Positions 1 through 64,000 of a DNA stretch of 64,000 nucleotides are shown piece by piece. The notes below the pieces were generated by a model. It worked only from the letters and a program-made list of their open reading frames with translations, was not told the DNA's origin and ran no database searches. A program made the position numbers and the translations under genes. This DNA comes from Bryum argenteum (taxonomy: Eukaryota; Streptophyta; Bryopsida; Bryales; Bryaceae), in the NCBI GenBank assembly GCA_037043015.1, contig CM073321.1, positions 5,414,001 through 5,478,000 of the forward strand, read 5' to 3'. The number at the start of each line of letters is the position of its first letter. Within the stretch, counting starts at the first letter, position 1.

Positions 1-1196
1 GAACTTGCCCGTGCTTGGTGTCTCGCCGGTCGCAGTTCCCGTATGAAACAAGCGTGCTTCGTATTACTTCGAGTCCGTTTTTGTCTTCGCCTCATACCAT
101 TTGACTGACCTTGGGACTATCCTTATTATGCACCCCAAGGACGTCAAAATTGACCGCATCCTCCACGATCATGCTAGTATTTACAATTTCCGGCTTGTGC
201 GAGAGTGATAAGCCTATAACTTCCTTCCTTTGGTTAAACCTGGCGCTACCGCAAGAGAGGTATACTTCGAATATTGCACTTGGTTTAATCTCTCATTTCA
301 ACATTACGTTCTCTTATTTCAAATTGCTTATTGCAGACCCATAATTTTACCATCAAGGTCTATGCTCGTAAGGACTTCGTGAAGATGTTCAATATACGAC
401 AAGTGGCGCAAGCATACGCAGGAGTCGCGATCATACCTGACGACGATGACATGGTCAGTAACTTTGCTGACGCAAGTTCCATTACCTACCGCACTAAAGG
501 GAAGCCGTGGCGCGGTTCACGTGAGAAGGATCCATCGTTTTTGCAGTGCTTTGTGGATTGCCTCACGGACGATGGGGGAATCGTGTTTGACTTCAGCGCT
601 AGTAGCGGTAAAACTTCAAGTTCCCATTTATAAGCAGTTTGCAAATTTCAAGTTCGGTACTCATGTGGATTTCCTAATCTGCAGGTGCTTCAATCATCGC
701 ATGTGCACGCTCCAATCGTCACCTCATTGCTTTTGAGGCAGATGAGGAAATTTTTGATGGGCTCTTGGCCACCTTCAAACACCCTAAACCGTTGGAAGAA
801 GAAAGTGGGGAATCAGCCTCTGGTGACGATTACAACTCCGATGAACCGTATCCAAAGAAGCCTCGCAATTATATTGGTGTGTAGTCAATTCAATTCAATG
901 ACTTTTTGTGATTTCAAAGTCCGTACTACATTCATAGCATTGACTGGTTATGATTATTTATATATGCAAGCATCTCAAGACACTTGACCCGAAACGCTCA
1001 TCTCATCAATAGCCCACCTCCCACACTTGTTCTATCCTCTTATGCGGAGCATGTTGCTCGGGCCTTCGTCGCGGCTCCAACTCCTCCTGTACCGAATTCT
1101 TCACGCCAACGCTTTAGAGCTGGTGTGCTTAGGTACATTGACTTAGAGGCAGATCAGTGTGACCATCATTTTAATGGTGCTTCACCTTCATCGTAG
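1..1196 (+). pseudogene. Beta-class DNA methyltransferase-like gene, 3' part (5' end outside window)
   Basis: Four exons can be read: about 62-196, 337-607, 685-880 and 971-1196, with GT-AG introns in consistent phase. The first reads ...FASYHLTDLGTILIMHP. The joint at 607/685 restores DFSASSGASIIACARSN, followed by RHLIAFEADEEIF. This has the shape of the C-terminal motif I block of beta-class (CcrM/HinfI-type) methyltransferases (xxDPFxGSGTTxxAAxxxxRxxIGIExDxxY), preceded by a helix like the one after HPTQKP. The canonical DPFAGSGT is degenerate, and no DPPY motif is seen because the upstream part lies outside or is unreadable; a stop occurs upstream near base 46. The last exon is Pro/Ser rich and ends in ASPSS. 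It is a relative of the genes at 2239-3643 and 18149-22469. Function is inferred only from motif layout; catalysis is doubtful. Confidence 0.5.
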
Positions 1197-2238
1197 TGTG
1201 TTTATTTTTTTACTATTTCAGAGATGACTATTTAGGGCCAACTCTCATGAGTTGACTTACCCTACAACTCATTACTTTCATATGATTTACATTATTTTAC
1301 ATATATGTGTGTTTGCCAGTACGGAAACCTTCAACCCTATTGAACAATTTCAATGTCCAATTCTGTACTCGATCTATATGTTGGGTGTACTTGTCACATC
1401 CCACTATTTCAAATGACATTTAAAATTCTAAAACGTATACAAGTTCTTATAGGTCACTGCTACTCTATATTTGTCAATGTCTATAAGAGCTTCTAGTTTT
1501 TTCCTATTAGCTCAGGATAGCTGCCTTGTGCACAAAGCGATGCTCAAACGAGCCCGATGGGGATCGAACCCGGACCTCCGCTATGCCATCATTATGTCTA
1601 AACCGACCACTACATTTAGATTAAACCATGAGACAGTTTCTATTACTGAAAATTGAATTATATATCTTATTGCCATTTATATTTTTTCCTTTATCAGTAT
1701 TGTTTCACAACATGCGCAGTATTCCTCGCCGGGCTCGTGTGAGCAACGCGTTACATAAGAGACAACTATCCAAGGATGTAGTATAGATCTCTACGGTTCT
1801 TTGCTTTCGTTGAATTTTTGTTGTATTTTCATGATGACGTCAGCCCTACTTTATCTCTAAACCCTAAACCCAAAAACAATTTTTAGAATTACCTAAAACA
1901 TATGTTCAATTTAACCTTTAAATAGTCATGCCTCCAATTTACACGTTCAACAATATGATGACATCAGCTCTACTTTCAATATATTCACATAAAATCTTCA
2001 AGACAATACAAATGAAATATTTTTGCGAGGTGGGACCCACATTTAAAGAAGACCCAGCACCACGGAATTAGGGACCCTAAAGCCTAAAAATAGACATTTA
2101 AAAACAGTACAGTACAAAATTAAGTGGTAATAGGGTACTTTACTTTGAAAAAAAATTGTTATAAAATAGTCAAAATTGTCCCGTCACCGCTCTACGCTCA
2201 CCGCTCACCACTCTACGCTCTACGCTCACGCCTCTACG
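1197..2238. other. Intergenic AT-rich spacer
   Basis: No gene is supported. It holds a tRNA-like stretch (separate entry), a short telomere-like run (AACCCTAAACCC) near 1858, and a pyrimidine-rich tandem stretch made of CGCTCACC/CGCTCTA words at about 2180-2236. That stretch abuts the 5' break of the methylase-like copy at 2239. Confidence 0.6.
1540..1635 (-). repeat. tRNA-like sequence, possible tRNA-derived SINE fragment
   Basis: On the minus strand there is a good pol III B box (GGTTCGATCCC) followed by CATCGGGC, with an upstream TAGTGGTCGG resembling an A-box region. The T-stem and acceptor stem do not pair cleanly, so this is not a functional tRNA. A decayed tRNA pseudogene or the head of a tRNA-derived SINE fits best. 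No tail or target duplication was found. Confidence 0.35.
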
Positions 2239-3643
2239 TTCCCCGGAGCCCGTGCGTCTTCTCTTCATGATTAGGGAAGATGTAAAACTCGCGAGATTGC
2301 CAGAGACCGAGTACCGCACTCCAAAGCACACGCTTTACGAGAAGCCGCGGAAGTACAACGTGTCTCGGTATCACATGTACCCGATCGAGTTGAGGATGGA
2401 TTTTTATTTGCAGGTCATCCAACTTTTTTGCTAGGAGCGAGAGAATATTTTTCTTGTCTACGCCGGCGGAAAAGCAGTCTACGCAAGCGTGGTAAGCTTC
2501 CTTACAATTTAGCTCCACTCGAGCTAAACTGACGTACTCAATTTGCTCTTATATTTTTCCCTACAGTTTAGCTCGAGTCAAGCTAAACTGTATTGCAGTT
2601 TAGCTCGACTCGAGCTAAACTGTATAGCAGTTTAGCTCGACTCGACTCGAGCTAAACTGTCATACCCATATGGACCTTACAGTTTAGCTCGACTTGAGCT
2701 AAAGTGTCATGCTTGTTTTCCAACCATGTTCGCTCCAGCTTCAAATTTATTTGTTGTCTAAGCTACAATGTTTTTTTGTAGATGTTGTCTCTCGATGCCT
2801 ACCCCATATTCGATGCCGAAGATAAAGAGGACATCGACCAAGCGTTCATCGATGGGCTTACTCTTGATCCCACTGACTTCTCTCTAAACGGCTATTTAGT
2901 CGCCAAAGTCGAGTTTTCGGAGGTCGGGGCCATGCTCTTGAAGGGCAAGCGCAAAGCTGTTGCGTCCTTGGATGATGAGGCCCTAGACAATGAGGCAGAC
3001 GTCCCCGACCGTGATGATTCTGGGTCAAGCGGAAGGCAACTTCGCGGTGAAGGCAGCACTTACAGCCTTGGTTCCGTTGGAGATGACGATGAGCAAGACA
3101 TGGAGTTGGACACAACCCCTCGGACGCCGCAGGAGTCGCGTACCGCTCCTGGGCGAGGAGGCGGCAGGGGGAGTGCAAAGCGGAAACATAATCCCCTGTC
3201 GAGGGACTCACCCTCAAGTAGGTTCAAGGCTGAGGAGAGTGTGGAATTTGCAGCACTACAACGTAAATTCGAGGAGGAGACGACACACTAGAGGAAATTG
3301 GAATAGCTCCTTGCGCAGCAGCAAATTGCGCAGAAGGAACGCGATAGGATGGACCAGGAACGCGATAAGATGGACCAGGAACGCCATGCCCAAATGATGG
3401 AGATGATGCGGGTTTTATCTTCCGGCAAGCCATTAACTTCCGTTCAAACAATGGCAATCACTACTGCTTAGAGTGGTGATGCAAGTGCTCCACATGCTGG
3501 TCCTACTACTTCGCAACCACTTACGTCCTCGCCGCCTCCAACTGCCAAGCCTTCCGCGCCTGCGCCTTCCTCTCCTGCGCCGGAATTACGACCTGAGGGT
3601 GACGCAGAAGAAGAATCTACAAGTCCTCCTTCATCTTAGATTT
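2239..3643 (+). pseudogene. Truncated methyltransferase-like gene copy (inverted partner of 18149-19505)
   Basis: The first exon (about 2239-2491) encodes the region RLLFMIREDVKLARL ... YHMYPIELRMDFYLQVIQLF ... LVYAGGKAVYASV. The second exon (2782-3643) opens with MLSLDAYPIFDAEDKEDID, then an acidic, Ser-rich stretch, a basic KRKHNPLSR patch and a Gln/Glu/Arg coiled coil (QQQIAQKERDRMDQERDKMDQ) ending in a Pro/Ser tail. The intron 2492-2781 is GTAAGC...TTTTTGTAG. It aligns residue for residue with the minus-strand gene at 18149-22469, but starts abruptly at 2239 and contains a few in-frame stops, so it is a 5'-truncated pseudogene. It retains a longer C-terminus than the minus-strand copy, which shows how the intact protein probably ended. 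Confidence 0.7.
2505..2706. repeat. Palindrome cluster A (5 copies, intronic)
   Basis: Five copies of a palindrome with 13-bp arms CAGTTTAGCTCGA around a single G/C: 2505-2531, 2564-2590, 2596-2622, 2628-2659 (expanded centre with an extra CGACT) and 2680-2706. All lie inside the intron 2492-2781. Spacers between them are unrelated in sequence, so the palindrome itself is the conserved unit. Confidence 0.9.
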
Positions 3644-3740
3644 TGGATTGAGTGTATACTATTTAAGCTGTAAATGCCGGAAAACACATATACATGTGAA
3701 ATTTTGTATCTAACTCTAAGACATTTTTTTGTAATTAATA

Positions 3741-3769
3741 CACTACAAGAAAACCAGCCCAATGTGACT
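3741..3769 (+). repeat. Left terminal inverted repeat of the CACTA element
   Basis: CACTACAAGAAAACCAGCCC followed by AATGTGACT; pairs with 16034-16062 with one mismatch. The ATA just before it is repeated after 16062. Confidence 0.95.
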
Positions 3770-4673
3770 ACGTTTTATGACCACAGTAGGGCATAAACCA
3801 AAATCTGAGTAGCACTGTTTCTAGTCATTTTGGCTTAGTCGCTTCGGACAATCTGACTAGGGGTCATATCGGACACTTCTTGTTCCCAATACCGCGTTCC
3901 CACAGTGTTTTGGGACCTCAAAACAGGACCTGCAGTGGGACTTGGGACGATGTGACTCTATACAGTCATATCAGTATGATTACACGTAGTCATCTTTATG
4001 AAAATATTAATTAAATTACTGACTATTTCTAGTGAGGTATTAGTCAAGATAATGCCAGTTTCATCAGTACGCATAGTAGTGAGATGGTGACTAAATTTAG
4101 TCGTTCATTGGGTTGGGAGAACGTGACTGATTGAAGTCACATCTATTTGACAACCCCTAGTCACTAATAATCAAATAGCTTCGGAATGCTATGACTATTT
4201 TTTGTGAGATACTAGTGCTCAAATCAACGGTTTTATCACTTCGCATAGTGATGTGATGGTGACTGCATTAAGTCATACATAGACACGACCTCTGTACAGC
4301 CACATCGAAATGACTATACATAGTCTCCATGCTGAAATCTTTCAATGGACATGACTAATTGTAGTGAGGTGTCTTTAGAATAAAGTAGTGGTTTGATCAC
4401 TACGTATAGTAATTTATCAGAAGCATCTGACTAGAACTTGACTGTCCGTAGTCTAATGCAAACGTATGCCATGGAGTCAATTCTGCCATTCTTACTGTGT
4501 GTAGTCATAGATTTCAGTTTTAGATTAGGGTGATGTTGTGATCTGCTGACTATTACAAGTCAGCCATGCTCTTCTGAGCACTGCGTCAGGCCAAGCAAGT
4601 GATTTTTACACATTCAATTGAAAGAGGGAATTCGTGTTCAAACAGGATGCACTCCAACTGGAACTTGGTCAGC
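3770..4673. repeat. Left subterminal repeat region of the CACTA element
   Basis: No coding sequence. Dense short words TGACTA / TAGTCA and ATGACTANNNNTAGTCAT-like pairs occur in both orientations. In this family such motifs are the binding sites of the TNPA-type protein. Confidence 0.75.
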
Positions 4674-7600
4674 CTAAATTGCTTGAGAGAAGGACAGATC
4701 AATGTCCATGAACTCTGTGGGCCACAGTACAAAGTGCCCTATTGCTTGTCCTACCAAGGTCACAGGAGGATCATCTAGATCTACCGGAGCAAATAAACTG
4801 TAGTCGTCATCTAGGCTTTTCACCACTTCTACGTATTAATCGTTCCTACAAATATGGTTTTCCCGTGAAGAGAAGCCCCAGCTACATTCTGCACTTTCCC
4901 GATTGCGACAACCTTATCCTCCTCCCCGTCTTCAAGTCCCTTGAGTCTCACAGGGTCACCCTTCTTGAACTCTGTGTCCTCCCTTTCCTATACAACCTAT
5001 ATTAAAAAATATGCACAGAATACAAAGATCAGTTGGGACTAAATTCGGAGCCTTGATACACAGATGTACTGCTCCAAGGCTCGTGGCACTTATTAAAATT
5101 CTATGTCTGTGAGGAGTCACATATGTTAACGTTATTACTAATCTCAGTCACGTGTTCTAATTCTATGACTGTCTCTAGTTAAGAATGGTCAGTCGATTCA
5201 TGGAAATGACTACAAACAGTCACGAACTTGGCATACTGAATTTATACAGAACTAAGACACAACATTCCACAATGTAGCTAATGGCACTTACAGCTGAGCT
5301 CATCGGTGCGTTCACGTTTTTCTTCAGTCTCACAGGGTCATCCTTCTTCAACTCGGGTCCGAGAGGTTTCTTGTACAACCCGTAAAAGTAAAAAGAAAAA
5401 AACAAAAAACGAGGATCGGTTGGGATCGGATTGGAGCTTTTAGAAATAAAAGTGTGATAATATGAGGTTTACTACACATACATGTTCACTTACCAATGCG
5501 TTCATGTTTCTCTTCCTCTTCCCTTTCGCTCACTGCTCTCTCAATGTTGCCTTCCTTGTTTTTTCCAGCTTTCTCCTTGCTCCCGGACCGCATTTGCTTC
5601 TTTTTTTCATTCCGGTCTTTCTTCAGCTTCAGAACCTCTGTCTTACGCATTTTCTTCTGGGTGCTAGTGTCCTCCTTTGCATGTTTTGAATACCGCAAAT
5701 TTCGAGTCGTGTACACAACTTGGGCACGTTCTTCTCCCCCTGCCACAGTTGGTGCACTGCAATCTGGAGTGCCTCCTGCGGGGTTTTCCAAAGTTCCTGC
5801 TGTCTGTGAGTCCTTCACGTCACCTACTGCAGGAATCTCCACTGCCTTACCCGCATTCTCGCAGCCGCACCACGCCCCTCCTTCCTGCAATCCCAATTAA
5901 GTACAGAGGCAATATGTCAATAGGGATCCTCTCAGTCATTGCTTTTACTCATGAGCAGCGTTTGTGGTTCCGTTTAACAATGCCACACCTTCTTGACCAT
6001 TCTAGTCACTTGTTCAAATGCTATGACTGTCAGTGGTAAGAGGTTCTAAATTGGGGACTGTAAGGAGTTACATATTCTAACTTTATTACTAATAAATAAC
6101 AATCACATACTCTACGTTCATGACTGCATCTAGTCAAGCTTGGTCAGTTGTTCTACATCAATGACTACAATCAGTCACGAAAGCCTTGGCATATTGAATG
6201 TTGCAAGAACCATATTTGTACAACACATCAAAATCATATTTGTACCTGTACTGCTAGAATACTTTCGTGATCATCATCTGCCTTTCGTGAAGTGTCGGTG
6301 CCGGTGGCATCTGAGCTGGATCTGCTTTTCTCAGTTGCTGCCTTCGTGGGGGTGACAACGGGAATTTGCAGGTGCTGCATGATGCGTTCAAGGTTCTTCT
6401 CAATGGATTTCCGCCAATCACTATCGTGCTGTGGTTGTGCATTAGACACATGGCTACTCGGTGAGGTTTCCTTTCCCGGAATGAGTCTTCGAGGGGCATG
6501 TTTGACCCGTACAAGCTCCCTTTCAATTTCACCCCTAGTTGGGCTTCTCTCGAGCTCAATGGCCTGCACAAGAGATGCTACGTTCACTGGTTAGTGGTAC
6601 ATGATTAGTGCCAAATGATGAGGCTTCTCTCACAATTAGACACACAGTCAACACACAGTCGCGGGCTGAGGAATAAGCTGCTGCGGTCAACTGTCCTCGA
6701 AATGGGATGGGTTAACTTGGGTCAAACATCTCTATGTCTAAACAGAGTCACGAATTTGGACAAGATGACTGAAAATAAGCACAACCTCGGTTTCGATGAC
6801 TACAGTCACAAATTTGATTCAGATGACTTAGAACAAGCAGAAACTCGGTTTTGATGACTCCACCTAGTCATTTTGGAGCTTAGTTTGCGCAATGGCACAG
6901 TTATACAGCCTCTGAGATCAAGAGCTCTAATGGACTTTTGACGTAATTTAATCAGAATAAATGCAAGTGTCTCCAAATACCAGTGATCATCTGACTTTGC
7001 TGGCGGTCTAGAAAGCGTTGAATGCTTGTGATGAATGACATAAAAACATAGAATGAAAACTTACCAAGTTAGCTCGAACATATTCTTCGTTGCGCCCGGT
7101 TGAAGACGGCTTCCTCACTTGCGCACGCCTGTATCGCAGCTTCTTTGCTTCACGCTGTTTTTTCTCCTCCAAGATGAGTTCTGACAACTTTACCCAATGG
7201 TCATGCCGAATGTGCTTTGGCTTCTCCTTCCCTTCTTGCATTCTTTTCTTCAACTGGTATCTCTTCACCTTCAACTGGCCCTTCAAAATGCTATGGAAAG
7301 CCTCCTCTGTCACCTTGCCAAGGCCCCCATGGTACTCAAAAGTGTTGTCCACTCGTTCCTTGACAGCGAGCAACATAGAAGTGCTGAGATTCTTGTAGTT
7401 GTCTTCGCTGAAATCTATATCCTGCGCATGACCTCGAAGACAAGTTAGCCACAACGATCTATTTTGTCCTTGCGGACGTCCTCTGAGATCCACCTCAATA
7501 AGGTGTTTTCTGGGCCCTCCGTATGCCAGGCTGTGACTTCCTGAGCTTGTTGTTGCTTCAAAGCAACCCGTCGTCTAGACTTCTGGTCTCTGCAATATGA

Positions 7601-10080
7601 AGGTTGACCAAAGCTCTCAGTCATCTCTGATGGAGAATATGTAGAGGAGTTTGCCCGGGGCTCCTGCAACTCCATTGCTCGCCTCCATTGCAATAGTTGC
7701 AGGTGTCTTTCTGCAATTTCAAAGTCCAAGCTACTAATGGACCCATGCCGATGAACGGCTAAAGGCTGGCCACGCAAAGGAGGTGTGTTGCCTCCCGTTT
7801 CAGGATGAAGATCGGGTGCAACATCATCGCAGAAATCAAAGGCCTCCCCTAATAGTGAATCCTCTGACATCTTCGGACGTTTTCTTTGTTGAGGTGGAGT
7901 GATTAGCTGCGGGAAACGGCTTGTTGACTTGGGTTTGGGAATTCCAGAACTTCTTGGGCCTCGCTTGCGCACCTCCCACTGTGATGGCTCTGTTGTCGGT
8001 GCTCTACCCTGCATAATGCGTTCAGCAGTAATCACGGTTAACGTTAAGGTTAATCATTGTTGCAGTGCATGTCACTAGGACCAATCACAAATCCAAAACA
8101 TATATGGAGTTTGATAGTCATCTATTCAGTCATACATCTTGAGCATGATACGGGTTTAGTAGTCAGAATTCTCATTCATGTGATTAGTAGTCACTAGACC
8201 TTAGAAACATGACTAAAATTTCAAAGCAAGCAAATACAAAATCCATGCCACACAATCAAACACCCACCATGACTGCAGTTTCAAGGAAGCAAACACATAT
8301 GCAGTTTCAAGGAAGCAAACACATCTGCAGTTTTAAGGAAGTAAACAGAAACTCCTACGCGCAGAATCAGAATGAAGCAAACATGCTGCTCAACTGAAGC
8401 TAACTCACCTAGGTTTCAACCATGACTACATTTCGAGATGGTCAACACTCACGAACAGGGCTACGTTCCAGAAAAATGAATCATCTACACTAAGAACAAC
8501 AAGATGGCACGCAACAAGAACTGGAAGCAAAAACAAACATCAGTCTAACATGAAACCTGCCATCCGTAATCACTTCAACACTCCTTGCTGGGAAACATGA
8601 GCAAGCAATCACTCCAATCTATACATGAAGCGAATTGAGGGAATCCATGCCAACTACTGAAAAAACAGTCATGTAATTTCAAGCCCCAGAAGATAATACT
8701 CACAAATCAGTCATATATCTTGAGCATGAAATCAGTCATATACCTTGAGCACGGAAATCAATCATACACATTGAGCATCAAATCAGTCATATATCTTGAG
8801 CAACGAAGATAATACTCACAAATCAGTCATATATCTTGAGCATGACCAACATCAGCTTGACATCCTCGGCACGATATAATCAGTGTCCTCGAAAATTTCT
8901 GGAGCTCTAACGGCAGCCTCCTGGAAGCTAACTCACCTCAAATCAGAGTCCAGGCAGTGGTAGTTTTCTACAGGTAGTGAGCTGATCGATATCTCCACTT
9001 TGATTAATCAATCATCGATCAGTCCTCGAAAACAGTCCATACTGCATATTTTGAACTTGTCGGTACGAGATGGGTGGATGAGCGTTCCACAAAAATGAAT
9101 CACGAACAATAGGATTGAAAAACCAACATCAGACTGACATCCTCTCTAGATACAATCAGTGTCCTCGAAAATTTGCGTGCATGACTACAAGTAGTCACAA
9201 AGCCTGGGAGTATGACTACAATTTGAAGGCAACCATGACGATGTGGCAATGCAATTTCAAGCATAATGAAGTAAACATGCTACTTAAATGCTGTCTCGAA
9301 GTTCCAACTATGACTACAGTACCAGACTTGCTCGTGAGAACTGATGTAACTCACCTGAGAGTTTTGCGATTCTTGCTGGGCCTTCTGCACTCCTACAGGC
9401 AAAACCTCCTGATCGTCGCCATAGCCAGGCTCCTCATCGCTCTCCGTTTTCTCCTCTTCGTTGTGCCACTCTTCGGAGCTGCTCGCAGGTTTCTTGGAAT
9501 CCGTGCACTTCTTCCTACGCTTGCGTGACGTCCTTCCAAGCTTTGGTGGCGGTTGTTTGAGGCGCGCACTCCTACGCACAAGTTCACCACCCTCGCGGCA
9601 GTCGTCTCTATAGTTCAACCAATAGGGTATTGTGATGCTCAGCCTTCTGCAGATCGAGAGTAAGAGGTAGCTAGGGTTTCACTAGGGTTTGTACCCGTTT
9701 TGGAGGCTGCTGGCGCCGGCGCTGCGATCGTGGATCGACGTCGCCGCAGTGTTCCCCGCTCCTCCCCCTGCTTCGGCGCTGCTAGGAGCCCTCGCGGTAT
9801 TCCCCTCTCCTCCCGCCGCTTCGGTGGTTGTGTTCACGAAAACAGATGCTGCGAGAATTGGGACTCCGAGCTCTTGTAGCTTGAGAGAGTTTAATCGTAT
9901 ATTATCCTGCCGCAGCCTCTCGTACTCTGGTACTGTAGCGTCCTCGTCCCTCGCCGATCCTTCCTCAACTTCCTCAGATCCGTCGGATTGCGTCTCGGAT
10001 TGCGTATCGCCTGCAGAGGTTTCGAAGGTTTCGGAGTCGGTCGCCGAAGGCGCTTCATCGGCGTACGTGGGCGTTGCCAT
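4674..10080 (-). CDS. TNPA-like (plant Transposase_24/Ptta type) accessory transposase gene
   Basis: Minus-strand multi-exon gene. Exons read: 9695-10080 (ATG at 10080; MATPTYADEAPSATDSE, acidic then Ala/Gly rich), 9355-9646 (IPYWLNYRDDC, then VRRSARLKQPPPK and a basic RKRRKK patch), about 7443-8008, 7065 to about 7431 (DIDFSEDNYKNLS ... HIRHDHWVKLSELIL ... basic), 6246-6563 (AIELERSPTRGEIERELV), 5494-5884 (Lys/Glu-rich coiled coil), about 5290-5380 and 4674-5005. The last encodes FKKGDPVRLKGLEDG ... KVVAIGKVQNVAGASLHGK and ends FMDIDLSFSQAI. The HWVKL and GDPVRLK..VAIGKV blocks match the organisation of plant Transposase_24 proteins, which bind subterminal repeats. A frame change is apparent near the 3' end (about 4830). 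The 5290-5380 exon looks like a duplicate of the 3' exon start. Confidence 0.75.
8009..9354 (-). other. Long intron of the TNPA-like gene carrying CACTA motif repeats
   Basis: Between two exons with good splice sites (donor GTGAGT at 9354, acceptor CAG at 8009). It contains several approximate repeats of the type AATCAGTCATATATCTTGAGC (8700-8850) and CAAGGAAGCAAACACAT (8280-8340), plus TGACTA words like those at the element ends. No coding sequence seen. Confidence 0.55.
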
Positions 10081-11116
10081 CGCGAGAGGGAGCAACAGCA
10101 GTAATGCATGGGAGGAAATCCAGCGCCCTTGCAATCGCCATTTTGAAAAAATTGGGTACGATCCGCCGCCACCGTGAACTTCAAAACTTAATGCAAGGCT
10201 GGTAGCACCACTATGCTGAAACGAGCGCCAAAGCCATAAACTGCATTAATTTTAGGGCTCTGTAAAGTGGTAGGGTCGCAAATGTCATCCATTCTACTGA
10301 GACGGAGTTGTATGTGACTGAAGACAGTCACAACCGGAACACCTTACATCTGAGAGCAACAATGACTGCCTCCAGTGAGAAAATGGATTCGTTTCTCAGG
10401 AACTGGATTTGAAGAATCCTTTGATTGTGATCCCCGGTCAATTTACAAAGATTGTACTTGATTGCAGAGATTGCTTGTACGGTTTCATTGAGTCGAAATC
10501 CTTGAATACATATCGAGATCAATAGTTAGCTCTTTGGTGCATGTGCTTGTAGGCAGTCACAAAGCATATCAACCTGCATGCTAGATTCAAGTGTGAGTCT
10601 ATTTTAATTCAGGTACTGTGATGCCATTGTTGTAGTGTTGAGACTGTACGTCTGTACTATCACGATTGCCTGTAGGTTTCAGATATCCTTTGAATGGTAG
10701 AGAAGAGTATACAACAAGGTGCACATAAACTGCATTAGAATTTCAGCAGCGACCATTCTGGCGTGATTAAGGTAGTTTCTTCTCTTGTTTCTAGTGTTCC
10801 TAATGTAATTTCTTCTTGCGTTTACTTGATTTACCAAGTTAGTTTTGTTTGTCAATTAAGGTGCTCGGTAATGGCTGAAGTTTCAGCATGGGCATCTTTG
10901 ATGAAGTGCGCGAAGTGATCCACTGAGAAAAAGTACTTACACTAAAAACTGATGTTTTTTTCAATTTGTTACATGTGCCTTTACATGCAATTCCGGGTTT
11001 CTATGGTACCTTCTCTTGTGATAGTTAATATTAGCTTTGAAAGTATTTGATCCGTTTCAAATTGAATGATTCGGTTTCGAGTTTTTCTCTTTGAATTTGT
11101 CCTCTTCAATCAGTGG
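10081..11116. promoter_or_regulatory. Divergent intergenic region between the two CACTA genes
   Basis: About 1 kb separates the TNPA-like start (10080, minus) from the first transposase exon (11117, plus). No gene is seen. TGACT/AGTCA words recur at 10310-10370, 10545-10560 and elsewhere. The position implies that the promoters of both genes lie here; no specific promoter element is convincing. Confidence 0.5.
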
Positions 11117-14100
11117 ATGTATCGTGATGCTCAGACTGCTGCACAGTTATTGCTTCTAGGTGTTAAAAAGGTTGTAATGCGTGGTGAAGACGATCTGACA
11201 AAGGTTAGTCATAAGTTTGGTTTATGGGACGGTACGCAGTCACACAATTTCATGATATGGCGACTTCAGTAGTCAGTAGTTTGGTTCATGTAACTGACGG
11301 TAGTCACGGAGTTTAGACTTTGATTGCAAAATTCAACCCTGATTCTAGTATAATAAAGGTATTGAAATTCATGTGCTGGATTTTGCGTGTTGTGTGTATA
11401 GGAGCAGGTGCCATTGACCGCTTTATATTTGCAAGTGGCTACCCGTGGTGTGAGGATGGCAAACGACCTTGACCTTTGGGAATTGGAGGAGAGAGAAGCA
11501 AATAGACTGGGGCTAACCAGTTACCGTTGCCCATGCAAGAATTGTATGGGAGGTCGTTGTATCAGTAGGGCAACCATTCGGAAACATCTAAGGACCATTT
11601 GAAGGGACCCTCAATTCACTGTGTCTGTTTTGGTATGTCTAAACTATGTGATGTAATAAGCAAGTCATTTGATGTCCAATGCTAAAATACTTTCAATGAT
11701 TAATTTTAAGAGTGTGCTATGCTCAGGCGGGTCTTGTGGATGCGGAAAACGACATTGTCGAAGAAGAAGTCAGGGAAAGCCCTCCTCAGCTTGAGGACGA
11801 CAAGGTGGGCATGGACACAATAAGAATGATCATGGAGTGCCTCTCTAGATACGATAACCTCGAAGACGAAGACCGTGAGGATTGTACTCCAACAGACGAT
11901 GTGGAGGAGGATGACGCAATGTTGTGGGAGGAAGGGGAGTATACGGCAGATGTAATGGAGGAGTTACTGGAGCATGCCCGAACTCCTCTTTTTGCAGGTG
12001 CCGCAACAAGTCGATTGGTCTCAACTCTCCTGCTACTCAATTGTTTTGCGGTGTTTGGAGTATCGAATGCATTTGCCGATGAACTACTTCAACTGCTGCA
12101 TATTCTCCTTCCAAGCGACAATTACCTACCCCGTTCTCACTATGAAGCCCGAAAGTATGTGGTGAAGTTGGGACTGTCTTATAATATTATACATGCATGC
12201 CACAATGGATGTTGTCTGTTCAGGAATGAGTTGCAGGATGCAAAGTTCTGTCCAAAGTGCAATGCCTCGAGATACAAGTCGGAGTCTAGCCGAATCCCCT
12301 CCAAAATGCTACGCCATTTTCCGTTGATTCCCCGTCTGAAGCGCATGTACCGGTGTAGAAGACTAGCGGAACTTAACAAATGGCACGCCAATCAGAAGGA
12401 GGGGAGTAACATGGATTGCGTCCTCGATTCGAAGGCCTGGAAGCACATTGAGTCTTTGGATGCTAACTTTACATCTGAGCATAGGAACATACGCTTGGGG
12501 ATGGCTCTGGACGGAGTGAATCCTTTTGGAAACCAGTCGCTCAGTCACTCCACATGGCCGGTTCTCCTGGTGAACTATAATTTGCCTGCATGGCTAGCGA
12601 CAAAGCCATTTTTTATCATGCTTGCATTGTTGATTCCAGGGAAAGAGAGTGTGACATCGGAGAACATCGATGTGTACCTTACTCCACTAATTGAAGAGCT
12701 CTTGGAACTTTGGAAAGGGGTACCAGCGGTAGATGTGTCTGAAGAGCCTTGTAGACAACATTTTAAATTGCGGGCTCTTCTTCTTTGGTGCATTCACGAC
12801 TTCCCTGCGTACGGACTAACATCTGGCCAAGTTACAAAAGGGTATAAAGCGTGTACGGAGTGTGGGCCAGATGTTACAACTCGGCGGTCAAAGGCTTTAG
12901 GAAAGAATATATATGTAGGTCACCGCAGGTATCTCAATAGATGCCATCCTTATCGTAGACTGAAGCAAGCATTTGATGGTCAAAAGGAGCACCGGCCGCC
13001 TCCTCCAATTCTAACAGGATGTGACATCAAGTGCTATGCACAGGAGAGAGTAACCTTCTTGCAGGGGTCACACGGAAGAAGAGGTGGAGGAGAAGGAGAC
13101 CCCATTCACCGGACCGGAGTGAAGCGGCTCTCAGCTCTGTACTTGCTGCCGTATTGGCAGGTACTAAACGCATTCACTGGTTCCAATAACTACTTTCAGA
13201 ATTGTTGACTAAATCTAGTAACATTCTTGATAAGAAGGTTGACTATGAAAAGTGCAATGGTTGACATCCATCACTACATGTAGGGAGAAGAATGAATATG
13301 GACCTATATCTTCTCTCTGAATGCTTGACATTATTTGTCAATAGAATAGTGAGAAAATCTGACGCTTGAATGCTATGCTGGGATTTCTGGCAGGACCTCC
13401 TCATTAGACATGTTTTGGATCCCATGCACTGTGAAAAAAACATATGCGAGAACGTATTGAAAACAATTTGGGGAGTCCGCGACACTTTGAAGGTCAGGCT
13501 AGACTTAAAAGAGGCCAATATTCGACCACATCTGCACCCGCTTCCTGGAAGGAAACCTGGGTCCATCGTACTTCCAACAGCTTCTTATGTACTATCAAAA
13601 GAGGAGAAGGGAAATTTTTGGATATTATCCGCAATTTGAAGACTCCTACAAACTACGCTGGCCAACTTGCGAAGTGCATTGCGTCGGATGGGGACTTAAA
13701 GGGGCTGAAATCTCATGACTACCATGTCTTGATGCAACAGTTGCTCCCTTTGTGTTTACGCACTCTCTTGGACAGGGATACACGGGTGGCAATTATGCGG
13801 CTTAGTCGTGTGTTTGTACGATTGTGCGCAAAGTCCGTAGATCCATCATCCATGGAACAGTTATTGGAGTACACAGCAGAGACACTATGCATGCTAGAGA
13901 AGGTTTTCCCACCTTCATTCTTTGATGTCATGTCACACCTCCCCATTCACCTGGTGCAGCAGTTGGATATATGTGGTCCAGTACACACCCGATGGATGTA
14001 TCCTATTGAGCGATACTTGAAGAGACTAAAGGGCTATGTTAGGCAACGAGCAAGATCCGAGGGATCCATGGCGAGGGGGTACATAACAGAGGAGGCATTA

Positions 14101-15347
14101 GGATTTTGCACAGAGTACATGCAAGACTGTGAGCTAACACGCATGAGGATCTGGGACGATCAGGAGGAATTAGGGGCCAAGAGTGAGGTCGTGGAGGGTA
14201 CAGGTCGATATCGACTCTTGACATCAGAGCTCAGGGCATGGATTTACGAGTTTGTTCTCACGAACGCGGAGCCTCTACAGTCATACAGAGAGTAAGCTTC
14301 ACTTACTTAAGTCATGTTCTTTGTCTAGAAGGGATGACGTGACTGTGTGCAGTCATGCATTTACTCTATTGCGTACTAATTCTAGTCCGATTATTGCAAC
14401 ACATGACTAGAGAATGTTTTGCGGGCGATTTCTCCGAATGCTCCCCGAATTGTTATCTAAAAACTTTCCATTCACTGTGGCTTCTAAGCAGACGCCACTA
14501 TTTGGAGATGGAAGCGCGGCACAGAATACGTGTGGAGATACGTCGTCGATCACGGGGTAGAAAAGTAGAGTATCCACCAATCGCAAGGAAGGAGGAGTTT
14601 TCTGAGTGGTTTACTGCTGCAGTGCAACGGGATGTGGCAGCAGGCACACACGTCGATGAAGATGTTCTCGGCCTTGTCTTGCCACCTTCATGTGAGGCAA
14701 AATCCTATCGCAGCATGTATGCATACGGGAACCATATACGTGTGCACGGAGCAGAGGTAGACTTGTCAACGTGCGACAGCGGAGTAGCTGCAACTTTCTC
14801 ACAATCTTGCCGTGCCAGCAGATTGGACAAGAACCACAGGCTTGCAAACGTGGAGTACGTGGGGTGGGTCGAAGAGATTATTGGTGTTGACTATGGGAAG
14901 TTTGAGTTACTGCTACTGTATTGTAAGTGGGTCCAAGCTACATGGATTGGGCCACGGGCAACTATGAAGAGAGATGAATACGGGTTCACTCTCGTGAACA
15001 TAGACCGTACCATTCCGTACTCATCAAATTCGTTTGCGTTTCCTCTTCACGCTCAACAAGTCTTCTTTGTTGACGATGTCGCACATCCAGGGTGGAAGGT
15101 TGTTTTACACAAGGAGGCACGAACTGTGAGAGTGACCTCTGTGGCTGAGGGAAGACCAGATCTACACTGCCTAAGCCTATTGGACGATGCTGAAATTCAA
15201 GGATTGATGGCACAGAAGGTCATTGATGATACCACAACAATGCCACCTGTTTTATCAAGTTCTAGGGAGTTGTCTAGCAACGAGGTGCAGCTTGCTCTGC
15301 AAATGAAGGATACAGAGGCGGACTACAATGACGAGTCAGCAGAGTAG
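11117..15347 (+). CDS. TNPD-like transposase (tnp2 family) with DUF4218 and DUF4216 regions
   Basis: Five exons in phase: 11117-11203, 11402-11632, 11727-13160, 13394-14291 and 14492-15347. Exon 2 holds the N-terminal zinc-finger-like CPCKNCMGGRCISRATIRKHL typical of this family (HL.. RDPQF continues it). Exon 3 is the tnp2 transposase core (CHNGCCLFRNELQDAKFCPKC ... LKRMYRCRRLAELNKWH ... LGMALDGVNPFGNQS ... CIHDFPAYG ... GYKACTECG), and exon 4 continues it with DLLIRHVLDPMHCEKNICEN. Exon 4 then gives the DUF4218 region (GPVHTRWMYPIERYLKRLKG) and exon 5 the DUF4216 region (FELLLLYCKWVQATW, DEYGFTLVNIDR). It catalyses excision and insertion of the element. Oddities: an in-frame TGA at 11600, where relatives have Gly before RDP, and a one-base frame change in a T run near 13615. 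The ATG at 11117 gives the only start that splices in frame. Confidence 0.9.
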
Positions 15348-16033
15348 GAGTGTAGGAGCCCAACTACTATCCGTAGAATTTTGGCACATCTGAGGAGTAG
15401 TCACAGAGATTGCACAATTAACAAATTAGAGAGGTATGGAGAAAGGCAGTTCATTACCAATACAAGTAGAGAAAACTATCCAATTGACTATGTAATTTTC
15501 CGATCATTGCCAATATGAGTAAAGAAAATTGCGCACATGACTACAACATTTTGCAATCACTTTGCAATCACTTTGACATCTCAAAATTAGTTCGTGCATC
15601 TTGAAAGTAAGGGGAAAGATAGGAAGTGAGGATTTTGGACCTACTCCAATTTAACATCACTCACCCATTGAGCCAACGTGTAGAGGACTTCAAAATCATT
15701 TGATTGACATATATGACTACTATTAGTCAGTTATTTACTACGTGATTGTATATAGTCACCCGAACCAACTCTAATACTACAATACAACATACATAAACAA
15801 AATACCCTTACCATATGACTACATTACTATGACTACACATAGTAAGCACTCAGAGCATGAGTCTGGGAACCGGGCAGGTGAACATATGTCGCGTTCCCAT
15901 AGCCGTTCCCACCCAGGTCCTCAAAAATATGACTACATGTATGACTAGTGCATGACTGGACCCTCGTAGGACTGATTTTAGACTAAACCAATGACTGAGG
16001 TGACTAATCAGTCACATGCCGGTCATATCACCC
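15348..16033. repeat. Right subterminal repeat region of the CACTA element
   Basis: No coding sequence. TGACTA/TAGTCA and ATGACTACA words are dense from about 15700, mirroring the left end. Confidence 0.75.
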
Positions 16034-16062
16034 AGTCACATTGGGCTGGTTTCCTTGTAGTG
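16034..16062 (-). repeat. Right terminal inverted repeat of the CACTA element
   Basis: Reverse complement reads CACTACAAGGAAACCAGCCC then AATGTGACT; one mismatch to the left end. ATA follows at 16063-16065. Confidence 0.95.
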
Positions 16063-16083
16063 ATACAAGCCTTTACTATTTTG

Positions 16084-16110
16084 CAGTTTAGCTCGACTCG
16101 AGCTAAACTG
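16084..16110. repeat. Single isolated palindrome
   Basis: One perfect copy of the 27-bp palindrome 22 bp beyond the CACTA end. Because the transposon split the locus, this copy originally lay about 440 bp downstream of the truncated methylase-like copy and about 90 bp upstream of the FCP1-like reading frame. Confidence 0.9.
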
Positions 16111-16198
16111 TTGCCCTTTTTCCTATCTGCTTCTTGTTGGCTTCCATATTTGATTTCCTCCATCTTATTGTTTCCTGATTCCATGAATTTGTATTGCG

Positions 16199-17340
16199 AT
16201 GCCGGATGTTAATTTGGATGACGAAGCAATCGATGTTCCAGTCATGGATGATGTCGCGCTTGAAATTTATCCCCATGAGCGGGTTCCACCGGTGGAGGAC
16301 ACACTTAAAATGCATGATGTCTCACACACAGAGAATGTTGTTGCAGTCCGTGATGAGATAGATTGCACTCAGCAGTCACTCGGGTCAATGCGTGTCCAAG
16401 TTGACTTAGAAGAGAGCAATTATGATAATCAGGTATATTCTGTTCCACACAATCTGCTCTCACCCATGGCATCGTTGCGATGTATTACATGATTCTGACC
16501 TTGAATTCGTCGCACCAGTGACAAAAACTCCCCAGTAATTTTGTCGTGGTGCGCCGTTTTCATTTCAGGCCAACACGCATCGGTCAATGATCTAATATCT
16601 AGAGAAGGCATAGGTCGGGTTCCAAGGAAATCCTCCGGTACTTGGTTAAATGTTGTTCTCGACCTCAATGGTATCCTCTGCAATTGTACCCCATTTTGGG
16701 AAGCTAAAGGATACAGAAACCGTGACTTCCGTGTTCACTCGGCCACGTTGCTAACCGAGGTGGGGAAGAAGCTTGTATGGGTGAGGCCCAACTGTAAGGA
16801 CTTCTTCTCTCGGGTGGCATCGTTTGCTACCATCACGGTTTGGAGTTCGATGATGAGAACAACCACAGAAGCCATTTGTGATTTTCTCTTTGGTCCTATA
16901 AACCCTATAAGGCCACTACGAATTCTTGGTCAAGAAGACTGTGACATGATTCCCTTGAAACCTGGTGGGAGCCGACCATTGTTCATGAAGGACCCGGGAA
17001 ATCAGAAGTCTATCTTCCTTAAGACCTTGTCAGCTCATCTCTTCAATAGCTTTGATGGTTTTTATACGGAGGCTAATACGCTCATCATAGATAATAGTCC
17101 GGTTAAGCACGTGCTTAATCAGCGGGTAAATGTTCTTTTACTACCATCTTGGTCTCACAAGGGCAATAGGGCACACGAGGATTCTATTTTGTTAGATGAG
17201 GTTTTGCCGTATCTCTTAGAGCTCCATGAGTTTGCCGGTCCCCTTAGCAAGTTTTGGTCATCGTTTCAATTTGGACGTGCCATGATATAAGATGATCGTG
17301 CATCATTAGATCTGTATAATGAAATACAAAAGGCCTTAAT
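16199..17340 (+). pseudogene. FCP1-like (HAD-fold) phosphatase domain gene
   Basis: An acidic N-terminal exon (16199 to about 16431, MPDVNLDDEAIDVPVMDD) is followed, after GTATAT...TTTCAG, by a domain exon from about 16570. The domain shows VVLDLNGILCN, KLVWVRPNCKDFFSRV, ITVWSSMMRTTTEAI, then DPGNQKSIFLKTL, NTLIIDNSPVKHV and LLPSW. This is the order of motifs in FCP1/SCP-type (NIF) phosphatases, which dephosphorylate the RNA polymerase II tail or other proteins. The catalytic DxDx(T/V) is DLNGI here: the first Asp is kept but the second, the general acid, is Asn, so classic activity is unlikely. The frame closes at 17290; continuation FGRAMI-x-DDRASLDLYNEIQKAL up to about 17340 follows a stop. 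The exon phases do not join cleanly. It is probably a captured host domain, now decayed or repurposed. Confidence 0.6.
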
Positions 17341-17574
17341 AGAATGAAAAATTATTTTGTTTTCTATTCTCGGGTAGTTTTGGTCGCTTTGGTTTAATTT
17401 TAATTGTAACTTAGATTGTGAAGCTCTTGTAGTAGATTTGTAGGACGTTTCATATGTTTGTGAATACGAAGACAATGTGATCTTTAGTTTGTCTTAAGAC
17501 AAGCCTCTCTTGCATGAACTTTATGTACTCTGGATAATTGATGATTTGTTTGGAAACTTGTTGAAATAGATTAC

Positions 17575-17895
17575 GCAGGGTGATTGTCGTGCTTTTGTGG
17601 ATTCTTTGATGAATGCTCATGGATTTCGGGCCTTCACTTCGGAGTAGAGGACGATTATTGCAGTCTGCTGGAACGGCTCAATCTACCATGGATTTTTCGA
17701 CAATGGCAGTAGAAGATGGAGTAGTTAACAGCCCTGTCAGTAAGTCATCACCTCCAAAGGTGTTGCAATCGGCTTCCCCCGTGTCGCCTCCAACGGTAAA
17801 TCATAATGGTTCTCCTCTTCAAATTACATGTACGCCTACGAAGCGTATGTTATACGACATTGACGTGGATATTTCTGAAGAAGTTTTTGTGAAGG
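17575..17895 (+). CDS. Possible downstream exon, unknown function
   Basis: From a plausible acceptor at 17579 a frame runs with Ser/Pro-rich sequence (VNSPVSKSSPPKVLQSASP) to ISEEVFVK at a possible donor (GTTTGT, 17895). No domain is recognised. It could be a 3' exon of the FCP1-like gene or a 5' exon of a lost gene. The flanks 17341-17574 and 17916-18148 show nothing further. Confidence 0.25.
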
Positions 17896-18853
17896 TTTGT
17901 TTCTTCATTCCTTGAGAAGTTACTCCAGAGTGTCCATTGTATGCTTTGAGTTAAGTGTTTGCAAGAACGAATAACTATTTGTAGATCTACTGCTATACAC
18001 TCTAATACGTTAGACAATTCTTAGACATTGTACTCATATTCTACCTATTGCATGTATGTATCTATTCGCTCATTCACTTATAAGAAATGACGTCGACCTG
18101 TCCAGCTAGAATCATTGTCTTGCATCAATGGACTATCAAGAAGGCGTTTTAGTCTTTCGCGACCCCGGTCCTCAATGCTTGACTTAGGTAGCGAGTGGCG
18201 GCCCTCTTATCGCGTTCCTGCTGCGCAATTTGCTGCTGCGCAAGGAGCTCTTCCAACTTCTTCTGGTGTGCCGTCTCCTCCTCAAACTTGCGCTGTAGTG
18301 CTGCCAATTCGTTACTCTCCTCAGTCGTAAACCTACTTGAGGGAGAGTTCTTAGACAGGGGATTACGTTTCCGTTTTGCACTCCCCCTGCCGCCTCCTCG
18401 CCTACGAGCGGTACGCGACTCCTGCGGTGTCCGAGGGGTCGTGTCCAACTCCATGTCTTGCTCTTCGACTGGAGTGGAGTCATCTCCTCCGGAACCAAGA
18501 CTATAAGTGCTATTTTCACCTTGAAGTGGCCTCCTGCTTGACTCAGAACCCTCTTGGTCAAGGACGTCCTCTTCTAGGGCCTCGTCATCAAAAGACAAAA
18601 CAACTTTGCGCTTGCCCTTCAAAAGCATGCCTCCGACCTCTGGAAACTCCCCTTTGTCGACAAAATAATCGTTTACGGAGAAGTCAGTGGGATCAAGTGT
18701 AAGGCCTTCCTCGTACGCTTGGTCGATGTCCTCCCTGTCTTCGGCGTCGGATATGGAGTAGGCATCAAGGGACAGCATCTACAAAAAACAAAGCAACTTA
18801 GACAGCGGACTTGGTCTGAAGCTCGGGCGGTCAAGTTTGCAGAAAAAACATGA

Positions 18854-19247
18854 CAGTTTAGCTCGACTCAAGCTATACTGTATCGACAGTTTAGCTCGAG
18901 TCGAGCTAAATTGTATCCACAGTTTAGCTCGAATCGAGCTAAACTGTAGGGCATCCTATGGGCACAAACTGAGTGGACAGTTTAGCTTGACTTGAGCTAA
19001 AGTGTAGGGCATCCTATGGGCACAAGCTGAGTGTGACAGTTTAGCTCGAGTCGAGCTAAACTGTATAGTCAGTATAGCTCCACTCTAGCTAAAGTGTAGG
19101 GCATCCTATGGGCACAAACTGAGTGTGACAGTTTAGCTCGAGTCGAGCTAAACTGTATAAACAGTTTAGCTCGACTCGAGCTAATGTGTAGAGCATCCTA
19201 TGGGCACAAACTGAGTGTGATAGTTTAGCTCAACTCGAGCTAAACTG
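18854..19247. repeat. Palindrome cluster B (9 copies, intronic) with higher-order unit
   Basis: Nine copies at 18854, 18887, 18920, 18978, 19037, 19070, 19129, 19162 and 19221 (27 bp each), all inside the intron 18779-19259 (donor GTAAGC, acceptor TTTTTTGTAG on the minus strand). Here the spacer AGGGCATCCTATGGGCACAA + CTGAGTG recurs four times with one or two palindromes, giving a higher-order tandem repeat of about 60-90 bp. Confidence 0.9.
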
Positions 19248-20663
19248 TATGGAGCTTACCACGCTTGCGCAGACTGCTTTTCCGCCGGCATAGACAAGCA
19301 AAATATTCTCTTGCTCCTGGCAAAATAGCTGGATGACCAGCAAATAGAAATCCATCCTCAACTCAATAGTGTACATGTGATACCGAGACTCGTTGTACTT
19401 CCGCGGCTTCTCGTAGAGAGCGTGCTTTGGAACGGGATACTCGGACTCTAGCAATCTCGCGAGTCTCGCGTCTTTCCTAATCATGAAGAGAAGTCGCACG
19501 AGCTCGGGGGATTGCTTTGCTTTCGCTGAGAATCCAGCGATTCGTTCGTGCGGGGATAGGTAGTACAAAGACGGTATCAGCGTATAATTTGACCTTGGGA
19601 AGTAGGCTGGATTTTTTGCGAACGCCTCGACTTGCAGGTAATCATTGTCATCCCCGCAAATAAATAACCAGCAGGGTACATCTGTGAGAGCTGGCTTGTT
19701 CTGGGACGATAAGATCGCCATGAACATTTCGAAGAACGGGTGGTCAGGCGAGGAATCGGAGTTGTTAGTACCACTACCCGGAACCAATCTGAAGTCGATG
19801 ATTCCAACATTCATCTCCGGTGCAACTTCCGGCCATTTGTTCTCCGGCCAATCTCTAAGCCTCTGTGGTGTTTTTTGCTAGAAGGAACGGAATATTAGAC
19901 TACCAATAGGGCCTATGAACTTCTTGCGCTTTTCGAGGAACACCTCGAAGAACCTCTTTGCGTAGGTTGAGAGATCCTCGCAGCTGGTATTCGTGTGCTG
20001 GGTTTGCCTTTGATCTGCGTAATATTTATCCGGGATAACCCATTCCAACAGTGCGCGCTTCGAGGCCTTTGTGACGTGGTAGTCCTTCTTGAACTTCTTC
20101 CACGCATCCACATCAAACTCGTTGTTCTTGAAGATTCCGAGTTCGGGTCGGATCTTGTGGATCCGAAGCTGGGCGGTCGCCTTCCGCTTCAACCGTTCAG
20201 CGTACTCCTTGACGGAGTAGCAATCTTCAAGAAGGGTTGTTGGTTGTTTGAGGGTAACCTTCGGATATTCCAGTTTCCGAGACGGACCAGACCTATTGAG
20301 CATATGTGAACAGAGTTTCCTATGATCCGACTCTGATAGGTTACCGAGGTTCTTCAAAAATTCCCTCGTCAGGGTTTGGTCGTTGTCTGGTTTGAACCCT
20401 GGTTTGTTGCAGAGCTGCCTCAAGGAGTAGGGGTCGATTAGGGTCCCCTGAGCGACACTTCCAATCAATTCTGACCAGAGGTCCCAGAGATCATCAGAAA
20501 AGGTGATGATCTTAAGCTCATTAGTGAGGGATAAGACCTTGTTCTTCGCCTCTACTTGGGCCTTGGCAACATCAATCATAGCGAATCTATGACAAATAGA
20601 TTCCACAAATTTCTGCAATGCAACAGAACCAGAGTGTAAGATTACGGTGTAGAAGAGGGTGAA

Positions 20664-20974
20664 CACTTTAGCTCGAGTCGAGCTAAAGTGTTTGTACAAC
20701 ATTCAGAAGCAGTGCTATGAGTTGTGTTCGGGTTTAATAAGTATTAGCGACAGTTTAGCTCGAGTCGAGCTAAACTGACATCAATTTAGCTCGACTCGAG
20801 CTAAACTGCAACGAAAAATCGAACGCACCATTCCGGAATGTAATTGAAATATCACTAACTCGACGACGTAAGCAGCAGTGAAGATTGACATGTACAACTC
20901 GATGAAGCTGGAGTAACAGTTTAGCTCGACTCGAGCTAAACGGACATCAGTTTAGCTTGAGTCGAGCTAAACTG
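20664..20974. repeat. Palindrome cluster C (5 copies, intronic)
   Basis: Copies at 20664-20690 (arms CACTTTAGCTCGA, changed symmetrically), 20751-20777, 20782-20808, 20917-20943 and 20948-20974. They sit between the exon ending at 21038 (donor GTAAGA) and the exon starting at 20612. Two pairs are only 4 bp apart. A possible 48-nt exon (20860-20907) lies between the pairs. Confidence 0.85.
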
Positions 20975-22545
20975 CCACGGGAAATTATTGAAAATGAAGG
21001 AAGGTAGAGTATCTGTGCTACTTGAAATAAATCTTACGTCAAAATTCGCGTATTGTGACAGAACACGCTTTGCCTGCACTCGTTTGTCAGCCACCCCAGC
21101 TGCTGCATGTCTGTTTGATGGCCGCCCATAGTTTATCCATACCGTGCGGGCAGCTAGGATGTTCGACGCCCACGTCGGCTTGAACGGAGTGAAATGGTTC
21201 ACCATGTAATAGAATGCCGAAATATTACGGAGCTTGGCTTCATCCTTTGTCCAAACTACGAAAGCTGACCACACCCGGAAGTCTTTTTGAATCGTTTCCG
21301 GGACTTTGGATTGGAGCATCTCCTTGGAAGCTGCAACACTGTGTTGCCCGTTGATTATCCTGAAGTCGCAGTCCTGCATATCCTCCAGGCCGTTCGGCTT
21401 CACGTCTAATTTCGGCATTACGCACAGCGTTTGCTTCTGCGATCTATCAAGCATATTGATTAGGAAATTCAGCAAGTCCGTCTTGCCCTTCTTCTCAAAT
21501 GCCCTGATTGTCCATTCCGGAGGAGACTCGAACATCTTCATTGTGTCGACATCGATCTTCGTGTCAGGTTTAGGAAAAACGAAACAATCCTGACAGTCTG
21601 TGAAGAACTTCTGATAAATTAGGTTGGCGTTGTCGAAGTCGATCTCCTCCAATGTATTCACGTTCTTTGGAATATTTTGAATTGCTTCGTTCAAAGCTGT
21701 AAAAGCATCCTCTTTGGGGATGAGCATGCTCTTCTTCTTCTTGGCCTCGGCCGATTTTTTCACAGGAGCTTCTTTCCTCTGCACTGGTGAGTAAGAGGTA
21801 GTTGTGGCTGTAGCGGCAGGTCTTGTAGCACGTTGCGTGCGTGATGGGGTCCTGCTCTGTATGCCACTGTCCGTTGCCGTGAGTCCAGATCCCTCCATTG
21901 GAGCTTTTCCTTTGATGTGGAGAGTCTTCAGGATTATGTCAGCGTGTGTCAAAGCCGAGATTACAGATCGCAGTTTGATCGCGAGCTGCTTAGCCTTGAG
22001 ATCTCCCCCCTGTTTCGTTTGCCATGCTTTAGTAAGCATATCCTGTTTCAATGTGGTTTTCACGTCATCGAAACTGGACGCCTCTAAACTCTCCACTAAC
22101 TGCCCCAAGTCAAAGCGCGTTTGCTTGATGTCTATCAGGATCGTGTAGTTGTAGGCTGACTCCTTCTCTTTCGCATTGAAGGTTGTGCACGTAGCAATGA
22201 CTTCTTTCTCGGCTTCGTGGTCGAAGTCCATGAGCTTTGATTCCATGTCGATGGTCATGGAATCAGTAACTTCTCCTTTGTAGGTCACGGCCAGGGTGAG
22301 GAATGCTGTCCAGGGAATCCATCTCGCAGACCAGGATAATACTTTCGAAGGGTCTTTGAATTCCCAGCAGTCCAATTGCTTCGTGTCGTCGCCATCATCC
22401 TCGTCAATATCCGTTGGCCTAAGTCTAAAGAAGTGCTTAAGCGCCTCATAAACTCTCGCCTTCTCCGCACTGTGAAAAACTATTGTTAGTTGAAATGGTA
22501 TATGCAAACACATGAAGCTTGTTTAATCATTGCTAGTAGTACTTG

Positions 22546-22944
22546 CAGTTTAGCTCGAGTCGGGCTAAACTGCAGCCAAGAAGAAGGGCAACAGTCTAGC
22601 TCGAGTCGAGCTAAACTGTTCGATGATTTTTCTATGCAGTTTAGCTCGACTCGAGCTAAACTGCATGACACCTAGCGTGACCCAACAGTTTAGCTCGAGT
22701 CGAGCTAAACTGTTCTAATATTTTCTTAAGCACTTTAGCTCGACTCGAGCTAAACTGCATGACACCTAGCCTTACTCTACAGTTTAGCTCGACTCGAGCC
22801 AAACTGTTCTGATATTTCCCGAAGCAGTTTAGCTCGACTCAAGCTAAACCACATGACACCTAGCATGACCCTACAATTTAGCTCGAGTCGAGCTAACTGT
22901 TCTATGATTTTTCTAAGCAGTTTAGCTCGACTCGAGCTAAAATG
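22546..22944. repeat. Palindrome cluster D (9 copies, upstream intron)
   Basis: Copies begin at 22546, 22592, 22637, 22686, 22731, 22780, 22825, 22874 and 22918. They lie just upstream (minus sense) of the acceptor TTTTTCACAG that opens the ParB-like exon at 22469. The spacer CATGACACCTAGC recurs between alternate copies, so this cluster grew by local duplication. Confidence 0.9.
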
Positions 22945-24229
22945 CATATGACACCTAGCGTGACCATACGACCCATCTATTTATTTGCGAAACGGAGAAT
23001 TTAAAGGGGATGAAGATGATTTCCTGTCTGCCATTTTCCTTCTTTAGTTGTTAATTGACTTGTCTGTTGCAGTAAAGTGGTGCTTGACCTGCACATGGAT
23101 GTGATTGGTCATGAATTGGGAATGATGTGAGGAAGTTCTATGTTTGCTTGTGAGCATTTGTGCTTCATTTTCGATTGTAGATTCAAAGAATGGCTTCGGT
23201 TGTTGGATTCAAAGTTTGATGATAATTTAGTTCGAAGCGGAAGGCTGGTTTCTGCTTTAACAATACAAATCAATTCAACAAAGCATGCTGCATCTCGCAT
23301 GAAATTCAAATATGTACAAGCTTCAATCTATGGCATCAGCATTGAAGCTTGAAAGGAAGTTGTATGTCGGATAGTACAAATCAAAAACTAGAGCGCACAT
23401 GCAAATACATAATGAACAATCAGATTGGAATTGTCTGTTACAGAAATTAACCACTAAAGGGCACATTCATAAACAAAATGAAAAATGAAATTGCTATTGT
23501 AAGATACAAAAAAAACATGACAAGCAGTGCAGAACACCGAAACCAAGAATCAACTCAAAACAATTTACGAAGCACCATGACAAGTCTTGACGGATGGAAA
23601 GTTACAAAGCCGAATGTCTCACCTTCACTCAACCTTCTTCTTTAGAAACCGCTCACCTCCACGCCGTCCAAGTCCTCCCTGAGATTCAAGACTTGATATG
23701 ATTTAGATGCTCCTTTTCCTCATAATCATACTAGAATTGCAGAATTCAAGACGATTCAATCACTAAAATCTAATCTGAAAATGCTCAAATACTTCACTGC
23801 CGGATAGCTCGCAAATCAACACTTCAAACTTTATGTGTCAATGAGGAAATAGGTATGCGTTTCTAACCTGAGATTGTGTAATCGTTTCTGAAGTAATCGC
23901 CGCTGACCCCAATTGCGGAAATGAACGAAATCACGCACAACAGCACTCCGCCGACTCACTCCGCAAGCACCCGGGCAAATTCGAAAAGCTGCAACTCCGC
24001 ATAGGCTCCAGCACTCCGCCGATGCTGCAATTCCAACAGCTGCTCTAAAAAAACTCTGCCAACGCTGCAACAAACTCCGCCGACTAAAGAAACTCCGCCG
24101 CGCTGCAATCCACCAACCCACTAAAGAAACTCCGTCGCGCTGCACTCCACCAACCCACTAAAGAAACTCCGCCGCGCTGCAACACCGCAATCCCCGCCGC
24201 TGCACTTTGCTGTGCCGTCCAAAATTTGT
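22945..24229. other. Spacer without a supported gene
   Basis: 22985-23030 could hold the first exon of the minus-strand ParB/methylase-like gene (MADRKSSSSPLNS). The rest is AT-rich to about 23600 and then a GC-rich stretch of ACTCCGCCG/GCTGCA words (23940-24200), including the repeated CCAACCCACTAAAGAAACTC. No convincing coding sequence. Confidence 0.5.
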
Positions 24230-24320
24230 CACGCCGTCCAAGTTCTCACCCCCACGCCGTCCAAGTTCTCACCCCCACGCCGTCCAAGTTCTCTCCCACG
24301 CCGTCCAAGTCCTCCCTGAA
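24230..24320. repeat. Tandem repeat, about 24-bp unit x 4
   Basis: Unit CACGCCGTCCAAGTTCTCAC plus CCCC, four times, the last variants reading CCTCCCTGA. The same ACGCCGTCCAAGTCCTCCCTG phrase occurs singly near 23660. Confidence 0.8.
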
Positions 24321-24411
24321 ACCCTAAACTGCCGCGCTATGCAACTCCGCCGACGCTGCTACAATCCGCCGACGCTCCTGCGGTTTTAACGACGCTGCTG
24401 CACTCCGCACT

Positions 24412-24634
24412 CCCCGCCGCTACTCTCCGCCGACGCACTCCGCTGCACTCCGCCTACGCTGATGCACTCCGCACTCTCAATCCCGCAACCCTCTAACTCC
24501 ACGAGACCTCCACGGAATAAACACTGACCCCGCCGCTACTCTCCGCCGACGCACTCCGCCTACGCTGATGCACTCCGCACTTTCAATCCCGCAACCCTCT
24601 AACTCCACAAGACCTCCACGGAATAAACCCTGAG
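24412..24634. repeat. Tandem duplication of about 110 bp
   Basis: 24412-24527 and 24528-24634 are near-identical (CCCCGCCGCTACTCTCCGCC ... CCTCCACGGAATAAAC). The first copy has an extra CTGCACTCCG. Confidence 0.85.
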
Positions 24635-24702
24635 GAGGTAATCTCCAAGCAACAGTTGAATTTTCAAACAACAAAACTAAACTACCGCCCTTCAACTACC
24701 GA

Positions 24703-24800
24703 GATGGCGGCAAACACACAGGTCCAGAATCTCGCGCCTAACCCAGTGTCAGAAACAACACACAATTTAGCTCAAAAAACGAGGGAGAAAGAAAATGAGG
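24703..24800 (+). CDS. Possible small first exon, unknown
   Basis: An ATG in a fair context (ACCGAGATGGCGG) opens a frame MAANTQVQNLAPNPVSETT running to a possible donor GAG|GTACGA at about 24799. No family is recognised. If real, the gene may have been cut by the retrotransposon at 25210. Confidence 0.2.
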
Positions 24801-24917
24801 TACGACAAACAACTCAACTCGAAAAACAAGGGAGAAAGCAACTGTCGTGAACCAGAGGAGAAAGGAGAGGAAATGGCGGCGGTGGTGGGACATCGTGTCC
24901 CAATCATAAGGCCATTT

Positions 24918-25019
24918 CCATGCCCATGATCATGTGCATGGGCATGGTCATGTACATGGTCATGCGAACATACATAACCATGTACATGACCATGCCCATG
25001 CACATGATTATGGGCATGG
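24918..25019. repeat. Near-perfect inverted repeat, 43-bp arms, 16-bp loop
   Basis: The arm 24918-24960 and the reverse complement of 24977-25019 differ at one position. The arms are built of CATG words (CCATGCCCATGATCATG ...), so each arm is itself full of small palindromes. It would form a very stable cruciform or RNA hairpin. Confidence 0.95.
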
Positions 25020-25070
25020 CAAACTTTTTTAATTCAAAAATCAATTGTTTAAATTTTGTTACATTACAAC

Positions 25071-25132
25071 TAATTTTTTCACTAATTTTTGTCTAATTTT
25101 TTCACTAATTTTTGTCTAATTTTTTCACTAAG
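25071..25132. repeat. Tandem repeat, 23-bp unit x 2.7
   Basis: Unit TAATTTTTTCACTAATTTTTGTC repeated with no change, just left of the retrotransposon. Confidence 0.85.
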
Positions 25133-25209
25133 TCTTGGCCAAGTTTAGAATAAGATTTGACTATTAATATTTTGCTCCAAGTTTTTGGCCAAGTTTTGAC
25201 TAAGTAAAC

Positions 25210-25803
25210 TGTTAAGGGGGTTTTTCTGAAACCATACCCTAACGAGTCTAAGTTAATTTCCTACTAGTCACAATAACGTCGGGTTATCAAAACTGCGACT
25301 AGCAAGAAGGGAAGGGAGTTTACTCTACCGACTAGTGAGTATCTAGAGGGACCAGACAGCTTTAGGTCGGGTCTGCTAAACACTAGAGAGAGAGAAAACA
25401 CACGATTCTCACAAACAGATCAGAGATCCTGCAAACAAAAGTCGGCTAGTCTATTCAAACACACACAACGGAAGAACAGAATAGAAGACTATGCAGAACT
25501 CCGAGGTTACTGGCAAAGAGGGATAGATTAACTAGCAACAACCCTCACGGAGAAGAGGCTGGTACATATAGTCGACTGGGTCTGACTGACTGTCAGATCC
25601 AGCTGAGAACAACAGGTCAGCCGACGAGTCTGCCAGGTCGGCCAGAAAGGTCGGGTGTCCAAAATAAGTCTAAGACTCTAAAAACAACAACTAGAGATCC
25701 GACCTGCTAACCCTACCGGGTATCGCCTGCCGGGTCTATACCTGCCGGGTAGAGACTAGACTAAAAATAGCCTAGCGAATATACTACGAATATTCGGTGA
25801 ACA
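25210..25803 (-). repeat. 3' LTR of the Ty3-type fossil
   Basis: 594 bp, TG...CA ends, nearly identical to 37049-37642. Preceded by TAAAC. Confidence 0.95.
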
Positions 25804-25821
25804 TTGCCCCCCCTTTAAGCC
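25804..25821 (-). other. Polypurine tract
   Basis: On the minus strand CTTAAAGGGGGGGCAAT directly abuts the 3' LTR, as expected for the plus-strand primer. Confidence 0.85.
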
Positions 25822-25846
25822 AAGTACACCCCTGTGGACTTGTAGC

Positions 25847-28785
25847 CTAAACCGGTGGGCGATCGGTAGAGGTCGGGCCGTAGAGTGACCTGACTAAACG
25901 TCGATGGGGCTGCTCAGACAGGTTGGAGATGTCGAAGGTTGGGCTGTCCATCGATGTAAGGTCGGTGCGGGCCTTCTGTGCGGTCGTCGTTGGTGATGAT
26001 GGCGGAGCCTTCAGGAATGCTGAGTGCGTCGCTGGATGAAGTGGAGCCCGGTTCAAAACTGTCGACTCCTGCAACGGAAGGACAACAGCAGAAGGGGAAC
26101 GTGGGAGGCTGCCTGTTGGGTGCCAAGGCTCGACCCTGGGAGAAGTCAGCGGTGATGTCGGGTACGAGGGTCGCTTCCTCTGGGCCTCCGGTTTGTCTAA
26201 TGGAGGTGGTGTCCGGAGATCGACTGTCTGGAAGTCGAGCGAAGTAGTGCAGCTTGGAGGTGATGACTCCGCCCATGCACCGGTGGTGGTCAAACGAAAG
26301 GAGGGAAAATCCTCTTCCGTGAACTTCGGGCGCCCAAGTCGTGGTGGCTCGGGGGTCGACCACTGCCTCTCTAGGTCGGCTAGCATAGTCGTCATTTCGG
26401 TGAGGGTAGGCAATGGAACCTCGAGGTTGCTGCGAAGTCCAATCCGTGTGGCTTGAGCGGCCGGTGCCGGTGTGTCGGATGCGTGGTGCTGCTGGTCGGG
26501 ACCTGTGCTAGGTGGTTGCTCGTCTTTGCCCGACTGGTCGGGTACCTGGTCCGGCTGGTTGTCGTCTTGAGCCCTGTCGGGCTGCTCTTGTTGTCCACCC
26601 GTGTTATGGCCGTCATCTTTATCCTTGTCCTCCCGTGGCTGAGTGTGAGGGGTCTGTGTGTCGTCACCCGACGTCGGGCTGTCGGGTGGTGTGACCTGTC
26701 CCTCGGACATGTATTCATCACTGTCAGTCGGCAAATTCTCCAACAGCCGGGGGTCGGGTGCTTCCTCGTCCTCCTTGTCCTCGTCTAAGTTTGGAATGAC
26801 GACCTCCGGGTAGGCCTTCTGGATTGCGTCGAGCTGCCGACCATACCGGGTCGATTGGCGATTCTGGATGTCGAGTGTGTGTTGCAAGTCTTTTATCCGA
26901 GCCCGCAGCTGAATGCGAAGAGCATGCTTGGACCTGCGCACCCGAGCCAACATTCGGTCGCGTCGAGCCGATTCGGTTACCAGCTGGTTTGTACGGTCGA
27001 TATGCCTCTGTAGTCTCGTCATGGCGGTTCGGGCGCGCTTATCTGCATTGAGGAACTCCCCCTTCAGAACAATATGCTCGTTTCGCAAGGTCGTGTAGTC
27101 ATGGTCGACCTACTGTTTTTGTGTCCTACTCTCGTCCAGCAGGGCCGCGTTGGTCTGGTTCGTCGCAACCAATCGCTGGTTGGCCTCTAAAGTCTCCTGT
27201 AGCTGGCGCTGGAGGTCGAGCACTTGCTCGCGGGTTTCCCGTAACTGCTTGGTAGTCGGGTCGATCTGTGAGCGAAGGTCGACAAGGTCGGCGGAGAGAC
27301 GCTGCCGTTCTAGCTGGGTGTTGTCGAGCTCAAGTTGCATGCTCGTCAGTCGCGTCAGCGTCTCCTGGAGGTACAGGGAGAGGTCGACCTCATAAGCCTC
27401 GGCTGCTGCTAGGCTGCGTCGGAGTGCTTCAATGCTGTCTCTGAAGCCTGCGACATTGGTGGCGTACCGACCCTGTGGGGGTCCATTCGACAAGGGTTGG
27501 TCGTACGTCGGCCGAGGGGAAAGAGGAGGGGGTGATCGGAAGGTCTGTTCCCGGGTGTCGACACGCTGTGGACTGATTTCCATCGGGGCTGTGACGCCTC
27601 CTGGAGATTGCAAAGGTGTAGGCAAGGCCGACGTACCATGAGGTTTCTGGGGTGTCGGCACGGTATCGCTGTCGCCTGGGGTGAACGGAAGCTCATCGTC
27701 CGAGGAGTCCGTTGTGAGTAGTGCCCGATACTTCCTGGTCTGGCCGAATGTGTCCTTAGGGCCACGTCCTCTCTTCTTCATCGGTGTCGATCGAGTCTCC
27801 ATTCTCCGGGGGGTCGGCTCATCCATCGCATGACGACGGCGACTCCTGCGCGTTGAAGGTTGCCCAGACGGAGGATCGGATAGGGTCGGCAGTCGACAAC
27901 CTGGCTGCGGTGCTAGGTTCTTCTGCCTCGCGTAAAACATTTGGGTCGACTGCCTCCTGTCGGGTGCTGTCGGGTGGCTGGGAGGTCGATGCCTTCTGTG
28001 TGGCAGGGTCGACCTGCTTGGGTCGGTGTCGGGATCGACTCCCAAGCCGCCGTTTGCTCGTAAGTAATTGGGGCCCGTGAAATTGTTGTCGACATTCTCC
28101 TGCATACGTCGGCGGTCTCAAGGGTCTCATTGCTCAAATACGGTTCGCGGTGTCGCGCCATCTTCGGTGGAAGAGAAGAAGGCCTCTAAGACCTTGTCGA
28201 GTACCTCGGCTGACGGACACTGGAGAGTGTTCGTGCGCTGGATAGCCATGACATCGACGATGAGCGATTCCAAAGACTCCATCGAGCCCGGCCCCCACGA
28301 CCCGTCGCCGGAAGTCGCTAGGGTCTCGGTCATAGCATAGACCGCAAACGACTCATTGCGACGTCGTTGTTCCTGCGTTTGAAAGTGAGGCCTAGGACCA
28401 TAGCTTTTAGCCGGGGTTGAAAACGCGGGTGGCACTTGGAGATGATGTATCCCTCGTCCGACTTCGCCTCTGGAACTTGGTAGGCCCGCAGCAAGTTCTG
28501 GTAGTCCTCGGGCTGGTCGTCCTCGACCAGGGGCTCCAGTGTCGACCCGGTCGGTACCTTCAGTACCATCTGAATCACTTCGACGTCGATTCGGACGAAC
28601 CGACCCCGAACTCGTGCCGTCATGCCTGTCTTGCCATGGATGTCACCGCCGCATTCACAAATTTCTCTATCAACTCCATGCGCGGGGCGGACATCGGGTT
28701 CGCCCAGTTCAGCGATAGGTAGGGCGGCGGCCGAGGGGTGGTCACGGTCAAGCTCGGCCTGCTCGTTCTGCGAAATCGTCGCCAC
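25847..28785 (-). other. Extra coding region between pol and 3' LTR of the Ty3-type fossil
   Basis: Three consecutive long minus-strand frames (28330-28785, 27110-28105, 25847-27088). The first carries VRGRFVRIDVEVIQMVLKVP, reminiscent of the plant retroelement domain labelled 'putative plant transposon protein'. The second has a Leu/Gln/Arg heptad coiled coil (RQRLSADLVDLRSQIDP) after a Pro/Thr/Ser-rich stretch. The third has an N-terminal basic coiled coil then an acidic, Pro-rich tail. No envelope-like signal peptide or membrane segment is seen. It counts as part of the fossil; its role is unknown. Confidence 0.6.
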
Positions 28786-30096
28786 TCCACCAACTTCTTC
28801 ATGCGGACGTCACGACAGACCTTATACCGCCATCGTGTGTATGGACCGTTTCGGGCTGGTTCTCTGGTCGGAGCCGGCGGTTCACGCGTCGCCGTCGAGT
28901 CATCGACTTCCCTTTCGGCATTTTGAGGTTGGTAGTCGCGGGGCCTGTGGGCGGAAGTGAAAAACAGGAAAAAAGATTCGGCTGGATTACCGAAATGAGA
29001 TGGCTGTCGGCGCTACGTACGTCGGTTTCGGATGGCCGGGATGCTGCTGTGCGTCCGACCCGAGGAGGCGACGTCGGGCCGCTTTGTCGGTAGGGTTTCA
29101 AAACCCTTGCGGGCGTCGTGCAATCGCCGCGCTTGTCGGCTTCATCGCGGGCCGGGGACGGTATCGTCGGGTGCTCCCAACCCCGCTGGTCCGCTAAGTG
29201 CTGTGCCAGAAACCCTAACCGTGGCTGCCGGCCGAAGTGTGTCGGTCTGTCGTAGACGAACGCGCCGGCCAAGTGATGTTGGCGCTGCTTCTACCTTCTC
29301 CCGCGGCTGCTGCCGTAAGTCGGCTGTACGCCCCGCTCGCCGGCAACGGAGAGCTGTCTTCATTCTACCGACCTCCGCGCGCCTCGGCCGCCGAAAGTCG
29401 GATGCGCCAAAACCCTTGCTGCGCGTCACTCGTCCGCTTTGCTGCGACCGACACTCGTGCAAAATCTGTCGGGAGTCGCTTATGCCTTCTACCCCGTCGC
29501 CGTACAAACTGCGCTGCCGACCTGCAATTGCTGGAAAACGGTCGCCCGAACCTCGCTTTGTGTGGCGAAAACAAACACGATCACGCACTCCCAAGTCACA
29601 AAGTGCTAGCGCCAAGCGCGTCTTTGCGTGCGGGGCGAGGAGGGTGAAAAAGAGGGTGGGTTAGGGTTTTCCATGGGCCTATATACCTGCGGAGGGGTTG
29701 GTGGAGTTATTCAAACTAGGAGTTGTAGCTGCAACTGCGGCTACTAAATGGACGACCGCGCTTCGGAGGTAGTCGATCGAAGTAATGTGGCGATTCATTG
29801 TGACCTAATCGCTATCAACAACGCGTTGACTTTTGGTCGGCTGGTGGTCGAGTGTCGGGTTAGGAGCTGAATATCGCGGAGAACGCTTTTGATGAATGTC
29901 GAGGAGGTCGACCCTGAGTTGTCGGGTCGTGTAGCGTCGATGAGGGCGACAGGTACAGGTCGAGTGCCCGGAAGCTCGTCTTCATTACGTATCACCATGT
30001 TCTTGACATCGGACTTGCTAAGTGACGGCTTCGGAACATCCGCCGGTAGTAGATCTTCTGAAATTCGGTACGGTTTGAGCTTACTGACATTGACTA
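28786..30096 (-). other. Untranslated stretch between pol and the extra region of the fossil
   Basis: GC-rich, with the recurrent GTCGG/CCGAC words found throughout the element. Open frames on both strands exist because of base composition, but none shows a recognisable domain. Confidence 0.4.
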
Positions 30097-33000
30097 CTAC
30101 CGGGTCGGGGTCGAAATGTTGGATACTAACCAGGAGGACAGTATTGTTCGGTAGAACATATTGTATCCGGTAGGGTCCGAACCACTTGCCACGTAGTTTG
30201 CCTGCATGTAGGTTAGCGCCTTTTGGGTACCACAGACATAGTCGCCCACATTATACTTCTTTGTGTCGGGCCTTGTGTCCGGCCCATTGGGCCTGTTCAC
30301 TGCGTGGCTCCGTGATGGAGCGCGGCGGTGTGTCGGGTTTCGTCCCGGCTTCTCCGGTCGGCTACTCGAGGTGATGAGAACACGCTTGGGGTCGAGATCT
30401 AAGGGTCCCGATCGTAATGTCGGTATGACATATTCGGTCGGCATCGAGGTGTTAGTCCATAGACTAACCGGGAAAGGAGAGTGGCCATCACTACCTTGTA
30501 GGCGATCCTGTATGCAAACAGATCAGTATGTAGCTGGACATCCCGGGCCGGTTCGGTTGTGGTCGACTAACCTCGCAAAGATACGGACGATCACCTTGTT
30601 GGTCGACTCTGCCTGGCCGTTTCCTTGAGGGTAGTATGTCGTGGACGTTGTATGACGCAGTAGAAAATGGTTGGTCAGGGTCTGGATCGTCTTGTTAATG
30701 AAGTGGCTGCCTTGATCGCTTACCAACTGCAATGGGCAGCTGAATCTCGTCAAGATCGCCTCGTACAGGAACTTGGCGGTCTCTTTGGCAGTGTTGCCAC
30801 GTAGTACGCGAGCTTCGACCCACTTGGTGGCATAGTCGGTTGTACTAGGATGTACCGACACCCAGTTTGTTGGGTCTTGACTACTGGTCCAATGAAATCG
30901 AGTCCCCACTTCATGAAAGGTTCGGCGGGAAGCTGCGTTACCAGTTTCGTGGATACCGACTTTGGCAGACCACCCGACATTTGGCAGTCGTGACACGACT
31001 GGCAATACCGGACAGTGTCCTGGTATAGGGTCGGCCACCAGTAACCTGCATCCAAATTTTTCTCACCGTGATGTCGTGTGAAAAGTGACCTCCAGCGTTG
31101 CCCTTGTGTAACTCTTGCAGAATAGTTGTCGGCTGGGTGCCGGTCAAAACCTGGCGGGTCTGCCGTCCCTTCATGTGTCGGTAGAGTCGCCCTGTATAAG
31201 CCGAAACGGGATGGCTTTGTGAGCCAACCGTTTCCGCGCTCGGTCGACATGGTGGTCGGAAACGCATCTGATCGGAGGTAGTCGACTATCGGTTGAAACC
31301 AATCGGGTCGACTTTGAACAAGTGCGCGACATTGGGCCGGTCGGGAATGCCGATCGCGGTTCAAATCCTCATTTCGTGATAGGGCGTCTGCTACTCCATG
31401 TGTCTTACCCGGTTTATATACAACCGTGAAGTCGAACTCCGAGAACAGGAGTAACCATCGGGCGAGTCGCCCGACACTGCGCTTTGTTCACCAAGTACTG
31501 CAAAGCTAAATGGTCGACATAGAACACAAATTTATTACCGAGCAAATAGTGTCGGTACTTGTTAATGGCGTAAACCATGGCGAGAGCCTCTTTCTCTGTT
31601 GTCGTATAGTTCTTCTCCGCCTTGTTCAGTAGTCGCGAAGCGTAGGCAATGGGCTGGTCGACCTTGCCGGTCGGGTTTTGTGCCAGCACTGCCCCAACAG
31701 CTATGTCGGATGCGTCGGTGTGGATATGGAACTCCAAAGACCAGTCGACTCCGATCAGAATGGGTGCCGACGTGTACTTGGACTTGATAGCCTGGAAGGC
31801 TGCCTCGCACTGGGTCGACCAGATGAACGGTTCGTTCTTCCGAGTCAGTCGTGTGATGGGTTCCATGATCGCTGCATAGTTTTTTATGAAACAACGATTG
31901 AAGACTGCTAGGCCGTTGAACTCCTGGATAGCCTTCACAGTGGTGGGTGTCGGCATGTCGACTATTGCTTGGATCTTTTTAGGATCCGGGAACTTGCCTT
32001 CCTTTCCGACTATGTACCCTAGGATGACACCTGTCGGTACCATGAAAATGCATTTTTCAGGGTTTAAACTGACCCCGTACTGCCGACATTTGTCAAAGAC
32101 CAGTCTGAGTTTTGGTAGGTGTGTCGCCATGTCGCCAGAAACACTGTCGTCCAAAAACAGCCATAAAGTCGTCGCCTGTATTCCTTGAAGATCTGGTTGA
32201 CAATGCGCTGATAGGTCGGGGGAGCATTCTTTAGTCCAAACGGCATGACAACCCAGACATACGCGCCCCACTCGGTAATGAATGCCGTCTTGGGTCGGTC
32301 GGCTGGATGGATCCGGACCTGGTGGTATCCTGAAAAACAGTCCAGGAATGAGTATGTTTCATACCCGATGACTGTGTCGAGTACCTCATCTGTGAAGGGT
32401 AGTGGGTACGGGTCCTTCTTAGCGTGGCGAAAGATTGAGTCGACGAAAGTCGACACAGATGCGCAGCTTGCCGTTCTTCTTCGGCACCACAACGATAGGT
32501 GATAGCCAGGATGCCTGGTCAACCGGTTCGATGAACCCTGCAGTTAACAGTCGCTCCAGGTCATCTTTGACCGCCTGTGCATAATTGGGATTCATGCGAT
32601 ACCGGGCCTGGTGGCTAGGCGACATGGTCGGGTCGAGTTCGATTCGATGTGTCGCTATGTGCTCCGGAATGCCTCGTAAGTCCTTGTACGAGAAGGCGAA
32701 GATGTCAACGTATTCTCGAACAAGGACTCCGCCCCCCGATTTCTCGGGCTCGGGTTGGCATTCAACTTTAGCGCTTTGGTCGGTAGGGGTACCGACGTTG
32801 ACCAGGTCGAGTCGATCGTCTTCGTTGTGGTTCCAGTGGACAATGTCCATGTACTGGAGCTTCTGCTGGATGGGTGTCTCATCGAGCGGCATCTCTCCTG
32901 GCGAATGGGGAATGTCGACATGTGGAGGTCGGGTCATCTCTGGCTCCATAGGCGGGCCTGTGGTGTCGTCTATAGGGTCGATCTGCGTCGAAAGGCACCG

Positions 33001-33792
33001 GTCGACTGGAACCGCTACCTGCAGTGAGGCTCGTGGTTGTATTGCTGGGTCGACATGTGACTGGAAATGGGGGTCAACCGTTTCCGGTCGGTGTGCTGGA
33101 GAGTCGGTCGCCAGGAGATTCCAGTCGATGGTACCCAGTAGGTGAAGGTCGGGGTCGGATGCCAGTAGTATGGCTTCTTCCTCATCTGTTAAGCCTTCAA
33201 CGAAATTATAACATACGAGGGCGTGTGGTGTAACCGCCTCGTACCCCAATTCTCGATTGATTTTGACAGTCCTAACTGTGCCATTCCCCATGATCTGCAC
33301 TTCATTATTACCCCAATTATGGATTACCTTAGCATGCCGGAGCCAGGGTCGACCCAGCAGCAACCGGTAGTCCGATTTGACTGTCGAGCAGTCCAGCACC
33401 ACCATTGTGACTACGTAAGGTATGCCATGGATGTGGATCCTGACATCCCGTAGTAGCCCTTTAGGGCGGGCTAAGGTGCCGTTTGCCATCTTCAAATTGA
33501 AGGGGGCCGGAGACGGTTTTGGAAGGCCTAACCTTTGACGCTCCTCCTCGGTGATCACATTGACCCCAGAGCCTCCATCGATAAGGGCGTCGTCGACCAC
33601 GTTCTTACCGACCGACACTAATATTACCGGCATGTGTCGATCGACCGTCTCTGCAGCGGCTATGACGACTGTTTCAGGTAGAGGGTCGACCGTAGGGGGT
33701 AGGTCGGGTGACGCCGATTGGTATAGTCGACTCCGGACTAGGGCCGTGAGTGCCGGTGAGAGTTGAAAAAGCTCTCTTAGGGACACCTGCAA
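30097..33792 (-). other. pol region of the Ty3-type fossil (PR, RT, RNase H, INT)
   Basis: Protease: ALIDGGSGVNVI near 33570. Reverse transcriptase: GFIEPVDQASWLSPIVVVPK, then FLDCFSGYHQVRIHP and VMPFGLKNAPPTYQ (32.2-32.6 kb), then the LFLDD block near 32160. RNase H: FHIHTDASDIAVGAVLAQ near 31720 and YTTTEKEALAMVYAI. Integrase: the zinc-binding region and CHDCQMSG near 31000, the core GLDFIGPV, VSDQGSHFINKTI and GNGQAESTNKVI (30.6-30.9 kb). Order and motifs are those of Ty3-type pol. The reading frame is broken. Confidence 0.9.
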
Positions 33793-33899
33793 CTTGCTGT
33801 CCCAAAAGCGCTGGTGTAGCTCGCTTAATGCCGAATCGGTCGAGTGGGATATGGTCCAGTCGGGTCGGCGGCGCCGGCGTCGTGTGGCGAAGTCGGTTC

Positions 33900-36177
33900 T
33901 TTGTGGTAGTGCCTCAATCCCAGTCGGTTTGCGCTTTATCTCGCTCCCTGGGCCGTGGATATGTAAAAGTCGGGGACTCGAGTTCTGACTGGAACTGTCT
34001 GACGTCCTGCATCATCTGGTCTCGCAGCTGCTCCTGTGCATGCCAGTCGGGTTTGTCCGGTAGGTTCTGGTCGGGTAGTGTCTCCTCCTTTAGTATCTTG
34101 CTCCGGGTTATGGCGACATCGTCACGACTCCTACCGAAGTCGATGGCGCTTCTTCTATGATCACCGCCGAGGTGGTTGGTTTTGTTTCCTTCGTCTGTTG
34201 ACTCAAAAATTTGACCACCCTTGGGTCCTTCAGCATGGGACACAAGTGTGTCGGGTGGTCCATAAGCTTACACAGAGAACAAGGGAAGATTCGTTTCGGG
34301 AAGGTAGCCCGCGGGGGTCGACCCGTCGGCCCTGCTGATGATTGGGTAAGAGTTGGTGCGGCAACTGCCACTGTCGGTGCTGCTGCTGCTCGTCGTTTCG
34401 CAAAGTCGCTCTCCGGATTCCGCCAGCAGTCGCTCTCTCCATGGCCCAATTTTTTGCACAAGTTGCATACAACTCGTTTTGTCCGGTCGACCTGATCTGG
34501 TCGGGTGGCATCAGGGGTTGGGTTGGGTTCCTTCGGTAGTCCGCTCTCGCCAAGCTTCACGATCGCTTTGCTCTGTGCTGAGTGGATCCGGGTAGTCCAA
34601 CTGCCGCTACACCGCAAATACTTCAACAAGCCACTCGAAAGTTGCTTAGTAGAAAATTGTCGGTGGAGGGACCTTGAACCCGACCAAATTTTCATCATAC
34701 GCTCATAATAGTCATCTACCGACTCCTTAGTGTCCTGTTTGAGATCATGGAAAATGAGGTAGGCTTGGTCATCATTGTCAATATCCCGATACCGGTATTT
34801 AAAGGCCTCCATTAGACCCCGCAGTCTCTTGGTAGGGTAGGGTCAACCGTTGGTTGGTGAACCAATTATAATTATTTGCATCAACTAAAGAATTACCAAA
34901 CAGGGCAATGCATATATCCGGATCGGTTTCTCCATTTAGCATCAAAGTGTTGACAAAACGGTTGACATGGGTCATGGCACACTTACCTTCTTTATAGGTC
35001 GGCATGACCACTGGTTTCCTGGCAGTCGTGCGGGTTGGGTATGCTGCTGTCGGATAGACAAAGTGTGGTGGGACCGCTCGCTCTGCAGTAGCGGGGTATG
35101 GTGGTACCATACCTGTCGGATAGACGGGCGGTACAGATGTAGATATCGCCGAGCGATCGGGTAGGTCGGTCCTACCGCCGGGATAGACAGGTGGTACTTG
35201 ACCAGTCTTTGTCGGAACGGCTAAGTAAGTCGGTCCCATCTGCCGAGTAGACAGACGGTGGTGCCGCACTGTCTTTGTTGGTCCTGGCCGCCACTAAATA
35301 GGGCGATTTCAAAAGTATGACCCGGTGTGACAAAGACGCACACACCGACGGATGGGGTAGGGTGGTTGGTCGGGTGACCGTTTGTATAGGTGCACTCGGT
35401 AGACTCACACCGCATAGGTAGGGACTGTGGGGTCTACCGGTCGACCATAAGTCTTTGGGCCGAGAATGGCCGAGAATAAGCCGAGGATGATACAGTGTGG
35501 CGGTCGGTCGGGTAACTAAGACCCGTTGTGCCGGCCGTGCGATGATGACGGTGTTGGGTCAAAACCTGTGGGGTCGACATTCTATGGTCGGGTAGGTGGT
35601 TGACAGGCGGATCTAATGTTAATACGTCCGGTGGGTGTGTGCGAATGTTGGGTAAGGCGGGTCTGACTGCTAGCGGGTCGACTCCTTGATTATATATAGT
35701 CTGGATCTGATGGACCGTATGGGGGTCGAACTCCTGTCTAGCAGTCGGGGAAGGACTTTCTTCTACGGGTGTACCCGGTCGGCTCACCATTGGACCAGGA
35801 GAACTAGGTTCCTGGTAAGATGATGCCGTCTGGGGGTTCCGACCTGGTAGGGGCGGGTGCTCTGTCTGGCCCGGGTTAGACAACAGAGTGGCCAGACGGA
35901 GGTCGAGTTCGGCCCGACTACTACGTAGTAAATCAATTTCGTGCTGACGCTCTTGCATAATGATGGACGGGTCAGGATTGTACCTGACAAGCCGCTGGTT
36001 GGCACTAGACGGTCGATCAGGAAGTGGTGGTTGGTCGTCCCTGTTCTGTCGGGGCGTTGATGGGTTCGAAATCGTATGTCTCGCCACACTAGGTCGGGTG
36101 TAGTGATCCGCTGTTGACGATGTTAGTGGCAAATTGGCCACAGGTCGGGTCGGGTCGGTATACCCGCCACGATTCAT
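33900..36177 (-). other. gag region of the Ty3-type fossil
   Basis: A Pro/Ser/Thr-rich N-terminal region (about 35434-36177), a capsid-like core (HVNRFVNTLMLNGETDPDI ... FKYRYRDIDNDDQAYL, 34.7-35.0 kb) and two CCHC knuckles: CNLCKKLGHGESDC near 34460 and CSLCKLMDHPTHLC near 34270. Two knuckles is usual for several plant Ty3 clades. The reading frame is broken. Confidence 0.8.
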
Positions 36178-37048
36178 TGGAAAAGACGTTTCGTGAAAGA
36201 CTGTACCTTCTGGGTGTATTCGACCAGGTGGTGCAGGGACGCTTCATCCGACGTGGATGCAGAGACTTGTCTTCTGACGCTATATGTCGGGAGGAGGTCG
36301 GCCCTTGGGGTCGACTGTCGGGTGTCTAGAGATGGATTTATCCGGGACTGCAACCTGCGCCATTCCCGATACTGATGCGGAATTTTCCACCGGTCGGGGT
36401 GGTAAGTCGATCGCTCAGAGAGAGCGGCAAGACGCGCGTGCGTGGACCCGTCATAATGGTGACGTGTCACTTTCGGATCGAGATCCGATTTTTTCGGATC
36501 TCGATCGAGATCTAGATCTGAATCAATCTGATCCGCGGTAGAGTCCGAGGTCGCAGATGCTTGGTCGGTGTTTTGTTTTGTGTGAGCTCACTTAGTTGCT
36601 CTTTTGGCACCGTGAGCTTCTTCCACACACCGCTCTACATATTTCTTAGCACTCTTAGACGACTCTACTTTTGCTGGATAGACACGTAGCGACTATGATC
36701 TCCGAGGCGCGTTTTAGCTATGTTGCCGTACTCTCACCCGACTAGGTCGATCTTTGTTGAGTGTAGGAGACATTTTTTACTTGAAACCTTGATACCAACA
36801 ACTTCTGTGTCAACTGACCGGTAGGTTGCATACTCCTAAACCTCTATAGCAGACACTTTCAGAGCAGATTTGTGCAGGGTCGACATCCGGGTCGGCATGC
36901 TCTACACGATTTCTACTTGTTTACGGATCTAAAATGTTTGGACTGCACAATCGCACGGTAGCCCAATGTTGAGGGAGATCTACTGCTCTACTTCGGGATC
37001 TGCGCGATCCGGAAACGATGGAATCGAACTCAAGCATAGGTCGCCAAA
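36178..37048 (-). other. Leader region and primer-binding site of the Ty3-type fossil
   Basis: Minus-strand sequence just inside the 5' LTR reads TTTGGCGACCTATGCTTGAG (PBS starting at about 37046). TGGCGACC would pair with a tRNA ending GGTCGCCA, resembling the Arg/Asp-type sites of Tat elements rather than the initiator-Met site. The rest of the leader has no clear gene. Confidence 0.55.
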
Positions 37049-37642
37049 TGTTAAGGGGTTTTTCAAACCATACCCTATCGAGTCTAAGTTAATTTCCTAC
37101 TAGTCACAATAACGTCGGGTTATCAAAACTGCGACTAGCAAGAAGGGAAGGGAGTTTACTCTACCGACTAGTGAGTATCTAGAGGGACCGGGGCGACTTT
37201 AGGTCGGGTCTGCTAAAACACTAGAGAGAGAGAAAACACACGATTCTCACAAAAAAGATCGTAGATCCCGCAAACAAAAGTCGGCTAGTCTATTCAAACA
37301 CACACAACGGAAGAACAGAATAGAAGACTATGCAGAACTCCGAGGTTACTGGCAAAGAGGGATAGATTAACTAGCAACAACCCTCACGGAGAAGAGGGTG
37401 GTACATATAGTCGGCTGGGTCTGACTGACTGTCAGATCCAGCTGAGAACAACAGGTCAGCCGACGAGTCTGCCAGGTCGGCCAGAAAGGTCGGGTGTCCA
37501 AAATGAGTCTAAGACTCTAAAAACAACAACTAGAGATCCGACCTGCTAACCCCACCGGGTATCGCCTGCCGGGTCTATACCTGCCGGGTAGAGACTAGAC
37601 TAAAAATAGCCTAGCGAATATACTACGAATATTCCGTTAACA
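37049..37642 (-). repeat. 5' LTR of the Ty3-type fossil
   Basis: 594 bp, TGTTAAGGGG...TTAACA, followed by TAAAC. Differs from the other LTR at roughly 15-20 positions by eye. Confidence 0.95.
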
Positions 37643-40600
37643 TAAACGTCACGGTTTTCAATGCAAATTTTTGACTAAATTGTGACTAAGTTTAGTACTC
37701 TAAATTCTTAGTGTAGAACACAAAATTTATAAAGTAAATTATACCATACCCTTTGTAAACAAAATTCTATCATGTTAGGTTTTTATCACCTACAAATGAC
37801 ATGCATGAAAAACTATTTTAGAGTATAAATACTTCTATATTACGCTCTTCTCTTTCTAATTGTTGTGTAATATTTTGATTATTAGAGTACAACAAATATA
37901 CTATATTTGTAACATGTATTTTCCTACATGTATTAATTTCTTCTTGTTCTAAAGTATGTACTATCTTTAAAGAAGCGATATTTACAAGTACAAAAAATAG
38001 TTTGACAGGATCAATAAATATAACCAGAAGTATAAAGCAAAAGTTCTTAAGTACGGGAATATTCTTATTGTACTCTAGTCACATTGAGTAAAGTAATTAA
38101 AGATTTAAGCGATTACTACCAAAAGACAAGAGTTGCTATTAAACAAATTAAAACTATCAATTTTTATTTAATTAGAAATCAAAATAATATCTCTCTATCT
38201 TAAAACCTCTACTACATATATAGAAAAAGAAAAAACACACAAAATTAGAAGAAGAATCTAATCTTTAGTAAATAAGTTATTTTAGTATTAGCCGCTTATA
38301 TACAATACACTTTAATGAATTATATATTTTTTGAGAATAAGTCAATAATACATATATTATCTAATAAATACAAATTCAATACATAAAGTATTTATCTGAT
38401 GACCTTTATTTCGGATTTAGGTACTAATACAAATATATTCTAAGGAATGTATTTTGTATAAAAATAGAAATTTAAAATAGGAATTTAAAATTTTTAATAT
38501 TCCCGAATAGATTCTTTGGATGATATTTGTAATAATGAAAAGATTATTGAATACGGATAGTTTGACAATTAATGGATATTTTGTAGAAAATTCAATAAAT
38601 ATATTTATGTTAATATAAATATAAATATAAAATAAATATACATATTAATATAAATATAAATTAAAATCAAAATATAAAAATGACTTGATCAGCACAACAT
38701 ACAATATTTTATAAATATAGTATTTGGAAGATAACTATGAATAAACAAATCGTTTAATACACATGTTATTTGCAAACAAAAGGTTATTGATTGGACTATC
38801 TAATAAAAATATTCTTGTAAATACGTATATATATAATTCTGAGAACTGATACACTCATATTTATAAAATTGAAGTATTTCAAAATAATAGTTCAATACAT
38901 AGATCATTTGGAAAATTCTATTAATAGATTAATTGAAATGATAACACTAATAAACATCAAATCAAATAAATAAAGTATGTATTCAATATATTATTTAGGT
39001 AAAAGACATTAATTAATACACTTTTGCATAAAAGATTATTTTAAAGAAATTAATACATAAATTATTTAGCAATTGATTATATAATACAATTACCTATTAT
39101 TTGAGAATGTGCTGATATTCAGTAGAGTTATTGTTCAATAGATTACTATATATATATTAGTATGAAATTTTCATATTTTCATATGACTATAAGTAGAGTA
39201 TTTTAAAGTAAAGTTGATAATAAATTATTAAGTAAAATATCATTTTAACAAATTATATTTTAAGACTGTGGTTCATGAATATATGTAGTAGTGTGAAAGA
39301 CTGCACAAGTGCAATTTCAAATTTTCTTAATGTGTAATATATGTTAATCTAAACATTTAAATATTGAGAAACTTAAGTAAAATGCTAGTACCGCACAAAA
39401 AGCTTAAATGAAATTCTAAAATTATAGGCTATAAATATTGGCTATAAAGCTAAATTTACATGCTACAAGAATTAAAATGACAAATCCTAATATACTGATT
39501 ACTGGTTCATTTTGAAAATATGAAAATTTGTAGTAATTTACAATGTTGATCATGATTAATCATTCCTTGAAATCATTTATTCTTCTTCAATCTCTTTCTA
39601 AACGTTGTTGTTCTTTGATCTGCGTATTAATAAATATTTATAATTAAGTTAATAATTTATAAAGGAACGGTAACGTGAAGACATAAGTACGCCAACGTTG
39701 TTCATGCCTTTCAAAGAATAAATCAAAAGTTTGAATAATGTCTATAATTATATTTGAGAATGACAATAATGTAAATAATACAGTACGTGTTGAAAGTAAG
39801 TATTTGTAAAGAGTTTCACTATGATAGTCTTCGTTTGTTTAGTAGATGTCATTGTGTTGCTCTATTAAATGACTCCACGATGAAAGTACATTAGAGAAGA
39901 TAACGAATAACAACGTCGAGCTTTACTGCGCTAACAATGTTTTCTACCATCTGTACAGATATGTATGACGGTTTATATAGTATTGTCCTGAAATCACTTG
40001 CACTGTAAGTGATTTTAGAACAATGGTTCATAGATAGTTTGAAAGTTATTTAAATGTTGCACAACAGAAGTTCAGTAATAAATATCCATGAATGCATTAT
40101 TAATATTTCATATATGCTTAAATGAAAAGTAAAGATGATTCATATTTGAATAGAAAATCTAATTGTAAGAATAAACATCTACACATGAAATTGAAACGCA
40201 CAAAAGTAATGTTATTTTGGTAAGCTTAATGGTAACAAAAAACAAAATTATTTACATAACAATGAGCATGTATACATTGACGTTAAGTTTATATACATAA
40301 CTTATGAACATTAAAACTTCATTTCTTAAATGTTCCAAGGTGAATTCAGCAGATTTTATGAGTTTACTTATCATATTGTACAAATTGTTCAACCTAGATT
40401 ACTTTGTAGGTATCTTTAAGAATTTTAAATTAAAACATATGATTTCATCATTCCTATTCATAGCTGAAGCAATTCGAAAGTCTAAATAATATACCATGAT
40501 TATATTTACATTATATTAATTAATATTTTGAAATATATATATTTCATTTATAAATAATTATTATATAATGTAATATGTAATAAATAAATATTATTATATA

Positions 40601-41030
40601 AGGTTATATTAAATTTAATTATCATAGATATTACGTATATACGAATAATTTAAACACTATGAATTTGAACACTATGTATATAATAATCAACATTTAACTA
40701 TGATTTGTTAAGAAGTACATAATTACACATAAGAAACTTAGTGTGTAGTAAAATTATAGATAAGATAATAGCTTAATACTTAAAAAGACTTCACTTTAAG
40801 GTAATTATTGCATCGAAATTAATTCATAAGAACTTTATTTAAATAAAAGGTTTAATGTTAAGCATACTCGATTTACAAAAATATGAAATTATAAGTTGTA
40901 TCCATTGTAATGTTTCCAAGTACTTTAATTAAGATTTTAATTTGTTATTGAGTATTCAAAGACATAGAATACTCCAAAGTAGGTGTATAAAGATTAACAT
41001 TGTTTTGGCCAATTACAATTATCACACACC
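37643..41030. other. AT-rich spacer, 3.4 kb, no gene seen
   Basis: Base composition drops sharply from the GC-rich retrotransposon to strongly AT-rich DNA (many TAAATA/ATATA words). No frame above about 60 codons has a recognisable feature. No repeats with defined ends were noticed. Confidence 0.6.
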
Positions 41031-41037
41031 TGTAATC

Positions 41038-41080
41038 CAAAACCCTGTACCCTAAATCCTAAACCCTAAACCCTAAACCC
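41038..41080. repeat. Interstitial plant-type telomere repeats
   Basis: About five units of CCCTAAA, three of them perfect and the flanking ones degenerate (CCCTGTA, CCCTAAAT, CCCTATAA). The array lies 20-120 bp upstream of E2F-like repeats, a pairing like the telo-box context of some plant S-phase promoters. Confidence 0.8.
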
Positions 41081-41089
41081 TATAACCCC

Positions 41090-41212
41090 AATCCCGCCAA
41101 TTTTCAAATGGCGGCACTTCTGTTCCCCCCTTTTCTAAACAGACGACACTTCAGTTCACGCCAATTTTCAATTGTCGGGACTTCGGTTCCCGCCTATTTT
41201 CTATTTTTGGGA
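41090..41212. promoter_or_regulatory. E2F-like repeat promoter region
   Basis: Three diverged tandem units of CGCCAATTTTCAAATGGCGG / CGCCAATTTTCAATTGTCGG / CGCCTATTTTC. The first reads TCCCGCCAATTTTC (complement of TTGGCGGGA) and the last TTCCCGCCTATTTTC, both close to the plant E2F site TTTGGCGGGAA. They precede the locus that contains palindrome cluster E and the DUF7869-like gene. Confidence 0.45.
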
Positions 41213-41712
41213 TAGCGCGAAAACGGTATTGCGCTACTGAATGACCTTCGAAATTGAGGACAGAATGATTCTTTTCTTCTCAATCTTTGAGGGTACTGAA
41301 CTCCGTCGACATATTGGAGTTCTCCGCACTTCCTTCAGCTCGCTCTCCGCCTTCGCGTACGTGTTTCGCGATTGCATATATGCATGATTATGCGTTAAAA
41401 TTGCTTTGCACAGCTTTACGCATTTTCTGATTCATTGTTGTTCATAGTTTTCTCTTTATCTACAGTAGTAGTAGTTGAAAATTTCTATTGTACGTTTGTA
41501 ATTTAGTGGCTTGTAGTTAACAATTGTGCATTCGGAGCCGTTGTTGTTGACATATTCTTTTGATTTGACGATTTCGTTGGTACTGGGGTGGGTCTTGATT
41601 CCTGCGTGTGACGATGGAATGTGAGAGCCCTGGTTGTAACTGCTTTTCGAATTCTTAATGACTCCCAAGAAGTACGCCATAATTTTCGGGATTAATCATG
41701 CATCATGACATG
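41213..41712 (+). other. Presumed 5' leader or first exon region, not resolved
   Basis: Several short ATG frames occur (41239, 41661 with MTPKKYAIIFGI), none decisive. The region sits between the E2F/telomere-like block and palindrome cluster E, so a first exon and a splice donor are expected here. Confidence 0.25.
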
Positions 41713-42193
41713 CAGTTTAGCTCGAGTCGAGCTAAACTGTATGGCCTGCATACTCTTGCAGTTTAGCTCGAGTCGAGCTAAACTGCAGTACGTCTTCGAT
41801 CTTACGGTTTAGCTCGACTCAAGCTAAACTGCTGTATGTATCCAGTAGAGCAGTTTAGCTCGACTCGAGCTAAAGTGTTCAACAGAAGACGTACTGTAAG
41901 TTTATACAGATTAGCTCGAATCGAGCTAAACTGCTGTGTGTATCTAGTAGAGTAGTTTAGCTTGACTCGAGCTAAATTGTTCGACCGAAGACGTACTGCA
42001 GTTTAGCTCGACTCGAGCTAAACTGCAGGAGTATGCACGCCATACAGTTTAGATCGACCGGAGCTAAACTGCGTTATGCATTCAACTCGATTCGAGCTAA
42101 ACTGTTCTAAATACATACAGCAGTTTAGCTCGAGTCGAGTTAAAATGTAGAATGTGTTTTCTACTTCTGTTTAGCTCGACTCGAGTTAAACTG
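41713..42193. repeat. Palindrome cluster E (about 11 copies, presumed intron)
   Basis: Copies begin at 41713, 41759, 41805, 41851, 41907, 41953, 41999, 42045, a partial near 42079, 42121 and 42167. Copies are spaced at a regular 46 bp (with one 56-bp step), unlike the irregular clusters elsewhere. An acceptor CTTTTGTAG at about 42277 follows, directly before a coding exon. The host gene is unrelated to the methylase-like gene. Confidence 0.9.
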
Positions 42194-42277
42194 CATGTGT
42201 TCGTTTCTCATACTGTCTTGCTTCTGTGGCACTGTTTTTATTCATATCTTCTTCTGAGTAAGCGATGATCTTTTGTA

Positions 42278-44729
42278 GGATGGATTTCTCTTCAGACGAT
42301 GACGCTTTTGCCGATGCACCTTTGAATCCTGGTTTACTTGCTGCTGAAGTTGTTCCTCCACGGCTCTGGACAGGGAGGACTGTTGCATTGCTCGATTCCG
42401 AAGGACTCAGAATAGCTGAGGGTTTAGTCCGAAACCTACGATCTGGCGCTGTACCTGATTGTAATGGCTTACTTGGTGATTCTCGAGTTGTGGTGCAAGT
42501 TTCTACTTTGTTTGTTGCGGTCAAGGATCTTGACGACTGGATTTACTCTTTCAACAAGTACTCCTAGACGGTGTTAGTCTTTTTTATTACAGTCAGCAAG
42601 ATGTTTACAACAGATGGGTCCGGGAACGTAGTCGACGACAGGAGTCATCTTGAACTCGATCGTGGGATAATTCCTCGAGGAATGAGTCTACCCCAGTTTC
42701 GTGCAAATCAGAGTTTCTGATGACAGCAGAGTCAATCAATGCGGTCGCATGTAATACGTGCTGTAGGTACAACTGTGTTCAACTATACCCAAGGGAGAAG
42801 ATTAAGGTTCTCAGGTGTCGCATGTACGACAAGACAACTGTGCAGTTTAAGAACCACAACTTGATGTCCATAGGCAGTTCCACAGAAATGTTGAAAGGGG
42901 AAATGTAGTCAGTTTAGAGGGTATAGATGTTTGCAAACTTGCGTGGATGAAAATCATGGGCGTGAGCAACGGTATGCTTTATCGCAACACCTAGAATGCA
43001 GTTGATGGTCATGAGGCCCAGTTGCACGGGAACACGGGCTTGCGAAAGCCTAGGAGTCATACGATTGTTGCTTCTGCCGTCTTAGGGGCAACACTTGATA
43101 GACATGCCGATCACATGCCTCACAAGTCTCGGAGCCTTCCATCGGGGGAGAAGGTCGTTGCCAAGGTGTTTCCTTCAAGTTTTAAGTGGAAGGACCAGAT
43201 TCCGCTTCTTGATCATTACCTTCAAGAGTGTGGGCTCCCGCCGATGTCTACTTCAAACCTTAATAAGATTCGCCGCCTCAGCTATCCCGAATACTATGCC
43301 AAAAGATCGGGGGACAATTTTGCGCATTGCTCCAAGTGTGATGAGTGACAATCACTGATGAAGCTCACTCCTCCTGGGACACAATCATCTCTTATATGGT
43401 CGAGGAAATTGAATGTGCACTTAGATTCCGCATATGCGCACAGAAACTTATACTACCTCAACCGCTTTAGATCTAAGGAGTCGCCTCAGGATGTTTTAAC
43501 TATTATGCATGACAAGAGAGCAATACTTGGTAGCAAAACGAGTATTCCGAGAGATATATGTAAATTTTATGCTCGTCGGTCACACTCATGATGTCATAGA
43601 TGCATTATTTGGGCGTTGGAGCATGGCATTGCGAAAGGAGGATTATCCTACCATCCCTCTTCTCATGAAATCTTTTATGAGGACCGAGAAACTTCCAGTT
43701 ATTCCACACCTCGTTCAAGAGGTTCCGCACTTCAAGAAATTCATTTAAGAGTGGATGTTAGACAACGATGAAGCATTGGTGGGGCATACGAAGGCGCATC
43801 AATTCAAGTTTCACATGGATTCAATTGGATGTCCCGTAATGAAGTACAAGATTTTTTGTCACAACGAGGAATGGCTTCCTAGAGGTGATAATGCTGGTAT
43901 TAAATTGTGGAAGGAGGATTCCAAAGGCACATCATTATGGCCACATGGTGAACGTGATGCTATGCGTCCAAACGAGATGCGCCATTTGTTTGAGGTGGTG
44001 AAAGGGATTTCAGGCTTTGTTGATCATTGGGAACGATTGTCACGTGAGTCAATTGAATCGCAGAGATTGTACGAGCCTCTCTCATATTACTGGAGCGGCG
44101 TTAAAGATGCCCTTTGTATACCCATGGATGTACTCGCATCATCGCAAAATGGAATTCCGTCAAGTTTGGAGGAACCATTACCGTTACAACATGGATTTTG
44201 GCCGTCAAGTCGACTTGCACATGTCATGGAAGATGATTTTACTTCAGAAGGGAATGTGCGCGAAGAGTACGACGACGATGAGCATTTTGTTGGCCAGAGA
44301 CGTGATCGTCCTGCTTCTTCATTTCGAGTTGGTCGTGACCTTTATAAGGGTTATTTTGTTGCACTACGTCCATGTGGCACAGATAGCCGGCCCTTCTGGC
44401 TCGGGCGAGCAATGTCTAATCCAAATTCAAACCCAGACCTACCCAATACGGTCGACATCCAGTTCTTCCATCCAATGTCACGCTCCAAAGAAATTTTGAA
44501 GTATTACACAAATTGGGATACAAATAGAAAGCTTCGTTGGACTGTTGAGAAAGGTGTAGATGTATCTTCGAAACCTACAGATGCTATTTTCACTGCTTGG
44601 ATATCAAGAATTACGCTTTTTGACGGGGAAAGCAGTGAAGGTATAGACGCTATTATTACAATACCCAAGAAGCAGGTCAAAATCATCAAGGCTTCTTTGC
44701 GGGAGCTTGCTTCATCTTCTCAAGAGTAG
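42278..44729 (+). pseudogene. DUF7869-like gene, copy 1 (decayed, internal deletion)
   Basis: It opens with MDFSSDDDAFADAPLNPGLL ... RLWTGRTVALLDSEGLRIAEG (42280-42567). It then gives CYTRYN-type Cys pieces and YPREKIKVLR (42720-42908), KLAWMKIMGVSNGMLYRN and AQLHGNTGLRKPRSHTIV (42940-43080), PSSFKWKDQIPLLDHYL, LSYPEYYAKRS and HCSKCDE, RNLYYLNRFRSKES, then FMLVGHTHDVIDALFGRWSM (43570) and a long C-terminal frame (43755-44729). LVGHTH-DxID..F is the signature I associate with the plant-repeat family DUF7869, thought to have a transposase-like RNase H fold. Several stops and frame changes occur. A segment present in copy 2 (including QIDNYLSDNRN) is missing after MHDK at about 43515. Confidence 0.65.
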
Positions 44730-45140
44730 TCTTCTAGTATATAGTATTTATTATGGAAGTAGGTGTGTTAGTACTTAAACTTGGTATTGACATATATATT
44801 ACTTTGATACTTAGTATATAGAGTATTATATATTTGTACGATTTACTATCCATATTCAATATATTTATTTTGTATAAGAAGATTGTTTCAGTTGACTCGA
44901 TCAGCATCATTAATTGAAAGAAAATTATCCTTTGTTGGTAGGTTTATCTTCACATGTATCGTATCAAATATATGTATGGTAGTAACTTTTTTGAAGATAA
45001 ACATACTTTCTACGATTCAAGAGGTCTTATATCATCTCCAATTATAATAAAAATTAGTAAATTCAAAGTACATATGCGTACGGTGAAACCCCTCTAAATG
45101 TTGATTTTGGCTTCACCTGCTGTCTTATTTTAATTTGGGA
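44730..45140. other. AT-rich spacer
   Basis: No gene or repeat with clear ends was noticed. Confidence 0.6.
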
Positions 45141-45149
45141 GATAAAAAT

Positions 45150-46330
45150 GTTCCAAATATAACGAATACGGAATTCTAACGCAAGTCACTGAGGAGGAGA
45201 TCAGAGAGAAATGGAAGACAGGCACCGATCCATACAGGTTTCCAATCAGCTTGTGTCTTGACAAAATCCAAGCAAAACAATTTTTAGAACACCACAAGCT
45301 CGTATATGGTGGCTCTATTTCCAGTGACCAAATGTCTTTGAGGTTCTTACGCGCTTGCTATGCCACATTCGTGCACAACCTGGAAATTAACTGGGTGTCA
45401 GAAGCGATCAAAAGGCGCAACACTCGAATAAGCCAGAAGAAACAAAACCGGCACAAACTGGGTCCTGTTGCGATCAGGGAGCAACTTGCGCACTTGTCCG
45501 CTATTATGAGCCATTTCTACACAACTACCACCGGGCGTAAGAGGAGCAGGACAGGTTCTCCAACACGGCACAATTCGAAAGCTCTTGTGGAGGCAGAAGC
45601 AGAATTGTTAGATTATCGCCAACTCAGGGACAAAGTAGCAGCCGCGCACGAGGGTATTTTGAGGTCTTTGGCGGAATCAAAGGAGGCACTTGTCACTTGT
45701 GCTAAAGACCGAGAAGAATTAGACGTCCGGTATGCCTCAGGGATACATTCTAAGTCTATTTTCCCAAGTTGCGAAGGCACGAGCGCGAGCGCGTTGTGTA
45801 TACAGAAGCTGTTGCAGGGACGCCAGACGTTGGAGAAATTGATCACAATGTCGGAGGCTGAAGAGGACACAAAAGCTTCAATAAAATATATTGAAGGGGG
45901 GTCGTTGGCACTGTCGAAACGCACTTTAGAAATGTGCAACGCTGCTGTTGTGGAATCCGAGGAGAAGGTACATAGGCTCAAAACTTGTTCCTTCGTGCTC
46001 CGTCCGAGGGCTCCATTCATGTATCCAACAGGGACGTCCGTCCCTGCTATGTGGAGAACACAACCGAAGTTGTGTGCGGGCTGCAAAAAACAAGGTTTTG
46101 TAGCGCGTGCTGTGATTATTGCTTCTTGCGGGTATGAGTACCACCTCATATGCATTGCCCAGTTGTTGGCGGATCAAAAATACGGTTGCCCACGTTGCGA
46201 AGATAAGTTCAGTGGTGCTTGGATGGCTCAATTTGGATATCCTCTTACTTCCTCGATGGAGAAGGACGTTTCCAACATGATGACAAGGTTGCAGGATGAA
46301 GCCGTCGAAAAACTAGGTGAGATAATTTGA
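45150..46330 (+). CDS. Coiled-coil protein with C-terminal RING-type zinc finger
   Basis: The frame is open from about 45150 (SKYNEYGILTQVTEEEIREK, no ATG, so probably entered by splicing) through an internal Met at 45251 to a stop at 46330. Residue numbers from that Met: 1-60 KIQAKQFLEHHKLVYGG, about 70-240 helical and Glu/Ala-rich, about 275-320 CAGCKKQ ... ASCGYEYHLICIAQLL ... CPRCEDKF. The Cys-x2-Cys, Cys-x3-His-x2-Cys and Cys-x2-Cys pattern fits a RING/zinc-binding fold, so an E3 ligase or nucleic-acid role is possible. The frame is intact over 390 codons, unlike its neighbours. A possible donor (CTAG|GTGAGA) near the end suggests a further exon. I do not recognise the rest. Confidence 0.6.
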
Positions 46331-46545
46331 ATGGTGATACATTTTTTTGGAGTTATTTTGAATTGAATAGTGAATGTAAGTCCTAAGCAATTGCATAATG
46401 ACATGCAGCCAGCAAGACAATCGTTATAGAGGAAGCGATCCCAAATTACGGTCAAGATGCGGCAATGGAGTAATACAGAAATTAGGGACGCAACTTATCT
46501 ACGTTGTGAACATTCTAAACTGCTCAACGTCACCACTATCTGTAC
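46331..46545. other. Convergent spacer
   Basis: Separates the RING-type gene (+) from the decayed minus-strand gene. Nothing distinct. Confidence 0.5.
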
Positions 46546-49490
46546 TTAGACTATGACAGGCCTGTTGGACACATCCTCGCCTTCAACTTCTCTCACCCAA
46601 GCTTTACCTACTCGTACTCTATCTTCCCTCCACTTTCTAGCTGCCTCCATTGCATTACTTGCGTTATAGGCTATCCTCTTCTTCTCCATTAGAGCTATCG
46701 ACGCTGCTTGATTTTCTTGTGATCTGACGTTGCATGTTGCTTGCAATTGTTCTTGCTTAGCAAACCTGTGTTGAATATTTCTATATCAGTGGAAACTCAC
46801 CATATAATGAGTGACATGGTTTTCTCCAAAGCACTTCACATAGAGCTTTCCCTACTTCTTAATTTTTCCTCTAAAAGTATCGATTTGTTATTGATCTAAA
46901 GAAAGGCCCACGAGATATGGCAATATTGTTTCCAACGCTTGCCACATTTCGACTCTGTCCAAATACTGCGTACCTTGGTCGAGGGTGTTGTTTTCTAAGC
47001 GGAGGACATCCTTCCAAACCCGATCTTTTCCTGACCAAGTAGATGGTTGGAACATCCTGACTACAGACACGCTACTCAGGGAGGGTTTGATAGGAATGTT
47101 GCTAGAAACACCACTTAGCTTTGGATCCTTCATAATGCAGACGTTGCCACCATGAAGTTCAGCCGCTGATAAGCTCTTCTCCATGTTCTCTATGGCAACT
47201 TCTTGACGAGCGTCATTTGTCATAGTCCAAATGAAAATGAAATGCAGATGAAGAATCTTCTCCATGATTCTAGTCAACGCATGTAGAGTGCAAATATGTA
47301 CTTTCTCAAGTGGGATTGGTAGAATAGGCTTCCACCGTGACTCTCTGCCAATGGACAATGGTTGACAGTGTACGTTACCAGCAAATAAACCTCCATGCCA
47401 TGTATGTTTCCTTTGTTTAGCCTCCAAAGTAACACTTCCAGCTGATTTCACCACAAGTTTCGTCCGCTCTTGATTGCAATAAATACATGAATGTTTGGCA
47501 TTGGCTCCATGTTTCAACCCATACAAACATTTGATTGTTTTCATGTCCGCGGACAAATGCCACTCGACTTGGAAGGTTCCAACACCCTCCACTGTAAGTA
47601 CTTGACCTTGATCTTGTGCTTTGATCACTGCAGGGAATTGTGTTTGTTGGAACACCCACTGAAGCACTTCGTGGGACTCCTTCGCAACCTCAAAGCAGGC
47701 AATTGGCCATATCTCTATTTCAGATTGGACTGAGAATTAACTATCGTCAGTTTTCTGAATGCTAGTGTCTAATGCACGATTCATGAGGGTTATGCTAACC
47801 CTTTCAAACTTCCTTCCATGAATAATCTCCGCTTCATCCATCTTCAACACAAACACCAGCGGCTTGTTTCCAACTTCTGTGAATTCAAACAAATTGTTGG
47901 AGTTAATATCTAGAAACCCATTAACCATTCTGCAAGACATCTGATTCAACTCTATCACGCTAAATTCTTGGAATCTTCTGTAGAAGTCAATTACCTTCCG
48001 TGGTAAAACCGTACAACTACACCATAGTCCTTTGCACATGTTCAATATCAACAAACAAAGAATTCTTTGCTGTCAAGACAACCCGACTTATCTCTGCTTT
48101 CCTCTTCTTCTCTTTTGTACTTGTCATTGGAGCATTTGATTGAATCTCCAATGTACTTTCCATGTAGTAGTAGTCACCAACAAGATCCTTCGACTTTGAA
48201 TTCAACTCTCGTTGCAACAAACTTACCTGATAGAACACATATGTTAGCATGTTGGCAATGTAGATCTACTTGAAGTTTGTTTTCAACCTACTGTAAATAA
48301 TACTGATTTTGAAGACAATGTAAGAAGAATCATAAAATGGGGTGGATTCATCTGATACCTTGTGCGGGTTTGGTAAAAATGTTGGCTTCAAGCGCTTGTC
48401 AACAAGCTGCACTCGCCCCTTGACTGTTTTGTAAATCTCACCATATCCCTTCTGAAATACTCCAGTCATATCACATGCCGCCAAGATACCTTCTGTTCCC
48501 AACTCTTCCCCAGTTCTCTTGAGGTAGTAGTTTGTCATCCTAGTGGCAGCAAAACTGTTTTGCGGTTCAGACAGCAATGCCCATGTCTCTCCTTGTGATA
48601 GTAATCGTCCAAGTGCTTGTCCGGTCTCATCTTGTGTATCCTTGCCACCACACAAGCGTTTCCTCCCATTCGACGTCTTGTTTCTAACATGCACAGATTG
48701 AACAACAGTCGGTTGTAACAAGCTTCAGATCTTTGCAATACACGCTTTGGCTGCGCCTCCACACTTTGCTAAATCAGACAGACCCTTCGATGCTCTGACT
48801 TGCGTACCTACTGGAGTGTTCACTATCCTCTCTAACTTCCTCCAAAGCTTCAGTAACGCCTTCTTCGCTACTTCAAGATCCTGATTTAGTCGCACCAACT
48901 CTTCATCTGCAGCTTGTCGTCCCTCATCGAATGCTACTGCAAGGCTAACCGCATGAGATTCTGTGCTATTCTTCAACTCTTGCTCTAGCGAAGAACATCA
49001 AAATCTCAAAACGTCAGATTCACTCTTCAATGTTGCAATCCCTTCTCTACTACTTCTAAGATAGTTCCTCTGAACGTAGGGTACACCTTTCATTAGCAAC
49101 ATCAACATCATGCCTCAAGAGTGCAATAGAGGCGTGTGTTCTCCTCAATTCACACTCCAAGCCCTTCACAAAATCATTGGTGCTAACAAGTTTTTTAGCA
49201 TATCCTAATAGGCCAGATTCTCCGTGACATACAAATTCTAGAAGTGACTTCACACTTTGAAACTCAAGTGGCTTTCTAGTGTGTGGATCTCATGGATTCA
49301 AATTACCATCCACCCATAGGTCAATGTTGGTGGCTCCAAAATCTCTCAAAGCTGGAAATTGTGATCTCGGCACTTTTTCGTCAATTTGAACTCCTTTCCT
49401 CACCTCAGGAGCAAATCTACGCTCAAGAGCTAAAGCTACTGAATAGGACTTACTACCTTGATCTTTGTTGGTTACATCCACAAGTGCCAT
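46546..49490 (-). pseudogene. Multi-exon gene of unknown plant-repeat family
   Basis: Minus strand. The 5' exon (49490 downward) starts MALVDVTNKDQGSKSYSVAL and continues to KSLLEFVCHGESGLLGYAKK and a coiled coil (ELRRTHASIALLRHDVD; EELVRLNQDLEVAKKALL, 48725-49253). Next are KRLCGGKDTQDETGQALGRL ... YYLKRTGEELGTEGILAACD (48266-48721), FVDIEHVQR..KGLWCSCTVLPRK (47737-48100), and a long conserved block (46888-47667: WVFQQTQFPAVIKAQDQG, GLKHGANAKHSCIYCNQERT, KVHICTLHALTRIMEKI). The last exon is 46546-46765 (CNVRSQENQAASIALMEKK ... VSNRPVIV). The HSCIYCNQ pair may bind zinc. At least two stops or frame changes interrupt the coiled-coil part. It resembles repeat-amplified genes of plants, but I cannot name a domain. 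Confidence 0.5.
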
Positions 49491-49815
49491 AACTGTTCCT
49501 AGGCCACAACTACACTAACTTCGAACTCCTGTTCTCACCACATAAGTAAATCACCGCTCAAGACGTGAAGCTACAGAACAAGATTGACAACCTTGACGGC
49601 TTGACCCCTGTTGGAAACATCCAGAGTTGCTATGACTGTTCGTAGTACCACTAAGCCAACTTCAAACTCCTTTCCTGTTCACATGAGCAAGTCTAGGCAA
49701 TATACAGCTAAAGCTAATGCATAAATGTGGAGCAAAACTATGCTCAACTCTACTCTAAACTCCTTGACCTCTGTTGGAAACATCCAGAAGTGCCATGATT
49801 GTCCCTAGGCCACAA
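49470..49815 (-). repeat. Tandemly triplicated 5' exon region
   Basis: The start ATGGCACTTGTGGATGTAAC (minus, 49490) recurs as ATAGCAACTCTGGATGTTTC (about 49635) and ATGGCACTTCTGGATGTTTC (about 49795). Each is followed by related downstream sequence, so an exon-sized block of about 145-160 bp was duplicated twice. Confidence 0.65.
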
Positions 49816-49858
49816 CAAAACTAACTCACTTGGTGGCAACACGAAAGAGGCCAACTCA

Positions 49859-49949
49859 TTTGGCGGGAGAGCATTTGACTCGCACTCGCTCCACATTATG
49901 CCATGGAAACTAGGAGCAACGTGAATGTAGCCAACTCATTTGGCGGGAA
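49859..49949. promoter_or_regulatory. Two E2F-type sites
   Basis: TTTGGCGGGA at 49859-49868 and TTTGGCGGGAA at 49939-49949, each preceded by CCAACTCA. They match the plant E2F consensus and lie 370-460 bp upstream of the minus-strand start at 49490, so S-phase expression is plausible. Confidence 0.55.
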
Positions 49950-50447
49950 GCTATTCTACTTGTGCATAATTATGATTGGCATGTCCATGTGGAATATGAA
50001 GTCAACTCAAAAGGACTTCTCCATCACCCTCTACAACGCCGGTACGTTGATTTAAGGTAGTGGATTCCGTTTTCCAACAAGTAAAACCTTTTTCACGTTT
50101 ACATTTACATTGTTGTGGTACTACGAGGTGGGCATAAAATAGTTTAAAGCATCGTTATTTTATTGAGCATTCATTGGGCCGGTACTCGTGCGGCAAGCAC
50201 GGCCGTTGCCACCTCGACCGCCACTCATCAATTCCGGTCCTTCTTAACTGCCACATCCTTCAATCCGGTTGTCAACTAGGCCCACTATGTTGCCACCAAG
50301 GCCATGCCGCTTCTTCCCCATTGGCGGACAGTTTTGATGTGAACTCGGGTCAGTATCATTTATTTGTAATTTCAGCATTTATTGAAAAAAATTTATTGAT
50401 TTTCGAGCCAAAAGTACTAGCCTTTCTCACACCCCAAATTTTCTCTT
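49950..50447. other. Spacer without a supported gene
   Basis: A GC-richer patch near 50175-50320 gives Ala/Thr-rich frames but no domain. Confidence 0.4.
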
Positions 50448-50940
50448 ATGGCATTTGAAAACCTTGCTATTGTACAACATCGCAACACCTTAAGGTACGC
50501 CATTATTCGCGGAGGCGGCTATAGACCAGAGTTACGAAGATTCCTGCCAGGTGATTATGTGTATCTGCAACAGACGACACCAACTACATTGGACGTGATG
50601 ACAGGCAGAATTATCTTGCGAGTGAAGAAGGTGCTTGCAAGCGGTGTGTTGGAGTTAGAAGGCCGCGACGGACGAATCTGGAAGGATCATACAAGAAATT
50701 GTGCACATTGTCATTTCCCTAATATTGATGGTAACCTGGATCCCAATCTAAGCATCATTTCCGCTAACTTAAAATGTATGTTGTGTGGGAGAGCGCAAGG
50801 GGCTGCTAGAATAATTTTGTGTGACGTTTGTTTGACGGGTTGGCACATGCAGTGTTTAACACCACCTCTAGATCACATCCCTACTGATCGATGGCTCTGC
50901 CCATGATGCCAGAGGACACCTAGAAAAAGTTAACAGGGAC
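50448..50940 (+). pseudogene. PHD-finger fragment, probably the C-terminal end of an LTR-retroelement polyprotein
   Basis: The frame shows HRNTLRYAIIRGGG, a beta-rich stretch FLPGDYVYLQQTTPTTLDV ... VLASGVLELEGRDG, then a PHD finger: CMLCG ... ILCDVCLTGWHMQCLTPPL ... RWLCP. The DYVYLQQ ... LELEGRDG linker followed by PHD is the layout seen downstream of integrase in some plant retroelement polyproteins. Upstream pol parts are absent here. It is a broken fossil; a captured PHD reader domain is the alternative. Confidence 0.5.
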
Positions 50941-53900
50941 CAGTATTTTCTCGCTGACAATCTTGTGATTGAGATTGTTTGTGTAGAATATAGTGCGCCA
51001 TCATAAATAGGGCTTCATTGGAGGCGCAAGGGGCAAGAAAAAATAGCCTTCTAGGCCCTACCTTTGCAAAAATACTCTCCGTGTTTTGAAAGTTTGACCT
51101 AATTTTTGTTTAGGTGGTGTGTGGATGTTTATCTGTTGCACCTACTTTGTTGTTTGTTGGCTTGGGTTTGCACTCAAGTATGTCTTGAAGTCGCTTGGGA
51201 GGATGTTGTCACTCTACCCCAGACCGCACGATGTTGTTAGCACGCGATGTGATAGTGCACGACAGCTGTCAGCAATAATGTAGCAATCCTCCAAATAATG
51301 TCGTGGGGCTTGTTGCCACCACGGGAGGGTGAGAGAGGATAGGGAGGAATAGGATAGAAAGGCTCTTATTAGTACTTTGGGAGGCCCTTAGTACTTAAGG
51401 GAGGAAAACCCTAGAAGGCTCATCTTTCTAAAGTTGAGCCTTTGGAGGAGCTCTTACTTCTAGCTCTCTGTACACCTTAACACACCTTCATGGTGTTTGT
51501 GTATGGCTTGACTTAAGTCACTAGTAGAGTTTTTGCACCAACACTGGGTTTTCTCTACGCTAATTGACATATCCACACATAGTACTTATACAATGACGAT
51601 CTAGCATGGACCTTCACATTTATCTTGAATATGGCGTAGGTGCTAGTCTAAGGCGGTGTTTCCAAGACGCCTCCATGGGATGCTTTGCTTTGAAAGATTG
51701 ACACAATGCAATTGCCTCCACAAAATTATCTGTAAGAGTGTTTGTACTTGATAATGTAGGAATTTTGGAGGTACCTAATAATCTACGATAGACACTCGTG
51801 CCTCAACCAAGCTTCCGCATGTGCGCATATCTAGTAGAAGAAGTGTCAGAAAAAAGCTCGGTTGTGATTAGTCTAGGCCCTGTATGGAGAGATCCTTGCC
51901 TTTGGCTGTAGTTTGTTTCCTCCAAATGCTCATGTTAGACCCTTTCTCTTCATCTCTCTATAAAGAAATCTCCCTCATTGCACCCCAACTAACTCCTAGT
52001 TGGGCTAGCTTCAATCCTTCTCTAAGTTGCTGTCGAGCTTTGTCTGGTATCTTTTCGCAGTCGGTTGAAGAGTCCTTGTCCTCCGGGAATGAAGAGCTTC
52101 TCCGTTTAGAGGAGCCACTTCCTCAGCATTATTCCTACCTGATTCTAGGTTGCTATCTAAGCAGGTGGGAAGAATACCTACAACCTCTTTCAGCTTCTTC
52201 TTGTGATCGGTCCTTTCTTCCTTTGATAGATAGTCAAACTTGGCATAGAAGAGATGCAGAGAGGACACGTAGCGACAAGGTTTAGCTCTACCAATTTTCT
52301 GTTCTTCTTGTGTAAGCACGTCTTCCGGGATGAAAACCCCATTCGCAATCCCTTCTCTTGATGTGAGCTTCGAATATCATCCTTATGAGCTTCACTTTGC
52401 ACGTAGTTAGTTTATTAGGGTTGGGGATGAGAGTGACAAAGCCAATCATCTTCCGCTCGCTCTTGTCAAGGCAATCAGCTACCCTGTAGCTGTTCTTTGC
52501 GCTTTGAGGAGTAGCAATCCAGTTTCATAGCTCCTTCTCTCCCTAGTATGGGTCGTTCAACCAAAATGCTCTCTAAGTCTATCCTTTCAAGTTTAAAGGA
52601 AGGATGTTTAGAGCACTTTTCTAATAATTGTTTAACAGAGATTTTCTAAAGTGAAAGGTTCCTCTTCCTAGATAAAACCAGATTAGCTCTCATTCAATAA
52701 GCGTTGATTCCCTATTATTAGAAACCCAATTTTTCCCATTTCTCTACTTGCCTCATGTTTCTATACGGATTGGTAGTAGCCGGTCATGGATATCAAGTAG
52801 TAGTATTTGGCTACTTTATGATCCGTATCTAAATACTGCTTGCTTGGATTAGGTGCATCATTGACCGTAATAAGATTAAATTTTAACTCTACAATTCCTT
52901 TAGAGGGATCCTCCCTTAGAGTTTTTAGGGTGCTAAATAAAGCACTTCTTCCACATAATTATAGTGATGAAAATTTCACAAACATAATGCACCAATTTAG
53001 ACCTCCTCGCTCCTCAAGTACTTCTCTCACAACCACCTCAGCTATCCGGGTTTACCTCCAAATAGTAGGTCACGAAGGCAACCGTTCAATTCTCTTGTCT
53101 CTCAATACTACAACGACTTACTCTTCGGAAAAAGACCAATCAACCCGGTCAAGTGTTACTAGGAATCCTTGTTTCCCTACGCAATCAGACTCACTCTAGG
53201 TGATGCTCCTCCCCCGCATTTGAGACTTTCAAACGTTCATTCCGTCCAAGAGTTTGATCAATTCCCCCCTTGTTCACCCAATCAATTGTTTCTCCTACCT
53301 GGAAAACCGTAGCAACAATACAATCACAAGTTAGACGTACGCGGGGACCTCTTACTCATAACCAATGAATAAGACAATAGATTCAACGGTGCTTCCCAGC
53401 AACTTCTAGCCAACCAATGGGAGGGTAAGGACTCTTGTTTACTCACCCAGTTCCAACAAGATTCTAAACAAAAAAGATCAAACAACAACAAAGACGAGAT
53501 GTAGGATCAAGACGTTAATCCTTCTTCAAATAAGATGGTGTACAATGAGATCCAAGGATCCTCTCAAGATCCCTGATAAGTACCGATCTACTCCGTATTC
53601 CCTGAACTCCCTCTCACATACAGAAGTTTAGGAATTCGTGGTTTCTAGAAAAGTCAGAGTGAGACATGAATCTAAAAGTTTCTCTAGTACCATTGTTTCT
53701 AACTATATAGTCTTCGTTCAATATTGATGCGTCTGTATCCGCATGCTCTAGTCGTGCTGAGTCTTGGGCGTTCTTTACTCTTGCAGTTACTACCGATGGT
53801 ACACCAAGAACCCCTCTTTATAAGTCGTTTGAGCACCCGCAGAGTTGGCCTCTTCACCCTCCACCTGGACTGCCTTTCTCTCTGAAGTAAGGATACTCCT

Positions 53901-54979
53901 AACCACCACTGATGTTTGGTAGGAGACAAACCACCCGTCATAATGTTGGTCGGAGAAGATTCCTCCAAATACACCTCAACTTCTAGAAGAGCAGCACGCC
54001 ATCCGCAAGCACATCTAAACTCAATAAGGAGGGTAAGGACTTGCCTCCTCAAAGTTTCTTCGGATTGTATCCTCTCAAGATCCGGATTGCAAGCAGGATG
54101 TAACTTTTGGAGTGCAAGGATCCGGTTTGGTAGCCTGAGTGCCTTCTCCTCGTGCTACTTTGCGAGGCATCCCTAAATTTTGCCAATAGCTCGCTGTTGT
54201 TGACTTGGACTAAGTCTTCCTCCTGGTTCTACCTGGTGTCACGCCTAAGAGTTTCTAGGTCAAAGTCTGGAACTCCTTAAGAGGAGCTTCTACCCTTGCA
54301 AAATACTTCCAAATTAACACCGCTGCTCTCCCCATCTTGTCTGGTTGCAAACCTACGTTAGACAAGGCTCTCTTTGGTTGAGCCTTCGTCGCTGACTAGG
54401 ATATGCTCTATCCTTTCTACCTTCTATAGAGCCTGGAGTTTCTCCATTGAGTCCACGACTTTCTTTTTTGTGATCCGAACCTTTTCTTAGGCTTCAATCC
54501 TGTGTTAAGGAGCTCAATTACCTTGCGCTGCAGTTAAACTATGTACTTTGAGTACATAAGTACATTCCGAGACCAAAGTAGGACACTTGTTTCCGCCAAA
54601 GCCTAGAAGATGTGGTTGTGATCTCTATGCACTTTATTCAAGGAAGCTACATATGATATGCAACACCCCTTCTTCAGGAAGTCGATACGCAAGCTTCAGA
54701 AGCAAATAATGTCTATAAGTAGACCGGCAAAAGGGTGTCCTAAGGATGACCATGCACTTGTAGTGGCTTCTAGTGATGTTGGAGCCACCCTAGCATGTGT
54801 GTGCTTCTCCTGAGCAAGATTTCTTCTCTTAGCTGCACTTTGGTTAGAGAGGGGTTCAAGGATTGGTATCCCCGTAGTTTCGGGTTCTGCATGAGTGCGG
54901 GATCAGAATCACCTCCTTCTTCTTTGGTCCTAGCGAGGGTTGGTGAATCATCCTCCAAGTGATAGCTTTCGAGTCATAT
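50941..54979. other. 4-kb region without a supported gene
   Basis: 51340-51560 has the look of an LTR or promoter-leader remnant (AGGGAGGAAAACCCTAGAAGG) but no partner was found. 51900-54600 has a mixed, mid-GC composition with many short frames and resembles plant mitochondrial spacer DNA in style. No gene was recognised on either strand. Confidence 0.4.
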
Positions 54980-55560
54980 CACTATAAGAAAAATCTGATT
55001 GTTTGATGTCTATATCCATGTCCTGGGTGTCTAGTAAGTGGCTCTTTAACGTGTAAACATCATAAGACATCCTAAGACATCGCGAACGTCTAATCGGTCA
55101 TCCAAATTTATCTAAAGACATCCTCGTTCTCAAGGTATCTTGAGATAACTTTGGAAGGATAAAAGGTGTGCTGCGTAGGTGACACATCAGCGTCATGTGG
55201 ACAGGCACTGCCACATGGCAATGAATTTTATCCTCATGTAGACTTTTTAGTGCTCCCGTAGAATATGATGTAGTGGCGCCAAAATCAAACGTGGCACCTG
55301 CAAAATTCGACATGGCGCCCAAGAAATCTGACGTGGCGCCCTAAAAATCCGACGTAGCACGTGGAAAAATCTAACATGGACGCTAGAAAATGATGTGGCA
55401 TGCCACGTCAACAAAGTTTTGTAGGGTTTTTTGGTCAAATAATGTAACTGTTAGACATCATGTAAGACATCTAAATGTCGCTGCACTAGATATTCAATGA
55501 CTGATAAGTGACATCTGGACAACATCCTGATAGAAATCTGCCTAGATGTTGTATGACTGG
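54980..55560. mobile_element. Orphan CACTA-like left end
   Basis: CACTATAAGAAAAATCTGAT at 54980 matches the terminal sequence style of plant CACTA elements. It is followed by repeated AAGACATC/GATGTCT words at 55000-55130 and again near 55445-55550, like subterminal repeats; similar words recur at 56150-56235. No matching right end (…TTCTTATAGTG) was found in the window, so this is a truncated or non-autonomous copy. Confidence 0.4.
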
Positions 55561-56235
55561 TCAAGTCGTCCAACGTGAAGTTTTCCTTGCCATGCAGATA
55601 AAGCACTGTAAATTACTTTTTTCATGTATGTCTACCTGTTTTTTGAGGATTAGATATCAACGAAATTACCTATACTTTGAAAACTATTTTTCGTCACCAA
55701 TATTATTTTACTGATATTTTATTACATACATAATATTATTTTCATATTTTCATATTAATAAAAAATAATATTTTACTTTTATTATATTATTATACTATTA
55801 TAATTTATTTAAATAAACTCAAAAAATGCATATAATATTTTTACTAAATTATATTATTATGTTTTAATATTATTGAAAAAATGGACCAATGAGTAATGAC
55901 AAAATAGTGAGAATACCTTGAGATTAATATCTCCAATGTTGCAATGTTACAAAATTACTTTTCAATAGAAAAAATAAAACACTTCTCAAAAGTATGATGT
56001 CTTTTATTCAGTCTTAAATAACCAATGCCCATTGAGCTACTTTTTTAACATAAGGTCAGCATTTTATCCCGCCTACTAGTAATTTTGACACGTTTTACTT
56101 CGGTAGACCATAATTCCTCGCGACCGTGGCAATTTGATGTCATCAGCAATGTCTCGTCAGACATCTAAAAATCTCCAATATCTCGACCAACATCCCCTGG
56201 ACATCCTCGTCTGAATGCTGCGCCAATCTCAAGAC
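55561..56235. other. AT-rich spacer, possibly the interior of the CACTA-like piece
   Basis: No gene. GACATCTAAAAATC and GACATCC words reappear at 56155-56210. Confidence 0.4.
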
Positions 56236-58670
56236 ATGTTATGAACTTGTTGACTCGTGGGTCTACCAATATTGTCGCATTGAATACTTGTTGTTGCGAA
56301 GACTCCGTCCAAAACTACCCTAGAGAGAAAATCAAGGTTCTTCGGTCTTTCATGTATATGAAAACAACGGCGCACTTTGGAAATCGCATTAAACTAGATG
56401 TTTATCTGCAGTTCTCTACAAACGTTGCTGGGCGGAATGTAGTGATTTTTTAAGGTATACATGCGTGCTTGTCAACGTGGATAAAAAATCATGGGTATTA
56501 CTCCAAGCGCCTTTTATTGCAACGCCCAAAAAACAAATGTTGGTTACAAAGCCCAACTCCACGGAAATACTTGTAAACGGAAGCCAAAGAGTCATACTAT
56601 TGCTACTTCTATTGTCATGAGTGCATCACTTGCTAGGCATGCTCACCACATGCCTCACAAGTCTCGTAGCCTCTCATCTAGGGAGAAGGTTGGTAGGAAG
56701 ATACTTTCTTCAAGTTTTAAGTGGAAAGATAAGATTCCACTTAGAAGTGATCACCTTTCTATATGCAAGCTTCCGCTAGTGTCAGCTTCAAACCTCAGTA
56801 AGATTCGCCCACTCAGCTATCCTGAATACTACGCCGAGAAGGAAGGGACAATTTCGAGCGGTGCTCAAAGTGTGAAGAGTTAGAGTCCGAGATGAAGCTC
56901 ACCTTATCTATGACTCAATCCGCACTTTTATAGTCGAGGAAGTTAAATGAGCTATTCGACTGAGCATTTGCACATAGTACCTTGTATTCCTCAACCGTTT
57001 CAAGTCCAAGTCCATGCCTTGTGAAGTTCCAACTAATATGCATGATAAGATGGACCACTCAAAGACGGCCTCTCATGTCTTATTTCACAAGGTGAAAACT
57101 TGGATGGTCTCATGAAGTAGCCTCTTGCAGTAACAAGCATTCTAGCTCATGGGCATCTAGATCAACATTATGCACATATTTGACTATATATTTTTACACA
57201 TGATGCCAATTACACACTTGGATTAATCGCAAAGTTGCTACGTAATCTAGATGCTCCACCTAAATCCTCATCTAGACAACTTTTTACAGAGGGACCTTTG
57301 CATCCATCGTATACTGCACTTTTATTATTTTATATGGTTCAGACGTATGTATGGATCCACTTGGCTCGATTCTAGACATTTTGGTTCTCGCTAAGCCATT
57401 GCCTCCTGTATTGAATTTGCAAATAGACAATTATCTTAGTGACAACAGAAATAGATTTGTCTTCAGTTTAAGGTCCTTTTCAGTTGTCGAATGTGTATTT
57501 TGAGAGGTATATGGTAATTTTATGCTAGTTGGTCACACTCATGATGACATTAATGCATTATTTGGCCGTTAAGGTATGACGTTGCATCCTACTATTCCTC
57601 TTCTTATGAAATCTTTCATAAAGCTAGTGAAACTTCTTGTGATTCTACACCTCCTTTAAGAGGTTCCAAACTTAAGTCTCTTACTCAAGAGTGGTTGCTA
57701 GAAGGTGATGAAGCATTGGTTGGACATACGAAAGTACATCAATTTAAGTATTTCCTGGATGCAAGTAGGTGCCTTATTATGAAGTATAAATTTCTTTGTC
57801 ATGACAAGGAATGGCTTTCTAGAGGCGATGATGGGGGCATTAAGTTACAGAAGGAGGATTCCGAACAAAGATTGTTATAATTTGCATGACTACCAGATGC
57901 TCTGCAGCCACCTGAGATGCGCTATTTGCCCAAGGTGGTAGAAGGAGTTTCAAGTTTTGTCGACCATTGGGAGCGATTATCACGTGAGTTAATTGAATCG
58001 TGGAGATTGTATGAGCCTCTGTCATATTATTGGAACAGCGTGAAAGATGCTCTTTGTATACTCACGGATACACGAATATCTCTGCGAGGTGGAATATTGT
58101 CAATTTTTGAGGAACCTTCTGTATTCGAACATGGATTTTTGCAGTCAACTCCTCTTGCGCACGCTATGGAAGTTGAAATAACATTAGAGTGGACTATACG
58201 CAAAGATTGCGGCAAAGATGACCATTTTGTTGGCCATAGACGTGATCGTTGAATTCCTTCAATCGGAGTTGGAGGTGACCTTTAGAAGGGATATTTTCCT
58301 ACGCTACGTCCATGCGACAGAGATGGTCATCCTTTTTGGCGTGGGCGTGCTATGTTTCATCCAAATTCGAACCTTGAGACATCCAATACTGTAGAAATAC
58401 AGTTCTTTTGCTCCATATCACGCAATAGGGATATTCAGAAGTATTATACAGATTGGAATACAAATAAAAAAACTTTGTTGAACGGTTGAGAGAGGCGTCG
58501 ACGTATCATTGCAGAATACAGATGCCATTTTGAGAGCATGGAAATCAAGACTTAGGCAACGTAGAGGGGACAACAGTTTAGGGCAGGATGGTAGTATTAC
58601 AATACATGAGGTTGACATAATTATCATCAAGGCCTCTTTGGAGGAACTTGCAACATCTACAGTTGAGTAG
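56236..58670 (+). pseudogene. DUF7869-like gene, copy 2 (decayed)
   Basis: Collinear with 42720-44729: LNTCCCEDSVQNYPREKIKV, AQLHGNTCKRKPKSHTIATS, SSSFKWKDKIPLRSDHL, LSYPEYYAEK, MHDKMDHSKTASHV (57040), QIDNYLSDNRNRFVF (57420), FMLVGHTHDDINALFGR (57520), then HDKEWLSRGDDGGIKLQKED and VSSFVDHWERLSRELIESWR. It keeps the MHDKMDHSKT to QIDN..DNRN part that copy 1 lost, which is typical of the DUF7869 family. More stops and frame changes than copy 1. It lacks the first exon (MDFSSDDDAF) and any palindromes. Confidence 0.65.
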
Positions 58671-58727
58671 TTTTACATCATTGAAATACAAGGCGCAGTG
58701 TACAATTGTTATAGCCTTTAGTTGGTA

Positions 58728-58730
<3 letters not shown>

Positions 58731-58760
<30 letters not shown>
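58731..58760. repeat. (AT)15 microsatellite
   Basis: Uninterrupted AT dinucleotides, just downstream of the second DUF7869-like copy. Confidence 0.95.
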
Positions 58761-58762
<2 letters not shown>

Positions 58763-59930
58763 TTCTGTAGACTACATATAATCGTCTATTTTGTAAATTT
58801 TATGATTTTTATTCAGATTGTAAGTTGAGTACATATACTGATTCCATTATTGTTGTTATATTTGAAAAAATTGTCACTTGTTAAGTATGTTAGTCTTCAT
58901 ACATAAATATGTTAATTTGAAAGGTGTTTTGGTTGGTATAAATATGATGTTTATATGATATCAGAGCACCAAGTTATGAGTTGTGGGTGTATGGTGAGAG
59001 CGTTGTGTTACAAGTTGATGGTCCAAGTTTGAATTCAATGGAGCTTGTTTGAGCAGCACTTGTGATACTCATGACTTGGTGTTGTTAGTGTATAGGCAAG
59101 AAATAGATTGTACCAATCGTACAGATCGGACGGCCTTGAGCAATCGGTAGACTGTTGCGGGTCGGACGGCTAGTAGCGATTGGCCGATTGCAGTCCATCA
59201 GACGATTGGCACCGATCTGTAGGCCCGTCCAATCCAATGCCCGATTGCGGATTAATCGGCCACGTCGTCCGCCGATCTGGTGCCATCCGCACGGTTTGTT
59301 TGGGGTTCCACCAGTCGGCCAAACCGACTAACTAGACGGCAAGCCGCAAGCAATCAGATGACCGTTGATTGAACGTTCGGCAACAATGAATGGTCAGCTT
59401 GAATATTTTGCTTTTATTCCAATAGTATGCAGGGTTTGGTGGATTGCTCAACTAGGTAGCAGTTGGCACATATTTTTCCTGTCGACTAGCACGGAAACTG
59501 ATATTTAAGACGTCTGTTACTACAAGCTTGTGTAGGTCCCAAGGGGAAATTTAGGGTCCGTACGGATCTTTATAATTCACTTTCATGTCTAAAATTTTCT
59601 TTCTAAGGTTCTGCCTAGTGTTGCTTCTCCTCTCTGTGTGATTATTCCTCTAGTGGTCAACGCTGATTTGGTAAAGCAAGCAAAATACATGCGAGAATGG
59701 CAAGCCAATGTCAAAACTTGTCGTATGGAGGCTAGGGCTATGGCGTTGGTTGTACCTTGTCCATCTCCTAGGCTTGCATCTAAGAAACATTAGATGATAC
59801 TTTACATCATACTTATAAGGACACATTTGATATCTTCATCAAATTCAATATATGATATCACTATGACCATGTAGTGTTATCATTTTGATCATTTTTTTAT
59901 TAAGTATCCATTACTTTTATAAGGTTGCTC
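58761..59930. other. Spacer without a supported gene
   Basis: TGATATCAGAGCACC at 58954 resembles an initiator-Met primer site of LTR elements, and 59100-59400 is a GC-richer patch of CGATTGG/GATCGG words. No LTR or domain was found to support an element. Confidence 0.35.
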
Positions 59931-59959
59931 ATTATTGACTTTTATTTATTTGAACAATT

Positions 59960-62309
59960 TTCAAATGAGAATCACGGAGGAATCCCTTGGTCAACATGGC
60001 GCTCTCTCCACTGGTAGTTAAGCTGACTCTGACATCGTTCCAAGCGAGGATGTTCAAGAGATTCAAGATAGAGCACCGCTTGAGACCCCACCGGTCAAGG
60101 AATGCCATCACGAGCCAACCAAGAGTTAAGGAGAGGACAAAGCAATGGGAGATGGAGGTAATGAAAATAGAAAACCATTGGAGGCGGTTGCGGTTCACCT
60201 ACCTGAAGTGATAGTTGTTCCCATGCTACATCATCTTAAGCACATGGATCACAAGTTCAGCGCGAATAAAATGAGGTTGTTGCACAAGACTATTTACAAT
60301 CCACTGATCAATCACAACCTTCCTATCTCCAAGTCATGTTTGAACATTCCCCATTGTCAATTTATTTGTTGGATGTTAGTTCCTACTATCTTTGAATATG
60401 ATGTTTGAAAGTTGGAAAATGAGTTTCTCAAGGGTTACAGGGAAGCTGACCGAGTGATGTATATGTCTATCTATGATGCCAAAGACAACGTTACAATGGT
60501 AACCGAGCAAGCCGAGTAGTTGAGGAATCTACTTTAGAAAGCAACTAATGATCGCTTTGAAGTGACTTTGTTGGTTAATCATCAGCTGCATCACTTTTGC
60601 AATAAATATTTCTATATTTATAAGGATAACCATGTGGCGTGGAGACGTCACATTCACACATTCCACGTAGACAACCCAAAGTGATACATTTCTCTACATT
60701 ATATTATACTTGACGGTGAGCAATATAGCCGTGTTTTTCTTAGTGCCATGAATGACGTGAACTGGTACCCTCTCTTCTCACTCGCACTATTGATTCATGT
60801 TATTGATGTCAATTCTAACTATGTGATTATGTAAATTTATGCTTGTCAGGTCTACTCAGAACTACCATGTTGTGCACTGCTTACGAGCCAAAGTGCAGCG
60901 TGTGCGCACCTTTAGAAACTTGACTCTCCCAAATTTCAAGGACCCAATCACAATAGAAGACTATGACATCTGTAAAACTCATGAATAAAGACAGACTACT
61001 TGGCATCCTTTGACAGTAGATGTGTTTATGAAGTTCTTATATTTGGTACGATTTCCATATACAACAATCACTTCATTTGCATATTACTTCATTAAGTTAC
61101 TTTCTCACACAACTTTTGTGATCATTTAGGGAGAAGAGAAGTTTTGAAAGCCTTTGATGTTGCTTGCTTCCAGTATTATGAGAACAAAGAAAAACCAAGT
61201 CACGGCAGCTCCAGATGAAAGTAAAATAAGGGTATTTAGAAAAGGAATTCCCCAAGGATTTAACACATCAATTCCTTTAGGGGGCCGAATAGCTCCAATT
61301 TCTACCGTAGGCGTACGGAGCACGTTGTATGGAGTGCAACGGAGAAAGCAATCCAAAAGACCATCAAAGTAATTCGTGGCAGAAATCTTGACAAGATAGT
61401 GGCTCTCGCCTTACCAAACAACGGTCTTTTCTTTGAAGAGCAGATACATTATATGTTCTAATTAATTCTCTACATAGACCACATTGTGTTCTACCTTTCT
61501 AATGGACCAACCAAATTGAAATGGCCCCAAGATTAGTGATCATTATAGCATGAATTTGTACTCAGATATGTCCCTTGAGGAGCTATACAAAATAGCTACA
61601 ACGAATGTGCGAGTGAATTTCAAAGTCAATTGGCTCTAGTATTGAAACGCATCTGAAACTGTCCAATAGTCAGTTTGCTTCTCTTCAGACCGTCCTATAA
61701 AAGACAGTTTTGGAGAGACGGCTTCATGCGGCTTCACTTTGGCCTCAGATATGAATATTTTTTGTTACTCTTTTGTTGTGTTTATAAGCTAATCAGTTTA
61801 ATTTTCCTAATGTTTATTTTACAATGATTGTTCTTATCTTTCTGTAGTTGGCAAAGAAACTTAAAGAGGATCTCAAGACGATCATTACAAAGGACAAGTT
61901 AAACATTGAATAGAAGAATGAAGTTCTCAGACCCCATGAGTACGTGAAGACATGGAGGGTGTGCTTGTGGAAGAAGGCATTTGGATTCTTTCTAAATCCA
62001 AACGCAAGTCCAAGGTTCCACAAGAGATATGACATGAAGAAGATTGAAGGTGGCAAGATTGCGTCACTTCAACTTCTATCTAGGTATTTTGCATGGCATG
62101 CTACTTTGCAACTAGTTCGTTTGGTTCTTCAACCTCTCGTCATCTCTTGGGTATGCATATGCAAGTATTTAAAGAATAAGTTTGCTCACAAAGGTGCACC
62201 GGTTGTCTGCGCCATTCCAAAAGATTTTAAGGAGGCGGCTGAGCATGATGCACCACACAATATCTTTTCCAGAGACAATAGGATCAAATTGATTTTGAGT
62301 TGTTACTAA
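59960..62309 (+). pseudogene. Decayed multi-exon gene, possibly ParB-like family
   Basis: Plus-strand pieces: VKECHHEPTK ... HLPEVIVVPMLHHLKHMDHK (60100-60410), YREADRVMYMSIYDAKDN and NKYFYIYKDNHVAWRRHIHTF ... VFLSAMNDVNW (60430-60765), and YVKTWRVCLWKKAFGFFLN ... FHKRYDMKKIEGGK (61940-62060). The KDNHVAWRRHI block resembles DGNHR-AW ParB-like proteins amplified in some plants, and AMNDVNW fits their ending. Stops are frequent. The relation to the 18149-22469 gene is a guess. Confidence 0.3.
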
Positions 62310-63266
62310 CTTGTATGTGGTTTTTTGAATGTGAGCATAACATTGTACACAAGGAAGAAGCACATCTCATACCAACCCCAAATCCAGATAATGACGGTGC
62401 CGCTCTGATGGAGGTTGAGGACGATGACGGCGACGCACTCGGAGATTAATCCATTGCCTCCATCGTGCAGCCAAAAACTCATGGGGTTAAAAGCATAGCA
62501 ACAATGACTGTAAAGCTCCTGTTCTCGATGAGATTGCAGGTGGCGCTGTACCGGATTTAACTCAAGCATCCCAATAGATAGAGTCGTGCGGCAAGTTTGA
62601 CTGAAGGTTTTCAAGAGGTAGTTGTTAGTGCAAACTTGACTCAATCTTCTCAAGGGCCATGTCTCGTACAAGGTAGACTTGAGGGAAGCTTCTTCCAAAC
62701 ATCACGAGGTGCACTGATACAAGCTGGATTTCACCCTACATCTTCTAAAACTGAGCACAACTTTACTCAATCCCCTATTTGCCCTGGTCGCTCAAAGCAA
62801 GTTAGTACCTCTTTGCCTTGGTCGCTCAAAGCAAGTTAGTCGTTCAATTTTCAGTTACCAAGCATGCAACCACGAGCTCCTCCTCGCCTAAAATCCCCAC
62901 ATTGCCCATGTATCTAGAGAAGGAAAATATGGTGGACCTGATACGTGAGACTACCCATAGGAACCACAACTTGTGAATATTGTCCAACACATTGAGAAGG
63001 TAACATAGACTTCCACGTTTCACTGAATTTCCATTTATAATTAGACTCCTTGTACCAAAAAAACGGGCGTGGACAGGATATCCCCCAAGCTGGGACTTAC
63101 CACGCCGCTTGCGTGGATGAATGCCGTCGAAGTTCACATCCAACGGCGAAGTGTCGCTCATGTTGCAATACCTGCCGCACAATATTTGCCACGACCAATA
63201 GAATTTATTTTTTTGGCTGCCCAAAGTTTGAACTAGGTTAGGGTTTGAAGGAGGTGCGAGTGTAGG
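62310..63266. other. Spacer without a supported gene
   Basis: Short acidic frames near 62350-62450 (MEVEDDDGDALGD) may be the tail of the decayed gene. CTTTGCCTTGGTCGCTCAAA with AGCAAGTTAGT is repeated at about 62775-62840 in two variants. Confidence 0.35.
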
Positions 63267-63597
63267 ATTTACGCGTCCCCAAACCACTCTTTCCTTTATG
63301 AAATGGATGGATGTGGAATGTGGGTCCTAGGGTGCGAAACTACGGAACAAACTATATAACATGTTTGTACTGATTTAGGGTTCCTTTCTTCACTTGTAAC
63401 TTGGAGCATGAAACGAGATCCAAGGCACATTTATTTTGCGGCAGGTATTGCATTATCTTCCGTGTCCTTCATTTAAGCAAGCATGGAAGGTGTCCAAAGA
63501 CTGTATAGCATATTATGTTGTGCCAGGTATTGCATAGTTGATGTGATTACTTTTCATAATGTGTTTGTGGAATTAATTTACGCGTCCCCAAACCACT
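63267..63597. repeat. 22-bp direct repeats 309 bp apart
   Basis: ATTTACGCGTCCCCAAACCA plus CT occurs at 63267-63288 and exactly again at 63576-63597. The DNA between contains CAGGTATTGCAT twice. This could mark the ends of a small inserted unit or a local duplication. Confidence 0.7.
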
Positions 63598-63715
63598 AAA
63601 AGAACATATTTTAAACAATAAAACATAATATAATTATAACACTATAGCTCACATATAAAATGTTTTTTCTTTGTATGATTTAGCTGAATTTCTTAAAGTT
63701 TATGTTTAGGGTTTA

Positions 63716-63880
63716 GGAAAGCAATACCTGTCGCGCATATTATGCCACACTGTGTAGGTAATTCCGAGAAAGAACAGTGGGAAAGCAATACCTGCCGCGC
63801 ATATTATGCCACACTGTGAGTAATTCCGAGAAAGAATAGTGGGAAAGCAATACCTGCCGCGCATATCTTGCCGCACTGTG
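63716..63880. repeat. Tandem repeat, about 62-bp unit x 2.6
   Basis: Unit starts GGAAAGCAATACCTGCCGCG, continues CATATTATGCCACACTGTG and ends GAGAAAGAACAGTG. Two full copies and a partial one. The phrase GCAATACCTGCCGC also occurs singly near 63165. Confidence 0.9.
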
Positions 63881-64000
63881 TTACAAAGCATCTGTTTAAG
63901 TGCCGAGAGAGTGATGTTTGCCTTGTATTATTTGGTGCATTGTTTTCAAGGTATTGTATACGTTTAAAAACATAAGAGTATAAGTAGTCATCGTGTGTAG

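Follow-up and report, generated by a model that had tools for sequence, protein, structure and literature searches.

Palindrome arrays in the introns of a multigene moss transposon that encodes a methylase-like protein, and their possible role as protein-binding sites

In this study, we analysed a 64-kb window of the Bryum argenteum genome, in which an initial annotation had counted about 40 palindromes between 2505 and 42193 and tied them to a gene resembling the CcrM methylase. Base composition had at first pointed to a fungal source, a reading rejected in view of 90 chlorophyll a/b-binding matches and of relatives that bear moss names. A single element spanning 2505-42193 was considered and rejected: the span holds parts of two copies of one transposon, together with two nested elements, a CACTA transposon and an LTR retroelement (Table 1). 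In the plus-strand copy, tblastn places the end of exon B at 2237-2497 (exB2, 80% identity) and exon C at 2782-3348 (75%), around an intron at about 2492-2781 with the borders GTAAGC...TTTGTAG, and inverted repeats I1-I3 match this copy to 18202-19511 at 84-89%. The nested CACTA carries the Pfam domains Transposase_21 (11712-13208), DUF4218 (13444-14295) and DUF4216 (14355-15347), and the LTR retroelement carries RT/RNase H with weak gag and protease matches. In the window list at up to 8 mismatches, no palindrome falls inside either nested element. The proposal that the palindromes are subterminal sites of the window's CACTA was accordingly rejected, all of them lying outside it.

Table 1. 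Features of the 64-kb window
Feature	Position	Strand	Context or evidence
Second element copy, 3′ part: exon B end, palindrome-bearing intron, exon C	2237..3348	+	tblastn, inverted repeats
Palindromes, n=4 (≤3 mismatches; a fifth is disrupted)	2505..2706		exon B-exon C intron, plus-strand copy
Nested CACTA transposon, separate	3741..16062	+	inverted repeat I21, TIR CACTACAAGAAAACCAGCC..., ATA at both flanks, Pfam
Plus-strand copy resumes past CACTA insertion, as far as truncation	16063..18089	+	blastn 90% to E1 19654-21636
Lone perfect palindrome	16084..16110		5′ of NIF/FCP1-like ORF
NIF/FCP1-like phosphatase-domain ORF of element	16541..17290	+	PF03031 E 2.1e-13
Exon C, methylase-like gene, minus-strand copy	18149..18778	-	intron borders GTAAGC...TTTTTTGTAG
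Palindromes, n=9 (≤4 mismatches)	18854..19247		exon B-exon C intron 18779-19259
Stretch with exon B (about 19260-20612)	19230..20625	-	one stop codon interrupts this copy
Palindromes, n=5	20664..20974		exon A-exon B intron, about 20613-21037
Open frame with exon A (about 21038-22469)	20936..22522	-	ParB/DGQHR-like motif DFRIINGQHSVAASKE
Palindromes, n=8 (9 with degenerate 22874)	22546..22944		upstream of exon A, before 3′ splice site TTTTTCACAG
Nested LTR retroelement, separate, approximate limits	25223..37551	-	LTR stretches 98% identical; Pfam
Palindromes, n=10 (11 with degenerate 42078)	41713..42193		presumed 5′ intron, DUF7869 gene
DUF7869 gene (putative transposase), here degraded	42280..44729	+	tblastn vs L009 protein
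Left end of minus-strand copy	45168	-	TIR present save outermost bases

At up to 3 mismatches, CAGTTTAGCTCGASTCGAGCTAAACTG matches the window 36 times, from 2505 to 42193, against an expectation of 0 in 100 dinucleotide shuffles (largest 0). Relaxing the threshold to 8 mismatches gives 41 rows, and the earlier figure was right, since two of these rows overlap as the halves of a single disrupted site (2628/2633). As first described, the centre is mostly GAGTC or GACTC, and three of the clusters in Table 1 lie in or beside one minus-strand gene (18149-22522). Near-identical 21-letter palindromes crowd the introns of the element, as these are placed from splice sites and frames. Neighbours less than 130 bp apart are spaced by 46 bp in 109 of 330 intervals, and the number of palindromes per array varies from one element copy to another.

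The element encodes a DUF7869 gene, a three-exon ParB-like/pseudo-methylase gene (exons A-B-C) and the NIF/FCP1-like ORF, with palindrome arrays in the introns of the first two and one site before the third, again with introns drawn from splice sites and frames. This lone site is found at the same position in copies E1-E7, across which gene order is unchanged within the sequence covered for each. The NIF/FCP1-like ORF (269 aa) is stop-free in five other copies, with dN/dS of 0.24-0.64. The DUF7869 gene is represented by tblastn pieces at 42277-44708 with 46-62% identity to the L009 protein, which itself matches DUF7869 at E 1.7e-42, and its presumed 5′ intron has a 3′ splice site TTTTGTAG ending at 42278. 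The protein model (pTM 0.46) gave no significant fold match; the conserved Asp residues in MHDKMDH, VQMDN and VGHTHDDID would be compatible with a DDE arrangement. DUF7869 relatives with no palindromes nearby occur at 56214-58658 of the window, where the 5′ part is absent, and at 24996-27771 of E1, where the stretch beyond lies outside the sequence covered.

The complete element is 17-19 kb long, and its terminal inverted repeats (TIRs), with AACCCC termini, stand at sharp homology borders and match the genome 160+146 times at up to 3 mismatches (reversed control 0). Target-site duplications of 4 bp flank 4 of 5 copies, as judged by eye, and 10 of 13 copies in a second set, compared with 3 of 156 in a cross-pair control; flank pairs tested at 2, 3, 5, 6 or 8 bp gave no match. 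CpG observed/expected is 0.89-0.98 in five elements and uninformative on their state, because the LTR retroelement is also near 1 (1.03). No paper mentioning DUF7869 was found in open-access full-text literature, nor any description of the element in the titles and abstract openings surveyed. The palindromes belong to a large and apparently undescribed family of moss transposons, a candidate new superfamily in plants on the strength of DUF7869 and the 4-bp duplications.

Genome-wide (258.8 Mb, 25 contigs), the full palindrome occurs 4,766 times at up to 3 mismatches, and the 23-bp GTTTAGCTCGANTCGAGCTAAAC 7,962 times at up to 2 mismatches; both reversed control patterns gave 0. All 31 clusters examined on contig C1 fall within element sequence or close to it, an assignment that also draws on DUF7869, exon A and blastn matches and places 5 clusters by neighbouring exon B matches. 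These comprise 21 clusters from the first 100 full palindromes listed (C1:0-15.13 Mb) and 10 more picked among the first 100 listed GTTTAGCTCGANTCGAGCTAAAC matches (C1:0-9.57 Mb), and other contigs were sampled only at L072 and L073, both chosen for an exon B match. Of 100 listed perfect palindromes, 70 have a listed exon B match no more than 20 kb away, compared with 8% of random points; exon B itself has at least 94 rows genome-wide, a lower bound with 91 of 1,088 candidates scored. Exon B is free of stops in five family B copies, on contigs C2, C5, C8, C9 and C10.

The initial annotation had seen beta-class motif order at the C-terminus of the gene and a ParB/DGQHR-like region at its N-terminus. 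The C-terminal half of exon B, modelled on copy E4 (L023:6337-7728), is predicted to adopt a methylase-like fold that matches beta-class methyltransferases including CcrM, with motif IV preceding motif I; pLDDT is 64 overall, and 10-residue means are mostly 78-90 within 271-400, with dips of 57 and 52. The predicted fold agrees with the annotation. At what we take to be the DPPY position, D277 F278 R279 (DFR) is invariant in 21 of 21 rows, lysine replaces what we take to be the second motif I glycine, and the (D/N/S)PP(Y/F/W) motif is absent from the 21-row alignment. Sequence-profile searches gave no match to beta-class methyltransferases and no ParB-type Pfam hit, and Pfam scans of exons and relatives gave no informative domain; with respect to ParB/DGQHR, 1 of 21 sequences matches TIGR03187 (E 0.0085), with no match in the window protein itself. 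The moss protein differs from CcrM, M.BceJIV and M.RsrI in having neither the catalytic DPPY and SAM-binding motifs nor a profile match, and in lying within a transposon gene beside a ParB/DGQHR-like exon. Exon B2 is under purifying selection (dN/dS 0.12-0.40) and exon C gives mixed values (0.15-1.00), in comparisons that omit copies with more than one stop (E3 and E6 for exon B2).

The palindrome core is kept across families whose exon B identities are 56% and 30%, each family having flanking bases of its own. Family B, a second family of this genome, shows every one of the four bases at the centre of its 97 sites (0.0 bits), so that GANTC describes the site to the letter. Beyond the presumed splice junction, peptides that the palindrome could encode follow exon A in 13 of its 59 relatives (0.26 in shuffles) and exon B in 6 of its 33 (0.16 in shuffles), although 5 of the former (P0014, P0019, P0021, P0028, P0029) and 2 of the latter (P0130, P0151) depend solely on the four-residue word L[ED]SS close to the C-terminal end; a relative with no such peptide may merely end before the intron. 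Among DUF7869 relatives the count is uninformative (1 of 66, against 0.45 in shuffles). The DUF7869 ORF on L009, a contig from another source, is preceded by three palindromes.

Pre-mRNA hairpins or duplexes between sites might instead affect splicing, retention or small-RNA production, and the clusters do lie in stretches resembling transcribed introns. Among 319 palindromes (all three L009 sites included; later-added stretches excluded, as were L033 and L037, which then had no assigned transcript direction), joint changes in both arms number 56 against 26.8 under independence, 31 of them complementary, and 17 against 5.6 for core pairs alone, 9 complementary; pairing could produce this excess, as could a copy-correction process. 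However, A13 and T15 are conserved at 97% although they could only be loop positions of a hairpin, and wobble-preserving changes are not in excess of wobble-breaking ones (115 v 111, p 0.84), which argues for a site read in DNA and makes an RNA-level role rather doubtful. It is also unlikely that the DUF7869 protein binds the palindromes for transposition, through synapsis or end activation. Other transposons do have internal or subterminal transposase sites, and the array in the DUF7869 5′ intron resembles those of the exon A-B-C gene, but the sites are packed into introns kilobases from the ends (the outermost in E2 about 3.4 and 2.4 kb away) and do not adjoin the TIRs. Arrays that spread by tandem duplication and conversion within introns, with no function for the element, would account for the regular spacing and copy-number differences, yet are very improbable given a core common to families at 30-56% protein identity with differing flanks, and traces in relatives of other origin. 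An active CcrM/HinfI-like adenine methylase marking the central GANTC, for which the modelled fold and the free N in family B could speak, is rejected as highly improbable because the catalytic motif is lost, and the centre is no independent evidence, TCGA-N-TCGA forcing GANTC as the annotation had itself cautioned; the annotation's interpretation as a whole is partly supported.

Our best explanation, in which we have about even confidence, is that the palindromes serve a multigene moss DNA transposon as cis-sites, bound by a protein of the element and sustaining transcription or anti-silencing. Such a protein would bind as a dimer to 10-bp half-sites TTTAGCTCGA flanking a central base that is not read. 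Our guess at the most likely candidate is the exon A-B-C protein, whose methyltransferase fold, stripped of its catalytic motif, would serve only to read DNA. Many sites per element could allow cooperative, element-specific loading, which in turn would keep the element's genes transcribed or let them escape host silencing, as VANC does in VANDAL elements, and introns would accommodate the arrays with no change to the proteins. The anti-silencing role is inferred by parallel with VANC alone. A more speculative and on balance improbable extension to moss transposons at the superfamily level is nucleation akin to parS/ParB, in which the ParB/DGQHR-plus-pseudo-methylase protein would load on intronic palindromes, spread, and keep the element open or unsilenced; retention of the site-protein pair despite 30% identity would then imply that a dead restriction-modification-type enzyme became an anti-silencing reader.

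CACTA (En/Spm) transposons carry subterminal TNPA-type sites. Like them, the moss element is a large multigene DNA transposon, and its repeated sites resemble protein-binding sites; in contrast, it has AACCCC termini, 4-bp rather than 3-bp duplications, DUF7869 in place of Transposase_21 (found only in the separate nested element) and sites that are internal and intronic. Arabidopsis VANDAL/VANC is also a plant multigene DNA transposon, with an element-tied short motif arrayed in introns and further noncoding stretches of its own genes, in unit numbers that differ between copies (PMC5735166, PMC10398659); tandem repeats of the VANC21 motif occur within introns of both VANC21 and VANB21, and also lie upstream of VANA21 (PMC5735166). 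The VANC motif is 9 bp long, arrayed in one orientation and quick to drift, whereas the moss site is a palindrome of 21-27 bp conserved over deep divergence; a Pfam scan, run on the moss exons and their relatives, recognised no common domain. Fungal TET/JBP transposons likewise place a DNA-modification-type protein beside a transposase, but the extracts of that report used here concern dioxygenases, other transposases and duplications of 2, 3, 6, 7 or 8 bp, and describe no intronic palindrome arrays (PMC12730594).

In conclusion, the moss element provides a second, independent-looking example from plants of a transposon whose introns hold arrays of its own motif, and its site is so long and conserved that one oligonucleotide allows a direct binding test. 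If the pseudo-methylase binds, the case would show how a DNA methylase fold of prokaryotic type came to read DNA within a mobile element of a eukaryote, and would extend sequence-specific anti-silencing tools beyond Arabidopsis.

The palindromes belong to a multigene mobile element. Seven clusters on the window's contig (C1) were read together with their surroundings, each as far as fetched, and within those limits gene order is identical across the seven copies (E1-E7; the DUF7869 gene of E7 lies outside the fetched stretch). The DUF7869 gene is followed, immediately 5' of its start, by a palindrome array, then by 6-8 kb holding no identified gene, and then by a second array, exon A (ParB/DGQHR-like motif), palindromes, exon B (a methylase-like fold without the catalytic motif), palindromes, exon C, one palindrome and a NIF/FCP1-like ORF. 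Homology between copies ends sharply at terminal inverted repeats (TIRs; AACCCCATATTCGTTATATTkGGAA), and the five copies with both ends measure 17.3-19.1 kb. Flanking 4-mers are identical in four of these five (E5 is the exception). A further 13 TIR pairs, selected by distance only, gave 10 such identities, against 3 of 156 in a cross-pair control; no pair showed flank identity at 2, 3, 5, 6 or 8 bp. The palindrome-bearing element is a TIR DNA transposon; its TIR has 160+146 matches genome-wide (≤3 mismatches).

The DUF7869 protein is a putative transposase, judging by its location in the element and its conserved Asp residues; a fold comparison of its structure model gave no significant match. 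The 269-aa NIF ORF is whole in E1, E2, E4, E5 and E7 and in pieces in E3, and the ORF listing did not show it in E6. HAD phosphatases carry a DxD motif, and at this position the ORF of the window and of five other copies reads LDLNG, so this product, too, may be catalytically altered. Further exon-like stretches lie between this ORF and the right end of E1. The gene-free middle encodes His-rich (HDHVHGHGHVHGH) repeats in E1 (about 13300-13790), E2, E3, E4 and E5, with Met-rich repeats in an overlapping frame in E1, E3 and E4.

Across the genome (258.8 Mb, 25 contigs) we counted 4,766 palindromes (≤3 mismatches) and 7,962 occurrences of GTTTAGCTCGANTCGAGCTAAAC (≤2 mismatches), while reversed control patterns of both gave no match. 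Grouping the 100 perfect palindromes that head the list (C1:0-15.13 Mb) gives 21 clusters. Seven were read whole, and all lie in element copies. Another nine were sampled in 2.5-kb pieces, and seven of these directly contain DUF7869, exon A or exon B (L034, L035, L036, L038, L039, L040, L041); for the other two, the adjoining 2.5 kb holds both exon A and exon B from a diverged family (L068, beside L033) or matches the interior of E4 at 84% (L070, beside L037). Five have an exon B match in the cluster itself or no more than about 4 kb away. Ten more clusters, from a looser list (≤2 mismatches), all adjoin exon B from a distant third family (L074, L075-L083; 28-38% identity to relatives). Element sequence (DUF7869, exon A or B, or an interior match) thus accounts for 31 of 31 examined C1 clusters.

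C1 (44.1 Mb, 17% of the assembly) carries 73 of the 94 listed exon B rows, a skew that may be partly a family effect because the list favours the window's family (family A). C1 may be a sex chromosome; a named DUF7869 relative in Ceratodon, KC19_VG296900, lies on a 110.5-Mb contig that is the V chromosome by its tag.

The window itself, C1:5414001-5478000, holds 36 palindromes in six clusters (27 bp, ≤3 mismatches), where none is expected by chance, and looser matching recovers the about 40 first counted. That count stood, as did their presence in the span 2505..42193. This span mixes two element copies with two unrelated insertions, and the window's palindrome list places none inside the nested CACTA transposon or LTR retroelement.

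Features of the window
Feature	Position	Strand	Remarks
Minus-strand element copy	18149 to near 45168	-	exon C at 18149, then exon B, exon A, DUF7869 gene
Nested LTR retroelement	about 25.2-37.6 kb		interrupts the minus-strand copy
Plus-strand 3' element fragment	2237-18089	+	
Nested CACTA transposon	3741-16062		interrupts the plus-strand fragment; ATA on either side
NIF/FCP1-like ORF	16541-17290		
Head-to-head junction	18089-18149		two truncated element copies, each without right end
Strongly AT-rich stretch	37600-41600		GC 0.255; in-element, between LTR retroelement and DUF7869 5' region
Second DUF7869 relative	56214-58658		42-67% identity in pieces; no palindromes nearby

Sites and positions are conserved between diverged families. 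In family B (L072, L073), whose exon B is 56% identical to that of family A, palindromes recur at three equivalent positions (5' of exon A, in the A-B gap and in the B-C gap), and in family C (left part of L025; 30%) they flank exon B on both sides. The consensus sequences, CAGTTTAGCTCGASTCGAGCTAAACTG in family A (132 sites, six copies), nAGTTTAGCTCGANTCGAGCTAAACTn in family B (97 sites, four stretches) and GTTTAGCTCGASTCGAGCTAAAC, with differing flanks, in family C (8 sites, one locus), share the core TTTAGCTCGANTCGAGCTAAA; the central base carries 0.0 bits in family B (C 29, T 27, A 25, G 16). Predicted proteins of database relatives contain translated palindrome past the presumed splice junction (e.g. 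SLARLELNC, QFSSTRAKL), in 13 of 59 relatives for exon A (0.26 in shuffles) and 6 of 33 for exon B (0.16); five and two of these matches, respectively, rest solely on the four-residue word L[ED]SS. The 90 chlorophyll a/b-binding matches in the genome mark it as a plant's, and we regard it as moss-like. Named database relatives come from the mosses Physcomitrium patens and Ceratodon purpureus, besides one partial protein, P0031 (uncultured Leptolyngbya). A stretch filed as uncultured Synechococcales cyanobacterium (L009; CADCWO010000071.1) encodes a moss-type DUF7869 protein, with three palindromes upstream of the ORF at 0, 1 and 4 mismatches; it appears to be moss sequence that ended up in a metagenome bin, and P0031 looks like another case of such mis-binning.

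For conservation and substitution analysis, 319 palindromes were oriented by transcript; apart from the centre, positions 4-24 each show 91-99.7% conservation. Both-arm changes supply the main argument for the less favoured reading, in which pairing or correction acts on the palindromes: they exceed independence (56 vs 26.8; 31 complementary), mainly at outer pairs 1-3 (39) and also in the core (17 vs 5.6; 9 complementary), an excess that decayed copies inflate. Against this reading, A13 and T15, flanking the centre and confined to the loop of any hairpin, are nevertheless 97% conserved, and single transitions preserve or break wobble pairing equally often (115 vs 111, p = 0.84). The balance of these substitution patterns favours the palindrome as a DNA-level site, probably read as two half-sites.

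The closest working parallel is the VANC/VANDAL system of Arabidopsis, where motif arrays lie within introns of both VANC21 and VANB21 as well as upstream of VANA21 (PMC5735166; PMC10398659). The moss arrays likewise lie upstream of the element's own genes and, as we infer from splice sites and reading frames, within introns. Compared with the VANC motifs as described there, the moss sites stand out by their greater length, palindromic form and conservation, and Pfam scans of the moss proteins gave no domain recognised as shared with VANC; for these reasons we regard the moss system as a candidate analogue of VANC/VANDAL and do not assign it membership. The element's pseudo-methylase protein would bind the palindromes, and such binding would, by this analogy, serve to keep the element active.
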